50,856 nt of DNA from Candidatus Minthosoma equi (GTDB lineage Bacteria > Bacteroidota > Bacteroidia > Bacteroidales > Bacteroidaceae). The stretch spans positions 1-50,856 of the forward strand of contig JAGHUI010000068.1 in assembly GCA_018064885.1 (NCBI GenBank). The letters are read 5' to 3'. The position numbers and the translations under genes are program-made. Below are positions 1 through 50,856 of this stretch, piece by piece (the stretch's first letter is position 1; every line of letters begins with the position of its first letter). The notes below the pieces were generated by a model. The model did no database searches and was not told the DNA's origin. It saw only the letters and a list, made by a program, of their open reading frames with translations.

Positions 1-141
1 GCCAATTGAAAAAACAAAAAAATCAACCATAAAAAACATAAAAAAACAGTTCAATTATTGTTTTTTCTTGTTTTTGTTCTGTTTCTTCAATGTTTTTCTA
101 ACTGGCGCTTGCGCATAAAATCACACTTTCTGTCATACCTC

Positions 142-1014
142 TTATTCCAATTCCAACGGTTGATAAACATGCGCTTTCTTTGGCACAACCATGTCACGAG
201 AGAACACCGTCACCTTATCCTCTGGTGCTGGTTCAGGTCCTGCTGCCCACATTTCCACAGCATCTTTGAGGTCATCTGCTGTGATGTAGTAGCGTGGATC
301 TTGTACATAACGCTTGCTTGTAAACACCTTATTGCGGTTCTTGATGAACTTGCGCTGATCAGTCTTTGTGTATAAGTGCATCTGTTCCAAGCTATTGAAA
401 CCAATCTTGTCCTTTCGGTTCTGCAATCCACAGAACTCAAACGAATGGATGTTGTCAGTATCAACCGCTTTCATAATCAGCCCTGGCAATCCACGCAGTT
501 TCCAAGGACCGGCAGTAGTAGCAATATCTTCGGTGTACCAAGCGGTCCACTTTCGTTCTGCATACTTGCCTACAGCCTTCTGGCAGAGATAACCTCCTAC
601 GGTCAGCGTGTCCTCCGTCATCTTCCAATCAATCGCAGGAATAGCGCCTTGCACCTCATACCACTGAGGAATAATCTTGTCGAGCGTAGTCATCTCGCCC
701 TCAGGATAGTTGATGTATATAGAAGGGATGTTGCTTTGCCTTTCAAACCATTCTCCTTCTTGATAGCTTCGATCCTTCCACTCTCCGAAGTCCTCGGTCA
801 TAGTGCGGTAGAACGGAGCACATTTCGTTACATGCGTCCCAACCAAAACGGCAAGCTTGAAGGAATCCACAACGGCACTTCCATTCTTGTCGAAAGTGTT
901 GCACCGATAGTCGTATGCTACGACAATCTGACATTGGTCGATACTGTCCTTTGTCTGCCCCCAGCCGCATATCGTGCTGAGTATCAAAAGTAATGATAAA
1001 GCTGTTCGTTTCAT
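142..1014 (-). CDS. GLPGLI family secreted protein (third gene of a tandem triplet)
   Basis: A 290-residue exported protein of unknown function. Residues 1-20 form a signal peptide ending ICGWGQ. The family hallmark GLPGLI is at 175-180, after the conserved stretch with GYLCQKA (141-147) and WYTEDIATTAGPW. The C-terminus is YQPLELE, nearly the same tail as the first gene of the cluster. The family is known from Bacteroidetes and has no established reaction. This gene lies 4 bases after the stop of the next GLPGLI gene, so the three are probably one transcript read right to left. Start: ATG directly followed by Lys-Arg and a hydrophobic core. Family membership is firm; the role is unknown. Confidence 0.93.
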   Translation of the reverse strand: MKRTALSLLLILSTICGWGQTKDSIDQCQIVVAYDYRCNTFDKNGSAVVDSFKLAVLVGTHVTKCAPFYRTMTEDFGEWKDRSYQEGEWFERQSNIPSIYINYPEGEMTTLDKIIPQWYEVQGAIPAIDWKMTEDTLTVGGYLCQKAVGKYAERKWTAWYTEDIATTAGPWKLRGLPGLIMKAVDTDNIHSFEFCGLQNRKDKIGFNSLEQMHLYTKTDQRKFIKNRNKVFTSKRYVQDPRYYITADDLKDAVEMWAAGPEPAPEDKVTVFSRDMVVPKKAHVYQPLELE

Positions 1015-1018
1015 ATTG

Positions 1019-1849
1019 CTATTCTAAATCAAGTGCTTGGAAAGCATTAGGTGAAGTGTTGAATGAATGATCATTGAGGATAGTCCTTATCACTCCGTTG
1101 TCTTCCAACTGAGTCATAGAAGAAATCATGTTTGATACAAATAATAGAGGATTGCTGACAAATGCAGGATCAACAAGAGTCTTGTTGCGATAATTGATAT
1201 ACTTGCTGCGCTTTATCTTCATGTCCTTTGGCGAAGAAGTGTAAACAATTGGTAAGGCTTTCTGCTCAAGAGATTGCAACTCAAAGCAATGTGTGCCGTC
1301 TGCCTCGGCTTTCACTATCAATCCTGGGCAACCATACAAGCACCAAGGACCTGCTGTTGTTGGCACTTCTTCTGTGTACCAAACCGTCCATTCTCTGCCA
1401 CGCACTTTTGCTGTCGCTTTCTGACAAAGATAGCCAGTGATAGTCAGCGTGTCATCTTCAATCTGCCAATTGATAGGCGCCTTCTTCTCTGTGGTCACAT
1501 AGTCGGTGATAAGCATCGTCTCACGCATTGTCACTTCGTCTGCTGAAGGATAGCCAACATATACAGATGGGATATTGAATTTCTGCTCGTCTAATTCTTC
1601 CAAAAGATCTTTCCTCGTTTGCTTCACAGGCTTCAAGGCAGTAAGATAGCCATCGCTCCACGTTGTCTTGTTGCCAACCAACACAGCAAGGCGATAATGG
1701 TCATCCACCTTTTCGCCATTCTTGTCAGTTGTGTGGCAAGTGTAGTCGTATGTCACCACCATGTTGGATGTGTCGATAGTGTCGTTGATCTGTGCCCATC
1801 CGCATATTACACTGAGCATCAAAATGATTGATATTGTTGTTCTTTTCAT
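1019..1849 (-). CDS. GLPGLI family secreted protein (second gene, variant GCPGLI motif)
   Basis: A 276-residue paralogue of the flanking genes, with a signal peptide at 1-20 (ends ICGWAQ). The signature is altered: GCPGLI at 173-178, with Cys for Leu. The preceding GYLCQKA (139-145) and WYTEEVPTTAGPW blocks are kept. It starts 2 bases after the stop of the upstream paralogue (1852) and ends 4 bases before the next start, which supports co-transcription. The C-terminus is FQALDLE rather than YQPLELE, so it is the most diverged of the three. Function unknown; probably periplasmic or surface located, because of the signal peptide. Confidence 0.9.
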   Translation of the reverse strand: MKRTTISIILMLSVICGWAQINDTIDTSNMVVTYDYTCHTTDKNGEKVDDHYRLAVLVGNKTTWSDGYLTALKPVKQTRKDLLEELDEQKFNIPSVYVGYPSADEVTMRETMLITDYVTTEKKAPINWQIEDDTLTITGYLCQKATAKVRGREWTVWYTEEVPTTAGPWCLYGCPGLIVKAEADGTHCFELQSLEQKALPIVYTSSPKDMKIKRSKYINYRNKTLVDPAFVSNPLLFVSNMISSMTQLEDNGVIRTILNDHSFNTSPNAFQALDLE

Positions 1850-1851
1850 AA

Positions 1852-2763
1852 TTATTTCAGTTCAAGCGGTTGATACTTATGAGGCTTGTCTGGTACAAAC
1901 AATCCTCCTACGAATTGATATTTTGTCTCACCAGTTGTTGTCACATAATTGATTTCTTTAGGACCAGTCATGTAGAACATAGGATCGGTCAGATACATGC
2001 GATTGCCGAAGACGTTATTCTTCTGTTTCAGCATCTGCTCTCTTGTGGCTTTCTCGTATGGAATGACAGTCTTTTTCATTCGGCGCTCGTTAATGACGAA
2101 CTTCATAACTACAGAACCTGAAGAATGAGTGATAGGTGCTGTCTCCTGATAAATGCCAATGAGCTTGAAAGAGTGAATACCCTCATCATCAGCTGCGTAA
2201 GTTATCAACCCAGGCAATCCTTGCAACTTCCATGGACCTGCTGCAGTTGGGATGTCTTCCGCATAAAGCACACTCCATTTCTTGCCACGAAACTCACCAT
2301 TTGCTTTTTGGCACAGGTAACCACAAACGGAGTCGCTTCCCTCTGCCATCTTCCATGTTGGTTTTTCCATGTCTTCAGTTACAGCATACTGGAGAGGTGG
2401 TATCGATTCTATTGCTGTGGTTTTGCCTTCAGGATAACCCACCGTTGTTGTGGCAATGTGCATCAATGCCTCATTGCGCAGAAACGGCATCTGGTCTTCG
2501 CCCATCTCTCCTTCTCTCTGCTGCTGAAACAGATATCGTTCGTATGCCCATGTCTTCCATACTCCATCACCCACTTGCAAGGCAAGGCGAATGGAGTCAG
2601 TCACTGGTTTTCCCTCAGCATCCGATGTATTGATAGTGTACTGATACACTGCCGTAAACTTTGTCTGACACAATGTGTCAAGTGCTTCATTGTCTCGTGT
2701 AAGCATCTGTGCCGACATCATGTTGGCAACTAATGCAAGGATAATTGTTAATGTTGCTTTCAT
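1852..2763 (-). CDS. GLPGLI family secreted protein (first gene of the triplet)
   Basis: A 303-residue exported protein, leading gene of the triplet on this strand. The signal peptide is about 1-19 (ends MMSAQ), GLPGLI is at 182-187, GYLCQKA at 148-154, and the tail is YQPLELK. A truncated, internally deleted near-copy of this gene lies at 10598-10933, so this paralogue has been duplicated elsewhere in the window. Upstream on the minus strand a TAACTTTG box (plus-strand 2857-2864) fits a Bacteroidetes -7 element, but I do not see a well-placed -33 box. Function unknown. Confidence 0.93.
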   Translation of the reverse strand: MKATLTIILALVANMMSAQMLTRDNEALDTLCQTKFTAVYQYTINTSDAEGKPVTDSIRLALQVGDGVWKTWAYERYLFQQQREGEMGEDQMPFLRNEALMHIATTTVGYPEGKTTAIESIPPLQYAVTEDMEKPTWKMAEGSDSVCGYLCQKANGEFRGKKWSVLYAEDIPTAAGPWKLQGLPGLITYAADDEGIHSFKLIGIYQETAPITHSSGSVVMKFVINERRMKKTVIPYEKATREQMLKQKNNVFGNRMYLTDPMFYMTGPKEINYVTTTGETKYQFVGGLFVPDKPHKYQPLELK

Positions 2764-2856
2764 ATTTGTTTTTATTTCATATTGTTTTTATCTGTTCCTA
2801 CTATTATTACTGCATAATTTCAAAAAAGTTAAGTGCCAGCCACCAACTTTCTTCGA

Positions 2857-2864
2857 CAAAGTTA
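2857..2864 (-). promoter_or_regulatory. Candidate -7 box for the GLPGLI triplet
   Basis: The minus strand reads TAACTTTG here, matching the Bacteroidetes consensus TAnnTTTG. It is about 94 bases upstream of the first GLPGLI start. No clear TTTG lies 19-21 bases further upstream, so this is a tentative call. Confidence 0.35.
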
Positions 2865-2923
2865 TGAAATAGCGCCAAAACCACCATAGATTTTAGTTCG
2901 CATTTTGTTCGCATTTTCAGTTG

Positions 2924-3170
2924 GAAACATAAACGGACTTCGCAAATTGTTCGCAAAAGTATTGCATATTGTTGGTATTTAGCAATGTAGCATATTCTTT
3001 GTGCCTTCTTAATAGAAATTATAAATGGAAACAAAACGACCGTTATTTTTATGCCCTCACTTTAATAATATCTCCCTGCTACCCATCACGAGCCGCAAGG
3101 AGACGGAGTTGTAATTTATTTAACTTAACTAAATTATCCACAAAAAAAGTGGTTATACTTTTATTGTCGC
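2924..3170 (-). repeat. 247-bp dispersed intergenic repeat, copy 1
   Basis: This stretch recurs at 10350-10596 with the same length and, by eye, only about eight mismatches. A partial copy is at 5954-6062. Near the middle the minus strand forms a 9-bp stem (TCTCCTTGC pairing with GCAGGGAGA, one G-U pair) around a 15-base loop, at plus-strand 3071-3103. The pairing is complete only on the minus strand, where the plus strand has a C-A mismatch, so if it acts as RNA it is probably read right to left. The right edge (3170) abuts a GLPGLI signal-peptide fragment. No transposase or terminal inverted repeats were seen. Together with the remnant at 3079-3237 and the promoter boxes it accounts for most of the gene-poor stretch 2764-3408. 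Confidence 0.85.
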
Positions 3171-3237
3171 CAATAATTTGAGCCCATCCACATATTGTAC
3201 TAAGCATAATGAGTAATGATAAAGTTGTTCGTTTCAT
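3079..3237 (-). pseudogene. GLPGLI signal-peptide remnant running into the repeat (52-codon chimeric ORF)
   Basis: Starting at the ATG at 3237, the minus strand encodes MKRTTLSLLIMLSTICGWAQ, nearly identical to the signal peptides of the GLPGLI genes at 142 and 1019. Homology stops right after the cleavage site. The frame then enters the dispersed repeat and runs 32 more codons to a TAG at 3079-3081. The mature GLPGLI domain is absent. A TAAATTTG box (3255-3262) sits 18 bases upstream of the ATG, so the short secreted chimeric peptide might still be made. Most simply this is a gene remnant cut by a rearrangement at the repeat edge. Confidence 0.75.
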
Positions 3238-3254
3238 AAGCAATTCTTTTTATG

Positions 3255-3262
3255 CAAATTTA
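3255..3262 (-). promoter_or_regulatory. -7 box upstream of the GLPGLI remnant
   Basis: The minus strand reads TAAATTTG, a match to the Bacteroidetes -7 consensus, 18 bases before the ATG of the truncated GLPGLI ORF. A matching -33 box is not clear. It suggests that the promoter of the lost gene has survived. Confidence 0.4.
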
Positions 3263-3356
3263 TCGGTTGTATGTCACATTGCTTTGACACATAAGTGTAT
3301 TTCTGTAACAATCAACGCAATTTCCACACTTTTGTGTGTATATTTTTTGTGGTAAT

Positions 3357-3388
3357 CTTGTGGGATTATGCTTTTTATACTATATTTG
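3357..3388 (+). promoter_or_regulatory. Bacteroidetes-type promoter for the leader/HTH pair
   Basis: CTTG ending at 3360 and TATATTTG at 3381-3388 are 20 bases apart, a good fit to the -33/-7 spacing of the major Bacteroidetes sigma factor. The expected transcript start is only about a dozen bases before the ATG at 3409, which supports that ATG as the intended start of the downstream gene. Confidence 0.6.
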
Positions 3389-3408
3389 TTGCGAAATTCT
3401 ATTTATTT

Positions 3409-3486
3409 ATGGAAATTAAAGTTGAAGATTTTTTTCTACCAGACAACTCAGTAAGCGTTAGATGCTCACAAGTGGAAAACTGTTGA
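3409..3486 (+). CDS. 25-residue leader ORF, possibly the detached N-terminus of the HTH protein
   Basis: The short ORF MEIKVEDFFLPDNSVSVRC... begins at the first ATG after a well-formed promoter and ends at TGA 3484-3486. The next ORF, a LuxR-type HTH domain, starts at a GTG only 4 bases later in another frame. Either this is a real leader peptide whose translation feeds the HTH gene, or the two were once one roughly 90-residue regulator broken by a frameshift and stop codons. I cannot tell from this sequence alone. Confidence 0.45.
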   Translation: MEIKVEDFFLPDNSVSVRCSQVENC

Positions 3487-3490
3487 ATAA

Positions 3491-3682
3491 GTGAGATTAA
3501 CAGATGTAGAGAAAGAAGTGTTGAAGTATTCGGCACAAGGTTATACTATGAATGAGATTGCTGACAAGATGTGTAAGTCTGTAGATACAATAAAGTCGTG
3601 CAAACGATTGCTGTTCGCACGACTTGAAGTCAAAAATATAGCAGAAGCTTTATCTTATGCATCGAATTACAGACTTCTGTAA
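3491..3682 (+). CDS. Small LuxR-type helix-turn-helix protein
   Basis: The 63 residues make up almost exactly one LuxR/NarL-type DNA-binding domain. LTDVEKEVLKYSAQG is the first helix. TMNEIADKMCKSVDTIKSCKRLL covers the scaffold and recognition helices in two parts: TMNEIADKM, then SVDTIKSCKRLL. LEVKNIAEALSYA is the last helix. No receiver or ligand domain is attached. The start is GTG, immediately after an in-frame TAA (3488-3490), so the ORF cannot extend upstream in this frame. The 25-residue leader ORF in another frame ends 4 bases before. It may be a stand-alone minimal regulator or the DNA-binding half of a decayed gene. Confidence 0.65.
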   Translation: MRLTDVEKEVLKYSAQGYTMNEIADKMCKSVDTIKSCKRLLFARLEVKNIAEALSYASNYRLL

Positions 3683-3733
3683 TTTGATTATTGTTTTGTA
3701 AATCAAGCATCTATTTGACACCCATTCAGAGTA

Positions 3734-4444
3734 CTATTCAAACATCTTGAACACCATGGAGTATGAATGTTTTCCTTTCTCCTCCATTTCAAGTTCATAA
3801 TTATGTTTAGCACGCTCAACAGCTTTCTCTATACGTCCTTCATCCAACAGTTTTCTAACCCAACCTGATTCTTTCAGAAAATCTTCTTTCTTGATGACTT
3901 TTTTGAATCTTGCTGATACGCCGCCTTCAAAATATGGTTTTAAATATGGAGCTAATAGCTGAGACACCTCACTGTAATTTTTCAATAGACCGACATGGTC
4001 TACAAAATGTAACAATAGCCAAAACTCGAACGATGGCATACTATCACACATAACAACACTGCCCTCTTCTATCTTAGATTTCAATGACTTGACAAAATAC
4101 TTATGTTTTTCCAGTGTTCCATCCCTGAAAACTGCATCCATATCAAATACACAGTATATCTTTGCATCTGCATTCGTTTTAAGAATTCTACTGATTCTAT
4201 AAGGAAAAACAGTCGTATAATCAGATTCATCTCCAAAATACTCTGGCTTGACAGTGAACTTGTATTTATCTGACAATTCGTTAACATGAAGAAAATAGTA
4301 TCTTTCGGTATTCTTTCCTCCACTAATGACAAAAGGAGCCAAAGGAAACATGTCTCTTGTTCCCTCATTCGTGTCTATTGCCTCCACTGTAAATGAGGCA
4401 AAATATCTCTTTTGCTCGCTATCTTTTAAGTCTCTACTTTCCAT
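3734..4444 (-). CDS. RloB-family protein, probable AbiLii-like component of an abortive-infection pair
   Basis: A 236-residue protein of the RloB family (TOPRIM-like fold). With the start chosen here, GGKNTERYYF (42-51) matches the family's glycine/Thr-Glu motif, FDMD (100-103) the acidic motif, and SMPSFEFWLLLHF (135-147) the strongly conserved family block. Start: ATG at 4444, nested in the last codons of the ATPase gene (overlap 4434-4444), a typical coupled arrangement. An upstream in-frame ATG at 4486 would add 14 residues but overlap by 53 bases. In the known AbiL system of Lactococcus an AAA ATPase and an RloB-domain protein act together against phage. The pairing here suggests a similar role but does not prove it. 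Confidence 0.87.
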   Translation of the reverse strand: MESRDLKDSEQKRYFASFTVEAIDTNEGTRDMFPLAPFVISGGKNTERYYFLHVNELSDKYKFTVKPEYFGDESDYTTVFPYRISRILKTNADAKIYCVFDMDAVFRDGTLEKHKYFVKSLKSKIEEGSVVMCDSMPSFEFWLLLHFVDHVGLLKNYSEVSQLLAPYLKPYFEGGVSARFKKVIKKEDFLKESGWVRKLLDEGRIEKAVERAKHNYELEMEEKGKHSYSMVFKMFE

Positions 4445-5732
4445 TTCCCATTGTAGCTCCAAAACGTTTGTTGCGATATGCCTCACGAATAGACGAAAGA
4501 CGATTTAACCCTCTGAAGTCTGTCAACTTATAAAGATCTGTCACGCCAGCTTTATCCTTTTCAACAAACCATACTGAATCGCTACGAATCAAATCACTCA
4601 CAAGATCCAGCAAACCATCATTGTGAGTTGTAACCAGTAGTTGACTTCGAGACGATTCTTTTAGATACTCAAAAAGGATTTTTTCTAACAATTTTGGATG
4701 CAAGGAATTTTCTATCTCGTCAATCAACAAGAATGCATTGTTTATAACCGCTTGATACAATGCAGTCTCAATGCCAAATGTTTTAACCGTTCCAAACGAT
4801 TCTTCATTAATGGCAAATTCGTAAGTTCCTTTCCCCGCTGCATTTTCTACCGTATGTTGAAAAACAACAGTTGGTCTCTTATAAGATTTTTCTGCTAATA
4901 GACGTTCTCTGTCTTCAGATGACAATTCTCTTTGTTTCAAGATGAAGTCAAGTTCATCTTCTGAAAGTTTTTCGGTAATTTCTTCAGATGCAATATTAGT
5001 GATGTTGAAATCAGCCTCATGCAAAAAGTCAAGCAAATAGTGAACTAACCCATTGTTGTTTGAACACAATTTCTGAGCATATCTGGTCAGATTAGTCTTT
5101 GGAGATATCATTTCCATTAAATGTTCTCTTAACCATGTTTTTGCAATATCAATTAAAGGCAAACTGGTGTTAGCTTTATCTCTTGCAACAAAAAAAGACA
5201 TGTTTTTAAGACACTCTACTGTAATTTTTTCCTTGACAACAGCTGTTACCTTATCGCCATTTTTATTATTAAACTCTATTTTTGACTGCCCGTCTTTCAT
5301 TACTCTTTCAAACAGCATGATTGGCTGCGAGCTTTTGTAATACGAGAGCTTTTCCATGTGGACTTGGCGTGCATCAATATGTAACTGATATTGATACTTT
5401 GTGTTCTCCACAAAGAAAACTATTTCAAATATTGTCGGTTCATCTTTAGACGATGCATCCAGGCGGAAAGGTCGAACATAGGTTCCCTTATCTACAGATG
5501 AAGGATCATAAGACCAGAAAAAGTTCAGAAAATCGAATGCCCCAAGCAAATTAGATTTTCCCGATGCATTGTAGCCATATATTACGCCCATACGCAAAAG
5601 ACGGGTTTTTGCATTGTCACCCATTGTGACAACTTGACAGTCTTCTGCAAACTTATCGCTAGAAGCTTCAAAGTTTAGCACAACTTCATCCCTAAACGAC
5701 AGAAAGTTCTTAATTTTAAGTTCTTGTATCAT
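4434..5732 (-). CDS. AAA/OLD-like ATPase, probable AbiLi-like partner of the RloB protein
   Basis: A 432-residue ATPase of the AAA_15/AAA_21 type (SMC/RecF-like fold). The Walker A motif GYNASGKS is at 53-60. Walker B LLIDEIENSLH is near 335-345 and the switch histidine is in LLVTTHND near 370. The N-terminus MIQELKIKNFLSFRDE is the usual opening of this class. Start: ATG at 5732. A TTG further upstream (5753) lies inside the TAATTTTG -7 box (5751-5758), so it cannot be the real start. The RloB gene overlaps its 3' end by 11 bases. ATPase plus RloB is the composition of AbiL-type phage defence, so the pair probably forms a defence module. Its target is unknown. Confidence 0.88.
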   Translation of the reverse strand: MIQELKIKNFLSFRDEVVLNFEASSDKFAEDCQVVTMGDNAKTRLLRMGVIYGYNASGKSNLLGAFDFLNFFWSYDPSSVDKGTYVRPFRLDASSKDEPTIFEIVFFVENTKYQYQLHIDARQVHMEKLSYYKSSQPIMLFERVMKDGQSKIEFNNKNGDKVTAVVKEKITVECLKNMSFFVARDKANTSLPLIDIAKTWLREHLMEMISPKTNLTRYAQKLCSNNNGLVHYLLDFLHEADFNITNIASEEITEKLSEDELDFILKQRELSSEDRERLLAEKSYKRPTVVFQHTVENAAGKGTYEFAINEESFGTVKTFGIETALYQAVINNAFLLIDEIENSLHPKLLEKILFEYLKESSRSQLLVTTHNDGLLDLVSDLIRSDSVWFVEKDKAGVTDLYKLTDFRGLNRLSSIREAYRNKRFGATMGNGK

Positions 5733-5750
5733 AGTTTGATGTTTTGAGTG

Positions 5751-5758
5751 CAAAATTA
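5751..5758 (-). promoter_or_regulatory. -7 box of the ATPase/RloB operon
   Basis: The minus strand reads TAATTTTG 19 bases upstream of the ATG at 5732. The matching -33 box is weak. The rest of 5759-5953 is AT-rich with no ORF or clear structure that I can see. Confidence 0.45.
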
Positions 5759-5953
5759 ATAAAAAAGATGTTTCATAATAACTTTTTTCTGCAAAATTTG
5801 TTAGATATTCGCATTTTAACGCAAAAGAGGGAAAATGTTGCGGATTTTAGTATCAAGTTATTAGGAATCGTCATTTCTAATTGATTTTATACCATACAAA
5901 CATTACTACACATACAGTTATCCAGTCGTACAGTATTGTAATATCAACATACA

Positions 5954-6062
5954 AAAGAAAACAAAACGACTGTTGTTTTTACATCCTTACTTAAAAATAT
6001 CTCCCTGCTACCCATTACGAGCCGCAAGGAGACGGAGTTGTAATTTATTTAACTTAACTAAT
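5954..6062 (-). repeat. Dispersed intergenic repeat, partial copy 3
   Basis: This corresponds to about the middle 110 bases of the 247-bp repeat (compare 3027-3136), with more differences than the other two copies. The hairpin (TCTCCTTGC/GCAGGGAGA on the minus strand) is fully conserved; only one loop base differs. It lies just downstream of the TonB-receptor gene that ends at 6108, the same position relative to a minus-strand 3' end as the other copies. Confidence 0.75.
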
Positions 6063-6107
6063 AACTAACTGCACAAAATTAATCATAGATTACAAGTCCA
6101 TATAGAG

Positions 6108-9100
6108 TTATTTCTTCTTCGGATTCTTGTTCCAATGATAGACAAGATGTGCCATTACATAGTGAGGAAGGGAACGATACCATGTTATAGTTCGCCCCTG
6201 AGCATTGACTTCGTATTGAGTATTTGAAAGTTGGTGCAGGAGGTCGAAGGCTTCGATCCGGGCGATGAGTTTGCCCTTGAAGAGCGACTGTGAGAGTGAT
6301 GCATTGAGCACGAAGTCGTCGGTATTGAGTTCACTGCTTCCATAACCTCTACGGCTGTACATGGTGGCATTTACTGATACTGTGGTCTTCAGCGTAGGGA
6401 TAGTGTAGTATCCATTCATGCCATACTGATAGTCGAAGGCATTGAGAGTTTCGAAGTCGAGCATCTTGCCCTTGGAGTGTCGCCAGTTGATACTACCTAT
6501 GGCACGGATGTTCAGGGCATTCTTATTGTATTGGATATAAGCCTTTTCGCTCACGGTGAGAGTATTAACTGCATTGAGATGGCTCTCCGTCTCGCCCGAG
6601 AACATGGTGTGATCTACGCTGTGGTGCAGAGTGGCGTTGGCATTGCTCTGTACCGACCAGTAGTTTTTCTTGCCAAGGTTGCGTGAGTAGTTGAAACTGC
6701 CATCCAGGTTGTAGCCTCCTCTTACGTTTATAGGCTGGTATGTATAGACACCCGTGACCGTGTTGTAGCAGAGGCTCTCAGCAATGTCGCGAACATTGTA
6801 CTCGAAATGCGTTACCGCCCTTATCTCCTGTCGGTGTGGACCATTGTGGTTGGCATAGTCGAAGGACATGCCTGTTGTCTGACGAGCCTTCAAGTCTGGA
6901 TTGCCCAATCTGACGATAAGCGGTTGGCTATCATCATGAAAGGTGATTGCCTGCAACAGATGATTCGTGTCATGTGTGGTGAAATGAGCTGTGGCATGCA
7001 CTTCGTTGCGATTGTCCTTGCCAAACTTCTGTTTGAAATCGGCTCTTGGATTGAGGTGTATGGCATTATAGCGAGCCAGAGTATCAATAACTCCACGTTG
7101 ATAGTCGAATCTGTGCTGTCGGATGGGAATATCTAAATTGAGGTCAAAGCGCTGGGAGTTCAGCGTGATGCCTGGGAGTGGATGACTGACAAGGTAGTTT
7201 GTGAGATTTATATGGAATTTCTCTGTGTGCTTGGTGTATCGGTAATCGTAGGAGTTGGATGGATCCATGATCGCTGCGAAAGATTCCAACTGCGAGGGCA
7301 GTGACAGCGTGTCGGGATGGTAGAGATTGTCGTGTGCAAAATTATCCCAACAGATGTATTCAATTCCATAGCCAAGCCTCCAGTCCTTCGGGAGCGAATG
7401 ACCACGACCATAGTTGAATTCATATTGATTCCACTTGTAGTAATAGTCATCTGTGTTAAATCGTGTATGTTGTGTCCCCTGTTGATCAACCTGATATTTG
7501 GAGGCACGCTCAACCTTATTCACGTATGAACCTATAAGTAGCCAGAAACTTAGATCACGCTTCTTCTCTCTGTTGATGGTAAAGGTGGGGCTGAGTCTGA
7601 CATAACCAGAACTAAGGGTGCTGACATCCATGCCAGACATCAGTCTGCTGGCAGCGAGCGTATCGCTCCAATGATGGAAGTCCGACCATGAATTACCATT
7701 CACCTTCTCATACGAGTAACGGCTTTCCATATTTAGAAAGAAGGGGGTCTTCAGCGTAAGGAAGTCAAACAACTCAACCTTCCGTGAGTCATTCTTCGAG
7801 ACGCTTTTTGTGCTGGAATGAGGAGTCATGCCGTTGAGGAATGTCTCGCTCTGCGAATGCATATCTATATGGGTGGTAGTGTACTGATAATCGGTCGAAA
7901 ACGAATTGTCCACCTTGCCGTCCTTCGATTTATAACTAATATCACCTCTCAAACTATGGGTTGTGACCCTGTTGCTGGGCATGCTCTGCGGCGACCAATT
8001 GCCGTCCTGCCAGATGTGACGGTTCTCGTTCACATTGTTGGCGTTGGCTAGCAATGTGTAGCGCCATTGGTCATTGAAGCTTAGCAGGAAGGTGCGCCCC
8101 AGCCAATGGCTGTTAGTGCCTGCAGCAGCCTCCATGTTGGCGATGTAGCCCATCTGGTACTCATCCTTCAAGTTGACGTCCATAACATACTTCTTGGGAT
8201 CCACGTCATACCCCAAGTACTCGCTCTTGTCCGAAGCCTTCTCGTACACTTTAATGTTCTTTACGGTATAGTAAGGCAGATTCTCCATCAGTACCTTCTT
8301 GTTACCATGCATGAACGAGCGTGCCCCCAGCAGGAGTTCGTCAACCTTGCGACCATTGACAAAGATCTCACCATTGTTCTTCAGTTCCACACCTGGCAAC
8401 TGGCGGATGAGGGCATCAAGCATAGAGCCATCAGGCAATTGGAATGCTGTGGCATCATAGACGAGGGTGTCACCCTTCCAGAACATCTTGACCTTGGTTG
8501 CAACTACCTCCACTTCCTTGAGTTCAAACACCTTGAGCATGTTTATATCGGGTACGTTTACCTCGCCATCCTCTTGGTCATTCACATTCACCTTTTGCCA
8601 AACGTCACCATAGCCACGAGCTTGAGTATGGACAAGGTATTGCTTGTCCTGTGCTTTGATTTCTCCACTATAAATGTGCCATTTTAACTCATTATTCCCC
8701 ATGTAGAGACTCGTCATAGGTAGGGAATCCATGATCTCGGTGCTGTCAGCACGGCAAAGTGAAACCATGAGTCCAGGAACACCCCTGTGAAGAAAACCGT
8801 CTTGCACCTTTCCTGTAATCTTCAGTTTGGGTGTTGGTACTATACTTAAGTAGTATTTGTTCTTCTTATGGACGACTCGGACAGGATTGCTGCCCACTAC
8901 AGTATGGATTGCTTCTTTTAGCGAGACATTATCCATGCTCTGAGTCACCCGATAGTTCTTCAAGTCATCATATATGAAGTTGATCTGTACGCCTTCGCAT
9001 TGGCGTTCCATTTCGAGCAGTACTTCTGGCAGAGGAGTTTCGCGGAATGTGGCTGTGACACGCTGAGCAAGGATGGGAGTGCCTACACATAGTACAAACA

Positions 9101-9125
9101 AAAGATATATAATCAGTCTTTTCAT
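6108..9125 (-). CDS. Outer-membrane TonB-dependent-receptor-like beta-barrel protein with STN domain
   Basis: A 1005-residue outer-membrane protein. Order: signal peptide (1-20, ends ILAQ); STN/secretin-like N-terminal domain (about 22-95); a carboxypeptidase-regulatory-like domain starting near LKITGKV (about 97-200); a plug-like segment with LDALIRQLPGVELKNNG and IFVNGRK (about 215-320); then a long Tyr/Asn/Ser-rich beta-barrel to the C-terminus. The STN domain is what lets such receptors signal to a FecR-like anti-sigma factor. The two genes just upstream (18 bases away, then further) encode that anti-sigma protein and an ECF sigma factor. No SusD partner is present, so an iron, cobalamin or peptide ligand is as likely as a glycan. 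Substrate unknown. Confidence 0.88.
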   Translation of the reverse strand: MKRLIIYLLFVLCVGTPILAQRVTATFRETPLPEVLLEMERQCEGVQINFIYDDLKNYRVTQSMDNVSLKEAIHTVVGSNPVRVVHKKNKYYLSIVPTPKLKITGKVQDGFLHRGVPGLMVSLCRADSTEIMDSLPMTSLYMGNNELKWHIYSGEIKAQDKQYLVHTQARGYGDVWQKVNVNDQEDGEVNVPDINMLKVFELKEVEVVATKVKMFWKGDTLVYDATAFQLPDGSMLDALIRQLPGVELKNNGEIFVNGRKVDELLLGARSFMHGNKKVLMENLPYYTVKNIKVYEKASDKSEYLGYDVDPKKYVMDVNLKDEYQMGYIANMEAAAGTNSHWLGRTFLLSFNDQWRYTLLANANNVNENRHIWQDGNWSPQSMPSNRVTTHSLRGDISYKSKDGKVDNSFSTDYQYTTTHIDMHSQSETFLNGMTPHSSTKSVSKNDSRKVELFDFLTLKTPFFLNMESRYSYEKVNGNSWSDFHHWSDTLAASRLMSGMDVSTLSSGYVRLSPTFTINREKKRDLSFWLLIGSYVNKVERASKYQVDQQGTQHTRFNTDDYYYKWNQYEFNYGRGHSLPKDWRLGYGIEYICWDNFAHDNLYHPDTLSLPSQLESFAAIMDPSNSYDYRYTKHTEKFHINLTNYLVSHPLPGITLNSQRFDLNLDIPIRQHRFDYQRGVIDTLARYNAIHLNPRADFKQKFGKDNRNEVHATAHFTTHDTNHLLQAITFHDDSQPLIVRLGNPDLKARQTTGMSFDYANHNGPHRQEIRAVTHFEYNVRDIAESLCYNTVTGVYTYQPINVRGGYNLDGSFNYSRNLGKKNYWSVQSNANATLHHSVDHTMFSGETESHLNAVNTLTVSEKAYIQYNKNALNIRAIGSINWRHSKGKMLDFETLNAFDYQYGMNGYYTIPTLKTTVSVNATMYSRRGYGSSELNTDDFVLNASLSQSLFKGKLIARIEAFDLLHQLSNTQYEVNAQGRTITWYRSLPHYVMAHLVYHWNKNPKKK

Positions 9126-9143
9126 GTTCTTATCTCCTTTTTG

Positions 9144-9707
9144 CTACTCTACGGTCAATTCATTGTCCTTCAGTTTCAATTGGAACTTCTCGAATGTGTT
9201 AAGACTCTCCATCACATCCTCCAGTTTCTCGTTCGTATCATAGCTGAAGTGTAGTCGGATGTGCTTCTGCTCCTCGTCCTTGAACTGGATTTTCACCTTA
9301 TATGCATTGCAGATGCTGGTCAGTATTTCTGTCAGTTCGTGATTGTCGAAGGTGACAACTCCAGAAGTTTTCTGTACAGTATCGTTGGGGAGAATCGTCA
9401 AAGATGAGCGGTCAGCATCAGTCACGGCAACACGCTCTGCCAGCGGTTTCTCGCTCCAGGGGTGGGTGAAAAAATGAGTGCGAACGATAGCGTAGGCAAA
9501 TCCCGAAATCATAAGGACACATAGGAATATGGCAGCAATCTTACGAATATAAGTTATGCGTAAGTGTTGACGCTCAAAATGTTTCTTGTGTTCTGCTATA
9601 AAGGTGGCAAGTTCTGCCTCAGTATCGGGCATCTGTATTTCCTTGTCAGTCTTGCCTTGAGCAAATGCTTGACGAAGCATTTCAATCTCGTTTTTGTATT
9701 CTTCCAT
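9144..9707 (-). CDS. FecR-type anti-sigma protein lacking the central FecR domain (DUF4974-like)
   Basis: A 187-residue single-pass membrane protein. A cytoplasmic N-terminal part of about 52 residues is followed by a transmembrane segment (about 53-79). The periplasmic tail (about 117-187) resembles the DUF4974/STN-like C-terminal domain of Bacteroidetes anti-sigma factors: FDNHELTEILTSICNAY, then a KLEDVMESLN-like segment. The middle FecR domain, usually about 90 residues, is essentially absent: only some 35 residues separate membrane and C-terminal domain. Position between ECF sigma gene and receptor (13 and 18 bases) shows a sigma/anti-sigma/receptor relay. It should hold the sigma factor until the receptor's STN domain signals. 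Confidence 0.8.
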   Translation of the reverse strand: MEEYKNEIEMLRQAFAQGKTDKEIQMPDTEAELATFIAEHKKHFERQHLRITYIRKIAAIFLCVLMISGFAYAIVRTHFFTHPWSEKPLAERVAVTDADRSSLTILPNDTVQKTSGVVTFDNHELTEILTSICNAYKVKIQFKDEEQKHIRLHFSYDTNEKLEDVMESLNTFEKFQLKLKDNELTVE

Positions 9708-9720
9708 GATTGTGTGTGGA

Positions 9721-10212
9721 TTACTTGTTCTTAAATCTTTTTCTTATAGCCTCGAGTCCGCGAGCAAGGTTTTTGTTGAGGGCGGAAAGACTGATTTGCA
9801 TGATATCGGCTGCTTGTTGGTGTGTTAATCCTTGATCATAACACAGTCGCACGGCTCGGCTGCTTTGCTGAGACATTTGGGTGTCGACAAATTCTCTAAT
9901 GTCAGTCAGTTGCTGCTCTCGTTCCAGATAGTCGGGAACCTCCGGATGCGGTTCTATGCTATACTGTCCCAAAAAGCGTTTTTCCACGTCAAGTCGTCGC
10001 TGTAGGTCCAAGCAACGGTTGCATACCATTCGATAGAGATAACGTCCCATGTCATCATCTGCCAGGCTAAGAGTATCCCTTTCCAAAAGGTCTGCAAATG
10101 CCTGACTGACAACATCCTTGGCAGTCTCTGATTCTCGCAGCATTGAGTATGCCACTCTGTACATTCTGGCATACTCATCATGCCACAAAACCTTAAATCT
10201 TTCTTCCGTCAT
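9721..10212 (-). CDS. ECF-type RNA polymerase sigma factor
   Basis: A 163-residue sigma-70 factor of the extracytoplasmic-function class. Region 2 covers about residues 8-75 (YARMYRVAYSMLRE ... GRYLYRMVCNRCLDLQRR). Region 4 covers about 110-158, with the helix-turn-helix GLTHQQAADIMQISLSALNKNLARG. It is the first gene of a three-gene operon with the anti-sigma protein and outer-membrane receptor. A TATCTTTG box on the minus strand (10294-10301) may drive the operon from the housekeeping sigma factor. It probably activates its own receptor operon and possibly remote targets. Confidence 0.92.
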   Translation of the reverse strand: MTEERFKVLWHDEYARMYRVAYSMLRESETAKDVVSQAFADLLERDTLSLADDDMGRYLYRMVCNRCLDLQRRLDVEKRFLGQYSIEPHPEVPDYLEREQQLTDIREFVDTQMSQQSSRAVRLCYDQGLTHQQAADIMQISLSALNKNLARGLEAIRKRFKNK

Positions 10213-10293
10213 CTGTCTTTCCTTGCTTACGTTTCTATCTGTATAACGATCTCGGTGTTAAAAGATACACCTGCAAGAACAAATATTTTTTTG

Positions 10294-10301
10294 CAAAGAT
10301 A
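10294..10301 (-). promoter_or_regulatory. Candidate -7 box of the ECF sigma operon
   Basis: The minus strand reads TATCTTTG, followed by an A-rich start region and a 5' leader of roughly 75 bases before the sigma gene. No good -33 box is visible. It lies about 50 bases from repeat copy 2. Confidence 0.4.
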
Positions 10302-10349
10302 TGAATTGATACAAAAAACACCATATATTTATGTAGGCTTTTTCATTTT

Positions 10350-10596
10350 GAAGCATAAACGGACTTCGCAAATTGTTCGCAAATGCATTGCATATCATTG
10401 GTATTTAGCAATGTAGCATATTCTTTGTGCCTTCTTAATAGAAATCACAAATGGAAACAAAACGACCGTTATTTTTATGCCCTCACTTTAATAATATCTC
10501 CCTGCTACCCATCACGAGCCGCAAGGAGACAGAGTTGTAATTTATTTAACTTAACTAAATTATCCACAAAAAAAGTGGTTATACTTTTATTGTCGC
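10350..10596 (-). repeat. 247-bp dispersed intergenic repeat, copy 2
   Basis: Equal in length to copy 1 (2924-3170), with about eight differences by eye and the same central minus-strand hairpin. Its right edge (10596) is one base from the TGA of a GLPGLI remnant (10598), just as copy 1 abuts another GLPGLI fragment. In all three copies the repeat lies directly downstream of a minus-strand gene or gene fragment, so it behaves like a 3'-flank element. Confidence 0.85.
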
Positions 10597-10597
10597 A

Positions 10598-10933
10598 TCA
10601 ATTTAATTCAAGTGGTTGATACTTATGAGGCGTATCCCCACCGTAGTTGTGGCAATGTGCATCAATGCCTCAATGCGCAGAAACGGCATTTGGTCTTCGC
10701 CCATCTCTTCATCTCTTTGTTGCTGATACAAATAGCGTTCGTATGCACATGTCTTCAATACTCCGTCACCTACCTGCAAGGCAAGTCGAACGGAGTCGGT
10801 TACTGGCTTTCCCTCAGCATCCAAAGTGTTGATTGAATACTGATACACAGCTGTAAACTTTGTTTGGCACAAAGTGTCAAGCTTTTCATCGTCACGAGTG
10901 AGCATCTTAGCCGACATCATGTTGGCAACTAAT
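10598..10933 (-). pseudogene. GLPGLI gene remnant: 5'-truncated, internally deleted, frameshifted
   Basis: Reading right to left, homology to the GLPGLI gene at 1852-2763 begins inside its signal peptide (LVANMMSA) and continues closely through MHIATTTVG. It then jumps straight to the C-terminal tail (PHKYQPLELN, stop at 10598-10600), which lies in another frame. About 185 middle codons, including the GLPGLI motif, are gone, and so is the start codon region. The longest ORF (10603-10920) is therefore a fragment. Two rearrangements are visible: loss of the 5' end near 10933 and an internal deletion near 10640. It is not expected to be functional. Confidence 0.88.
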
Positions 10934-11086
10934 TTTTATTTTTAGATATTCAATTCGAATTATTAGGTATTAAGAATACTTAAAATACTTTTTTGCAGAA
11001 TTCATTAAAAAACATGTTTGTGTCTCGCTAATTGCGAGTTCTGCATGCTCGTATTTTCGGTGTGTTTATCCTCGTATTTGTTTATA

Positions 11087-11164
11087 TTTCATTGTTTGAA
11101 ACGTATGTTTCATTGTTTGAAATATACATTTCGTTGTTTGAAATGTACGTTTCAAACAATGAAA
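11087..11164. repeat. Array of four 15-base units at exact 21-bp spacing (unit 4 inverted)
   Basis: TTTCATTGTTTGAAA starts at 11087 and 11108, the variant TTTCGTTGTTTGAAA at 11129, and the reverse complement TTTCAAACAATGAAA at 11150. Each is separated by a 6-base spacer (CGTATG, TATACA, TGTACG). The units are themselves imperfect palindromes. It lies in the long gene-free stretch between the GLPGLI remnant and the sugar-transporter terminator. Two helical turns per unit would put all units on one face of the DNA. Function unknown. Confidence 0.85.
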
Positions 11165-11204
11165 TGTAGATGAATTGCAGGTAATCATGGAGACAAACGC
11201 CCGC

Positions 11205-11296
11205 AAATGCAGTTGACAAATACGAGTAAATGCACTTGACAAATATGAGTAAATGCAGTTGGCAAATATGAGTAAATATATTTAGCACATACGAGC
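11205..11296. repeat. Array of four 23-bp tandem units
   Basis: Units begin at 11205, 11228, 11251 and 11274. Each follows AAATGCAGTTGACAAATA plus CGAGT or TGAGT, with the first three nearly identical and the fourth degraded. The array sits 41 bases to the right of the 21-bp-period array, so two different four-unit arrays lie side by side. On the minus strand each unit carries a TATTTG that is close to, but does not match, the -7 consensus. The remaining bases 10934-11086 and 11297-11389 show no gene. Confidence 0.8.
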
Positions 11297-11389
11297 CATC
11301 AATCGTAATCGTTGTTTTTTAGCACAAGACAGGTTAATATATGAATCCAAAAAGCCAGAGAGGGGTCTTGTTTCCCATTCCAACCTTCA

Positions 11390-11428
11390 CACAAAAAAAT
11401 CCCCAGCCGAATGTATCAGCTGGGGATT
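11390..11428 (-). terminator. Intrinsic terminator after the sugar transporter
   Basis: AATCCCCAGC (11398-11407) pairs with GCTGGGGATT (11419-11428) around an 11-base loop. On the minus strand the stem is followed by a T-run (plus-strand A-run at 11393-11399). It ends the transcript of the sugar-transporter gene. Confidence 0.88.
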
Positions 11429-11461
11429 CAATGTTTTGTAGAGTTATTGAGCTCTTATTTT

Positions 11462-12718
11462 TTAGTCAACCTTAATGTCTTTGTTCACATTCTTGCAACC
11501 AACAAGGCTGTAGAAGAGGATGTAAGCGAGCATGCCGACGATGAGCCAGTATGAGTTGAGGTAGCTTACGCCCATCTGCTGAACGAGTACGAGGTCCTGG
11601 AAGAATGGCATCATACCACCACCGAACACCATAACCATGAAGAGGCCTGATGCCTTTGCTGTGTATTTGCCAAGTCCTTCTGTAGAGAGGTTGAAGATAC
11701 CACCCCACATAACTGATGTGCAGAGACCACAGAGGAAGATGAATACGCATGAGAGTGGAACCTGTGCGTTTTCAATTGTGATGAAACCGAGGTTGATGTT
11801 GAGCGTTGTTGTTACATCGCCTGTGAAGATAGCTGCTACGATCAGGGCAATGCCTACAGCAGATACCGTAATCATCTGAGCGCGAGTAGATACCCAGTTA
11901 GAAATGAATGTTGATGTGAAACGTCCAACAAGCATGAGGAACCAGTAAATGCCTGCAAGTGAGCCTGCTACGGCTGCTGCTCCTTCCCATGACTCGTGGC
12001 TGATCCATGCGTTCATCATACCTGGAGTTGCGATTTCAACGCCTACATAGAAGAAGATAGCGATGATGCCAAGGAGACAATGACGAAATGCGATAGGAGA
12101 CTTTTCGTAAGTCACATTCTTGAGGTCGCCCTGTGGCTCTTCAATCTTGATGAATGAGATGATGCCGAATGCTGCAAGGAAGATGATGATACCTGTGATG
12201 ATCAATGGTGCTACATCTGGGAATGAATCCTTTGTGAGTGTACCTACGAGGAAACCTGCAAGGATTGGAGTTGCTGTACCAGAGAGTGAGTTGAGTGTAC
12301 CGCCTGCCTGAACGAGCTGATTACCAGTGTTACCGCCACCACCAAGAAGGTTGAGCATTGGGTTTACAACTGTGTTGAGCATACATACGCAGAAACCGCA
12401 GATGAGGGCTCCGAGGAGGTAAACGTAGATGTTGCTGACGATACCAGAGAGAAGCTGAACGCCAAGACCGATTGCACCTACGATGAGGGCGATGAGGGCT
12501 GTCTTCTTGTAGCCATACTTAATGAGCATGTTACCTGCAGGAATACCCATGATGAGGTAAGCTGTGAAGTTCATGAGATTACCAGCCATACCTGCCCAGT
12601 TGTATGACATACCCCAGATGTTGCCGAATGGTGCTGCCATGTTTGTCACGAAGCTGATCATAGCGAAGATGAAGAACATCGTGATAATAGCAACCCAGTT
12701 TCTTTTTTGCTGTGCCAT
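11462..12718 (-). CDS. Sugar MFS transporter, glucose/galactose (FucP/GluP-like) type
   Basis: A 418-residue inner-membrane protein with about twelve hydrophobic segments, of the fucose/glucose-galactose:proton symporter family. The N-terminal FVTNMAAPFGNIWGMSY and the TAYLIMGIPAGNMLIKYGYKK loop between helices 2 and 3 are typical. It lies downstream of galM and galK on the same strand, so galactose (or glucose) uptake is the likely role, feeding those two enzymes. The 116-base gap to galK contains a strong stem-loop, so it may be expressed at a different level. The C-terminus KNVNKDIKVD is polar and cytoplasmic. Confidence 0.88.
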   Translation of the reverse strand: MAQQKRNWVAIITMFFIFAMISFVTNMAAPFGNIWGMSYNWAGMAGNLMNFTAYLIMGIPAGNMLIKYGYKKTALIALIVGAIGLGVQLLSGIVSNIYVYLLGALICGFCVCMLNTVVNPMLNLLGGGGNTGNQLVQAGGTLNSLSGTATPILAGFLVGTLTKDSFPDVAPLIITGIIIFLAAFGIISFIKIEEPQGDLKNVTYEKSPIAFRHCLLGIIAIFFYVGVEIATPGMMNAWISHESWEGAAAVAGSLAGIYWFLMLVGRFTSTFISNWVSTRAQMITVSAVGIALIVAAIFTGDVTTTLNINLGFITIENAQVPLSCVFIFLCGLCTSVMWGGIFNLSTEGLGKYTAKASGLFMVMVFGGGMMPFFQDLVLVQQMGVSYLNSYWLIVGMLAYILFYSLVGCKNVNKDIKVD

Positions 12719-12732
12719 ATTTATTCAGTAAG

Positions 12733-12764
12733 AGGGCTCAAGTGTTTTTAGAGTCTTGAGCCCT
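12733..12764 (-). promoter_or_regulatory. Perfect 10-bp stem-loop between galK and the transporter gene
   Basis: AGGGCTCAAG (12733-12742) and CTTGAGCCCT (12755-12764) form a 10-bp stem with a 12-base loop. In the minus-strand mRNA it ends 14 bases before the transporter ATG. The U-rich tail lies on the plus-strand side, so it is not a normal terminator for galK. It may stabilise the transporter mRNA or affect its translation. Confidence 0.6.
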
Positions 12765-12834
12765 TATTATTTTTAGTTATTAATTGTTTTTCGTGATTAC
12801 GAATTACCGAGTTTTCGTTTTTCGTTTTCGCCAA

Positions 12835-14001
12835 TTAAGCGAGCTTACGAGAACCGTCACCGATTACTACAGGGATAACTACTGGCTTCTTGCCGTACTT
12901 AGCCTCGAACTTCTCTACTGCAGTCTTTGTGAAGTTGTCATAGAGTTCGTCAGCAACGAGGTTGATTGTGCAACCGCCGAAACCGCCACCCATGATACGT
13001 GAACCTGTAACTGAGCATTCCTTAGCGATATCGTTGAGGAAGTCAAGCTCTTCGCAAGATACTTCATAGTCCTTAGAAAGACCATAGTGAGTCTCGTACA
13101 TCTTCTTTCCTACAGTTTCATAGTCGCCCTTTTCGAGAGCATCGCAAACTGCAAGCACACGGTCCTTTTCGCCAAGAACGAAAGTAGCGCGCTTGATGTC
13201 TTCCTCTGAACATTCTGCCTTAACCTCTTCGAGCATCTCCCAAGTACATTCGCGGAGAGTCTCAATATTTGCTTCTGGGTGCTTAGCAGCACATGCCTTA
13301 GCAACACGCTCACAAGAGTTGCGGCGGTCATTGTATGGAGAACCAGCAAGTTCGTGCTTTACGCATGAGTTGATAAGAACGAGTCTGTAGCCCTGTGGAT
13401 TCCATGGGAAGTATTCAAATTCGCCGCTGCGGCAGTCGAGACGCATGAGGTTGCCCTTCTTTCCGTGGCAAGATGCAAACTGGTCCATGATACCGCAGTT
13501 AAGACCGAGGTAGATGTGCTCTGTTGCCTGACCTGCCTTAGCGCGCTCCATAGGACCGATCTTGTTGTCACCGAAGAGGTCGTTGATAGCGCATGCGTAG
13601 CAAGATTCGAGAGCTGCAGAAGATGACATACCTGCGCCGAGTGGAACGTCGCCAGCGAATGCTGTGTCGAAGCCCATTACAGGAACGCCAAGCTTCTCCA
13701 TTTCCTTTGCAATACCATAGATATAGCGGAAGTGGCTTGCCTTTGGACCTGCAGGATCGTCAAGAGAGAATTCATCATAATCCTTGAGGTCGATAGAGTA
13801 AGCCTTGATTGTGCGAGTGCCATTTGGACGAACCTCAGCAATCATGCCCTGCTCTACTGCTCCTGGGAATACGAATCCGCCATTATAGTCTGTGTGCTCA
13901 CCAATGAGGTTAATACGTCCTGGTGAAGCATATACTGAACCTGGTTCACCACCGAGATGCTTGATGAAGCGACTTCTTACGTCGTCAATTTTTAATTTCA
14001 T
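12835..14001 (-). CDS. galK: Galactokinase
   Basis: A 388-residue GHMP-family kinase that phosphorylates alpha-D-galactose to galactose 1-phosphate with ATP, the second step of the Leloir pathway. The galactokinase signature GRINLIGEHTDYNGG is at 28-42. The ATP-binding motif PLGAGMSSSAALE is near 125-135. The third GHMP motif GGGFGGCTI is near 335. Length is normal. It follows galM (139-base gap) and precedes the sugar transporter, giving an epimerase-kinase-transporter set. No galT or galE is nearby. Assignment is firm. Confidence 0.97.
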   Translation of the reverse strand: MKLKIDDVRSRFIKHLGGEPGSVYASPGRINLIGEHTDYNGGFVFPGAVEQGMIAEVRPNGTRTIKAYSIDLKDYDEFSLDDPAGPKASHFRYIYGIAKEMEKLGVPVMGFDTAFAGDVPLGAGMSSSAALESCYACAINDLFGDNKIGPMERAKAGQATEHIYLGLNCGIMDQFASCHGKKGNLMRLDCRSGEFEYFPWNPQGYRLVLINSCVKHELAGSPYNDRRNSCERVAKACAAKHPEANIETLRECTWEMLEEVKAECSEEDIKRATFVLGEKDRVLAVCDALEKGDYETVGKKMYETHYGLSKDYEVSCEELDFLNDIAKECSVTGSRIMGGGFGGCTINLVADELYDNFTKTAVEKFEAKYGKKPVVIPVVIGDGSRKLA

Positions 14002-14140
14002 AATGTTTAGTTTAGTTTATTATAGGTTAATTATAATATTATTAATGTGTACTGATTAAAAGCACAAAAACGAAAAGCGAAAAACAATCTAAGTTATGAT
14101 GCTTGGATTATTGTCTTTCCACTTTTCGTTTATGCATTAT

Positions 14141-15223
14141 TTACAAAGTTGAGAACTTGTAGATAGTCTTCTGGTTGTATTTCTCACCTGGCTTGAGAAC
14201 TGTAGATGGGAAATATGGACGGTTTGGGCTGTCTGGGAAGTGCTGAGCCTCGAAGCAGACTGCTGAGCGTCTCTGTGACTTGCATCCGTTCTGGATTGTG
14301 AAGTCTGAAAGGAAGTTACCTGTGTAGAGCTGAACGCCAGGCTCTGTTGTCCAAGCTTCAAGCACACGTCCTGACTTAGGATCTGTAAGCTTGACAATCT
14401 TTGAAAGCTCGCCAACTTCCTTCTTGTTGCAGACATAGTTGTGATCGTAGCCCTGACCGAACTTGATCTGCTCATCATCAGCATCGATTCTCTCACCGAT
14501 AGTCTTTGGTGTAGTGAAATCGAATGGAGTGCCCTTGACTGTACGAATCTCACCTGTTGGGATAGAAGTATCGTCTGTTGGAACATAGAAATCACAATTC
14601 ATCTCCAGAATCTGATCCAATACTGTTGGAGTTGGATTGCCGATACCCTGGATTGAGAAGAATGCGTGGTGAGTGAGGTTAATGATTGTCTTCTTGTTTG
14701 TTGTAGCGAAATATTCGAGAATGAGCTCGCAGTCGTCTGTCCATGTGAATTCAACAGAAACCTTCAATTCGCCTGAGAAGCCTTCATGTCCGTAAGGAAG
14801 AGTGCAGTTGAGTGTGAGGTTCTGCTCGCCTGTCTGGTAAGCATCCCAAACCTGTGCATGAAGACCTGTAGGACCTCCGTGAAGGTGATTCTTGCCATTG
14901 TTGATAGCAAGCTTGTACTCCTTGCCGTTGAGCTGGAACTTGCCGTCACAGATACGGTTGCCCCAACGGCCGATAAGAGTAGAGAGGTATGGCTCATTGC
15001 CCTTCAGATATTCGTCAAGGTTATCGAAGCCCTGAATAACGTTAGCAACCTTACCATCCTTGTCTGGAACCATGATAGCAGGAATAGCGCCACCGTAGTT
15101 GCAGATAGATACTTCATAACCATCTTTGTTCACGAGTGTGTAGAGGTCTGTTTTCTTGCCTTTGATTTCCTTCTGGAAGTTCTCTGGCTTAAGACCACTG
15201 AGTTTTGGCTGAATAGTGCTCAT
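14141..15223 (-). CDS. galM: Aldose 1-epimerase (galactose mutarotase)
   Basis: A 360-residue cytoplasmic mutarotase that interconverts alpha and beta anomers of galactose or glucose and so supplies galactokinase with the alpha form. Family features: GRWGNRI, LHGGPTG with a conserved His near 115, NLTHHAFF with the second catalytic His, and GVQLYTGNF near the C-terminal catalytic Glu region. There is no signal peptide, unlike secreted relatives. First gene of the galactose set; the 149 bases up to folC are long enough for its own promoter. A degenerate -7-like box is visible, without a clear -33. Confidence 0.95.
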   Translation of the reverse strand: MSTIQPKLSGLKPENFQKEIKGKKTDLYTLVNKDGYEVSICNYGGAIPAIMVPDKDGKVANVIQGFDNLDEYLKGNEPYLSTLIGRWGNRICDGKFQLNGKEYKLAINNGKNHLHGGPTGLHAQVWDAYQTGEQNLTLNCTLPYGHEGFSGELKVSVEFTWTDDCELILEYFATTNKKTIINLTHHAFFSIQGIGNPTPTVLDQILEMNCDFYVPTDDTSIPTGEIRTVKGTPFDFTTPKTIGERIDADDEQIKFGQGYDHNYVCNKKEVGELSKIVKLTDPKSGRVLEAWTTEPGVQLYTGNFLSDFTIQNGCKSQRRSAVCFEAQHFPDSPNRPYFPSTVLKPGEKYNQKTIYKFSTL

Positions 15224-15372
15224 AATACTTTATTTATTTTAATTGTTTGTAAATAATTCTGGTTTTAGATTTCTTTTTGCAAATTAAACGATTTTTTTTG
15301 GACTGAACGAACAATCTTGTAATTATTTTTCGCTTTGACGCTATTATTTTACGTTTTTTTGCAGATTAGCCA

Positions 15373-16668
15373 TTATTTTCTCAAAAAAGTCAGTAAATCT
15401 GCAACAACAAAGCTGCTTCCACCAACATAGATAAAATCATTCTCGTCAGCATCATTAAGCGCGGCATTGTAGGCTTCTTCTACTGTCGGATATGCATTTC
15501 CTGTCAATCCAAACTTTCCTGCCAGCGCTTGGATGTCTCCATAAGGAAGTGCTCTGCGAACGCTTGCCTGACAGAAATAATATGTGGCATTCTTAGGGAG
15601 AAGGGAAAGCACGCCGCTGATATCTTTATCGTTCACCATGCCGAACACTATGCGCATAGGAGCTTTGATATTGGCAAGCTGCTGGGAGATCCATTGGAAA
15701 CCTCCGATGTTGTGACCTGTGTCGCAAACAACCTTTGGCGACTGCTGGATTGTTTGCCATCTTCCCATCAGTCCTGTCATTCCGCAAACATCAGAAAATC
15801 CTTGCTTTACATTCTCATTGCTTATACAGAAACCACGCTGCTTGAGCTGCTCAACTGCGCAGAGAATTGTAGCCGCATTCTTCGTCTGGCAGAAGCCTCC
15901 TAGTTGAGCATTAATGATTCCGTATGTTTTTGTATTATAATCAATACCGCCATTTGAGTTAAATGAGAACTCTATTATCTCTTCACTATCTTCTGCAAAG
16001 ATGATGGGCGAATCCATTTCTTTTGCTTTGGCTTCAAAAACAGGCTTTGTTTCTGGTACTGTTTCACCAATAACGACAGGTGTGTGTTCTTTGATAATTC
16101 CAGCTTTCTCACCGGCAATTTTAGCAAGAGTATTGCCAAGGAACTGAACATGATCGAAGCTGATATTCGTAATGACACACACCTCAGGCGAGATAATGTT
16201 CGTGCAGTCAAGTCTGCCGCCAAGCCCAACCTCAATGACGGCAACATCTACTTGCTGGATCTCAAACCATTTGAAAGCCATCGCCGTAGTGAGTTCGAAG
16301 AATGATGGATGAAGGGGCTCAAAGAAACTGCGATGATCTTTCACAAAGTCAACAACATATTCTTCGCCTATCATCTGCCCATTGACACGTATTCTTTCAC
16401 GGAAATCCACAAGATGAGGAGAAGTGAAAAGTCCAACTTTCAATCCTGATGCTTGAAGTATGGCTGCAAGAGTATGGGAACAGGAGCCTTTTCCATTAGT
16501 TCCTGCAATATGAATGGTCTTGAAATGGGTGTGAGGATGACCGAAATGCTCATCCAACTGATGAGTATTGTATAATCCCTCTTTGTATGCATCGCCGCCA
16601 ACATTCTGGAACAGAAGCGCAGAATTGAAGAGGTATTCTGTTGTTTCTTTATATGTCATTTTTGCCAA
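15373..16668 (-). CDS. folC: Bifunctional folylpolyglutamate synthase / dihydrofolate synthase
   Basis: A 431-residue Mur-ligase-family enzyme that adds glutamate to dihydropteroate and to folates, using ATP. The P-loop GTNGKGS is at 56-62 (TIHIAGTNGKGSCSHT region). LTTAMAFKWFEIQQVDVAVIEVGLGGRLD, read in parts as FEIQQVDVAVIEVG and GGRLDCTN, is the next conserved block. NISFDHVQFLGNT follows. DTGHNIGGF is the C-terminal domain motif. Full length. It is divergent from the large sensor gene to its right, with 128 bases between the two starts. Confidence 0.95.
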   Translation of the reverse strand: MAKMTYKETTEYLFNSALLFQNVGGDAYKEGLYNTHQLDEHFGHPHTHFKTIHIAGTNGKGSCSHTLAAILQASGLKVGLFTSPHLVDFRERIRVNGQMIGEEYVVDFVKDHRSFFEPLHPSFFELTTAMAFKWFEIQQVDVAVIEVGLGGRLDCTNIISPEVCVITNISFDHVQFLGNTLAKIAGEKAGIIKEHTPVVIGETVPETKPVFEAKAKEMDSPIIFAEDSEEIIEFSFNSNGGIDYNTKTYGIINAQLGGFCQTKNAATILCAVEQLKQRGFCISNENVKQGFSDVCGMTGLMGRWQTIQQSPKVVCDTGHNIGGFQWISQQLANIKAPMRIVFGMVNDKDISGVLSLLPKNATYYFCQASVRRALPYGDIQALAGKFGLTGNAYPTVEEAYNAALNDADENDFIYVGGSSFVVADLLTFLRK

Positions 16669-16749
16669 AAAGTATATGAATTCGAAATAATATTCAAAAT
16701 TACAAAAAAAATATTTACCAAGTGTAACAATTGCTTAATTTTATTTGAT

Positions 16750-16757
16750 TAAATTTG
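16750..16757 (+). promoter_or_regulatory. -7 box of the large sensor operon
   Basis: TAAATTTG matches the Bacteroidetes -7 element. It overlaps the leftmost possible in-frame start of the sensor ORF (TTG at 16755), which argues that translation begins further downstream, at TTG 16797. A TTG at 16731-16733 is a weak -33 candidate with short spacing. Confidence 0.45.
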
Positions 16758-16796
16758 CATAAGAAATGGACTTTGCTGTCAAATATCACATCTTTA

Positions 16797-19700
16797 TTGA
16801 AAATTAAGCATTACATATTATCGTTTGTCACAGTTATTGCGATGATCTTCATTCTGTGTTCCTGCAACAGGAGTACAGAATCGGAGCGTAGTGAGATAGA
16901 TTCCCTGAACACTTTGTCATACACGAGAAAATATGCCTCGTTGGACGAAGCGCAAAAGTATTTGGATGAGATATTGTCAAAGCATGAAGGGACATCTTAC
17001 AAGGATGGTATTTATGAAGCGTACATCAATGCCGGCAACATTCAGGGAATGGCAATGAACTATGATTCTGCCAGAGTGTGCTACAACATGGTTCTTGATA
17101 ATTCTGAGAATGACCTTCTGCTCGGCATAGCTGATGTAGGCATGATGTCTGTCTGCCTGATGACCTCGCAAAGCAAGGAGTTCTACGATTACAGATATGA
17201 TGCGCAGGAAAGACTGTCAAGAGTTAGCGATGAGCAGGAACTGATGACGGATCACCAGAAACTGCTGTGGAATTCCGTTCGTGCAGAATATCATTTTGTG
17301 TCAACCAATTATTTCCTCAAAATGCGTCAGAATGAAGGTGTTGCAGAAGAAATAGATTGGCTTGATGAAAACCTTCCAACATTCTCAAACGACACAACTT
17401 TGCTGTCAACCTATTTAATGATAAAATCATTATATAGCGTTAAAGATGGACGAACTGAAGAGACAACAGATTTCCAACGCAGGACTTTGTTCAGGTTGCT
17501 CACAATGAGCAAGCAAGCAAACAACCTGTATTTTGAGTCTATAGCACTTTGCAGCATTGCCCGATCTATTCTATATTATGGAAACTTCAGACCTTCGGGA
17601 CAAGCACTGCTGGAAGAATTGTATAATGAAAAATTTGATGATGACAACTTAGCCAGTTCTCTTGCAAACAAGGCTTATGATATTGGCGCAACATACGGAA
17701 ACATGTTTATCGAGTCTAATGCGCTTCTCACGCTCTCCGATTATTATTTGCAGAGAGGCGAATATGATTACGCACTTGCAGAGCTTGAGCATGCATTGCA
17801 ACTCGTGAACATTCATCATAAGACAATGAATCACCATAGCAATAATCAAGATGGAAAACCTGTTGCTAAGGCATTGATAAGCAAACACAAATCAGACATC
17901 CTCTACACTTACACTCAAAATGAAGATTCCCTCTCTACAGAGATGAAATGGATTCTTAATCCTAACGTTGTATGTGTGGCAGACTGGATGCTTTCCATCC
18001 GTGAACAATTAAGTATTGTTTACGGTGCTATGGGAATGAAAGCAGAATCAGATTACAACCACAACATCTATTTTGATATTCTTGACGCCACTCGCCAGGA
18101 TCAGCACGCTCAACAACAGCAAGATCAGTTGCAGAGCGAAGAGAGATTCTTGAATATTCTCCTGGTGTCATTCGTCCTTATAACCGCAGGTCTTGTATGG
18201 ATTATATTAATCTATACAAAACGCAGCCAGAAGGAGCATGACAGGAAGGTGAATATGCTTAGTGATGTGATCATGATTTGCAAGAAGATGACCACAGTGC
18301 TTTCTGATGAGTTCTCTGACGAAGAGGAATTGACAGGCCTTCTGCATGAATGTGTGGATGAGGATGTTAAGCAGTTGTTCCCTCAATATGCTGATGAGGA
18401 TTGGTCAAGCGCTGATGCCACTACCCTTTCAGGTCTTGACCGTGAGCTTCTACGCATTCTTCAGGTCTTCTTCCAATGGATAGAAAAGACTGGTTCACAA
18501 TATGTTCGTTCTGTTGAGGAACAGCAAAAACTTGAAAGTGAGACGTATGTTCTCTCTAAGCGTTTTGAGGAGAACAAACGTCTTTATATTGAAAAACTTG
18601 CAAGCATGTCTATTGTTGATGGCATAACGCCATTCCTTGACAGAGCATTGCATGAGGTATGCAAGCTCAAGAATGGCAAATGCGCTACCGATGTAGATGT
18701 TGCCAATTGCCTCACTTATCTCAGCGAGCTTATCGACAAGATCAATGATTATAACAATGTGCTTGGTCATTGGGTGAAGATCCGTAAGGGAATGGTAACG
18801 CTAAATGTTGAGAATTTTGCCCTTCAACCATTGTTTGAGACAATGAAGAGAGGTGCGAAATCATTTGACATCAAGGGTGTTTCGCTGAAAGTCAATGACA
18901 CAAATGGTGTTGTGAAAGCTGATAAATCATTGACAATCTTCATGATGAACACTCTGCTTGACAATGCCAGAAAATACACTCCTCAAGGCGGCAGCGTAAC
19001 TCTCTCTGCAGAAGAGACCCCTGAATACATAGAAATCTCTGTGATTGACACTGGTCATGGCATGTCAGCTGAGGATGTTGACACCATAAACAACTCCAAG
19101 GTTTACGATTCAAGCAAGATTGGTTCTACTGGCGAGCATTCATCGGACATAAAGCAGAACAAGGGATTCGGCTTCGGGCTTATGAACTGCAAAGGCATCA
19201 TCGGAAAATATAAAAAGACCAATGCCATGTTCAATGTATGTGAGTTTGGCGTGGAAAGCACTATTGGCAAAGGCAGCCGTTTCTTCTTCCGTCTGCCAAA
19301 GGGTGTGTTACGCATGCTGAGTTGTCTGATTTTCTGCATATTCACAGCAATAAATGTTTTTGCTAACAACAACCTTGACATGGCAGCCGTTTATGCCGAC
19401 AGCGTGTTCAAGGCTAATGTTGAGGGTAATCATGAAAAAGCACTCTTGTTTGCAGACACTGCTATTTATCACCTGAATCAGTACTATCTGGAATGTGAGC
19501 CAGACGGAAAGAATCTCATGACACTCAACAAGGGCAACATGGCAGAGATATCGCTTTGGAAACAAGGCTTCAACACAGATTACAACCTCATCATCGGACT
19601 CAGAAATGAGATTGCAATTGCAGCTCTCGCATTGAATCAGAACGGATTATATCATTACAACAGCGAGGTGTTTACCCGCCTTTACATTCTTAGCAGCACA

Positions 19701-21035
19701 AATACAGAACTTGAAAGCATCTGCAACGACATCAAACTTGCCAACCACAACAAGAAGACAACCATAGCAGTATTGGGAGTCATCATACTTTGTGTTCTAG
19801 TAATCTATTTTTTTCTCCACTATCGTCACAAGCAACTGTTCATCTTCAATCTCAGACAGTTTATACAATTAATAAATAATGTGTATAGTTCTGAAGAAGA
19901 CAAACTTGGAAGCATCTTCCTGAAAAATCTCTCCGACATAAAAATGGCAGATTCTGTCTGCATGATGCTTGTGTCGCCAGAACATCCAGACCAGTTTGAT
20001 TTCTTCTTCGACGGCAAAGTTCACGACCGCAATGTATATGAAGGTCTTATGCGCACAGCCTTCGAACAGAAAACAGAAATAACAGGCATGGACAACCACT
20101 TCTATGCCTATCCGCTCTATACCCCAGGAAAGGAAGATGAGGATATATTTGGTGTTCTTGCTGTATGCTTCCGCAATGGAAAACTCACAGCAGAAGATAA
20201 GCGTATAATGAACCTCGTAACAGAGTTCCTGCGCATCCATACATATTTCTCATATAATAAGGTCAGCCAAATGAATGAGACGCTTGAACTGATGGCAGAC
20301 CAAAAGATCAGGGTAGAAAAAGAAGAACAGAATGTGTATGTTCAGAATATGATCATGGACAACTGCATGTCAACGCTGAAGCACGAAACAATGTACTATC
20401 CAAACAGAATTAAGCAGATTGTTGATACAGTTCAGAGCGGAGACAGCCATACCAGCACTCACATTGACGATATAGATGAGCTGCTCAGTTATTACAAAGA
20501 GATATTCACAATTCTCAGTTCGTGCGCCAGCAAACAAGTTGAGAGAGTCCTGTTCAAGCGTACAGCAATCCCCGCAAAAGATATTGGCGATATGACTGCT
20601 AAATCATTCCGCAAGATGGCAAAGAAGAATCTGTCTTCATCAAGCATAAAGATAGTAGGAAAAACCGATGTCAAGATACAAGGTGACAAGGTATTTATTC
20701 AAGCATTAGTTGACAACATTCTTTCCCTTTTCTTCGAGCATAATTCAGGTGGACAACTAACTGTAGATTGGAAAGATGCTGATGGTTTCATAAAGTTCTC
20801 ATTCAACGATTCCAATTACACTTACGATGAGCAGCAGATACCGCTTCTATTCTATGTTGACAGTCTTAGATATGACGAAGCAGAAGACCGTTTGCGCGGA
20901 TCACAATATATACTGATAAAGCAAATCATACGTCAGCACGATGCATTCTCCTCACGTCGAGGATGCAGAGTGTATGTGGAGAATGATGGCGAAGGAGGAA
21001 GCACATTCGTGTTCACCGTACCGATGGTAAAATAA
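16797..21035 (+). CDS. Giant TPR/GAF sensor with two histidine-kinase-like modules (DUF5112/DUF5113-like)
   Basis: A 1412-residue protein. From TTG 16797 it begins with a lipoprotein-type signal peptide (lipobox ILCSC) and then a helical TPR-like periplasmic region (to about 440). TM1 follows (about 453-474). The first kinase module comes next: H-box-like region with GITPF but Asp608 where His is expected, then an intact HATPase with N box LLDNARKY, G1 DTGHGM and G2 GFGFGLMN (about 707-830). A second membrane segment (836-856), periplasmic loop, TM3 (about 987-1009) and a GAF-like domain follow. The last module has TLKHETMYYP (His1196) and an HATPase-like fold without G boxes. DUF5112/DUF5113 assignment is from memory. 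First gene of an operon with a response regulator; an upstream ORF start would fall in the promoter. Confidence 0.85.
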   Translation: MKIKHYILSFVTVIAMIFILCSCNRSTESERSEIDSLNTLSYTRKYASLDEAQKYLDEILSKHEGTSYKDGIYEAYINAGNIQGMAMNYDSARVCYNMVLDNSENDLLLGIADVGMMSVCLMTSQSKEFYDYRYDAQERLSRVSDEQELMTDHQKLLWNSVRAEYHFVSTNYFLKMRQNEGVAEEIDWLDENLPTFSNDTTLLSTYLMIKSLYSVKDGRTEETTDFQRRTLFRLLTMSKQANNLYFESIALCSIARSILYYGNFRPSGQALLEELYNEKFDDDNLASSLANKAYDIGATYGNMFIESNALLTLSDYYLQRGEYDYALAELEHALQLVNIHHKTMNHHSNNQDGKPVAKALISKHKSDILYTYTQNEDSLSTEMKWILNPNVVCVADWMLSIREQLSIVYGAMGMKAESDYNHNIYFDILDATRQDQHAQQQQDQLQSEERFLNILLVSFVLITAGLVWIILIYTKRSQKEHDRKVNMLSDVIMICKKMTTVLSDEFSDEEELTGLLHECVDEDVKQLFPQYADEDWSSADATTLSGLDRELLRILQVFFQWIEKTGSQYVRSVEEQQKLESETYVLSKRFEENKRLYIEKLASMSIVDGITPFLDRALHEVCKLKNGKCATDVDVANCLTYLSELIDKINDYNNVLGHWVKIRKGMVTLNVENFALQPLFETMKRGAKSFDIKGVSLKVNDTNGVVKADKSLTIFMMNTLLDNARKYTPQGGSVTLSAEETPEYIEISVIDTGHGMSAEDVDTINNSKVYDSSKIGSTGEHSSDIKQNKGFGFGLMNCKGIIGKYKKTNAMFNVCEFGVESTIGKGSRFFFRLPKGVLRMLSCLIFCIFTAINVFANNNLDMAAVYADSVFKANVEGNHEKALLFADTAIYHLNQYYLECEPDGKNLMTLNKGNMAEISLWKQGFNTDYNLIIGLRNEIAIAALALNQNGLYHYNSEVFTRLYILSSTNTELESICNDIKLANHNKKTTIAVLGVIILCVLVIYFFLHYRHKQLFIFNLRQFIQLINNVYSSEEDKLGSIFLKNLSDIKMADSVCMMLVSPEHPDQFDFFFDGKVHDRNVYEGLMRTAFEQKTEITGMDNHFYAYPLYTPGKEDEDIFGVLAVCFRNGKLTAEDKRIMNLVTEFLRIHTYFSYNKVSQMNETLELMADQKIRVEKEEQNVYVQNMIMDNCMSTLKHETMYYPNRIKQIVDTVQSGDSHTSTHIDDIDELLSYYKEIFTILSSCASKQVERVLFKRTAIPAKDIGDMTAKSFRKMAKKNLSSSSIKIVGKTDVKIQGDKVFIQALVDNILSLFFEHNSGGQLTVDWKDADGFIKFSFNDSNYTYDEQQIPLLFYVDSLRYDEAEDRLRGSQYILIKQIIRQHDAFSSRRGCRVYVENDGEGGSTFVFTVPMVK

Positions 21036-21081
21036 CGAAAACGATAACGAAAACGATAACGAAAACGAAAACGAAAACGAA
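21034..21081. repeat. Eight hexamers AACGAA/AACGAT filling the sensor-regulator gap
   Basis: Eight perfect-period 6-base units start within the stop codon of the sensor gene (TAA 21033-21035) and are followed by A-rich sequence up to the regulator start at 21109. Units 2 and 4 are AACGAT, the rest AACGAA. Similar A-n-CG tracts occur near 12805-12830 and 14065-14085. Confidence 0.85.
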
Positions 21082-21108
21082 AAAAAGAAAACTAAAAACT
21101 ATACAATA

Positions 21109-21828
21109 ATGGATTCATTTAAAGTAATTATTGTCGAGGATGTAGCCCTCGAAATGAAAGGAACTAAGGAGATTTTCCGCTCTGAGATTCCAGAAGCAGA
21201 GATCATAGGCACTGCCATGAACGAGACAGAGCTTTGGAAACTCATGCGTGACAGCCAGCCAGACCTTGTGCTTCTTGACCTTGGCTTGGGCGGTTCTACA
21301 ACTGTTGGCGTGGATGTATGCAAGCAGCTGCGCCGCCGCTACCCAGATGTTCATGTGCTTATCTTCACAGGAGAGGTATTGAACGAGCGTCTCTGGGTGG
21401 ATGCTCTTGATGCTGGTACTGATGGCATCATTCTGAAAAGTGGAGAACTTCTCACAAAGGGAGATGTTCAGAGCGTACTCAACGGAAAGCGCATGGTGTT
21501 CAATCAGCCTATTCTTGAAAAGATACTTCAGCGATTCCGCCGTTCTGTGCTTAACGAATCACTCCGCCAGGAAGCATTCCTCGACTATGACATTGACGAA
21601 TATGACGAACGCTTCCTCCGTCATCTTGCTCTTGGATACACAAAAGATATGATTGCCAATCTGAAAGGCATGCCATTTGGAGTTAAGAGCATAGAGAAGC
21701 GTCAGAACGACTTAACAAACAGACTCTTTGGTGAAGATCATTCAAGTGTTAATGCAACACGACTCGTAACAAAAGCTTTAGAACTCAGAATTCTCGATAT
21801 TGACAATCTTGAGCCAGATGACGATTGA
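21109..21828 (+). CDS. Response regulator with degenerate LuxR-type output domain
   Basis: A 239-residue cytoplasmic regulator. The receiver domain (1-125) has the acidic pair Glu10-Asp11, phospho-acceptor Asp57 in LVLLDLGLGG, the Thr of IFTGE and Lys of ILKSGE, so it should be phosphorylatable. The C-terminal part (about 165-215, FLRHLALGYTKDMIA ... GVKSIEKRQNDL) looks like a LuxR/NarL HTH with insertions. The DNA-binding assignment is therefore moderate. It follows the giant sensor and overlaps the next membrane-protein gene by 11 bases, so sensor, regulator and membrane protein are probably co-expressed. It is the natural phosphotransfer partner of the sensor. Confidence 0.87.
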   Translation: MDSFKVIIVEDVALEMKGTKEIFRSEIPEAEIIGTAMNETELWKLMRDSQPDLVLLDLGLGGSTTVGVDVCKQLRRRYPDVHVLIFTGEVLNERLWVDALDAGTDGIILKSGELLTKGDVQSVLNGKRMVFNQPILEKILQRFRRSVLNESLRQEAFLDYDIDEYDERFLRHLALGYTKDMIANLKGMPFGVKSIEKRQNDLTNRLFGEDHSSVNATRLVTKALELRILDIDNLEPDDD

Positions 21829-22525
21829 TTATCAGAAATACATAAGACGCACATTAAAGTCCTTTTTCGTTGGCACTGCAGTCTCGCTCTTAGTGCTGAT
21901 GCTGGCATCATGGATTGTCAGCATCTATGTCGATGGAGTGAACGGACTGCTCAGTGCAAACGGAATACGATGGATGGTGGCACACATCTCCAGCAATTTC
22001 AGCACCCTGCCCTTTGCCCAGATCATCTTAGGGCTAATAGGCGTTAGCGTGCTGCTCGAATCCGAGCTGCTGTCAGCATTCCGCAAGCACACATCATTAA
22101 AGCAGAAACATGCCCTACGCATCACGATTGTCTCAGGCATAGTCATCCTGTGCCTCTTCTCATGCCTTCTGTTCCTGCCAGATGCTGTGCTTCTAAGCTG
22201 TTTCGGAAATATTGAAGATTCTCCTTTTACCGAAGGACTGTACGGTCTCATAGTCCTCTTTGTCGTTCTCGTGTCCAATATCTACGGATTCACCTCAGGC
22301 AAGTTCGTCACCCTCTACGATGTCTTCACTGCCCATGCCGTTTATCTTCGCAAGACAGCCAGCTCATTCATAATCCTGTTCCTTGCCAGCCAATTCGTGG
22401 AATGTCTTGACTACACCGACATTCTTCTTTATATGGGCAACGAACAAACGATACTCCTGATCCTTAAATGCTGTTTGTATTACATCCCTATCCTTCTTCT
22501 TATATTTCAGGAAAACAAATCATGA
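21818..22525 (+). CDS. Half-length AbgT-like membrane protein
   Basis: A 235-residue membrane protein with about six hydrophobic segments. The stretch GLLSANGIRWMVAHISSNFS followed by the ILGLIGVSVLLESELLSA segment resembles the N-terminal part of AbgT-family transporters (p-aminobenzoyl-glutamate transporter), which are about 500 residues long. Only the N-terminal half is represented and the rest is absent or unrecognisable. Start: ATG at 21818 inside the last codons of the regulator; a TTG at 21800 is also possible but less likely. Being coupled to a two-component pair, it may be a membrane signalling partner rather than a transporter. It converges on the HTCS gene and shares 6 bases (22520-22525). 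Confidence 0.7.
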   Translation: MTIDYQKYIRRTLKSFFVGTAVSLLVLMLASWIVSIYVDGVNGLLSANGIRWMVAHISSNFSTLPFAQIILGLIGVSVLLESELLSAFRKHTSLKQKHALRITIVSGIVILCLFSCLLFLPDAVLLSCFGNIEDSPFTEGLYGLIVLFVVLVSNIYGFTSGKFVTLYDVFTAHAVYLRKTASSFIILFLASQFVECLDYTDILLYMGNEQTILLILKCCLYYIPILLLIFQENKS

Positions 22526-25500
22526 CTTCTCCGCACCTTTCTGGTATTCAGAAGGTGACACGCCATAGAGGGCTTTGAAGTTTGTGGAGAAGGAAGAGAG
22601 CGACTTGAATCCTGTGGCTACGCTGACACCTGTGATGTCAAGTTTCTTTTCTGAAAGGAGACGGGCTGCTTCTTTCAGACGAATGTATTTAAGGAAATCT
22701 CTTGGTCCCTGTCCTGTGAGATCTTTCATCTTGCGATAGAAGTGGGCACGACTGATGCCAACCTCATCAGCTATCAATTCTACAGAAAGCTCAGGATTGT
22801 CCATATTCTTGTTAATCACCTTCATAACACGCTTCATGAGGTTTTCATCGGCCGATTCGAGTTCAATCTTCGCAACGTCTTCTTCATGAATCTGTTCGCT
22901 CTTGAACTTGCCATGAATCAGGCGGCGGTTATTGATAAGTCCCATTGCTGTTGTATGAAGCACATCTATGTTGAATGGTTTAGACATGTATGCATCTGCT
23001 CCATTGGAGATACCGATGATGCGGTCTGCGTCGCTTCCTCTTGCCGTAAGCAGCATGACAGGAATGTGATTTGTGTTGAAATTTGACTTAACTTTCTGGC
23101 AAAGAGTCAATCCGTCCATCACAGGCATCATTACGTCAGAGATAATCAAATCAACAGCATGATTGTTTCTAACAACATAATCCCATGCCTGCTGACCGTT
23201 GACGCACTCCACGATATTCATGTCGCTGCCAAGTTCCTGACTGAGATACTTGCGAATCGGATCGTAGTCCTCTACAATGACCACATGCTTCATGTTGCCG
23301 CCTACAGCGTCATCAGCAATTTCATTGATAATTGGTTCTACATTGGCGCGGACATACTTCGTTGGAGTCTCCATGGTCTTTGCTTCCCTCATTCTATCGA
23401 TAGTGGAAAGGATGCGATTGCAATTCTCCTTCATGAGCGAATAGTTCTTCTGGCGCTCAGAATTGCTGTCCGAGCTGATGAGTTTGTCCAATGGAGCCAT
23501 GACAAGTGTCATAGGTGTGCGGACATCATGACTGATATCCATGAAGAACTGTATTCGAGCTTCGTTCAGTTCCTGTTCTTGTCTGTGGCGCTCAATCACT
23601 CTTCGTGCCTTCACCTGTCTTCTAACATAATGATATACAAGCCAGATGATAACACATATAAGTATGAAATATATGATTTTAGCATATATTGATGCATACC
23701 ATTCAGGATGGATTGTCACGCTGATTTCCCTTTCCTCGCTCGTCACGCCGAAAGCCAATGCCCTGATCTTTATTCGGTAATTGCCAGGCTCCATATTATC
23801 AAAAAGAATCCTGCCGCTATTGCTGCCTTGGTTTCTCCATTCGCCATCGTCAATGCTGTATTCAAATGTGACATGCTGATTGCTCAAACCTTCAACGCAG
23901 AGCTCAATGGCAAAATGATTGTCGGAACTGCAAAGGTTGATTTCTGACACATCATCAAGCACATCTTCAAGAATATCATAATAGCTGGATTTGTCGCCCT
24001 TGTGAACCACATTGCCATTGACAACAAGATCTACGAATTTCAATTCCAGCATCTTACCCTTTCCTTGTTTATTCAGCAGAGTGCTTGGATTGAAGTATGT
24101 AATTCCACTGATGCCGCCAAAATACAGGTTTCCATTTGCAGAAATGAGCGCACCTCGGCTAAATTCGTTATCCTGCAAGCCATCGTCGGAGAAGAAGTTT
24201 GCGAATGTTTCCTTCTTTGTGTCCATGCAGGAAATACCATTGTCTGTGCCAATCCATAGCTTATCGCCATCAACATACAAAGAGACAACGCTGTTTATAG
24301 GCATACCAACTGCCGTAGTATATCTTTTGGTATTCAGCCCATTGCATTCCACGCAGAAAAGTCCATCGTTTGATGCAGCCCAGACATATTTTCCATCTTT
24401 GCTTGCTGCAATATGTTTTATAGAATAACCAGCAAGTATTTTTTCTGTTTTCTGTTTAATTTGTCCTTCGCCATCAATCTTGCAAACAGTGAGACCATCG
24501 CTTGTTGCCACATACAAAATGTTTTTGCTTCTCAGAATGCTATAAACCCAAGGATTACCGTATTCCTTCACATTATTGGCATCAGATCTGTCGGTCATGT
24601 ATTTGATAATCTTTCCAGTAGCATAATTGTAGTAATAGAAACCATTACCCATGGATGCTATCCAGAAACCATTTTCACTTTCTCTAAATATGTCGAAAAT
24701 TCTGTCTATCTCCTTGGTCAGCAGAGAGAATTTCCCATCTTTCATCTGCCAGAGACCTTCAGTGAAAGTGCCAAGAAGTATCGTGCTGGCTGCTGTCGAA
24801 GAAGATTGAGAAGACATAGGCTTGACAGGATAAACAACGGTGAAGACACCAGGCATGCCAGGAGTGCTTTTCTTGTTCCAATGTGTTGATGCTGAACCAT
24901 CTGCATTCATGAGATACAATCCGTCATTGTCTGGCGCAACCCAGATTTTTCCATCATTTGCTTCAGCCATGGCAAACACAGAATTTGTTCCGATTGTGTT
25001 CTTTGTGATGGAATGACGACCGACATTCTGAAATGCCGACTGCGTGTTAGGACTCATCATCACACCCTTCCAGTAAATGCCCACCCACACGTTGCCGTAG
25101 CTGTCGCAAATAGCATCCTTCACATTGCTTGTACCAAGGTCGAAATCATTGATCTTGATATCACTCATGGAAACTGTATAGCTTTTCTCGTTATAGATGC
25201 GCAAGCCGCCTCCATCGGTACAAACAAAGACAGTTCCATTGTTGCCGGCATTCAGCCCATACACATCGCCTCCGAGCTTTGCTGCGTCAGCAACAAGCTT
25301 GAACGAATCAGACCTCTTGTCGTATGCATACAATCCATTGCGCCAAGTAGCCACATACATATTGCCAGACTTTGACTCACACATCTTAACAGCTCCATCC
25401 GCTTCAGGATAATTCTTCATCTTATTGTTTGCCAGCTTCTTGTAAAGCTTGCCTTCGCTATTGATTATCCATAGCTGCGAAGATTTGGCAGATGCAGATT

Positions 25501-26092
25501 TTTCGGATGCAGGAGCATAATTATGAGTTTCGAGAATCACAATAGGGTTCAAATCTCTTTCGCCTGTATTGTATTTCGTTTGTCTTCTGATCACATATTT
25601 ACTATTGCCATCAGCCATCACTTCGCCATTTCCATATCCAGCAAAAGTGACAAGCACATGTTCTTTGCCCTCATCCTTCACACGATAGACGCCGATGATG
25701 CGATGCACCATTGTGTCGTTTGATTCGCTGAGAATAGGCACATTTTCAAACTTATCTGTGGCATAATCGTACATCATCATACCCTTGCCTGTGCCGACAA
25801 GCACATGGTTGCGGTCATAGTCAAGCACACAGGTTGCATCATCGCCGCATAGCGAATGAGCATCATTCTCATCATGGCGATACACATTCATTTTCACTCC
25901 ATCATATCGGTTCAAACCATTCTGAGTAGTGATCCAAATGTTTTTGCGGCTATCTTCATATATGTTTCTAATACAAGAATTTGACAATCCTTGCTTAGAG
26001 TTGAAGAATAGTGTATTTTGGGCATAAGAATTATATGTGCCTAAAAAATAAGATATTATTGCTAGTATAAGTAAAAAACAGTTTTTCTGCAT
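22520..26092 (-). CDS. Hybrid two-component system regulator (HTCS) without an HATPase domain
   Basis: A 1190-residue membrane regulator. Order: signal peptide (1-25); periplasmic two-propeller sensor (about 26-740) with repeated IWxxTxxGL/DG motifs; Y_Y_Y domain (about 745-805); one membrane segment; DHp with ISHDVRTP, His855; receiver (935 to about 1055) with Asp986 in IISDVMMP; AraC-type DNA-binding domain (about 1085-1185). Normal HTCS proteins have an HATPase of more than 100 residues between DHp and receiver. Here only about 25 residues separate them, so the ATP-binding domain is missing although the frame is open. It lies downstream of the GH43-GH98 genes on the same strand, with its own promoter, and probably regulates them on sensing a glycan fragment. 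Phosphorylation would need a kinase in trans. Confidence 0.92.
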   Translation of the reverse strand: MQKNCFLLILAIISYFLGTYNSYAQNTLFFNSKQGLSNSCIRNIYEDSRKNIWITTQNGLNRYDGVKMNVYRHDENDAHSLCGDDATCVLDYDRNHVLVGTGKGMMMYDYATDKFENVPILSESNDTMVHRIIGVYRVKDEGKEHVLVTFAGYGNGEVMADGNSKYVIRRQTKYNTGERDLNPIVILETHNYAPASEKSASAKSSQLWIINSEGKLYKKLANNKMKNYPEADGAVKMCESKSGNMYVATWRNGLYAYDKRSDSFKLVADAAKLGGDVYGLNAGNNGTVFVCTDGGGLRIYNEKSYTVSMSDIKINDFDLGTSNVKDAICDSYGNVWVGIYWKGVMMSPNTQSAFQNVGRHSITKNTIGTNSVFAMAEANDGKIWVAPDNDGLYLMNADGSASTHWNKKSTPGMPGVFTVVYPVKPMSSQSSSTAASTILLGTFTEGLWQMKDGKFSLLTKEIDRIFDIFRESENGFWIASMGNGFYYYNYATGKIIKYMTDRSDANNVKEYGNPWVYSILRSKNILYVATSDGLTVCKIDGEGQIKQKTEKILAGYSIKHIAASKDGKYVWAASNDGLFCVECNGLNTKRYTTAVGMPINSVVSLYVDGDKLWIGTDNGISCMDTKKETFANFFSDDGLQDNEFSRGALISANGNLYFGGISGITYFNPSTLLNKQGKGKMLELKFVDLVVNGNVVHKGDKSSYYDILEDVLDDVSEINLCSSDNHFAIELCVEGLSNQHVTFEYSIDDGEWRNQGSNSGRILFDNMEPGNYRIKIRALAFGVTSEEREISVTIHPEWYASIYAKIIYFILICVIIWLVYHYVRRQVKARRVIERHRQEQELNEARIQFFMDISHDVRTPMTLVMAPLDKLISSDSNSERQKNYSLMKENCNRILSTIDRMREAKTMETPTKYVRANVEPIINEIADDAVGGNMKHVVIVEDYDPIRKYLSQELGSDMNIVECVNGQQAWDYVVRNNHAVDLIISDVMMPVMDGLTLCQKVKSNFNTNHIPVMLLTARGSDADRIIGISNGADAYMSKPFNIDVLHTTAMGLINNRRLIHGKFKSEQIHEEDVAKIELESADENLMKRVMKVINKNMDNPELSVELIADEVGISRAHFYRKMKDLTGQGPRDFLKYIRLKEAARLLSEKKLDITGVSVATGFKSLSSFSTNFKALYGVSPSEYQKGAEKS

Positions 26093-26123
26093 AACTATTG
26101 GTATTAGTATGGTAAATCAATGG

Positions 26124-26155
26124 CAAAGTTAATACAATTTCTGAAACCCTACAAA
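26124..26155 (-). promoter_or_regulatory. Promoter of the HTCS gene
   Basis: The minus strand carries TTTG (plus-strand 26152-26155), a 20-base spacer and TAACTTTG (26124-26131), an excellent match to the Bacteroidetes promoter. The start codon is about 30 bases downstream. The four-unit 23-bp array begins 36 bases upstream of the -33 box. Confidence 0.7.
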
Positions 26156-26190
26156 TAATTAAAACAAAAACTGTAATATCGTACTATAAC

Positions 26191-26272
26191 ATTACCTCGT
26201 AATCACTCTCAGCGTTACCTCGTAATGCATCGTATAATTACCTCGGAATGCATCGTTGCATTACCTCGTAAT
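26191..26272. repeat. Four palindromic units ATTACCTCGTAAT at exact 23-bp spacing
   Basis: Units start at 26191, 26214, 26237 and 26260: ATTACCTCGTAAT, GTTACCTCGTAAT, ATTACCTCGGAAT and ATTACCTCGTAAT. Each is an inverted repeat ATTAC/GTAAT around CTC. Spacers of 10 bases vary. The array lies between the GH98 terminator and the HTCS promoter, so it could be an operator array for a regulator of the HTCS gene. Confidence 0.85.
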
Positions 26273-26280
26273 TAGAATAG

Positions 26281-26315
26281 AAAAAAAGAGTGGAAGATCT
26301 TCACAGATCCCCCAC
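26281..26315 (-). terminator. Terminator of the GH43-GH98 transcript
   Basis: On the minus strand GTGGGGGATC (plus-strand 26306-26315) pairs with GATCTTCCAC (26290-26299) through ten pairs, two of them G-U, with a 6-base loop. A T-rich tail follows (plus-strand A-run 26281-26287). It separates the enzyme genes from the HTCS gene. Confidence 0.75.
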
Positions 26316-26383
26316 CCTCAGATAGAATGAATTTTTGATAGATAATTGTCTATCGATTATGAAAAACTGTTTTTACTTATGAA

Positions 26384-29300
26384 TTACTTTACAAAAATCT
26401 TCTTTGTTGTGCCATCCTGCAAACGGATGATGTTAATGCCTTTCTGGAGTGATGTCTGCTTTGCACCTGTGATGCTGTATATGCCTCGTGGAGCATTGAT
26501 GAAGTTATCAGATGGTGCAGAAATGGCAGAAGGATCTGACATTGCGTTGATTTTACATTCGAGAAGAAGGAACTCGTCAAAGCCTGCAACCTTGTCAAGG
26601 TTTGTGAAACGGATGATGTAGTCGCCCTTTGTCGCAATGTCGAAATCAAGTGTGTATTCCTTTGATGATGTGACTGTAGCAGCCGAACTGCCTCCTGCAT
26701 TTGGCAGAGCGAAGTTGCTGGCAACGGATGCGATCTCGTTGCCGGAAGCATCAAGAATCTGAACTGAATATTTTGGAGCTTCCTTCCATGCTGCTGTTGC
26801 GTATGTCAGCTTGTAGCTTCCAGGCTCAAGTGTGAGAGGATAAGCTTTCTGCTTTCCATACTCTGCATAACCTTCACGCCAGTATAGAGCCTTGCCCTGA
26901 TAGCCTGTGAAACCATCGAATGTGCGGCAGCCTGATGAATATGAGTTAGGATATTCGTGAACGTCATTGTTCTCCTGGATACATCTCCATCCTGCTGGGA
27001 TTGTGCCTGCAAGAACTTTTGAGAAATCAAGGTTATAGACAACGGATTTGTCCATGAATACAGGGCTGAGAGTTACATTGTCATCAGGCATGATGAATGT
27101 ATTGTCATCAGCAATAGTGATCTTTCCATGAACGATTGTCCAGCCAGACAAAATGTAGCCCTCGTCAGGAATTACGGTAAGTGTAACCTTCTCGCCTTCC
27201 TTGGCAGAGTCAACGTCAGCAACTACGTTTCCATGCTCCATGTTGCGGAATGTGATGCCATACTTCTCGTCTTCAACGCCAGCAGGAGTGTATGTCACAT
27301 TATCAATATACATTGAAACACCGCCTGCATTTGCAATCATCAATGTGTTGTTGCCTGCTTTCAATGTAGCGTTGAATGAAACGATATTCCACTGATTTGC
27401 ACCAGTCTTTGGGCAGTTGAGAGTCTTTCTTGAACCGCTATTTATTGTTGCGGCAAGATTTGCATTTCTGCTGGTATTGTTGTAGCGAACACTGATTCTG
27501 TAGTCGCCGCCTTCAGCAACCTTGATGACATGCTTCAAAGCGCCAGCTGTGTTTGTGCCCATGTCCATGAAGCCGTTTCCTGCATGTCCGTGAACATTTG
27601 GATACCATCCGTATGGATCTGTCACACAACTCTTTATGCTCTTGAAGTCCATATCTTCGGCTTCGATGGTGATAGCTCCCTTGTATGGTTCTGGCTGCTT
27701 TGGAAGATCGTCTGCAAGACTCTTCTGCTCAATGGCATCAGTAAGTCTGTCGGTTGCATTTCCGGAACAGTTGATAGTGATGTCAACAGGTCCCATGTGC
27801 TTCACGCTCAGAATGTAGTGACTTTTTTCTGCATTATATTCTGCTGTAACTGTTGCTACTGCCTTGCCGCGCTTCTTGAATGTGTAGGTAGGCTCAGCAG
27901 TTGCACCAACAATGGTAATCTTGTCAATGACAGCAGTAGTTGTGTCAGTTCTGTAGTTGTTGAGATAGAAATCGATATGGTCAGCATATTCGCGAACCAG
28001 ACCGCTGCTAAGACAAGCATAGTCGAGAAGAAGGCTGTCGCAGGTGTTGTACTGCAATGGGATGTTTCCGTATGTGTGCACCTTCTTCATGTAAGTGTGA
28101 GGATTGTATGTAACAAGCTGATTGCGATAGCGATTTACATACATATCACCTGTGCTGACCTCAGGATAGTACTTATTGAGCTGGTCAACTTTCTTCGCCT
28201 GAGAGCTCCACTGTGTAGTGTAGGACGCCTTCTTTATCTGAAGAGGAATGTTTTTAGCAAGATCATCAAGATAGTTCACACCTACAGGAATGGCACCATA
28301 GCGGCCAGTCTTCTTGAAATAGCAGTAGTTGTTCATCCATGTGCCATCACCCTTGTTGAATGGATCGTCCATCTTGTAGAGACCATTGTAGAGATCGCCC
28401 CAAGCAGCATATTTCTGCTCGTCGTTGCCGTTTGTCACATTATTGAGAACGAACACCTTAGTCTTTTCAACAACTTCCTCACGGCTTGGGATGTAGAGGG
28501 TTCCATCAATAATTTTGCGGAACATATCAATCCAAGCATTGTCGAAGCCAGGGAATGTGCCCCAGTTGCGGCGTGTGTAGCCATCGACTGTTGAATTGTT
28601 GAGATTCTGGAAGTCTTCTGTCCAGATAAGCTCAGGACCATCCCAAACAGCACCACCGTTCACACAAGTCTGTTCCATTACGGTTCCAATACCAGCAGCA
28701 ACAGGATATTTCTTGCCATGCTTCTCGCCGAGAATAGCATCGAGCGCACCGTTCCAACCGCAGTTGTCATAACGTACACCATAGTTCTTTGCAAGACCAG
28801 ATACAAAAGGCGACCATGTAACACTCTCATTATTATAAAAACAAGAAGATGTGGTATATTTGTAGAGCCAAAGCATTGCCTCAGGGTATTCTTTGCAGGC
28901 AGCCAAGAGATCCTTGTTGCGCTTCATCATGCCTACAGGATTGAGCGGATGTGACCAGATGTTTCCGCAGAAGCTGACAGTGAGGAAACCTCCATATTTG
29001 TGTGCCATAGGAACGAGCTTGGCAAACAGGGCAATACGTGATGCCTGTGAACTTGAGCTCTTGTCGTTTGGCTCATCAAAGCCCCAGAACTGCTCAGCAT
29101 AGTTCCAACCGAGGAAGTTTGGAAAACGCTTATAGAAATACTCGAATGTCTCAAGGTCATCATCCTGTATATGAGTATGTCCGCCACTTGCAGGCTGACA
29201 TGTGAACCACATGCCATTCTGCTGGCATACAGAGCCCCATGACTTGTATGTCTTGACAGCATTTTCTGGCATCTTGTAAACATTTCTTTCTGTGTCGTAC

Positions 29301-29503
29301 TGACAAGAAAGAGAGAGGTTCATAATGACGTATGGACGTACGTCTTCAGGAATGAGATTGATGATTTTCTGTGGATCAGCCTTGTTCCATACATCAACAT
29401 GGATGAGCCATGCTGGATGCTTAGAATCAATAGGTCGGCGTTCCTGAGCATTCATTGCCAGAACGAAAAAAGAAAGGATAATTAGGGTGAATATCTTTTT
29501 CAT
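26384..29503 (-). CDS. Glycoside hydrolase family 98 enzyme with carbohydrate-binding modules
   Basis: A 1039-residue secreted enzyme. A signal peptide (1-20) is followed by a GH98 catalytic region: HVDVWNKADPQKI near 35-47, then IPEDVRPYVIMNLSLS, and YAEQFWGFDEPND near 135 with likely catalytic acids. Then come a CBM6/35-like module opening with TIEAEDMDF (about 605-735), a bacterial-repeat/InlB-like domain (about 740-815), a beta-sandwich domain (about 818-985), and a tail GIYSITGAK ... GINIIRLQDG resembling a T9SS sorting signal. Known GH98 enzymes are endo-galactosidases on blood-group glycans or endo-xylanases on complex arabinoxylan. The GH43 partner favours the xylan role, as an inference. 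Last gene before the terminator; 41 bases after GH43. Confidence 0.88.
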   Translation of the reverse strand: MKKIFTLIILSFFVLAMNAQERRPIDSKHPAWLIHVDVWNKADPQKIINLIPEDVRPYVIMNLSLSCQYDTERNVYKMPENAVKTYKSWGSVCQQNGMWFTCQPASGGHTHIQDDDLETFEYFYKRFPNFLGWNYAEQFWGFDEPNDKSSSSQASRIALFAKLVPMAHKYGGFLTVSFCGNIWSHPLNPVGMMKRNKDLLAACKEYPEAMLWLYKYTTSSCFYNNESVTWSPFVSGLAKNYGVRYDNCGWNGALDAILGEKHGKKYPVAAGIGTVMEQTCVNGGAVWDGPELIWTEDFQNLNNSTVDGYTRRNWGTFPGFDNAWIDMFRKIIDGTLYIPSREEVVEKTKVFVLNNVTNGNDEQKYAAWGDLYNGLYKMDDPFNKGDGTWMNNYCYFKKTGRYGAIPVGVNYLDDLAKNIPLQIKKASYTTQWSSQAKKVDQLNKYYPEVSTGDMYVNRYRNQLVTYNPHTYMKKVHTYGNIPLQYNTCDSLLLDYACLSSGLVREYADHIDFYLNNYRTDTTTAVIDKITIVGATAEPTYTFKKRGKAVATVTAEYNAEKSHYILSVKHMGPVDITINCSGNATDRLTDAIEQKSLADDLPKQPEPYKGAITIEAEDMDFKSIKSCVTDPYGWYPNVHGHAGNGFMDMGTNTAGALKHVIKVAEGGDYRISVRYNNTSRNANLAATINSGSRKTLNCPKTGANQWNIVSFNATLKAGNNTLMIANAGGVSMYIDNVTYTPAGVEDEKYGITFRNMEHGNVVADVDSAKEGEKVTLTVIPDEGYILSGWTIVHGKITIADDNTFIMPDDNVTLSPVFMDKSVVYNLDFSKVLAGTIPAGWRCIQENNDVHEYPNSYSSGCRTFDGFTGYQGKALYWREGYAEYGKQKAYPLTLEPGSYKLTYATAAWKEAPKYSVQILDASGNEIASVASNFALPNAGGSSAATVTSSKEYTLDFDIATKGDYIIRFTNLDKVAGFDEFLLLECKINAMSDPSAISAPSDNFINAPRGIYSITGAKQTSLQKGINIIRLQDGTTKKIFVK

Positions 29504-29545
29504 AACTTATAACTTATATCATATAATTCATAACTTATAACTTAT
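29501..29545. repeat. 17-base direct repeat in the GH43-GH98 gap
   Basis: CATAACTTATAACTTAT occurs at 29501-29517 and again at 29529-29545, 28 bases apart, filling the whole gap between the two enzyme genes and overlapping the GH98 ATG and GH43 stop. The tract is made of ATAACTTAT-like units. Confidence 0.75.
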
Positions 29546-31110
29546 CAATCATGCTGTGAATAGTGGAACCAGTCAACATCTACAAAGCCGCCTGTCTGCT
29601 TTGTGGCATAGTTGAAGATGGCGAACTTTGAGCCCATGAACATTCTGCGATAGTCGAACTGCATCTTATGCTGATGCTCGAATGTGGTGAAGTTCTTTCC
29701 GTCTGTGCTGTATGCGAATGAAGCAAGGTCTTTTCTTGGATTGAAATCTGCATTGATCTTGAGATAGATGCTCTTAAGTGATTTCTTGTCAAGAGTGATG
29801 ATCTTAACATCTTCTACATCAGAGCGATCTATGCTCTTGTCACGATTGAACACGGACTTCTCTTCAGAGAGTGAAAGTGTCCAGACATTGCCCTTTCTGC
29901 GAATGTTTAGGATGCCGCTATCTCCGTTAAATGCTGCAAAACCGCAAACATCGCCATCCTTCATCTTGCGAACATCAATCTTGATGATGCCCTCGCAGAA
30001 AGTTCCTTCCATACGCTGTGTGATGGTGTTTGGAGCAACAAAGATATTGTTAACAACACGGGCTGTTGTGAGACGCAGGTTGCCTTTCACCATCTTCCAA
30101 GCAGAATCGATTGGATTATGGTTCCATTGCCATACAAGCTTTGGCTTTTCTCCGTCAAACTCATCGGAATCAACAACGCCTTTCTGCTGAATATGGCTGA
30201 TGCTCATATCGTTAGGAATGTTGCCGTTCTCATCGCCAAGCATTGGCCAATCGTCAATCCAGCGTACTGGCATAAGACATGGTGTGCGACCTATACCGCC
30301 TCTGTCCTGGAAAATGACAGCATCCCATTTATCGTTAGCACCCTTGACGAGACATCCCTGACCTACACCGCCGTAAGTCTCAAAAGGAGTTTCAAGGATA
30401 ACCTTTTTCTCGTATGGACCTTCAATCTTGTCTGCACGATAGCATACCTCGCGGCGAAGTCTGCCTGGAATGCTCCAATCCATGCTGATCATGCAAAGGT
30501 AGTATTTGCCATTGCGCTTGATGACTGAGCTGCCTTCCAAAAGACCACGCTCATCGCTATCACGCTCAAACGTGCGCATGTGTGGTCCCTTTGGCTCAAA
30601 TGTTTGAGGGTCAAGTTCCTGAAGGTCGCCTGTACCATAGAACATCCAGACACGGTCGTCATCATCGAAAAGAAGACTTCCATCGTGGAAATGCGGAGGA
30701 CGGGCAACAAGTGTCCAAGGACCTTCTGCCTTGTCAGCAGAAAAAACAAATCCCTTGCCTGGAGCGCCATTGGCTGTGAACCATACCCAGAACTTGCCTT
30801 TATGATAACGGATGCTGCTTGCCCACTGGCCTTGACCATAAACAGTTTTATTGTCCTTCAAGTCATAGCGGTCGCCATCCTCAATGCGGTCAAAAACGTA
30901 TGAGATAACTTCCCAATGTTCCAAGTCGGAACTGCGCATGATAGGACCTCCAGGCATAAGGTGCATGGTGGTGCTAATCATATAATAATATGTTCCGTCA
31001 TAGCAGAGGGAAACATCAGGAACGTCAGCGTCAATAATAGGATTTCGATACTGAGAGAATGCCAGCATTGAACTGAGCAAGAGAAATAAGGATAAAATGG
31101 TACGTTTCAT
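29545..31110 (-). CDS. Glycoside hydrolase family 43 protein with C-terminal beta-sandwich
   Basis: A 521-residue secreted enzyme of the five-bladed-propeller GH43 family, whose members are mainly arabinofuranosidases and xylosidases. The signal peptide is 1-19. RNPIIDADVPDVS (22-34) carries the catalytic base Asp, HFHDGSLLFDDD (near 140) the pKa-tuning Asp and LLEGSSVIKRNGKYYL (near 190) the general-acid Glu. The second half (from about 320) looks like the concanavalin-type domain common in GH43 enzymes. It is the first gene of a two-gene unit with GH98. No SusC/SusD pair is present in this window. Subfamily and substrate cannot be fixed from reading alone. Confidence 0.9.
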   Translation of the reverse strand: MKRTILSLFLLLSSMLAFSQYRNPIIDADVPDVSLCYDGTYYYMISTTMHLMPGGPIMRSSDLEHWEVISYVFDRIEDGDRYDLKDNKTVYGQGQWASSIRYHKGKFWVWFTANGAPGKGFVFSADKAEGPWTLVARPPHFHDGSLLFDDDDRVWMFYGTGDLQELDPQTFEPKGPHMRTFERDSDERGLLEGSSVIKRNGKYYLCMISMDWSIPGRLRREVCYRADKIEGPYEKKVILETPFETYGGVGQGCLVKGANDKWDAVIFQDRGGIGRTPCLMPVRWIDDWPMLGDENGNIPNDMSISHIQQKGVVDSDEFDGEKPKLVWQWNHNPIDSAWKMVKGNLRLTTARVVNNIFVAPNTITQRMEGTFCEGIIKIDVRKMKDGDVCGFAAFNGDSGILNIRRKGNVWTLSLSEEKSVFNRDKSIDRSDVEDVKIITLDKKSLKSIYLKINADFNPRKDLASFAYSTDGKNFTTFEHQHKMQFDYRRMFMGSKFAIFNYATKQTGGFVDVDWFHYSQHD

Positions 31111-31129
31111 GTGATTTGGTAATTTTTTG

Positions 31130-31137
31130 CAAAGTTA
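31130..31137 (-). promoter_or_regulatory. -7 box of the GH43-GH98 unit
   Basis: The minus strand reads TAACTTTG, 20 bases before the GH43 ATG. A -33 element is not obvious at the normal distance, which would suit a promoter needing an activator such as the HTCS. Confidence 0.5.
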
Positions 31138-31241
31138 CTGATTGTCCGAAAGTTCTATTTTTCTCTATGTCTCAAAGATTTTTTAATACGTATAAATATA
31201 AACTTTTTTCAATATAGAAAGAAAAAATCTATATTATAAGT

Positions 31242-31272
31242 ATTGTGTATTAAAATAAAATACTTAATTTTG
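31242..31272 (+). promoter_or_regulatory. Promoter of the REC-PP2C / sensor / receptor operon
   Basis: TTG (31243-31245), a 19-base spacer and TAATTTTG (31265-31272) fit the Bacteroidetes promoter. The first ATG (31293) follows about 20 bases later. It is divergent from the GH43 promoter; the two starts are 182 bases apart. Confidence 0.65.
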
Positions 31273-31292
31273 CAAAAAAATACATAAATAAA

Positions 31293-32456
31293 ATGGCTAT
31301 AAAGATTCTTAGTGTTGATGACGAGGTAGATTTGGAACTCCTCCTTACACAATATTTCCGCAGAAAGATTCGCAAGGGCGAATATGAATTCTTTTTCGCT
31401 CATAACGGACTTGAGGCTCTTCAAGTTCTTTTGCAGCATCCTGACATTGATATCATTCTCAGCGACATCAATATGCCTGAAATGGATGGATTGACTATGC
31501 TCACCAAGATCAATGAGATGAGGAACCCTGCATTGAAATGCATCATGGTGAGTGCATACGGTGACATGGACAACATTCGTCATGCCATGAACAATGGTGC
31601 TTTCGACTTTGCCACCAAGCCTATTGACCTTGACGACCTGCAAATCACTATTGACAAGGCTATTGAGCAGATACAGTACATTCGCAGCGCACAGAAGGAG
31701 CATAATCAGCTTGTTGATATTCAAGGCGATCTTAATGTGGCAAAGGAGATTCAGCATGCTATTCTTCCTCACACATTTATTTTGAAGACTCCAAACGCTG
31801 ACATGGTTGACATTTATGCATCAATGAATGCGGCAAAGGATGTGGGTGGTGATTTCTACGACTTCTTCATGATTGACGATGAGCACCTTGCTTTCACAAT
31901 GGCTGACGTGAGCGGCAAGGGTGTGCCTGCAGCAATCTTCATGGCTGTAAGCCGAACATTGATCAAGGCTACTGGAATGCGCGGAGTGTCATCAGACGAA
32001 TGTATGAGAATTGCCAACGATATGCTTTGCGGTGAAAGTGTTGACAGCATGTTCGTGACCGTATTCTATGGAATATACAACCTGAAAACTGGCGAGATAG
32101 ATTTCACTAATGCAGGTCATAATCCTCCTTACATCATGCATAATGATGGTTCTGTAGAGGCATTGCCTGTGGCTGGAAACATTGTTCTCGGTGCGTTTGA
32201 GGGTTTGCCATTCACTCCAGGAAAGGCAAAGCTTGAGCAAGGAGAAACTTTGTTTATGTTCACTGACGGTGTTACCGAAGCAGAAAACATTGATCATAAG
32301 CAATTTGGCGAACCTCTTCTTGAGGAGACTCTTCGCGGTCTTTGCGGTTCTGAGTCTCAGAAAGTGGTAGATGCTATCAATGAGAAAGTTAAGGACTTTG
32401 CTGGCGATGCTCCACAGAGCGATGATGTCACAATTCTCACAATTAGAAGACGTTGA
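31293..32456 (+). CDS. Receiver-domain PP2C-type (SpoIIE/RsbU) serine phosphatase
   Basis: A 387-residue cytoplasmic regulator. The receiver (1-125) is complete: acidic DDE at 9-11, phospho-acceptor Asp58 in ILSDINMPEMDG, Ser of MVSAYGD and Lys of TKPID. A helical linker ends in the DLNVAKEIQHAILP motif usual before this phosphatase type. The PP2C domain (about 165-387) keeps its metal-binding residues in VGGDFYD, ADVSGKG, FTDGVTEAEN and SDDVTIL. Such proteins dephosphorylate STAS anti-anti-sigma proteins or similar targets; none is encoded in this window. First gene of a tight five-gene operon: the next gene starts inside its stop codon. It is the evident receiver for the two kinases downstream. 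Confidence 0.93.
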   Translation: MAIKILSVDDEVDLELLLTQYFRRKIRKGEYEFFFAHNGLEALQVLLQHPDIDIILSDINMPEMDGLTMLTKINEMRNPALKCIMVSAYGDMDNIRHAMNNGAFDFATKPIDLDDLQITIDKAIEQIQYIRSAQKEHNQLVDIQGDLNVAKEIQHAILPHTFILKTPNADMVDIYASMNAAKDVGGDFYDFFMIDDEHLAFTMADVSGKGVPAAIFMAVSRTLIKATGMRGVSSDECMRIANDMLCGESVDSMFVTVFYGIYNLKTGEIDFTNAGHNPPYIMHNDGSVEALPVAGNIVLGAFEGLPFTPGKAKLEQGETLFMFTDGVTEAENIDHKQFGEPLLEETLRGLCGSESQKVVDAINEKVKDFAGDAPQSDDVTILTIRRR

Positions 32457-34108
32457 AAAAGACAATAATTGTCATATTAGCTGTTTCGTCGGTTCTGGCA
32501 GTCATGGCTGCCATTGCTGCTGGCGCATACTGGTATGGTAAAAGTCAGCATGCCAGTGAATTGCAGTTGCTGTCTGAGGAAATAGATTCACTTCGCAAGG
32601 GTGAGATGGATGCTGCCATCGTGAAAAGAGTGAGTCAGCAGATGGAAGACATTGCTTATCAGCAAAAAAGCATTTCTGACAAGCAAAGGGAACGCGCTGA
32701 GGAACAGTCTGCCTTAGCTATACAGATGCGTGACCGAGCTGAACAGGAAAGCCATGCTGCCCGTCAAGCCGAGGACAAGGCTATAAAGGCATTGGAGGAG
32801 GCAAATGTGCAACGAAACCTTGCTCAGGAACAGCAGCAAATTGCTGAGCATCAGAAAAATCAGGCTCTTCATGCAAAGAATGTCAGCGATACACTCAGCT
32901 ATCGTGCCCTCAGCCGAACATTAGCGTCTTCCGCTTTAACACAATATGATGCTGGCAACCAAGAAATAGCTTCTCTTCTTGCTTACAGCAGCTGGTATTT
33001 CCTTGACAAATATGACGGAAACACTTATCAACCAGAAACATTCAAGGCTCTAACGACTGCCGCTGGCGCGATGAGAACAAAGAATATCAATAATCATGGT
33101 TCCATCACTAGTCTTGCAACAATGAATCACAATGGTATTGGTTGTGTGGCTGTTAGCGACTATGGCGACATTGACTTCTGGCAAGGCGAACGCAGCAAAT
33201 CAATCCTTGCTGATAATAAATACTATTTCCGTGATGTTTTCGTAGAAGGTGAAACGATTTATGCCCTTTCGCATCACGGGCCATTATGCATTACTGGTTT
33301 CGATAAGAAATTGACAACTATCGCCCTGCCCTATGGCGATTATTTCAAGATATTGAAAACTGGCAGCAATTCTCTTCTGATTGCAGCACGCAACTTTGTT
33401 TGCTGGTACGACATGACAAAAGGTACTGTTTCTTCTCCAATAAAGCTTAATGATGTGCTGACACGAATTGGGATGAAGAAGCAAACAATTCTTCTTTTCT
33501 TTAAGGGCGGCAAATTCGCAGAAATGGATTTGACAGGCAAAGTGACAGAAAAGCAACCGCTTACCAATGGTGTTATCTCTGCATACTACTATGACGAGAA
33601 AGATGGTTGCCTGTTTTTGGGAAAGTCCAATGGCGATATTGATGTCCTTAACAAGTACAATCGCAAGATATGCACATTGACAGGCCATGTTTCAAGAGTC
33701 ACTGACATCAATATGGTTGATAATATCCTGATTACAACTGCATTCGATAAGACTCTCTACATTTGGGAACTCAACAGAGTACAGTTCGAAAGCGGAAACA
33801 CATGGCGTCAGGAACTGAACATGAAATCATCCGTTAAGTCAAAAGTGAAGAGCCAGAACATTGCAAATGAATGGCTTATACCTGTTGACTATAAATTTGA
33901 AGGCTGGCCTATGTCGTTATGCGTATGCAGTCAAGGAAAAGACAAATATACTCTTTGGACTGGTGTCAGCAATGGTCAGATGATGCGAATGAGCGTGTCT
34001 GTTGACCAGTTATCCAAGATTGTCCATAACAAGTTGAAGCGCAACTTCACAGAAGAGGAGTGGAATCACTTTATCGGAACAAATGTTGAATACCAAAAAT
34101 TCAAGTGA
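32453..34108 (+). CDS. Membrane-anchored coiled-coil protein with WD40-like propeller
   Basis: A 551-residue protein starting at a TTG that overlaps the previous TGA (4 bases, TTGA), so translation is coupled. A single N-terminal membrane segment (about 5-27) is followed by a long Gln/Glu/Ala-rich coiled coil (about 40-145). Then comes LSRTLASSALTQYDAGNQEIASLLAY in two parts, SRTLASSAL and QEIASLLAY, resembling the helical region before WD40 domains in Bacteroidetes STAND-like proteins. The rest is propeller-like with one clear WD repeat: LTGHVSRVTDINM then TTAFDKTLYIWEL. No NTPase or enzyme domain is seen. It may be a scaffold between membrane and phosphatase; the role is inferred from the operon only. 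Confidence 0.75.
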   Translation: MKKTIIVILAVSSVLAVMAAIAAGAYWYGKSQHASELQLLSEEIDSLRKGEMDAAIVKRVSQQMEDIAYQQKSISDKQRERAEEQSALAIQMRDRAEQESHAARQAEDKAIKALEEANVQRNLAQEQQQIAEHQKNQALHAKNVSDTLSYRALSRTLASSALTQYDAGNQEIASLLAYSSWYFLDKYDGNTYQPETFKALTTAAGAMRTKNINNHGSITSLATMNHNGIGCVAVSDYGDIDFWQGERSKSILADNKYYFRDVFVEGETIYALSHHGPLCITGFDKKLTTIALPYGDYFKILKTGSNSLLIAARNFVCWYDMTKGTVSSPIKLNDVLTRIGMKKQTILLFFKGGKFAEMDLTGKVTEKQPLTNGVISAYYYDEKDGCLFLGKSNGDIDVLNKYNRKICTLTGHVSRVTDINMVDNILITTAFDKTLYIWELNRVQFESGNTWRQELNMKSSVKSKVKSQNIANEWLIPVDYKFEGWPMSLCVCSQGKDKYTLWTGVSNGQMMRMSVSVDQLSKIVHNKLKRNFTEEEWNHFIGTNVEYQKFK

Positions 34109-34109
34109 C

Positions 34110-36920
34110 ATGAGAAAGAGCATTAGCATATACATATTATTATTGCTGTCCTTGCTTAGTGTCACAGTATTTGCGCAAAAGCCTTCGGATATAGAGTCTC
34201 ATGCTTCCATGAACTCCAATATCGGTATGCCATTCTTCCAAAACTGGAAATCAAGCGAATATGGTGGTCATAATCGTAATTTCGGTGTTGTTTGCAACGA
34301 TGATGGCAGAGTTTTTATTGCGAACTTCGAAGGACTTATAGTGTATGATGGCGAAAGCTGGGAAATGATCCATACTCCTGGTGTGTCAAGAATAACAAGC
34401 GTCTTCCGAAGCAAAGACAACACCATCTGGTTTGGCGGTAATAATGTTCTTGGTTACATATCGTCAGGTGACAGCATTCTTGCAAATTTCGTCATCGACG
34501 ATAAGAAGGCAACACAGAATATTGGCGAGGTAATGTCCTTCTTTGAGAAAGATAGCAAGCTTTATTTCACAACAAATGATGATGCGGTTTACAATATAGC
34601 AAATAAGAAGGTAAAGAAAGCTGACAACATTTTTCCGCCTGCAAAGAAAGACGAACTGAGCTATAAGGATTATGTCATAAACGACAAGATAACAATTCCT
34701 GATCAGGACATCGTTTTCTATGCCACTGCTTCTCATGGTGTTATAGCGACAAATAAGAAAGGTCAGCAGCTTTACAATCTCACTAAAGACAACGGATTGT
34801 GCAGCAACACAATCACATACCTTGCTTATGATGGCAAAGGCACCATTTGGGGAACAACCGACAATGGTCTTTTCTCCTTCAATTCCACAACAATCTATAC
34901 TCATTTTACAGAAAATGAAGGACTTGACGGTCAAGTAATGTCTATTCTTCCAAACCGAGGAAAGCTTCTTGTAGGAACACTTCAAGGTGTTTTCATGCTT
35001 GAGAACAACAATTTCAAGAAACTTCAAGGACTTGATCAGGCGTGTTGGCAAATAATAGAAGATCCTAATGGCAATGCTATGATTGCCAGTGCTGAAGGTG
35101 TATTTGTCTATAAGGATAAACTATACCCTTACACACATAATCATACTTTCTCTGTTATTTACGAGAACAACGACACATACCTTTCTGCTGAACTTGATGG
35201 CATCTATCGCCATCATGGCACCAGCTCTTCTGAACTTCTTGACAAGATTCCTAATGTCGTAAAGTTGGAGAGTGATGGCAAAGGCGGCATCTGGGCACTA
35301 AGTCTCTATGGCAAGACATATTTCAAATCAGCTGATGATCAACATTTTAAGCAGAAAGACAATAAAAACTTGAATCTTCTTTTCCATTACGTTGACTATA
35401 AAAAACATGTGTGGCATCCGCTCAACAATGGTAAAGGCTTGGTGTGCAATGGAATAGAAAAGAAACTGGAGAAATGGCTCAATCCTTTTAACGACTATAC
35501 CATTCAGACCATTTGTGTTAATGATGGCATTGCATGGTTAGGTGGTAGTTTCGGCATTGTTCGCTTTGATGTGGAACACTCCAAGACAGCAAAAGACTTC
35601 CTGTCAAAGGTTTACATTCGCTATTTTAAACTAAATGACACATACTTGAATTTCACCGTTGCTACAGACCAGACAGTTTCCATAGGAAAGAATCTATATA
35701 GTTACAGATTGAATGACAATGAAGAATGGTCAAAATGGAATACGGTTCAAGACATAGAACTGAATAGCCTTGCTTACGGACATTATCAATTGACTGTTCG
35801 TTCTAAAGATGCATTTGGAAATATCAGCATTTCAGAATCCCGTGAGTTCTATGTTCCCCGCCCTATCTATTTGCGCTGGTACGCCATCAGTATCTATGTT
35901 CTCTTGCTTTTGCTTGCTGCATACGGAATATTCTTGTACCGCACTCGTATGTTGAGAAAAGAGCAGCAGCGATTGGAAAATATTGTAAATGAGCGAACTC
36001 AGCAGGTGGTGGCTCAGAAAAATGAAATCGAGGCGCAGAAGGATGAGATTGAAGCGCAGAAAAATGATATTGAAGAGAAGTCCCATAAACTGGAAGACAC
36101 TCTTGTTGAACTTCGCAACACCCAGAATCAGCTTCTGCGTCAAGAGCGTGAAGCAACAGTCGGTAAACTTACTAAAGGACTTATCGACCGCATTCTAAAT
36201 CCAATGAACTACATCAACAATTTCTCTCACCTTACCCTCGGTCTCACTAAAGACATTCGTGAAAACATTGAAGATGAGGAAGAGAAGATGGATCCAGACA
36301 ATTTTGAGGACTGTATGGACGTCATCGACATGATGAAGACAAATCTTGAGAAGATAGAACAACATGGACTATCCACAACAAGAATTCTAAAGGCAATGGA
36401 AGAAATGCTCCGCGAGCGTTCTGGAAAGATTGAAACTCACGATGTTGCAATGATTTGTCAGCAGAACATAGAAATGCTTAATAAGTATTATGCAAACGAC
36501 ATTGCTGCTTTGGGCATAAAGGTAATCTGGGACAAGCCAGAACTGCCTATTGTGTCAGAGGTTAATCCTGAACTGCTCAGCCGCTGTTTCATGTCAATGC
36601 TCAGCAACAGCATTTATGCCGTCAAGAAGAAAGCTGAAAAGGGAATTAAGAATGGCATCTATGTTCCTGAAATTCGTGTCAGTATCCATCCGAAAGACGG
36701 TGAGCATGCCCCATCTGTATATTTCTACGACAACGGTATTGGTATTGAAGAAAGCATCATCGACAAGATTTTCGATCCTTTCTTCACAACAAAGCCGACA
36801 GCAGAAGCACCAGGCGTGGGACTCTATCTTTCTCAGCAAATCATTCAAGATATGGGTGGAACCATAAGCGTTGAATCTGTAAAAGACGATCATACAACAT
36901 TCACAGTTTCATTGCTTTGA
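34110..36920 (+). CDS. Propeller sensor kinase with Asp in place of the phospho-acceptor His
   Basis: A 936-residue sensor. Signal peptide (1-23, ends TVFAQ), periplasmic ligand-binding propellers (about 30-495), Y_Y_Y-like domain (about 510-585), membrane segment (about 590-612), coiled coil with repeated EIEAQK units (about 613-680), DHp and HATPase (about 810-936). The H-box reads GLIDRILNPMNY where the next gene has GIAHEIQNPLNF: Asp693 (codon GAC at 36186-36188) replaces His. The HATPase is complete, with MLSNSIYAV, DNGIGI, FDPFFTTKP and GVGLYLSQQ. It may phosphorylate a partner in trans. Start: ATG 34110, one base after the previous stop, giving a clean signal peptide; an ATG at 34083 would overlap the upstream gene. 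Confidence 0.9.
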   Translation: MRKSISIYILLLLSLLSVTVFAQKPSDIESHASMNSNIGMPFFQNWKSSEYGGHNRNFGVVCNDDGRVFIANFEGLIVYDGESWEMIHTPGVSRITSVFRSKDNTIWFGGNNVLGYISSGDSILANFVIDDKKATQNIGEVMSFFEKDSKLYFTTNDDAVYNIANKKVKKADNIFPPAKKDELSYKDYVINDKITIPDQDIVFYATASHGVIATNKKGQQLYNLTKDNGLCSNTITYLAYDGKGTIWGTTDNGLFSFNSTTIYTHFTENEGLDGQVMSILPNRGKLLVGTLQGVFMLENNNFKKLQGLDQACWQIIEDPNGNAMIASAEGVFVYKDKLYPYTHNHTFSVIYENNDTYLSAELDGIYRHHGTSSSELLDKIPNVVKLESDGKGGIWALSLYGKTYFKSADDQHFKQKDNKNLNLLFHYVDYKKHVWHPLNNGKGLVCNGIEKKLEKWLNPFNDYTIQTICVNDGIAWLGGSFGIVRFDVEHSKTAKDFLSKVYIRYFKLNDTYLNFTVATDQTVSIGKNLYSYRLNDNEEWSKWNTVQDIELNSLAYGHYQLTVRSKDAFGNISISESREFYVPRPIYLRWYAISIYVLLLLLAAYGIFLYRTRMLRKEQQRLENIVNERTQQVVAQKNEIEAQKDEIEAQKNDIEEKSHKLEDTLVELRNTQNQLLRQEREATVGKLTKGLIDRILNPMNYINNFSHLTLGLTKDIRENIEDEEEKMDPDNFEDCMDVIDMMKTNLEKIEQHGLSTTRILKAMEEMLRERSGKIETHDVAMICQQNIEMLNKYYANDIAALGIKVIWDKPELPIVSEVNPELLSRCFMSMLSNSIYAVKKKAEKGIKNGIYVPEIRVSIHPKDGEHAPSVYFYDNGIGIEESIIDKIFDPFFTTKPTAEAPGVGLYLSQQIIQDMGGTISVESVKDDHTTFTVSLL

Positions 36921-36979
36921 TAAAAATCTAAATAGAATATATAATGCATATTGTTCATTGAACATCATACAAACTCTCT

Positions 36980-37828
36980 ATGGAACAGGAAATTGAAGCT
37001 CTAAAACAACAGGTTGCTTTGTTGCAGAAACAATTGCGAGAGCAACAGAAGTTAGCATCTCTCGGATTGCTCAGCGCCGGCATTGCCCACGAAATCCAGA
37101 ATCCGCTCAACTTTGTCATCAATTTCAGTAAGATGTCTTCAAAACTCGTTGAAGACCTGACTGAGGTTTTGGAAGACTGCGCCGACAAGCTTGATGAAGA
37201 CGATGCAGCCGACATAGAGGATATCTCTGCCGACATCAAGGATAATATGCAGAAAATTCAAGAACATGGAGAGAGAGCCATTAGCATTATCCGTGGAATC
37301 CTGCTCATGAGCCGTGGCAAGGATGGAGAGTTCCTGCCTACTGACATCAATACCCTTGTTCATGAATATGTATGGCTTTCATACCATGCCATGCGTGCCA
37401 ACGATAAGAGCTTCAACATTTCCATACATGAGGAATATCAAAACAATATGCCAAAAATGATGGTTATTCCCCAAGATCTCAGTCGTGCCATCCTCAATGT
37501 CGTGAACAATGCATGCTATGCTGTAAAGGAAAGAGCAGCATCTGAAGGAGCTGACTATCAACCATCTATCACGATAAAAACTTCGTATGAAAATGAAACT
37601 CTATCCATCGTGATGAACGATAATGGTTGCGGAATGACGGACGAGGTGAAGGCAAAGCTGTTCCACGAATTGTTCACCACAAAACCAGTTGGGCAAGGAA
37701 CAGGACTTGGAATGTCTATAACTCACGATCTTATCGTAAATCGACACAATGGCAAGATTATTCTTGAAAGCACACCATCTGTCGGATCAACATTCACATT
37801 CGTTATTCCTGTAAAAGTAGTGAAATAG
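36980..37828 (+). CDS. Soluble histidine kinase (DHp plus HATPase only)
   Basis: A 282-residue cytoplasmic kinase with no membrane segment and no sensor domain. A short coiled coil (1-27) leads into the H-box AGIAHEIQNPLNF with His37. The dimerisation helix is about 30-110. The HATPase (about 150-282) has VVNNACYAV, NDNGCGM, LFTTKP and GTGLGMSIT. It is clearly paralogous to the kinase half of the preceding gene through the whole DHp region, but keeps the His. It could form mixed dimers with, or receive phosphate from, that sensor, and pass it to the REC-PP2C protein. The 59-base gap upstream holds no recognisable promoter; the receptor gene follows 2 bases later. Confidence 0.93.
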   Translation: MEQEIEALKQQVALLQKQLREQQKLASLGLLSAGIAHEIQNPLNFVINFSKMSSKLVEDLTEVLEDCADKLDEDDAADIEDISADIKDNMQKIQEHGERAISIIRGILLMSRGKDGEFLPTDINTLVHEYVWLSYHAMRANDKSFNISIHEEYQNNMPKMMVIPQDLSRAILNVVNNACYAVKERAASEGADYQPSITIKTSYENETLSIVMNDNGCGMTDEVKAKLFHELFTTKPVGQGTGLGMSITHDLIVNRHNGKIILESTPSVGSTFTFVIPVKVVK

Positions 37829-37830
37829 TA

Positions 37831-40377
37831 ATGGTGAGAAAACAATTACACATATTATATATATTAGCACTTCTCGTTCTGTCATTGCCTGTCAACGCAC
37901 AGACAAATGATGATGTGTATGAAAAGGCTGAGCATGAATTTGAGTTAGGACATTTTATGGCTGTTGACTCACTTTTGAGCAAGACAGCACAAACCTTCAA
38001 AGGCGAACGTCTCGTAAACGCATACCGACTTCTTGCATTGAGCAGTCTTTATATGGATCAGCCTGTTAAGACCGAACAGTATGCGACTTTACTACTTAAA
38101 GCGGATCCGTTCTATACGGCATACGGCGATAGTCCACGACTCATCGACATCCTAGAACGATTGAAGAAAGGAAAAACCACCGTCACCACAGCATCACAGC
38201 TGGCAGAGACAATGGAAGAGGTTCCTGTGCCAATCAGCCTTATCACCGAAGATATGATTGAGGCATCAGGCGCACGTACACTTTCCGAACTTCTTCAGAT
38301 GTATGTTCCTGGTATATCCGTTATTGCTGGTATTGAAGACAATATAGCGATGCGAGGCGTATATGGAATGAACCAGGAAACCATCCTCGTGATGCAGAAT
38401 GGTCATCGCCTCAATAGTCAGAGTACCAACACCATGTCAATGGACTATCGCATTAACCTCGACAAAGTCAAGCAGATAGAAGTACTTCGCGGTCCAGCAT
38501 CATCACTTTATGGAAATGTTGCACTCACAGCAGTTGTCAACGTAATCACAAAGACAGGATCAGAGATAGACGGCAATAAACTTACTATTCTTGGAGGCAA
38601 TCACGAAACTATAGGAGCATCCTATATCAGAGGCATGGGAAACCTCAAAAATGATATTGTCGCCTGGGCATCTTTCTACAACTCAAAGGGTGAAGCCATA
38701 ACAAAAGGCGAACATCGCGGATATGTCGGCGGATTTAATTCAAATCCTACTTTCGATCTTGGAGCCCGAATGAAATGGAACGACGTAACCATCGAAGTAT
38801 CTGGCAATCATGCAAAACCAGTATCTTATTTCGGACTTGTTTCTGTTCCTGGCATAGATTATAACAAATACCAGCGTCAGCAAGGAGAGAAGCTTGGCGT
38901 TTCACGAACAAGCGTAAGAGCAGATATCGACTATACCCATCAATGGGGCAACTGGGGACTATCTGCCTCTGCCTTTGCCTCCGAAGAACGTCAGCAGATT
39001 TTCAACGCTCTCGGTGACTCTGTATCTCCTATCCTCGGCTCCTTCCTTCTCATGGCAATGGGTGAAGATGCAAGTGAAGATAATATCCTGACAAAAGGCG
39101 TATTCCAAACCATCAGCTGGGAAGACTACGCAATGGGAATTTCTGCAAGCGGATCATATCAGTATAAAATGAATAACGGAATGTACGGTTCCATTCTCGC
39201 TGGCATTCAAAGCGAACTGCTCATTCCAAACTATTCTACATATAAATCAGGCAAAGATTTCAATACCATTGTTAACGAGAGACCGCTCTACGAGTTCAAT
39301 ACAGAATCAACCGTATCGGGATTCTTCCAGATGAAGCACAACTTCACAAGAAACATAATTTTCAACGGAGGACTCCGCTACGACCATAAGAAACGATTCA
39401 ACAATCGACGACTCAACACATACTCGCCTCGTCTCTCATTTGTCTGGATACCAGTAGAAAAGTGGAGTATCAAGGCTGCCTATTCTCATGCATTCGTTGA
39501 TGCACCATACCTTTATCGTTCATCTTCTATCCCACTCTTTTCTGGCGGTTCCAACCTGAATCCAGAGAAAATCAATGCCTATCAGATCGGAGCAGGATTC
39601 AATGATGATAATATTGGATTGACAGGCAATGTTAACGTATTCTTCAACCAGGTTCGTGACCTTGTATATTTCAGTATGTCATCATCCAGTTCTTCATCAG
39701 ACAGCGGTAACAAAGAATCTATCTCCAATGCAGGTAACATTGATATTGGCGGCATAGAAACCTATCTTGATTTCCATTCTGATAAGTTCATGGCAAACCT
39801 TAATGTAACGTATCAGTATCCATTCAAGGTTAAAAACTTCTCAAACCAGCAGAATCCAGAGTACGACTATATTTTTGGCAATGATAAGAAAATACTTATT
39901 AAAGAGTCAACCAGCTACATTCCTAATGTGCCAAAATTCATGCTCAACATCAGTGGTGCATATAAATTCTTAGACAAGCCTCATTTCGGAAGTATGCGTG
40001 TTAGAGCAAACATGCACATGCAGTCAAAAATACGATATAGTTCCAACAAGATAGAATATGCAGAAGATCTTATCACTGCATACTACACACTTTCAGCGCT
40101 TTACGAGCAGTACGGCAAAGCCGCATACGATCTTGACATCTACAAGGAAAACTCATCAAAGCTCATCAACGCATACTTAAATTCCAATTCAACCTATCCG
40201 CAGAAGTTTTACATTACAGCTGGCACAGGCCTTGAATGGAAATCCACCTTTGGCATAACAGTAAATCTCAATGCCTACAACATCCTCAATCGCCGTTACT
40301 ATGCAGGCGGCCACATTCGTGATGGTGTGCCACAGCAAGGTTTCAGTTTCGTCGGAAAAGTAAGCTATGCTTTCTGA
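37831..40377 (+). CDS. TonB-dependent outer-membrane receptor with TPR-like N-terminus
   Basis: An 848-residue receptor. Signal peptide (1-24), then a helical TPR-like domain (about 25-115: YEKAEHEFELGHFMAVDSL, YRLLALSSLYM) in the place where a carboxypeptidase-like domain is usual. The plug (about 125-245) has EVPVPISLITEDMIEASGA, MRGVYGMNQE, VLRGPASSLYG and VVNVITKTG. A 22-strand-type barrel follows to the terminal FVGKVSYAF. It closes the operon of phosphatase, scaffold and kinases (start 2 bases after the kinase stop). A receptor in such an operon suggests either that its expression is the output or that it reports its cargo to the kinases. Ligand unknown. Its 3' end overlaps the convergent NhaC gene by 13 bases. 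Confidence 0.92.
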   Translation: MVRKQLHILYILALLVLSLPVNAQTNDDVYEKAEHEFELGHFMAVDSLLSKTAQTFKGERLVNAYRLLALSSLYMDQPVKTEQYATLLLKADPFYTAYGDSPRLIDILERLKKGKTTVTTASQLAETMEEVPVPISLITEDMIEASGARTLSELLQMYVPGISVIAGIEDNIAMRGVYGMNQETILVMQNGHRLNSQSTNTMSMDYRINLDKVKQIEVLRGPASSLYGNVALTAVVNVITKTGSEIDGNKLTILGGNHETIGASYIRGMGNLKNDIVAWASFYNSKGEAITKGEHRGYVGGFNSNPTFDLGARMKWNDVTIEVSGNHAKPVSYFGLVSVPGIDYNKYQRQQGEKLGVSRTSVRADIDYTHQWGNWGLSASAFASEERQQIFNALGDSVSPILGSFLLMAMGEDASEDNILTKGVFQTISWEDYAMGISASGSYQYKMNNGMYGSILAGIQSELLIPNYSTYKSGKDFNTIVNERPLYEFNTESTVSGFFQMKHNFTRNIIFNGGLRYDHKKRFNNRRLNTYSPRLSFVWIPVEKWSIKAAYSHAFVDAPYLYRSSSIPLFSGGSNLNPEKINAYQIGAGFNDDNIGLTGNVNVFFNQVRDLVYFSMSSSSSSSDSGNKESISNAGNIDIGGIETYLDFHSDKFMANLNVTYQYPFKVKNFSNQQNPEYDYIFGNDKKILIKESTSYIPNVPKFMLNISGAYKFLDKPHFGSMRVRANMHMQSKIRYSSNKIEYAEDLITAYYTLSALYEQYGKAAYDLDIYKENSSKLINAYLNSNSTYPQKFYITAGTGLEWKSTFGITVNLNAYNILNRRYYAGGHIRDGVPQQGFSFVGKVSYAF

Positions 40378-41975
40378 TTTCGCATAAAAAGAAACATAAC
40401 TAACATTGCTATTATGCCTATCAACCATGAAAAGATACAACTTGCCATCAATCCAAAGACTTGAGTACAACCTGCAACAATATAGGTGAGGCAAGAAATT
40501 GTAGCTACTGTAAGTGCGTATGGCAATTGGGATGAGACATGATTGACATGCTTGCATCCGGCTCCTGCACTTGCCATAATTGTTGTATCAGATATTGGTG
40601 AAATATGATCGCCACAAACAGCTCCTGCCATACATGCGGAAATGGAGATGATGCGGAGAGGTTCACCAACAGGGAACACGGCTATGCAAATTGGAATAAG
40701 AATTCCGAATGTCCCCCATGATGTTCCTGTTGAAAAAGCCAGAAATGCTGCAATAATAAAGATGATGGCAGGGAGCATCATCTGCAATCCTGAAACGCTA
40801 TCTGATACAAGACCAGCAACATATTCCGCAGCACCAAGCGAATCGGTCATACTTTTCAATGTCCATGCCAAAGTCAGAATGAGTATTGCTGGCACCATTG
40901 CTTCAAATCCTTTGATGAGACAGCTCATGGCATCGTCGAAAGTTAGCACCTTGCGGACAACGAACCATACAAGGGATAGCGCAAGAGCTGTCAACGAACC
41001 AATGACAAGACCAACAGAGGCATTGCTTGCAGCAAAAGCATCAATGAAGCTCATATAGTTTTCATTATCAGCGAAGAAGAATCCTCCAGAATAGATCATG
41101 CCGACGACACACAATGGTATCAGAAGAAAGATTGGAACTATGAGATCAGCAACAGAACCTTTCTTGTTTGCTTCATCCATCGTCTTCGTTCCAGCGCCAT
41201 ATTCTGCCACCTCAAGCTTTGCTCCGCTTACCTTGCCAACATCACCAGAATACTTGTTCTTACAGCTTTCATCCTGCGGTTTTTCATACTTGTTCATTAC
41301 ATTAAAGTCAAAACCTGTTACAACAATAATAATCATAAACAGTATCGTGAAAAAGGCATAGAAATTGAATGGTATAGCTTTGCAGAAAAGGGCAATGCCG
41401 TTCTCATCTCCCGAGACAAAACCTGCTACAGCTGCTGCCCAGCTTGAGATTGGAGCAATGATACATACTGGTGCTGCAGTTGAGTCAATAAGATAGGCAA
41501 GCTTTTCTTTCGACACTCCGTAACGCTCTGTTATAGGACTCATTACAGAACCAACTGTCAAACAATTGAAGTAGTCGTCAATAAAGATAATGATGCCAAG
41601 CAGAACGGTAGCTATTTGTGCGCTAACCTTTGTCCTCACGCGTTTCACAGCCCATGCGCCAAAAGCAGCAGAACCTCCTGCTTTGTTCATTAAGGCTACC
41701 ATTGTGCCAAGAATAACGAGAAACACAAGTATGCCCACATTCCACGGATCAGAAAGGCAATGAATGAGACCGTATGACTTGGCATCGTCGCCCTCTCCTA
41801 CCTGATCATTAAGAAGATGAGTAATAAAACCGTCAATACCTCCGTCTGTGGAATAGCTGTAAAAGATGGCTCCTATAACGATTCCTATAAAAAGTGAAGA
41901 ATAGACTTCTTTCGTTATGAGTGCCAATGTTATAGATACTATGGATGGCACAAGTGACCAATATGAACCTATCAT
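40365..41975 (-). CDS. nhaC: NhaC-family Na+/H+ antiporter
   Basis: A 536-residue inner-membrane antiporter with about twelve or more hydrophobic segments. The NhaC hallmarks are FIDDYFNCLTVGSVMSPI near 130-147 and STAAPVCIIAPISSWAA near 165-181. A hydrophilic loop rich in Lys/Glu lies near 235-275. It is the last gene of a three-gene minus-strand unit after the amino-acid ABC transporter (22-base gap), so it may supply ion balance for, or be co-regulated with, amino-acid uptake. It overlaps the convergent receptor gene tail to tail. The family includes lactate- and malate-linked antiporters, so the transported organic partner is open. Confidence 0.88.
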   Translation of the reverse strand: MIGSYWSLVPSIVSITLALITKEVYSSLFIGIVIGAIFYSYSTDGGIDGFITHLLNDQVGEGDDAKSYGLIHCLSDPWNVGILVFLVILGTMVALMNKAGGSAAFGAWAVKRVRTKVSAQIATVLLGIIIFIDDYFNCLTVGSVMSPITERYGVSKEKLAYLIDSTAAPVCIIAPISSWAAAVAGFVSGDENGIALFCKAIPFNFYAFFTILFMIIIVVTGFDFNVMNKYEKPQDESCKNKYSGDVGKVSGAKLEVAEYGAGTKTMDEANKKGSVADLIVPIFLLIPLCVVGMIYSGGFFFADNENYMSFIDAFAASNASVGLVIGSLTALALSLVWFVVRKVLTFDDAMSCLIKGFEAMVPAILILTLAWTLKSMTDSLGAAEYVAGLVSDSVSGLQMMLPAIIFIIAAFLAFSTGTSWGTFGILIPICIAVFPVGEPLRIISISACMAGAVCGDHISPISDTTIMASAGAGCKHVNHVSSQLPYALTVATISCLTYIVAGCTQVFGLMASCIFSWLIGIIAMLVMFLFMRNQKA

Positions 41976-41997
41976 TATTATTGTTTATTTCAGCAAA

Positions 41998-42744
41998 TTA
42001 ACGACTTTGACGTATGCTGCCTATAAAATTGCGTGTTGCAGTCTTTTGCGGATTTGAGAATATCTGCTCTGGGGTGCCTTCTTCGTAAATGCCGCCTTCG
42101 CACATGAAAAGAACACGAGTGCTGACATCACGGGCAAAAATCATTTCGTGAGTTACTATGAGCATAGTCATTCCTTGCTGGGCAAGCTGACGGATTACAT
42201 GGAGAACTTCGCCAACCATCGTCGGATCGAGGGCGGAGGTTGGTTCGTCAAAAAGAATACAATCGGGGTTCATAGAAAGGCTGCGAGCTATTGCAACTCG
42301 CTGTTTCTGACCACCAGAGAGATTGCGAGGCATGACATCTGCTTTGTCTTCAAGACCCACCATGCGAAGGAGTTCCCTGCTCTTCTCATCTGCCTCAGTT
42401 TTATTCATGCCAAGAATGCGGATAGGACCAAAGCTTACATTCTCCAGAACTGTCATGTGGTCAAAAAGATTGAAGCTCTGGAACACCATGCCCATCTTCT
42501 GTCTGACTTTATTAAGTTTTGTATTCTTGTCAAGTATGTTCATTCCACCAAAGATAATCTCCCCGCTTGTGGCAGGATCAATGCCATTCAAGCAACGGAG
42601 GAAGGTGCTCTTTCCTGTTCCTGATGGTCCGATGATGCTAATCACATCACCCTTTGCTATGTGGCAATCAATATTTTTCAATACCTCTAGCTGGCTGCCG
42701 TCAGGCATCTTATATGTTTTGCTAAGATTCTTTATTGTAATCAT
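41998..42744 (-). CDS. glnQ: Polar amino-acid ABC transporter ATP-binding protein
   Basis: A 248-residue ABC ATPase of the GlnQ/HisP class. Walker A is GPSGTGKST near 39-47, the Q-loop is in [12 protein letters not shown], the signature is LSGGQKQR, Walker B is [12 protein letters not shown] and the H-loop is [19 protein letters not shown] is typical of polar amino-acid importers. It follows the fused solute-binding/permease gene by 23 bases, so the two form one importer in the inner membrane. Class is firm; the gene symbol denotes the class, not a proven glutamine substrate. Confidence 0.94.
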
Positions 42745-42767
42745 GTGAATTGTCGTTTGGTGATGTT

Positions 42768-44255
42768 TTACTTACTTATTTTCTTCAAAAGAATATCAAG
42801 GGATTTTCCAAGCAACCAGCATAGACAGAAATATATAACTGCTGTAAAGATGAGTGGAAAGAATGCTTCAAAGCTTGCATTTCTAATCAAGTCGGATGCC
42901 TTTGTGAGATCGACAATTGAAATGTAACCAACTATAGATGTGCCTTTCAGGAGTGATATTGCTTCACCTTGAAAGACAGGAATAATATGGCGTGCTGCTT
43001 GAGGAGCTATAATATAAATAAATGTCTGGAATGGAGTCAAGCCCAAAGCGAGACCAGCTTCTTTCTGACCATTGTCAACTGCCTTTATGCCTGTTGTAAA
43101 CATAACTGCAATGTATGCTCCGAAGTTCATAGCAGAAGCAATTATAGCAACCATCATTGCCGAAAGTCCTGTTCCAGCAAGAATTATGTAATACATAACA
43201 AGCAAAAGCACCAAAATCGGAATGTTGCGCATCAAGGAAATATATGCGTTTGCCATAAGAACCAAGGTTCGATGCCGACTCATTTGCATGTAACTTAGTA
43301 TTGCTCCAAGAAGGACTCCAAGCACGAGAGAACCAAAGAATATCCACATCGTAACCCAGAAGCCATCAACAATCATTTCCCATCTATCTTGCTGAACAAG
43401 AGAGCGATCAAAACCATCCTTGACACTTTCAAAGAATCCTCTATTGCCTTTGTTTCCCTCTTTGCGAATAAGAACAGAAGTAACGGAATAATCATCAGCA
43501 GGAGCAAAGCTTACCTTTGCCTCTCTATCGGGCGTGATGCTCATGCCAGCTGCTATAATATCAATTCTTTTAGACATCAACGCCGGAAGAAGCGCATCGA
43601 AGGAATAAACATCGCAAACAAGACCATAGCCATGTGTCATGCAGAATCGCTGCCATAGCTCTATCTCATATCCCGTCTTTTCATTGTTGACAGTAATGGT
43701 ATAAGGAGGATAGGAATAATCGCTTCCTATGTGAAGCACTCGCTTGCCGCGAGTTGGCACATCCTTCTGACGAATCACAACCTTCTTCTGGTTGTCAGTA
43801 AGATTAGGATTGAGCCATCTTGACTTAATCTCTTCAAGTCCGCCCGTTACATCCAAACTGTCGAAGAAGTTTGTAAATTCCTGCAAGAGAGCAACATCAT
43901 CCCTTCTCATCGCAGTTGCCAAAGGCTCTTGTGTGGTGGAATCAGTAAATGCTTCTTCAAGAGCAAGACGATGAAAATCATCCGAAAACATATTTGCACG
44001 CTCAATAAGCGCAACGTCGCTTTGTCCTGCATCAAGCGCAACAAGAGCATCAAGACCTCCAGGCAGACATTGCACATTCTCTTTTTCAGTTACCATGCGA
44101 GCAATCTTCTCTTGCGTAGTGCCAGAATTGACAGCAACCGTATGGCCGCGCAAATCTGCCATCGTCTGAGGTACAAATCGTTCCTCTTTCTTCATGCAGC
44201 CTGCAAGAAGCAGAAACGAGAGCAACAACAGAATTATAATGTTTATTCTTTTCAT
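42768..44255 (-). CDS. Amino-acid ABC transporter: solute-binding lipoprotein fused to permease, lobes in unusual order
   Basis: A 495-residue fusion. A lipoprotein signal peptide (lipobox LLAGC) is followed by a segment resembling the second lobe and C-terminal helix of a solute-binding protein ([17 protein letters not shown] to IKSRWL, about 32-155). Next is a first-lobe segment ([37 protein letters not shown], about 175-285). A HisM-type permease then runs from about 310 to the end, with the [14 protein letters not shown] coupling motif. In ordinary binding proteins lobe 1 precedes lobe 2, so this looks permuted, or like two halved domains. Start: ATG 44255 (MKRINIII); an ATG 12 bases upstream would give the same signal peptide. 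Confidence 0.87.
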
Positions 44256-44283
44256 CAACAAATACATTTTTTAATATATTTGA

Positions 44284-44342
44284 CAAATGTACGGAATAAT
44301 ATTGAAAATAAGAAAAAATATAAATTATAATCATTATCTTTG
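44284..44342. promoter_or_regulatory. Divergent -7 boxes between the ABC transporter and glycerate kinase genes
   Basis: The minus strand reads TACATTTG at 44284-44291, upstream of the transporter gene. The plus strand reads TATCTTTG at 44335-44342, upstream of the kinase gene. Both match TAnnTTTG; -33 boxes are not clear. Confidence 0.45.
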
Positions 44343-44362
44343 CATACAAAAAGAAAGATAAT

Positions 44363-45421
44363 ATGAGAATTATACTTGCATTTGATTCTTTCAAAGGATG
44401 CATATCTGCTCAAGAAGCATGCAAAACGGCAGCAAAGGCAATACACGAAACATTGCCCGAAGCAGAAGCTGTGGAATGTCCGCTTAGCGATGGAGGCGAA
44501 GGATTGGTGGAGTGTGTGGAACAAATGCTAAGCGTAAGACGAGTTCATCTGAAAGCTCATGATCCTTTAATGAACATAATCGATGCAAGCTATGTCATTG
44601 CCGAAGATGGTAAAACCGCCTACATGGAAATGGCTGCAACAAGCGGACTTCCTTTGGTGCCAATAGAGAAACGCAATCCTATGATAACCACAACCTATGG
44701 CGTGGGAGAAATGATAATCGATGCTGCACAACGAGGTTGCAAGGAAATCGTTATGGGCATCGGAGGAAGTGCAACCTGCGATGGCGGGAAGGGAATGATT
44801 GATTGTTTGAAAGATAATGGCTACACACTGCCTTCTGACGAATTGCCGCATATTTCCATAGCATCGGATGTCACAAATCCTCTTTGCGGCGATTTGGGAG
44901 CTGCACGCATTTTCGGTCCCCAAAAAGGAGCAACACCAGAACAAGTGGAACTATTGGAAGCGAGAATGAAAGCCTTTGCAAAAAAGACGGAAGATGCATG
45001 TTTGGCAACCAAAGAATTAGCAGAATATCCTGGTGCTGGAGCTGCTGGCGGACTTGGCTACGGTCTCATGGCTTATCTTAAAGCAGAGCTTAAATCTGGA
45101 ATTGATACTATTCTTGATATCAAACAGTTTGACACAATAATACAAGATGCTCATTTGATTATTACTGGCGAAGGTAAATCGGACGAGCAAACTATGATGG
45201 GCAAGGTTCCTCATGGTGTACTCCGCAGAACTCCCACCTCCATTCCCGTATGGTTAATCTCTGGCTGCATAGACGATAGCAGCAACCTTCTCTCCCCAAA
45301 TTTCAGTCTTGTAAAAAGCATAAACGAAGGAGACGACCGCCCTCTTGATATCCTCCTACAGCCATCTGTTGCCAAGGAAAACTTAGAGAAAACAATTAAA
45401 AAGGAATTAGAAAAGAATTAG
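44363..45421 (+). CDS. glxK: Glycerate kinase (GarK/GlxK type)
   Basis: A 352-residue enzyme that phosphorylates glycerate with ATP to a phosphoglycerate that enters glycolysis. The N-terminal FDSFKGCISAQEA and CPLSDGGEGLVE are typical of the type 1 family. GIGGSATCDGGKGM near 135-148 is the conserved glycine-rich block and AAGGLGYGLMAYL near 225-237 another. Length is slightly under the usual 370-380. It stands alone, divergent from the ABC transporter operon and ending at a bidirectional terminator shared with aldolase. Assignment is firm; 2- versus 3-phosphate product cannot be decided here. Confidence 0.93.
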   Translation: MRIILAFDSFKGCISAQEACKTAAKAIHETLPEAEAVECPLSDGGEGLVECVEQMLSVRRVHLKAHDPLMNIIDASYVIAEDGKTAYMEMAATSGLPLVPIEKRNPMITTTYGVGEMIIDAAQRGCKEIVMGIGGSATCDGGKGMIDCLKDNGYTLPSDELPHISIASDVTNPLCGDLGAARIFGPQKGATPEQVELLEARMKAFAKKTEDACLATKELAEYPGAGAAGGLGYGLMAYLKAELKSGIDTILDIKQFDTIIQDAHLIITGEGKSDEQTMMGKVPHGVLRRTPTSIPVWLISGCIDDSSNLLSPNFSLVKSINEGDDRPLDILLQPSVAKENLEKTIKKELEKN

Positions 45422-45439
45422 TAAGGAATAGGAAATAAA

Positions 45440-45471
45440 AAAGATGCAACCTCATTCGAGATTGCATCTTT
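45440..45471. terminator. Bidirectional terminator between glycerate kinase and aldolase genes
   Basis: AAAGATGCAA (45440-45449) pairs perfectly with TTGCATCTTT (45462-45471) around a 12-base loop. T-rich tails lie on both strands, so it can end both converging transcripts. Confidence 0.9.
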
Positions 45472-45493
45472 ATTATTTTTAAGTATCTAATGA

Positions 45494-46495
45494 TTAGCAC
45501 TTAGCGAGCTTGCCATCAGAACCGAGAACGTTAACGATCTTGTGGATGTACATCTTCTTCATGTTCTCACGAGCTGGCTTGAGGTACTGACGTGGGTCGA
45601 AGTCACCTGGATGCTCAGCAAGGTGCTGACGGATAGCAGCAGTCATAGCGAGACGAGAGTCAGAGTCGATGTTGATCTTGCAAACTGCAGAAGCAGAAGC
45701 CTTGCGGAGCTGCTCCTCTGGGATACCGATAGCAGCCTCGAGCTTACCACCGAACTTGTTGATTGTGTTAACCTCGTCCATTGGAACTGAAGAAGAACCG
45801 TGGAGAACGATTGGGAATCCAGGAAGCTTCTTCTCGATCTCAGCGAGAACGTCGAATGCGAGTGGTGGTGGAACAAGAACACCGTTTACGAGTGTGCACT
45901 GTGCTGGAGTGAACTTGTGAGCACCGTGAGAAGTACCGATAGAGATAGCGAGTGAGTCGCAACCTGTACGAGTAGCGAAGTCGATAACCTCTTCTGGCTT
46001 AGTGTATGTAGATTCTGCAGCAGAAACTTCATCCTCAACACCAGCGAGAACGCCGAGCTCAGCCTCTACTGTTACGTCGAACTGATGAGCGTACTCAACA
46101 ACCTTCTTTGCGAGAGCAACGTTCTCCTCATATGGGAGGTGAGAACCGTCGATCATTACAGAAGAGAAACCGTTGTCGATACAGTCCTTGCAGAGTTCGA
46201 AAGAATCTCCGTGGTCGAGATGGAGAACGATTTCAGGAGCCTCGCAACCGAGTTCCTTAGCGTACTCAACAGCACCCTTAGCGAGGTTGCGGAGGATTGT
46301 GCCGTTAGCATAGTTGCGAGCACCCTTAGAAACCTGCATGATAACTGGAGACTTCGTCTCAACTGCAGCCATAACGATAGCCTGCATCTGTTCCATTGTG
46401 TTGAAGTTGAAAGCTGGAATAGCGTAACCGCCTGCAACAGCTCTCTTGAACATCTCGCGAGTATTCACGAGACCAAGATCTTTGTAGCTTACCAT
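45494..46495 (-). CDS. fba: Class II fructose-bisphosphate aldolase
   Basis: A 333-residue zinc aldolase of glycolysis/gluconeogenesis that splits fructose 1,6-bisphosphate into dihydroxyacetone phosphate and glyceraldehyde 3-phosphate. GYAIPAFNFNTMEQMQ is at the N-terminus. VLHLDHGDSFELC carries zinc-binding His and catalytic Asp. ELGVLAGVEDE contains the metal-loop Glu. SIGTSHGAHKF and VLHGSSSVP hold phosphate- and zinc-binding residues. Codon use is very regular, with GAG/CTC-type codons favoured, as expected for a highly expressed gene. The minus strand has TAACTTTG at 46578-46585 as a likely -7 box. Confidence 0.96.
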   Translation of the reverse strand: MVSYKDLGLVNTREMFKRAVAGGYAIPAFNFNTMEQMQAIVMAAVETKSPVIMQVSKGARNYANGTILRNLAKGAVEYAKELGCEAPEIVLHLDHGDSFELCKDCIDNGFSSVMIDGSHLPYEENVALAKKVVEYAHQFDVTVEAELGVLAGVEDEVSAAESTYTKPEEVIDFATRTGCDSLAISIGTSHGAHKFTPAQCTLVNGVLVPPPLAFDVLAEIEKKLPGFPIVLHGSSSVPMDEVNTINKFGGKLEAAIGIPEEQLRKASASAVCKINIDSDSRLAMTAAIRQHLAEHPGDFDPRQYLKPARENMKKMYIHKIVNVLGSDGKLAKC

Positions 46496-46577
46496 AATGT
46501 GTAAATTTTATTATAAAATAAATAAATAGTGTTTGCTTAACTCTCTTTCAGGGCATCTTCACACCCCTAACGAAGGA

Positions 46578-46585
46578 CAAAGTTA
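46578..46585 (-). promoter_or_regulatory. -7 box of the aldolase gene
   Basis: The minus strand reads TAACTTTG, giving a leader of roughly 75 bases before the aldolase ATG. The nearest TTG on the -33 side is 24 bases away, longer than usual. The 46496-46806 gap otherwise holds an inverted repeat (CTGATTTTT 46639-46647 and AAAAATCAG 46661-46669) and the L31 promoter. Confidence 0.5.
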
Positions 46586-46679
46586 CTGCATTTTTTCGGA
46601 ATTAAGACACAATAGACAGTAAAAAAACGTCATTTGGACTGATTTTTTTCAATCGTTAGGAAAAATCAGCTATTTTTGT

Positions 46680-46710
46680 TTTGTCCATTTGGTAAAAAAT
46701 CGTAACTTTG
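46680..46710 (+). promoter_or_regulatory. Promoter of the L31 gene
   Basis: TTTG (46680-46683), a 19-base spacer and TAACTTTG (46703-46710) are an excellent Bacteroidetes promoter. The transcript leader is then about 90 bases, containing a small hairpin CAGAC/GTCTG shortly before the ATG, which could serve autoregulation. Confidence 0.7.
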
Positions 46711-46806
46711 CACCGCTTTTCACATAAAGCACATATATAGAGTTAATTAAATTATTATTTATTGTCACCAGACTTTTTATATGTCTGTATAAAACAATAA
46801 CAAACA

Positions 46807-47064
46807 ATGAAGCAAGGTATCCACCCAGATAACTACCGCACAGTTATCTTCAAGGACATGTCAAATGGCGATATGTTCCTTTCAAAATCTACAGCAAAGA
46901 CAAATGACACAGAAGTATTTACTGACGGTCAGGAGTATCCTGTAGTAAAGATTGAAATTTCTTCTACTTCTCACCCATTCTACACAGGTAAGGCTAAGCT
47001 CGTCGATACAGCAGGTCGCGTTGATAAGTTCATGAGCCGCTACGCAGCAATGAAGAAGAAGTAA
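46807..47064 (+). CDS. rpmE2: 50S ribosomal protein L31 type B
   Basis: An 85-residue ribosomal protein. MKQGIHPDNYRTVIFKDMSNG and ISSTSHPFYTGK plus GRVDKFMSRY are standard L31B blocks. The two CxxC zinc motifs of type A L31 are missing, which defines the zinc-independent type B. It has its own promoter and terminator, so it is monocistronic. Assignment is firm. Confidence 0.97.
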   Translation: MKQGIHPDNYRTVIFKDMSNGDMFLSKSTAKTNDTEVFTDGQEYPVVKIEISSTSHPFYTGKAKLVDTAGRVDKFMSRYAAMKKK

Positions 47065-47087
47065 TCTTCAGAAATACAATAAAAAAC

Positions 47088-47126
47088 AAACGCAACGATG
47101 GAGAAATCCAAAGTTGCGTTTTTTTG
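47088..47126. terminator. Terminator after L31, probably bidirectional
   Basis: AAACGCAAC (47088-47096) pairs with GTTGCGTTT (47113-47121), followed by a T-run on the plus strand and preceded by an A-rich stretch that gives T on the minus strand. It separates L31 from the convergent gene ending at 47129. Confidence 0.88.
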
Positions 47127-47128
47127 TA

Positions 47129-47692
47129 TTACTCAAACTTGCTGCCATTCCATTTCATCACGACAGTCGAAGCTTTTTCCTTAGGCAGCTCGTCGCTGCC
47201 ATTCATTTTCAGAGTGAGCGGATGACCTGTCATGATTCTCAACTCGTCTGTTGCTTCGTCAATAGTAATGTAGCGGAAATCCTTGGAAACGGCATTTGCA
47301 AGCATCTCTGCCGAATCAAGCGGTTTCCATTCTGTATCAAAAAACTCAACTGACGAATCAGGAGTCTTATCGATGAAAACCGTACTGATCACAATAACGA
47401 CAGGCGTGCCGTCAGTTTTCTTTAGAATCTTAAATACCTTCTCCGAACTTTTTGAAAGCACAAGACGAGCGTAGTCATCTTTCAGCTCCTTCATCTCAGA
47501 CACAGACAGCACCTGATTTCGTGTCATCATCGACTTTCCGTTTTTCTGATTGTCAACAATCTCAAGGCGATTATACTCCGTAAGAAGAGGACAGACGCTC
47601 TGAGGCATTTTCAGGAACAAATCTTTCATGGATTGAGCATTTACAGACAATGCAACCGCAAGTAATATGTTAAAAAGAAGAATCTTTTTCAT
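47129..47692 (-). CDS. Secreted protein, DUF3256-like
   Basis: A 187-residue exported protein. The signal peptide is 1-19 (ends SVNAQ). The opening SMKDLFLKMPQSVCPLLTEYNRL followed by EIVDNQKNGK is, from memory, characteristic of the Bacteroidetes family DUF3256. No enzyme motif is visible. It sits alone between the L31 terminator and a divergent PAP2 gene with a 66-base gap between start codons. Function unknown. Confidence 0.8.
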   Translation of the reverse strand: MKKILLFNILLAVALSVNAQSMKDLFLKMPQSVCPLLTEYNRLEIVDNQKNGKSMMTRNQVLSVSEMKELKDDYARLVLSKSSEKVFKILKKTDGTPVVIVISTVFIDKTPDSSVEFFDTEWKPLDSAEMLANAVSKDFRYITIDEATDELRIMTGHPLTLKMNGSDELPKEKASTVVMKWNGSKFE

Positions 47693-47732
47693 TTGTCATT
47701 GTTATTTTCAGCAAAGTTACAAAGAATTTGCT

Positions 47733-47740
47733 TATCTTTG
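47733..47740 (+). promoter_or_regulatory. -7 box of the PAP2 gene
   Basis: TATCTTTG lies 18 bases upstream of the ATG at 47759. It excludes the further upstream in-frame TTG at 47693 as the start. The -33 box is weak. Confidence 0.5.
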
Positions 47741-47758
47741 TACGTTTTTATAGAAAAT

Positions 47759-49072
47759 ATGACAAGACTTACACATATATTTATATTATTAGGACTACTT
47801 TTTGCTTTCAAGGCATCAGCACAAGAGACTGTTGACTCTGCATACATGGCTCAGCTCGACTCGCTTCTGACCATTGCTGAAGAAGAAAAAAAACAAGAAG
47901 AAGCAAAAAAAGTCATTGAGGATTTCGAGAATCTGATGCTGAAGAAGGAAATGTCCTTCGGAACGTCGGGCATAGCGCCAATGTTCCGCGGAGGCATGCT
48001 GATGTGGACAGATCATAATTTCTATAAGCAACCAGCAAAATTTGAAACAACGAAAAACTCATACCGTTGGACAGATTATGCCATTGGCGGCCTTCCTCTC
48101 CTTGCAAACTGGACTCTCAAGGCAGCAGGAGTGAAGAGCCGAAGCAAACTGGAGCGCATGCTTACGGCTAATGCACTCGCTTTCAGCATGTCATTCGGAC
48201 TTACAGAACTATTAAAGACACAGGTTAACGAGACACGCCCCGACCGCACCGACAACAAATCGTTCTCTTCTTGCCATGCAGCATTCGCTTTCACTTCGGC
48301 AAGCATCCTGAGTCGCGAATACGGACATCTATCTCCTTGGGTGACAATAGGAAGCTACACCACAGCCAGCGCCACGCAAATGCTTCGTATCAAGCACAAC
48401 AAGCATTGGACAAGCGACATCTTCATGGGAGCAGGCATAGGACTCACAAGCACAAACCTCGCTTATTTCCTTACCGACAAAATCCTCGGCAAGGATGCCA
48501 TCAACAAGCCAAAGGTAACTATGAGCGACATGCAAAGAATGGTGAAATTCAACACCATGCCTTCTGGTTTCACATTCTTGACAGGTACAGAAATTGGCGA
48601 CAGATCCATAGAGATGGAAGATGGCATTCGCATAAAGACAGGTGCTGCATTTACTGCAGGATTCGACATTGACTGCTACACATCCGATGTCTTTGCCATT
48701 GAATTCATGGCACGAACAACTGAAGCACAAATGAAAGTGTTCGGTTCACCAAACCTCTTCACAGGCGACAACCTAAGCATCTATCATGCCGACCTTGCAG
48801 CAAAATACTGCTACCCTATCAATCCCGGCATGCGCCTGGGATTCAAACTCTTGGCAGGTTCACGAATAAACAATGGCATAAACCTGACAGACGGAACAAA
48901 GACGTACTCTCTAAAAGGCGGAGGCAGATTTGAGTTCGGTTCAGGCATGTCAGTCGAATACATCCAAACAGAAAACTACATCATGGGCTTCAACTTCGAC
49001 TACTACCACACTTGCAACACTTTCATGAAGAACCGCTATAGCATCAGTTCTGTATATAAAGTGCTGTTCTAA
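47759..49072 (+). CDS. PAP2-superfamily phosphatase with C-terminal beta-rich domain
   Basis: A 437-residue exported protein. The signal peptide is 1-22 (ends ASAQ). Then comes a short Lys/Glu-rich helix (about 35-60) and a PAP2 phosphatase domain. Its three signature motifs are present: KTQVNETRP (near 152-160), SCH (Ser-Cys-His near 173, where Ser-Gly-His is usual) and RIKHNKHWTSD (near 216-226). The last 150 residues are beta-strand-like with alternating aromatic residues and end in Phe, as in outer-membrane barrels. It may dephosphorylate lipid A or isoprenoid-phosphate-type lipids at the outer membrane. Start: ATG 47759, since the upstream TTG lies before the promoter. Confidence 0.87.
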   Translation: MTRLTHIFILLGLLFAFKASAQETVDSAYMAQLDSLLTIAEEEKKQEEAKKVIEDFENLMLKKEMSFGTSGIAPMFRGGMLMWTDHNFYKQPAKFETTKNSYRWTDYAIGGLPLLANWTLKAAGVKSRSKLERMLTANALAFSMSFGLTELLKTQVNETRPDRTDNKSFSSCHAAFAFTSASILSREYGHLSPWVTIGSYTTASATQMLRIKHNKHWTSDIFMGAGIGLTSTNLAYFLTDKILGKDAINKPKVTMSDMQRMVKFNTMPSGFTFLTGTEIGDRSIEMEDGIRIKTGAAFTAGFDIDCYTSDVFAIEFMARTTEAQMKVFGSPNLFTGDNLSIYHADLAAKYCYPINPGMRLGFKLLAGSRINNGINLTDGTKTYSLKGGGRFEFGSGMSVEYIQTENYIMGFNFDYYHTCNTFMKNRYSISSVYKVLF

Positions 49073-49077
49073 AACAT

Positions 49078-49149
49078 ATTAGTCTTATAAGACCTATTAG
49101 CCCCATTAGTCCAATTAGCCCCATTAGTCCAATTACACCAATAAAACCT
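49078..49149. repeat. Eight 9-base units (ATTAGTCCA/ATTAGCCCC type)
   Basis: Units of exactly nine bases start at 49078 and continue to 49149. ATTAGCCCC and ATTAGTCCA alternate in the centre and the units decay toward both ends. The tract fills the gap between the PAP2 stop and the next ATG (49159). Similar nine-base tracts are, from memory, widespread in Bacteroidales intergenic DNA. Confidence 0.85.
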
Positions 49150-49158
49150 CATACCCCC

Positions 49159-49713
49159 ATGGATCAAAAACAATTAGAATACCTCGATTCCTATCAGCAG
49201 AATCTCACCCAGCATCTCCTGAAAATGCTCACAACCATGCAATACCTTGACGGACAGCTGCTTGAAACGCCAGACATTAGTGACAAATGGCACGATGTGG
49301 CGCCATCCTACGTCGCAGATGCCGTGAAGGAAATAGCACAATACCCAAATGTTGCCCTTGGCTGGGCAATGTACTTAGGCATGGCTGTTGCACGCTACTG
49401 GGACGAAGACTGGAGCATCTACGGCAACGTGCCAAACCTCTACGAGTACATTCGCGACAAGCGCGGATTCGACTACATGGACGAAGTTGTTCGTGGAGAG
49501 ATTCTCATGCTCAAGAACAAAGATTTCGATGAAGCAGAAAAGCTCGTCCAGGCATGTTCCCAGCAAGTGCTCAACAAAATACGCTACGAACAGATAGAGC
49601 CACAAAGCCCACTTGCCTTCCACGCATACGCACGCAGCATCGAAACATTATACAAAATGGGAGCTGCTGTAGAACTCAAAGCATTAGGCTATAAGTTTGA
49701 GAAAATAAATTAA
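49159..49713 (+). CDS. Conserved hypothetical protein (soluble, helical)
   Basis: A 184-residue cytoplasmic protein that I do not recognise. It has no signal peptide or membrane segment, looks mainly helical and is rich in Tyr, Gln and Leu. Notable segments are WAMYLGMAVARYWDEDW near 74-90 and YEYIRDKRGFDYMDE near 98-112. No catalytic motif is visible. It lies just before dus (27-base gap) and after the nine-base repeat, so it may be co-transcribed with dus. The ORF has normal codon use and is very probably real. Confidence 0.75.
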   Translation: MDQKQLEYLDSYQQNLTQHLLKMLTTMQYLDGQLLETPDISDKWHDVAPSYVADAVKEIAQYPNVALGWAMYLGMAVARYWDEDWSIYGNVPNLYEYIRDKRGFDYMDEVVRGEILMLKNKDFDEAEKLVQACSQQVLNKIRYEQIEPQSPLAFHAYARSIETLYKMGAAVELKALGYKFEKIN

Positions 49714-49740
49714 TTACATCTTAACTTTTAACTCCACACC

Positions 49741-50658
49741 GTGCTCCCAATATATTTCGCTCCACTACAAGGCTATACAGAAGACGCCTATCGCCGCCTG
49801 CACCACAGCAATATCGGTGGTGTAGATGCATACTTCACACCTTTCGTCAGATGGGAACATGGCGGAGTGCGCTCCAAGGACATGCGCGACATACGTCCAG
49901 AGTTCAACTCCGGCGTGCCACTTGTTCCGCAAGTTATAGCATCATCAGCAAAAGAACTGCAATCCCTTCTTGATGTTCTTCTTCCGCTTGACTACAAGCA
50001 TATTGACATCAATATGGGATGTCCATTTCCGCTTCAAACACGCCATGGCAGAGGCGCAGGCATCCTTCAGCATCCAGAGGCTGTAAAAGAAATTTGCAAA
50101 GTCATCAAGGAACATCCACAGATTGAGTTCTCCGTTAAGACGCGGCTTGGATTGGAAAGCAACGACGAATGGAAGCAGATTCTGCCAATTCTAAACGATA
50201 CACCTCTGAAATTTATCATTCTCCATCCTCGCATCGCCACACAGCAATATAAAGGCACGGTAGATATGGAAGCTTTCAAAGAGTTTCTCAACGCATCCGC
50301 TCATCCTGTAATCTACAATGGCGACATCAGCAGTATTGAAGACATACAAAACATTGAAAAGCAATACAATGTGGCAGGCATAATGATAGGCAGAGGACTG
50401 CTGGCACGCCCCACTCTTGCACAAGAATATAAAACAGGAAGCACAATTGACTACAAGACCTTGCTTCGCACCATCAAGGACATCCACTCAAAACTCCTTG
50501 AGCATTACACAAATATCATTCCGAACGAATCCCAGCAACTTGCAAAGATCCGCACCTATTGGGACTTCATGGAAGAGACTATCGGACGCAAGCAATGGAA
50601 AAAGATCATTAAAGCAGGCAATATGAAAAACTACCTCATTGCCGTAAACAGTTTATAA
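49741..50658 (+). CDS. dus: tRNA-dihydrouridine synthase
   Basis: A 305-residue flavoenzyme that reduces uridine to dihydrouridine in tRNA D-loops. APLQGYTEDAYR at the N-terminus is the FMN-binding strand. DINMGCPFPLQTRHGRGAG near 100-118 holds the GCP motif and the glycine-rich loop. SVKTRLG and ILHPRIATQQYKG follow, and GIMIGRGLLARP is the phosphate-binding end. The ORF starts at GTG; no in-frame ATG lies near. It is slightly shorter than most DusA/B proteins (about 320-340) and resembles the DusC-like short group. Which tRNA position it modifies is not clear. Confidence 0.92.
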   Translation: MLPIYFAPLQGYTEDAYRRLHHSNIGGVDAYFTPFVRWEHGGVRSKDMRDIRPEFNSGVPLVPQVIASSAKELQSLLDVLLPLDYKHIDINMGCPFPLQTRHGRGAGILQHPEAVKEICKVIKEHPQIEFSVKTRLGLESNDEWKQILPILNDTPLKFIILHPRIATQQYKGTVDMEAFKEFLNASAHPVIYNGDISSIEDIQNIEKQYNVAGIMIGRGLLARPTLAQEYKTGSTIDYKTLLRTIKDIHSKLLEHYTNIIPNESQQLAKIRTYWDFMEETIGRKQWKKIIKAGNMKNYLIAVNSL

Positions 50659-50695
50659 TTGACATCTTTTCTGTAACATCAAAACCCGAAAACAC

Positions 50696-50726
50696 TTGAC
50701 AAATTCAATGATTTTTTGTAACTTTG
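50696..50726 (+). promoter_or_regulatory. Promoter in front of the terminal palindrome array
   Basis: TTG (50696-50698), a 20-base spacer and TAACTTTG (50719-50726) match the Bacteroidetes promoter well. The expected start is near 50733, about 35 bases before the first unit of the array. There is no ORF between the promoter and the window edge. Confidence 0.7.
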
Positions 50727-50732
50727 CATAGT

Positions 50733-50856
50733 ATTCCATAGAAACAGGAATAAATCCATACAAACCAGACAAAGCTTTTGTCTAATGAATCAAAAGCTTT
50801 GTCCAACGAGACAAAAGCTTTGTCGCATGAGCCAAAGCTTTTGTCTCGTTTTTTTT
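50733..50856 (+). ncRNA. Candidate small RNA or attenuator leader made of four palindromic units
   Basis: A transcript from the promoter at 50696 would run into four 15-base units and end at a hairpin (50810-50824 with 50831-50845, 6-base loop) followed by TCG and eight T to the window edge. That is a promoter plus terminator with no coding capacity, so either a roughly 120-base RNA or the leader of a gene beyond the window. Extent is inferred. Confidence 0.4.
50768..50845. repeat. Four palindromic 15-base units at exact 21-bp spacing (two orientations)
   Basis: GACAAAGCTTTTGTC starts at 50768. Variants follow at 50789 (ATCAAAAGCTTTGTC), 50810 (GACAAAAGCTTTGTC) and 50831 (GCCAAAGCTTTTGTC). 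Six-base spacers separate them: TAATGA, CAACGA, GCATGA. Units 1-2 and 3-4 are inverted relative to each other. The geometry of 15 plus 6 bases, four times, is the same as at 11087-11164, although the core is unrelated. Confidence 0.88.

Follow-up and report, generated by a model that had tools for sequence, protein, structure and literature searches.

Several classes of dispersed repeats resemble the elements described here, as far as the available text of the cited sources goes. REP and BIME elements are dispersed intergenic palindromes, mostly located 3' of genes, with species-specific sequences built to a common plan, and in BIMEs the REPs are regularly spaced with alternating orientation (PMC3733652, PMC2817692). 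BrickBuilt of Porphyromonas gingivalis is described as an intergenic MITE with 19 copies in one strain and promoter activity, consisting of 23-nt repeats arranged as a head-to-tail minisatellite with a leader, a tail and IS5-family-like TIRs (PMC4596501). PINSR, a 188-bp intergenic repeat of Prevotella intermedia/nigrescens, is lineage-specific, is present in 177-184 copies and is described as having no terminal inverted repeats (PMC4755523). The paralogous FopS sRNAs of Bacteroides (14 copies) are about 65-70 nt long, with sigma-ABfr promoters, a 5' part that is single-stranded and one terminator hairpin (PMC11697453). Finally, the capsule locus of P. gingivalis contains a 77-bp inverted repeat which is capable of forming a cruciform and is bound by an HU protein (PMC3969353, PMC8757827).

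The window analyzed here, a stretch of 50,856 nucleotides from Candidatus Minthosoma equi (Bacteroidaceae; contig JAGHUI010000068.1), had been predicted to carry four intergenic arrays of four units each. Re-checking confirmed their positions and periods, and the arrays exceed what is found in shuffled sequence: array A (four 15-mers, period 21 bp, 11087-11164), array B (four units, 23 bp, 11205-11296), array C (four 13-mers, 23 bp, 26191-26272) and array D (four 15-mers, 21 bp, 50768-50845). A, C and D are best read as members of a class of dispersed, mostly intergenic "palindrome quartets" which extends throughout the Bacteroidaceae. The quartet core spans about 86 bp and consists of four palindromes of 13-15 bp placed at exactly 21 bp (23 bp in the C type), the whole being nearly its own mirror image. 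Many copies carry, on one or both sides, outward motifs every 23 bp, and the distance of these motifs from the core is fixed. Each core sequence is peculiar to a copy family or a species; the geometry is kept.

Core A (11083..11168, plus strand, one of the genome's 26 A loci) contains four 15-bp palindromes with a period of 21 bp (11087-11101, 11108-11122, 11129-11143 and 11150-11164), of which units 1-3 are of the TTTCATTGTTTGAAA type and unit 4 is inverted; the linkers read YRTAYR and the entire core is near dyad-symmetric. Its left arm (11045..11079, minus strand) carries a pair of CTCGTATTT motifs spaced by 23 bp and directed outward from the core. Array B (11205..11296, plus strand) turned out to be the right-hand arm of the same element rather than a fourth independent array, its four 23-bp units carrying ACGAG or ATGAG motifs outward from the core. 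Averaged over 46 flanks of A cores and of an additional core, E, found in the genome, the ACGAG-type motif stands at fixed distances from the core; arm length differs among the A copies. A short hairpin, CTCGCAATTAGCGAG (11024..11038, minus strand), adjoins the left arm and is found, as such or as a near copy, beside A copies L002, L008, L009 and L010, with further hairpins beyond. By eye, GTAG bounds the A element at its outer ends, past the array, and does not precede each palindrome.

Core C (26191..26272, minus strand, one of seven loci) has four 13-bp palindromes of the form ATTAC-nnn-GTAAT starting at 26191, 26214, 26237 and 26260, with a period of 23 bp. Arrays B and C share an ACGAG/CTCGT motif at 23 bp, so the proposal that all cores are unrelated does not stand for this pair. 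Core D (50768..50845, plus strand) has four GACAAAGCTTTTGTC-type palindromes starting at 50768, 50789, 50810 and 50831, again at 21 bp. Upstream lies a putative promoter (50696..50726, plus strand), TTGAC-18-TAACTTTG, a pattern present at 21 of 23 D loci, which we take to be of the Bacteroidota type. The hairpin of units 3 and 4 is followed on its 3' side by a terminator-like T-run (50849..50856, plus strand) that reaches the contig end, and in D copies extending past this T-run an ACGAG/ACGGG arm with a period of 23 bp comes next. The periodic hexamers GGTTAG, TCAACT and AACGAA derive from short simple repeats.

In the host genome, arrays of four palindromes exceed chance, sharply at 21 bp and less so at 22-23 bp. 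In detail, a core-blind scan of 1,196,539 b outside the window, run on long contigs already known to hold some matches, searched for four palindromes at one period and required no likeness between the units. It gave 24 loci at 21 bp, 6 at 22 bp and 7 at 23 bp (four-palindrome windows), with 0-3 at each remaining period from 16 to 30 bp; one shuffled copy gave 1 at 21 bp, none at 22 or 23 bp and 0-3 elsewhere. With stricter palindrome arms, 450,359 b including the window held one four-unit array, compared to none in each of five shuffles, and ten three-unit arrays, compared to 1-6 in the shuffles. Seeding with three units yielded 22 loci at 21 bp, of which 19 were called as four units, in addition to none at 20 bp, two at 22 bp, seven at 23 bp and one at 24 bp. 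The remaining 21-bp calls were one of five units (L088) and one of six (L148), both over-extended by eye, and a lone three-unit call which looks unrelated.

Cores A, C and D are dispersed families with 26, 7 and 23 loci, respectively. In the A family 22 loci have four units, three have three units and one is cut by a contig start, and all 20 D loci that are complete within their contig have four units, three of them with one stray unit match outside the array. Six of the seven E loci seen have four units and one has three (by eye). Six of the seven C loci read as four; the remaining one (C70), a degenerate copy, came out as three when seeded with three units.

The same geometry recurs among relatives. 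Model R1, built with sequences from three relatives, matched 14 of 45 genomes of the genus. The covariance model R2, representing a quartet of 4 x 21 bp, matched 104 of 399 genomes of the family, spread over 18 of 30 genera; the host's own genome is among the 104 and also among the at least nine of them that contributed sequences to the model. The other 295 family genomes gave no match at threshold in a search whose filters lose weak matches and which scored 11 candidates per genome. Eighteen of 20 R2 loci read were in register; at one locus (L278) the four 21-bp units, three direct and one inverted, do not form local palindromes, and another (L289) is a palindromic array with a period of about 22 bp. 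The words of the quartets are unrelated among the matching genomes. A check for extra units in 90 four-unit arrays, a set that leaves aside the three-unit A copies of the host (L263-L265) and a copy with a 1-bp deletion, called 85 as four, four as five (two of these being register slips by eye) and one as six; the number four is favoured among the relatives because their arrays were found with four-unit models. The central suggestion of the original prediction, that a real class is defined by a fixed unit number and spacing while the core sequence is free, is thus borne out genome-wide and across the Bacteroidaceae, and within the family neither a free variation of unit number or period nor a lack of excess over shuffled sequence was seen.

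Of 393 genomes drawn from across the order, 13 matched, nine of them outside the family and mostly through other repeats. Two of the family matches (G070 and G099) do not appear quartet-like. Outside the family, G059 has four quartet-like loci, the one locus read in G519 is weak, and single loci in G503, G612, G547 and G545 resemble repeats of other kinds. Longer 21-bp palindromic arrays with more units occur in three genomes of other families (G712, G560 and G687, one locus each).

The palindromes are maintained by paired changes. Of 73 distinct arrays, 53 cores were kept in the alignment, the exclusions being 13 of the 18 distinct A cores of the host, to limit redundancy, six arrays differing in register or unit number (L210, L212, L213, L243, L247 and L256) and L211. 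Changes on both sides are seen at all 24 local pairs (covariation 0.440, compared to 0.200 in shuffles) and at every one of the 42 pairs in the full-length dyad (0.455 compared to 0.237), where the shuffles leave the relatedness among the cores in place. Neither strand is preferred among mismatches in the full dyad (T.G 175 vs C.A 158, per-array skew p 0.18), which favours double-stranded DNA over RNA. A weak skew between the strands is seen in the local-hairpin mismatches (p 0.03; p 0.003 on a larger but less independent set of arrays).

This skew bears on the idea that the quartets are multi-copy small RNAs whose palindromes form transcript hairpins titrating or serving an RNA-binding protein, like FopS in Bacteroides, which we regard as improbable for the class. 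The D element, with its promoter motif, leader, four hairpin units and T-run, fits such RNAs, and inward promoter motifs are also found at four of six E loci tested and at five of nine loci in genome G068. The D and E subfamilies may therefore act as RNA, given these motifs and the terminator-like end of D. The inward motif is present at only three of 18 A loci, however, and over 97 arrays 35 promoter motifs point into the core and 55 point out, each exceeding the 15.6 expected at the genome-wide rate, which includes coding DNA. An inward promoter as a class-wide feature was thus rejected, inward motifs not being enriched over outward ones. The missing strand skew of the full-length dyad, together with the lack of any Rfam match at gathering score in the window, also speaks against this idea, and the repeated-hairpin transcript originally offered as one explanation finds no support at the level of the class.

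The arms are locked in position. Arm autocorrelation at a lag of 23 is 0.391 in the host and 0.331 in the relatives (mean 0.28), with a lag of 22 in second place among the relatives (0.306); the outward distances of the G-rich positions nearly coincide between the two sets, and the sequence between the 23-bp motifs is largely free. The linkers of the 21-bp type are mostly YRTAYR although the cores change. BIMEs are linked with strong DNA gyrase sites, and quartets might likewise be wrapping sites recognized by shape, in which the phasing of flexible YRTAYR steps and the symmetry of the arms would count, not base-specific contacts. The constant linkers, the position-locked arms and a bias away from divergent gaps (see below) would be consistent with this, which we nevertheless consider very improbable: the core letters are the same within a family of copies in one genome, and recognition by shape alone is disfavoured because the paired changes maintain a palindromy that shape would not need.

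The constancy of number and spacing while the words differ suggests landing platforms for a DNA-binding protein. We see about an even chance that the quartets are a dispersed, partly mobile DNA element which serves as a candidate four-dimer protein-binding platform near gene ends. On double-stranded DNA each palindrome would bind one dimer, four dimers would share a face of the helix through the 21-bp register, and the arms would carry the complex outward into a symmetric nucleoprotein platform, which near gene 3' ends may act as a boundary for transcription or supercoiling. The elements may also spread within a genome in the manner of non-autonomous repeats, each having one protein's specificity. 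Periods of 21 and 23 bp cannot both match the helix phase exactly, which counts against a platform.

The genomic setting shows a bias against divergent gaps. Such gaps contain 3 of 28 arrays, compared to 71 of 228 background gaps (p 0.011), in a test with a crude ORF caller, repeated counting of some orthologous sites and a background drawn solely from the host genome; 28 of 35 arrays were counted, six others overlapping a predicted ORF of at least 90 aa and one having no left neighbour. Among the host's own copies with both neighbours, divergent gaps hold three of 18 for A and two of 13 for D, which is less clear than for the pooled arrays. A shared neighbour gene is absent at most of the loci compared. 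A single orthologous site compared across three species gives core identities of 0.79-0.86 and flank identities of 0.25-0.58; at the site shared by G003 and G035 the flanks are conserved as much as the core.

The first of these sites also weighs on the explanation that quartets are primarily MITE-like non-autonomous mobile elements, whose palindromes are transposase sites and whose geometry reflects the transposase complex, with no function for the host. We hold this to be unlikely. In its favour, near-identical cores with the same letters occur at unrelated sites (L014, L016 and L019), several D copies sit at contig ends, as assembly-breaking repeats do, and differing core families coexist in one genome with arms in common (L053 and L154, by eye). 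In addition, the two arms of A are mutually inverted and BrickBuilt, with its 23-nt repeats, is itself a MITE (PMC4596501). On the other hand, no target-site duplication or sharp inverted end was seen by eye in A and D copies, the core stayed in place across three species while its flanks changed, and Y1, the sole transposase family searched, is absent from several array-bearing genomes.

The recurrence of the geometry, together with the survival of the core at one site amid replaced intergenic DNA, points to DNA binding by a multi-dimer system in common gut bacteria, which may help to set transcription boundaries or to organize the chromosome, and the word of each species would be a ready bait for its putative binding protein. 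Quartets lie between the genes of many Prevotella-related gut bacteria. PRDM9 and its hotspots turn over, and a comparable replacement can be imagined here: a class of sites defined by geometry alone, with exactly four dimer sites kept in register and phase-locked arms, whose word is swapped between species along with a fast-evolving DNA-binding protein while a chromosome-level role stays constant throughout the Bacteroidaceae. We put this forward as a rather doubtful reading.

A literature search for a described four-unit palindrome class, with most subscription journals beyond its reach, found none. The 77-bp inverted repeat of P. gingivalis was rejected as a match for its differing layout, described as two copies with a transcript encoded between them where quartets are four-unit arrays (PMC3969353, PMC8757827). 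FopS resembles D in being multi-copy and in having promoters and a terminator, of which D has putative counterparts, and is described without a palindrome quartet (PMC11697453). PINSR is like the quartets in being intergenic, multi-copy and lineage-specific, a comparison made by description rather than sequence (PMC4755523). The BrickBuilt repeat contains CTCRTRTG, which is similar to the CTCGTATT arm motif of the quartets, whereas the four-palindrome core is a feature of the quartets and not part of BrickBuilt as described (PMC4596501). Quartets were not assigned to BrickBuilt: the sequence between the motifs of their 23-bp arms is largely free, and no TIR word lies beside A or D copies, the four published words, with one mismatch allowed, giving a single match more than 600 b from the array among 46 A and D loci.

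A REP/RAYT origin was likewise rejected. REP palindromes bear a GTAG or CGTC tag at one end, and their genomes hold a gene for a Y1 (IS200-type) tyrosine transposase that usually has the repeats on its flanks. The Y1 transposase profile PF01797 (E<=0.001) had no match in the array-bearing genomes G068, G016, G027, G066 and G007 (drafts 83-98% complete), and around the one host gene above the cut-off (C35) 3.15 kb of sequence is free of A, D and E core motifs. The window ORF at 9144-9707 was dropped as a Y1_Tnp candidate; it scores below the cut-off and lies behind an ECF-sigma gene, and its translation appears anti-sigma-like. Some E linkers read CGTC, and cores other than A and E have no constant tag by eye. 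Like REP and BIME elements, quartets are dispersed intergenic palindromes with species-specific sequence and a common plan; unlike them, they show no consistent GTAG/CGTC tag by eye, carry 23-bp arms and, as a rule, have exactly four units placed 21 bp apart. Sequence is the usual basis for defining intergenic repeat families; here it is the palindrome count and the register that recur across a bacterial family, and not the letters.

The positions and periods originally predicted for the four arrays of the window, which is contig C59 in full, one of the 114 that make up a 3.51-Mb draft genome, were borne out in every case. Arrays A (11087-11164) and D (50768-50845, at the extreme end of the contig) each consist of four palindromic 15-bp units with a period of 21 bp, and arrays C (26191-26272, also palindromic) and B (11205-11296) each comprise four units with a period of 23 bp. 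The view of B as an independent array had to be given up: it is no core, and its ACGAG motif flanks cores as an arm.

Core A was found at 26 dispersed loci in this genome. Four units were counted at 22 of them, one of which carries a 1-bp deletion, and three units at three more; the last locus is cut by a contig start. Units 1-3 usually point the same way and unit 4 the opposite way. Core C is present at seven loci, six of them readable as four units, besides shorter weak matches (e.g. on contig C30); the seventh, on contig C70, is degenerate and was called three units with three-unit seeds. Its copies usually have three units one way and one inverted, the window copy having all four alike, and outside this genome a weak match was obtained in one (G033) of the 44 other genomes of the genus. 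Core D was found at 23 loci, with four units in all 20 uncut copies and three copies cut by contig ends. Most copies show a layout of promoter, variable-sequence leader, core and T-run, followed by a 23-bp array where the contig continues; the promoter pattern was detected in 21 and the T-run pattern in 17 of the 23 loci. Among 60 relatives D occurs in G022 only (six loci) and was not found in the other 59, save for a promoter-like match in G034. A further core, E, was seen at seven loci, six four-unit and one three-unit.

Several other features were noted in passing. The C quartet is placed between a hybrid two-component regulator and a glycoside hydrolase family 98 gene (window 22520-29503), and an ATAACTT heptamer array (29502-29552) lies immediately upstream of the start of the latter. 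An AACGAA hexamer is repeated about eight times at and past the stop of a 1426-aa ORF (21034-21083), and an intergenic minisatellite of nine-base ATTAGTCCA/ATTAGCCCC-type repeats (49078-49148) directly precedes a 184-aa ORF at 49159. To the right of the core, the A copies L008, L009 and L010 carry a conserved hairpin string beyond the ACGAG arm, the last hairpin being T-rich; the hairpin at 11024-11038 was grouped with the post-arm hairpin string of some A copies.

The ACGAG motif is spaced exactly 23 bp genome-wide (22 TACGAG pairs at 23 bp versus 0.13 expected); this outward-strand motif adjoins core A, flanks E on one side or both, and follows D. Core and arms act as modules, because an E copy (L154) and a D copy (L053) have, by eye, a common tail beyond the core. 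In addition, flank autocorrelation peaks at lag 23, with 0.391 in this genome (A and E cores), 0.331 in relatives and a mean of 0.28, and G-rich flank positions lie at near-identical outward distances from the core in this genome and in relatives; arm phase is therefore tied to the core despite differing core letters.

The comparison with shuffled sequence proposed in the original prediction turned out in its favour. A sequence-blind scan for four 6-3-6 palindromes at one period, with units free to differ, covered 1,196,539 b of this genome in long contigs already named by earlier searches and yielded 24 loci at 21 bp, 6 at 22, 7 at 23 and 0-3 at each remaining period from 16 to 30 bp, versus 1, 0, 0 and 0-3 in one Markov-shuffled copy. 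Two relatives (385,099 b, including stretches with known matches) gave 4 loci at 21 bp and 2 at 23 versus 1 and 0. A stricter scan of 450,359 b found one four-unit array where none of five shuffles had any, and ten arrays of three units versus 1-6 per shuffle.

For the number of units, seeds of only three units were used and units then counted. Of the 22 loci at 21 bp, 19 were called four units. The two called 5 and 6 units are over-extended by eye, and the sole three-unit call appears unrelated. Two loci at 22 bp had 7 and 4 units, the seven at 23 bp had 4 (four loci), 3 (two) or 5 (one), and one locus was found at 24 bp and none at 20. This is a fairer test than the extra-unit test on 90 arrays (85 called four, four called five, two of these by register slip, and one called six), since those arrays, which leave aside this genome's three-unit copies, came from a four-unit model.

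BLAST with core A gave matches in only 3 of 60 relatives, where four loci have the same geometry as A with a different palindrome. A covariance model built from A and these loci (R1) matched 14 of 45 genus genomes, this one included. Its fetched loci (a set of 28, some being one site on both strands, and a set of 40, seven from this genome) share this frame and carry unrelated words: TTCCAA..TTGGAA, ATTCAT..ATGAAT, TTTTACGTCGTAAAA, TATCCT..AGGATA, TTGCTAA..TTAGCAA and TTCAGCAGTGCTGAA. A second model (R2), from 53 gap-free cores, matched 104 of 399 Bacteroidaceae genomes in 18 of 30 genera; at least nine of the 104 had supplied R2 sequences, and the search scored 11 candidates in each genome after filtering at which weak matches are lost. 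In-register quartets were present at 18 of the 20 family loci read, and the predicted fixed number and spacing with free core letters is supported within the family; one carrier is the Bacteroidaceae MAG RGIG7333 from water-buffalo cecum. Locus L289 is a palindromic array with a period of about 22 bp, and at L278 (G350, about 1501-1587) the four 21-bp units form no local palindromes, one of them being inverted relative to three direct ones, which suggests that the 3+1 order could matter more than local palindromy. Across Bacteroidales R2 matched 13 of 393 genomes, nine outside the family: one (G059) has clear quartets, three from other families (G687, L311; G712, L310; G560, L315) have longer 21-bp palindromic tandem arrays and five are weak or other repeats, as are the family matches G070 and G099 of that draw. 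In genome G016 (L192 10127, L194 6942, L192 8353) a promoter, leader and 22-bp CGGCAA array occurs twice, along with a three-unit 22-bp GAGTTAACTC palindrome array ending in a T-run; these are possibly additional core families.

Across the 53 cores, each of the 24 local pairs changes on both sides (covariation 0.440 versus 0.200 in shuffles), and so does each of the 42 pairs that make up the full-length dyad (0.455 versus 0.237), figures which are not probabilities because shuffles leave relatedness in; on a 20-sequence alignment, mostly A, the same tests were weak. A small-RNA family is one of the main rival explanations. RNA hairpins tolerate G.U pairs on one strand only. Full-dyad mismatches were T.G 175 and C.A 158, with per-array skew within chance (p 0.18), and local hairpins showed a weak strand skew (p 0.03; p 0.003 on a larger, less independent set). 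Over 97 arrays, inward promoter motifs did not exceed outward ones (35 versus 55; genome-wide expectation 15.6). In our reading the class functions as double-stranded DNA, and transcription of D and of some E copies is perhaps an additional feature; of the two options first offered, the protein-binding array is preferred for the class and the hairpin transcript is retained, if at all, for these copies. Another main rival holds that quartets are wrapping sites recognised by shape, e.g. gyrase sites. The linkers mostly keep a YRTAYR form, and centre triplets are complementary above expectation in units 1/4 (0.61 versus 0.41) and not above it in units 2/3.

In three relatives (G006, G016, G027) a quartet occupies one shared site, with neighbouring proteins 84-97% identical and an identity of 0.79-0.86 in the core, 0.25-0.58 in the flanks (gaps counted) and 0.68-0.79 at the gene end. 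This is the one site of in-place conservation; at a G003/G035 site the flanks are conserved as much as the core, so that this second site is uninformative. Most of the 93 compared loci have no neighbour common to another genome. A purely selfish mobile element is the third main rival. Of 35 relatives' arrays, 28 were classed by gap (18 tandem, 7 convergent, 3 divergent), six overlapping a predicted ORF and one unclassable array being left out. Against 228 background gaps of this genome (114, 43 and 71), divergent gaps are scarce (p 0.011, orthologous sites counted separately). Copies of this genome with both neighbours gave 11, 4 and 3 for A and 7, 4 and 2 for D.

The analysis shows the geometry and number of the units, their breadth across genomes, changes that occur in pairs, arms locked in phase with the core, and conservation in place at one site. 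We commit to the reading that the quartet is a putative four-dimer DNA-binding platform near gene ends that has spread within genomes. A dimer would bind each palindrome, the dimers would assemble on one face and the quartet might serve as a boundary.

REP/RAYT systems are defined by a Y1 transposase. Membership was rejected, as several array-bearing genomes gave no Y1 match (E<=0.001), and no A, D or E core motif was found in 3.15 kb around the sole Y1 gene of this genome over the cut-off. At locus L198 (508-1857), copies of a TCTTTGGGAACTTTTC stretch lie to either side of a 449-aa Y1-transposase-like gene, a feature unrelated to quartets. In the literature searched, at the level of listings and with subscription journals mostly outside coverage, no description of the four-unit class was met. 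FopS (PMC11697453) is like D in layout only, and PINSR (PMC4755523) may be a relative of the quartets. BrickBuilt (PMC4596501) has TIRs, the words of which were not found beside A and D copies, and has a 23-nt period and a similar motif in common with the quartet elements. In their working, REP/BIME elements are the most similar to quartets.
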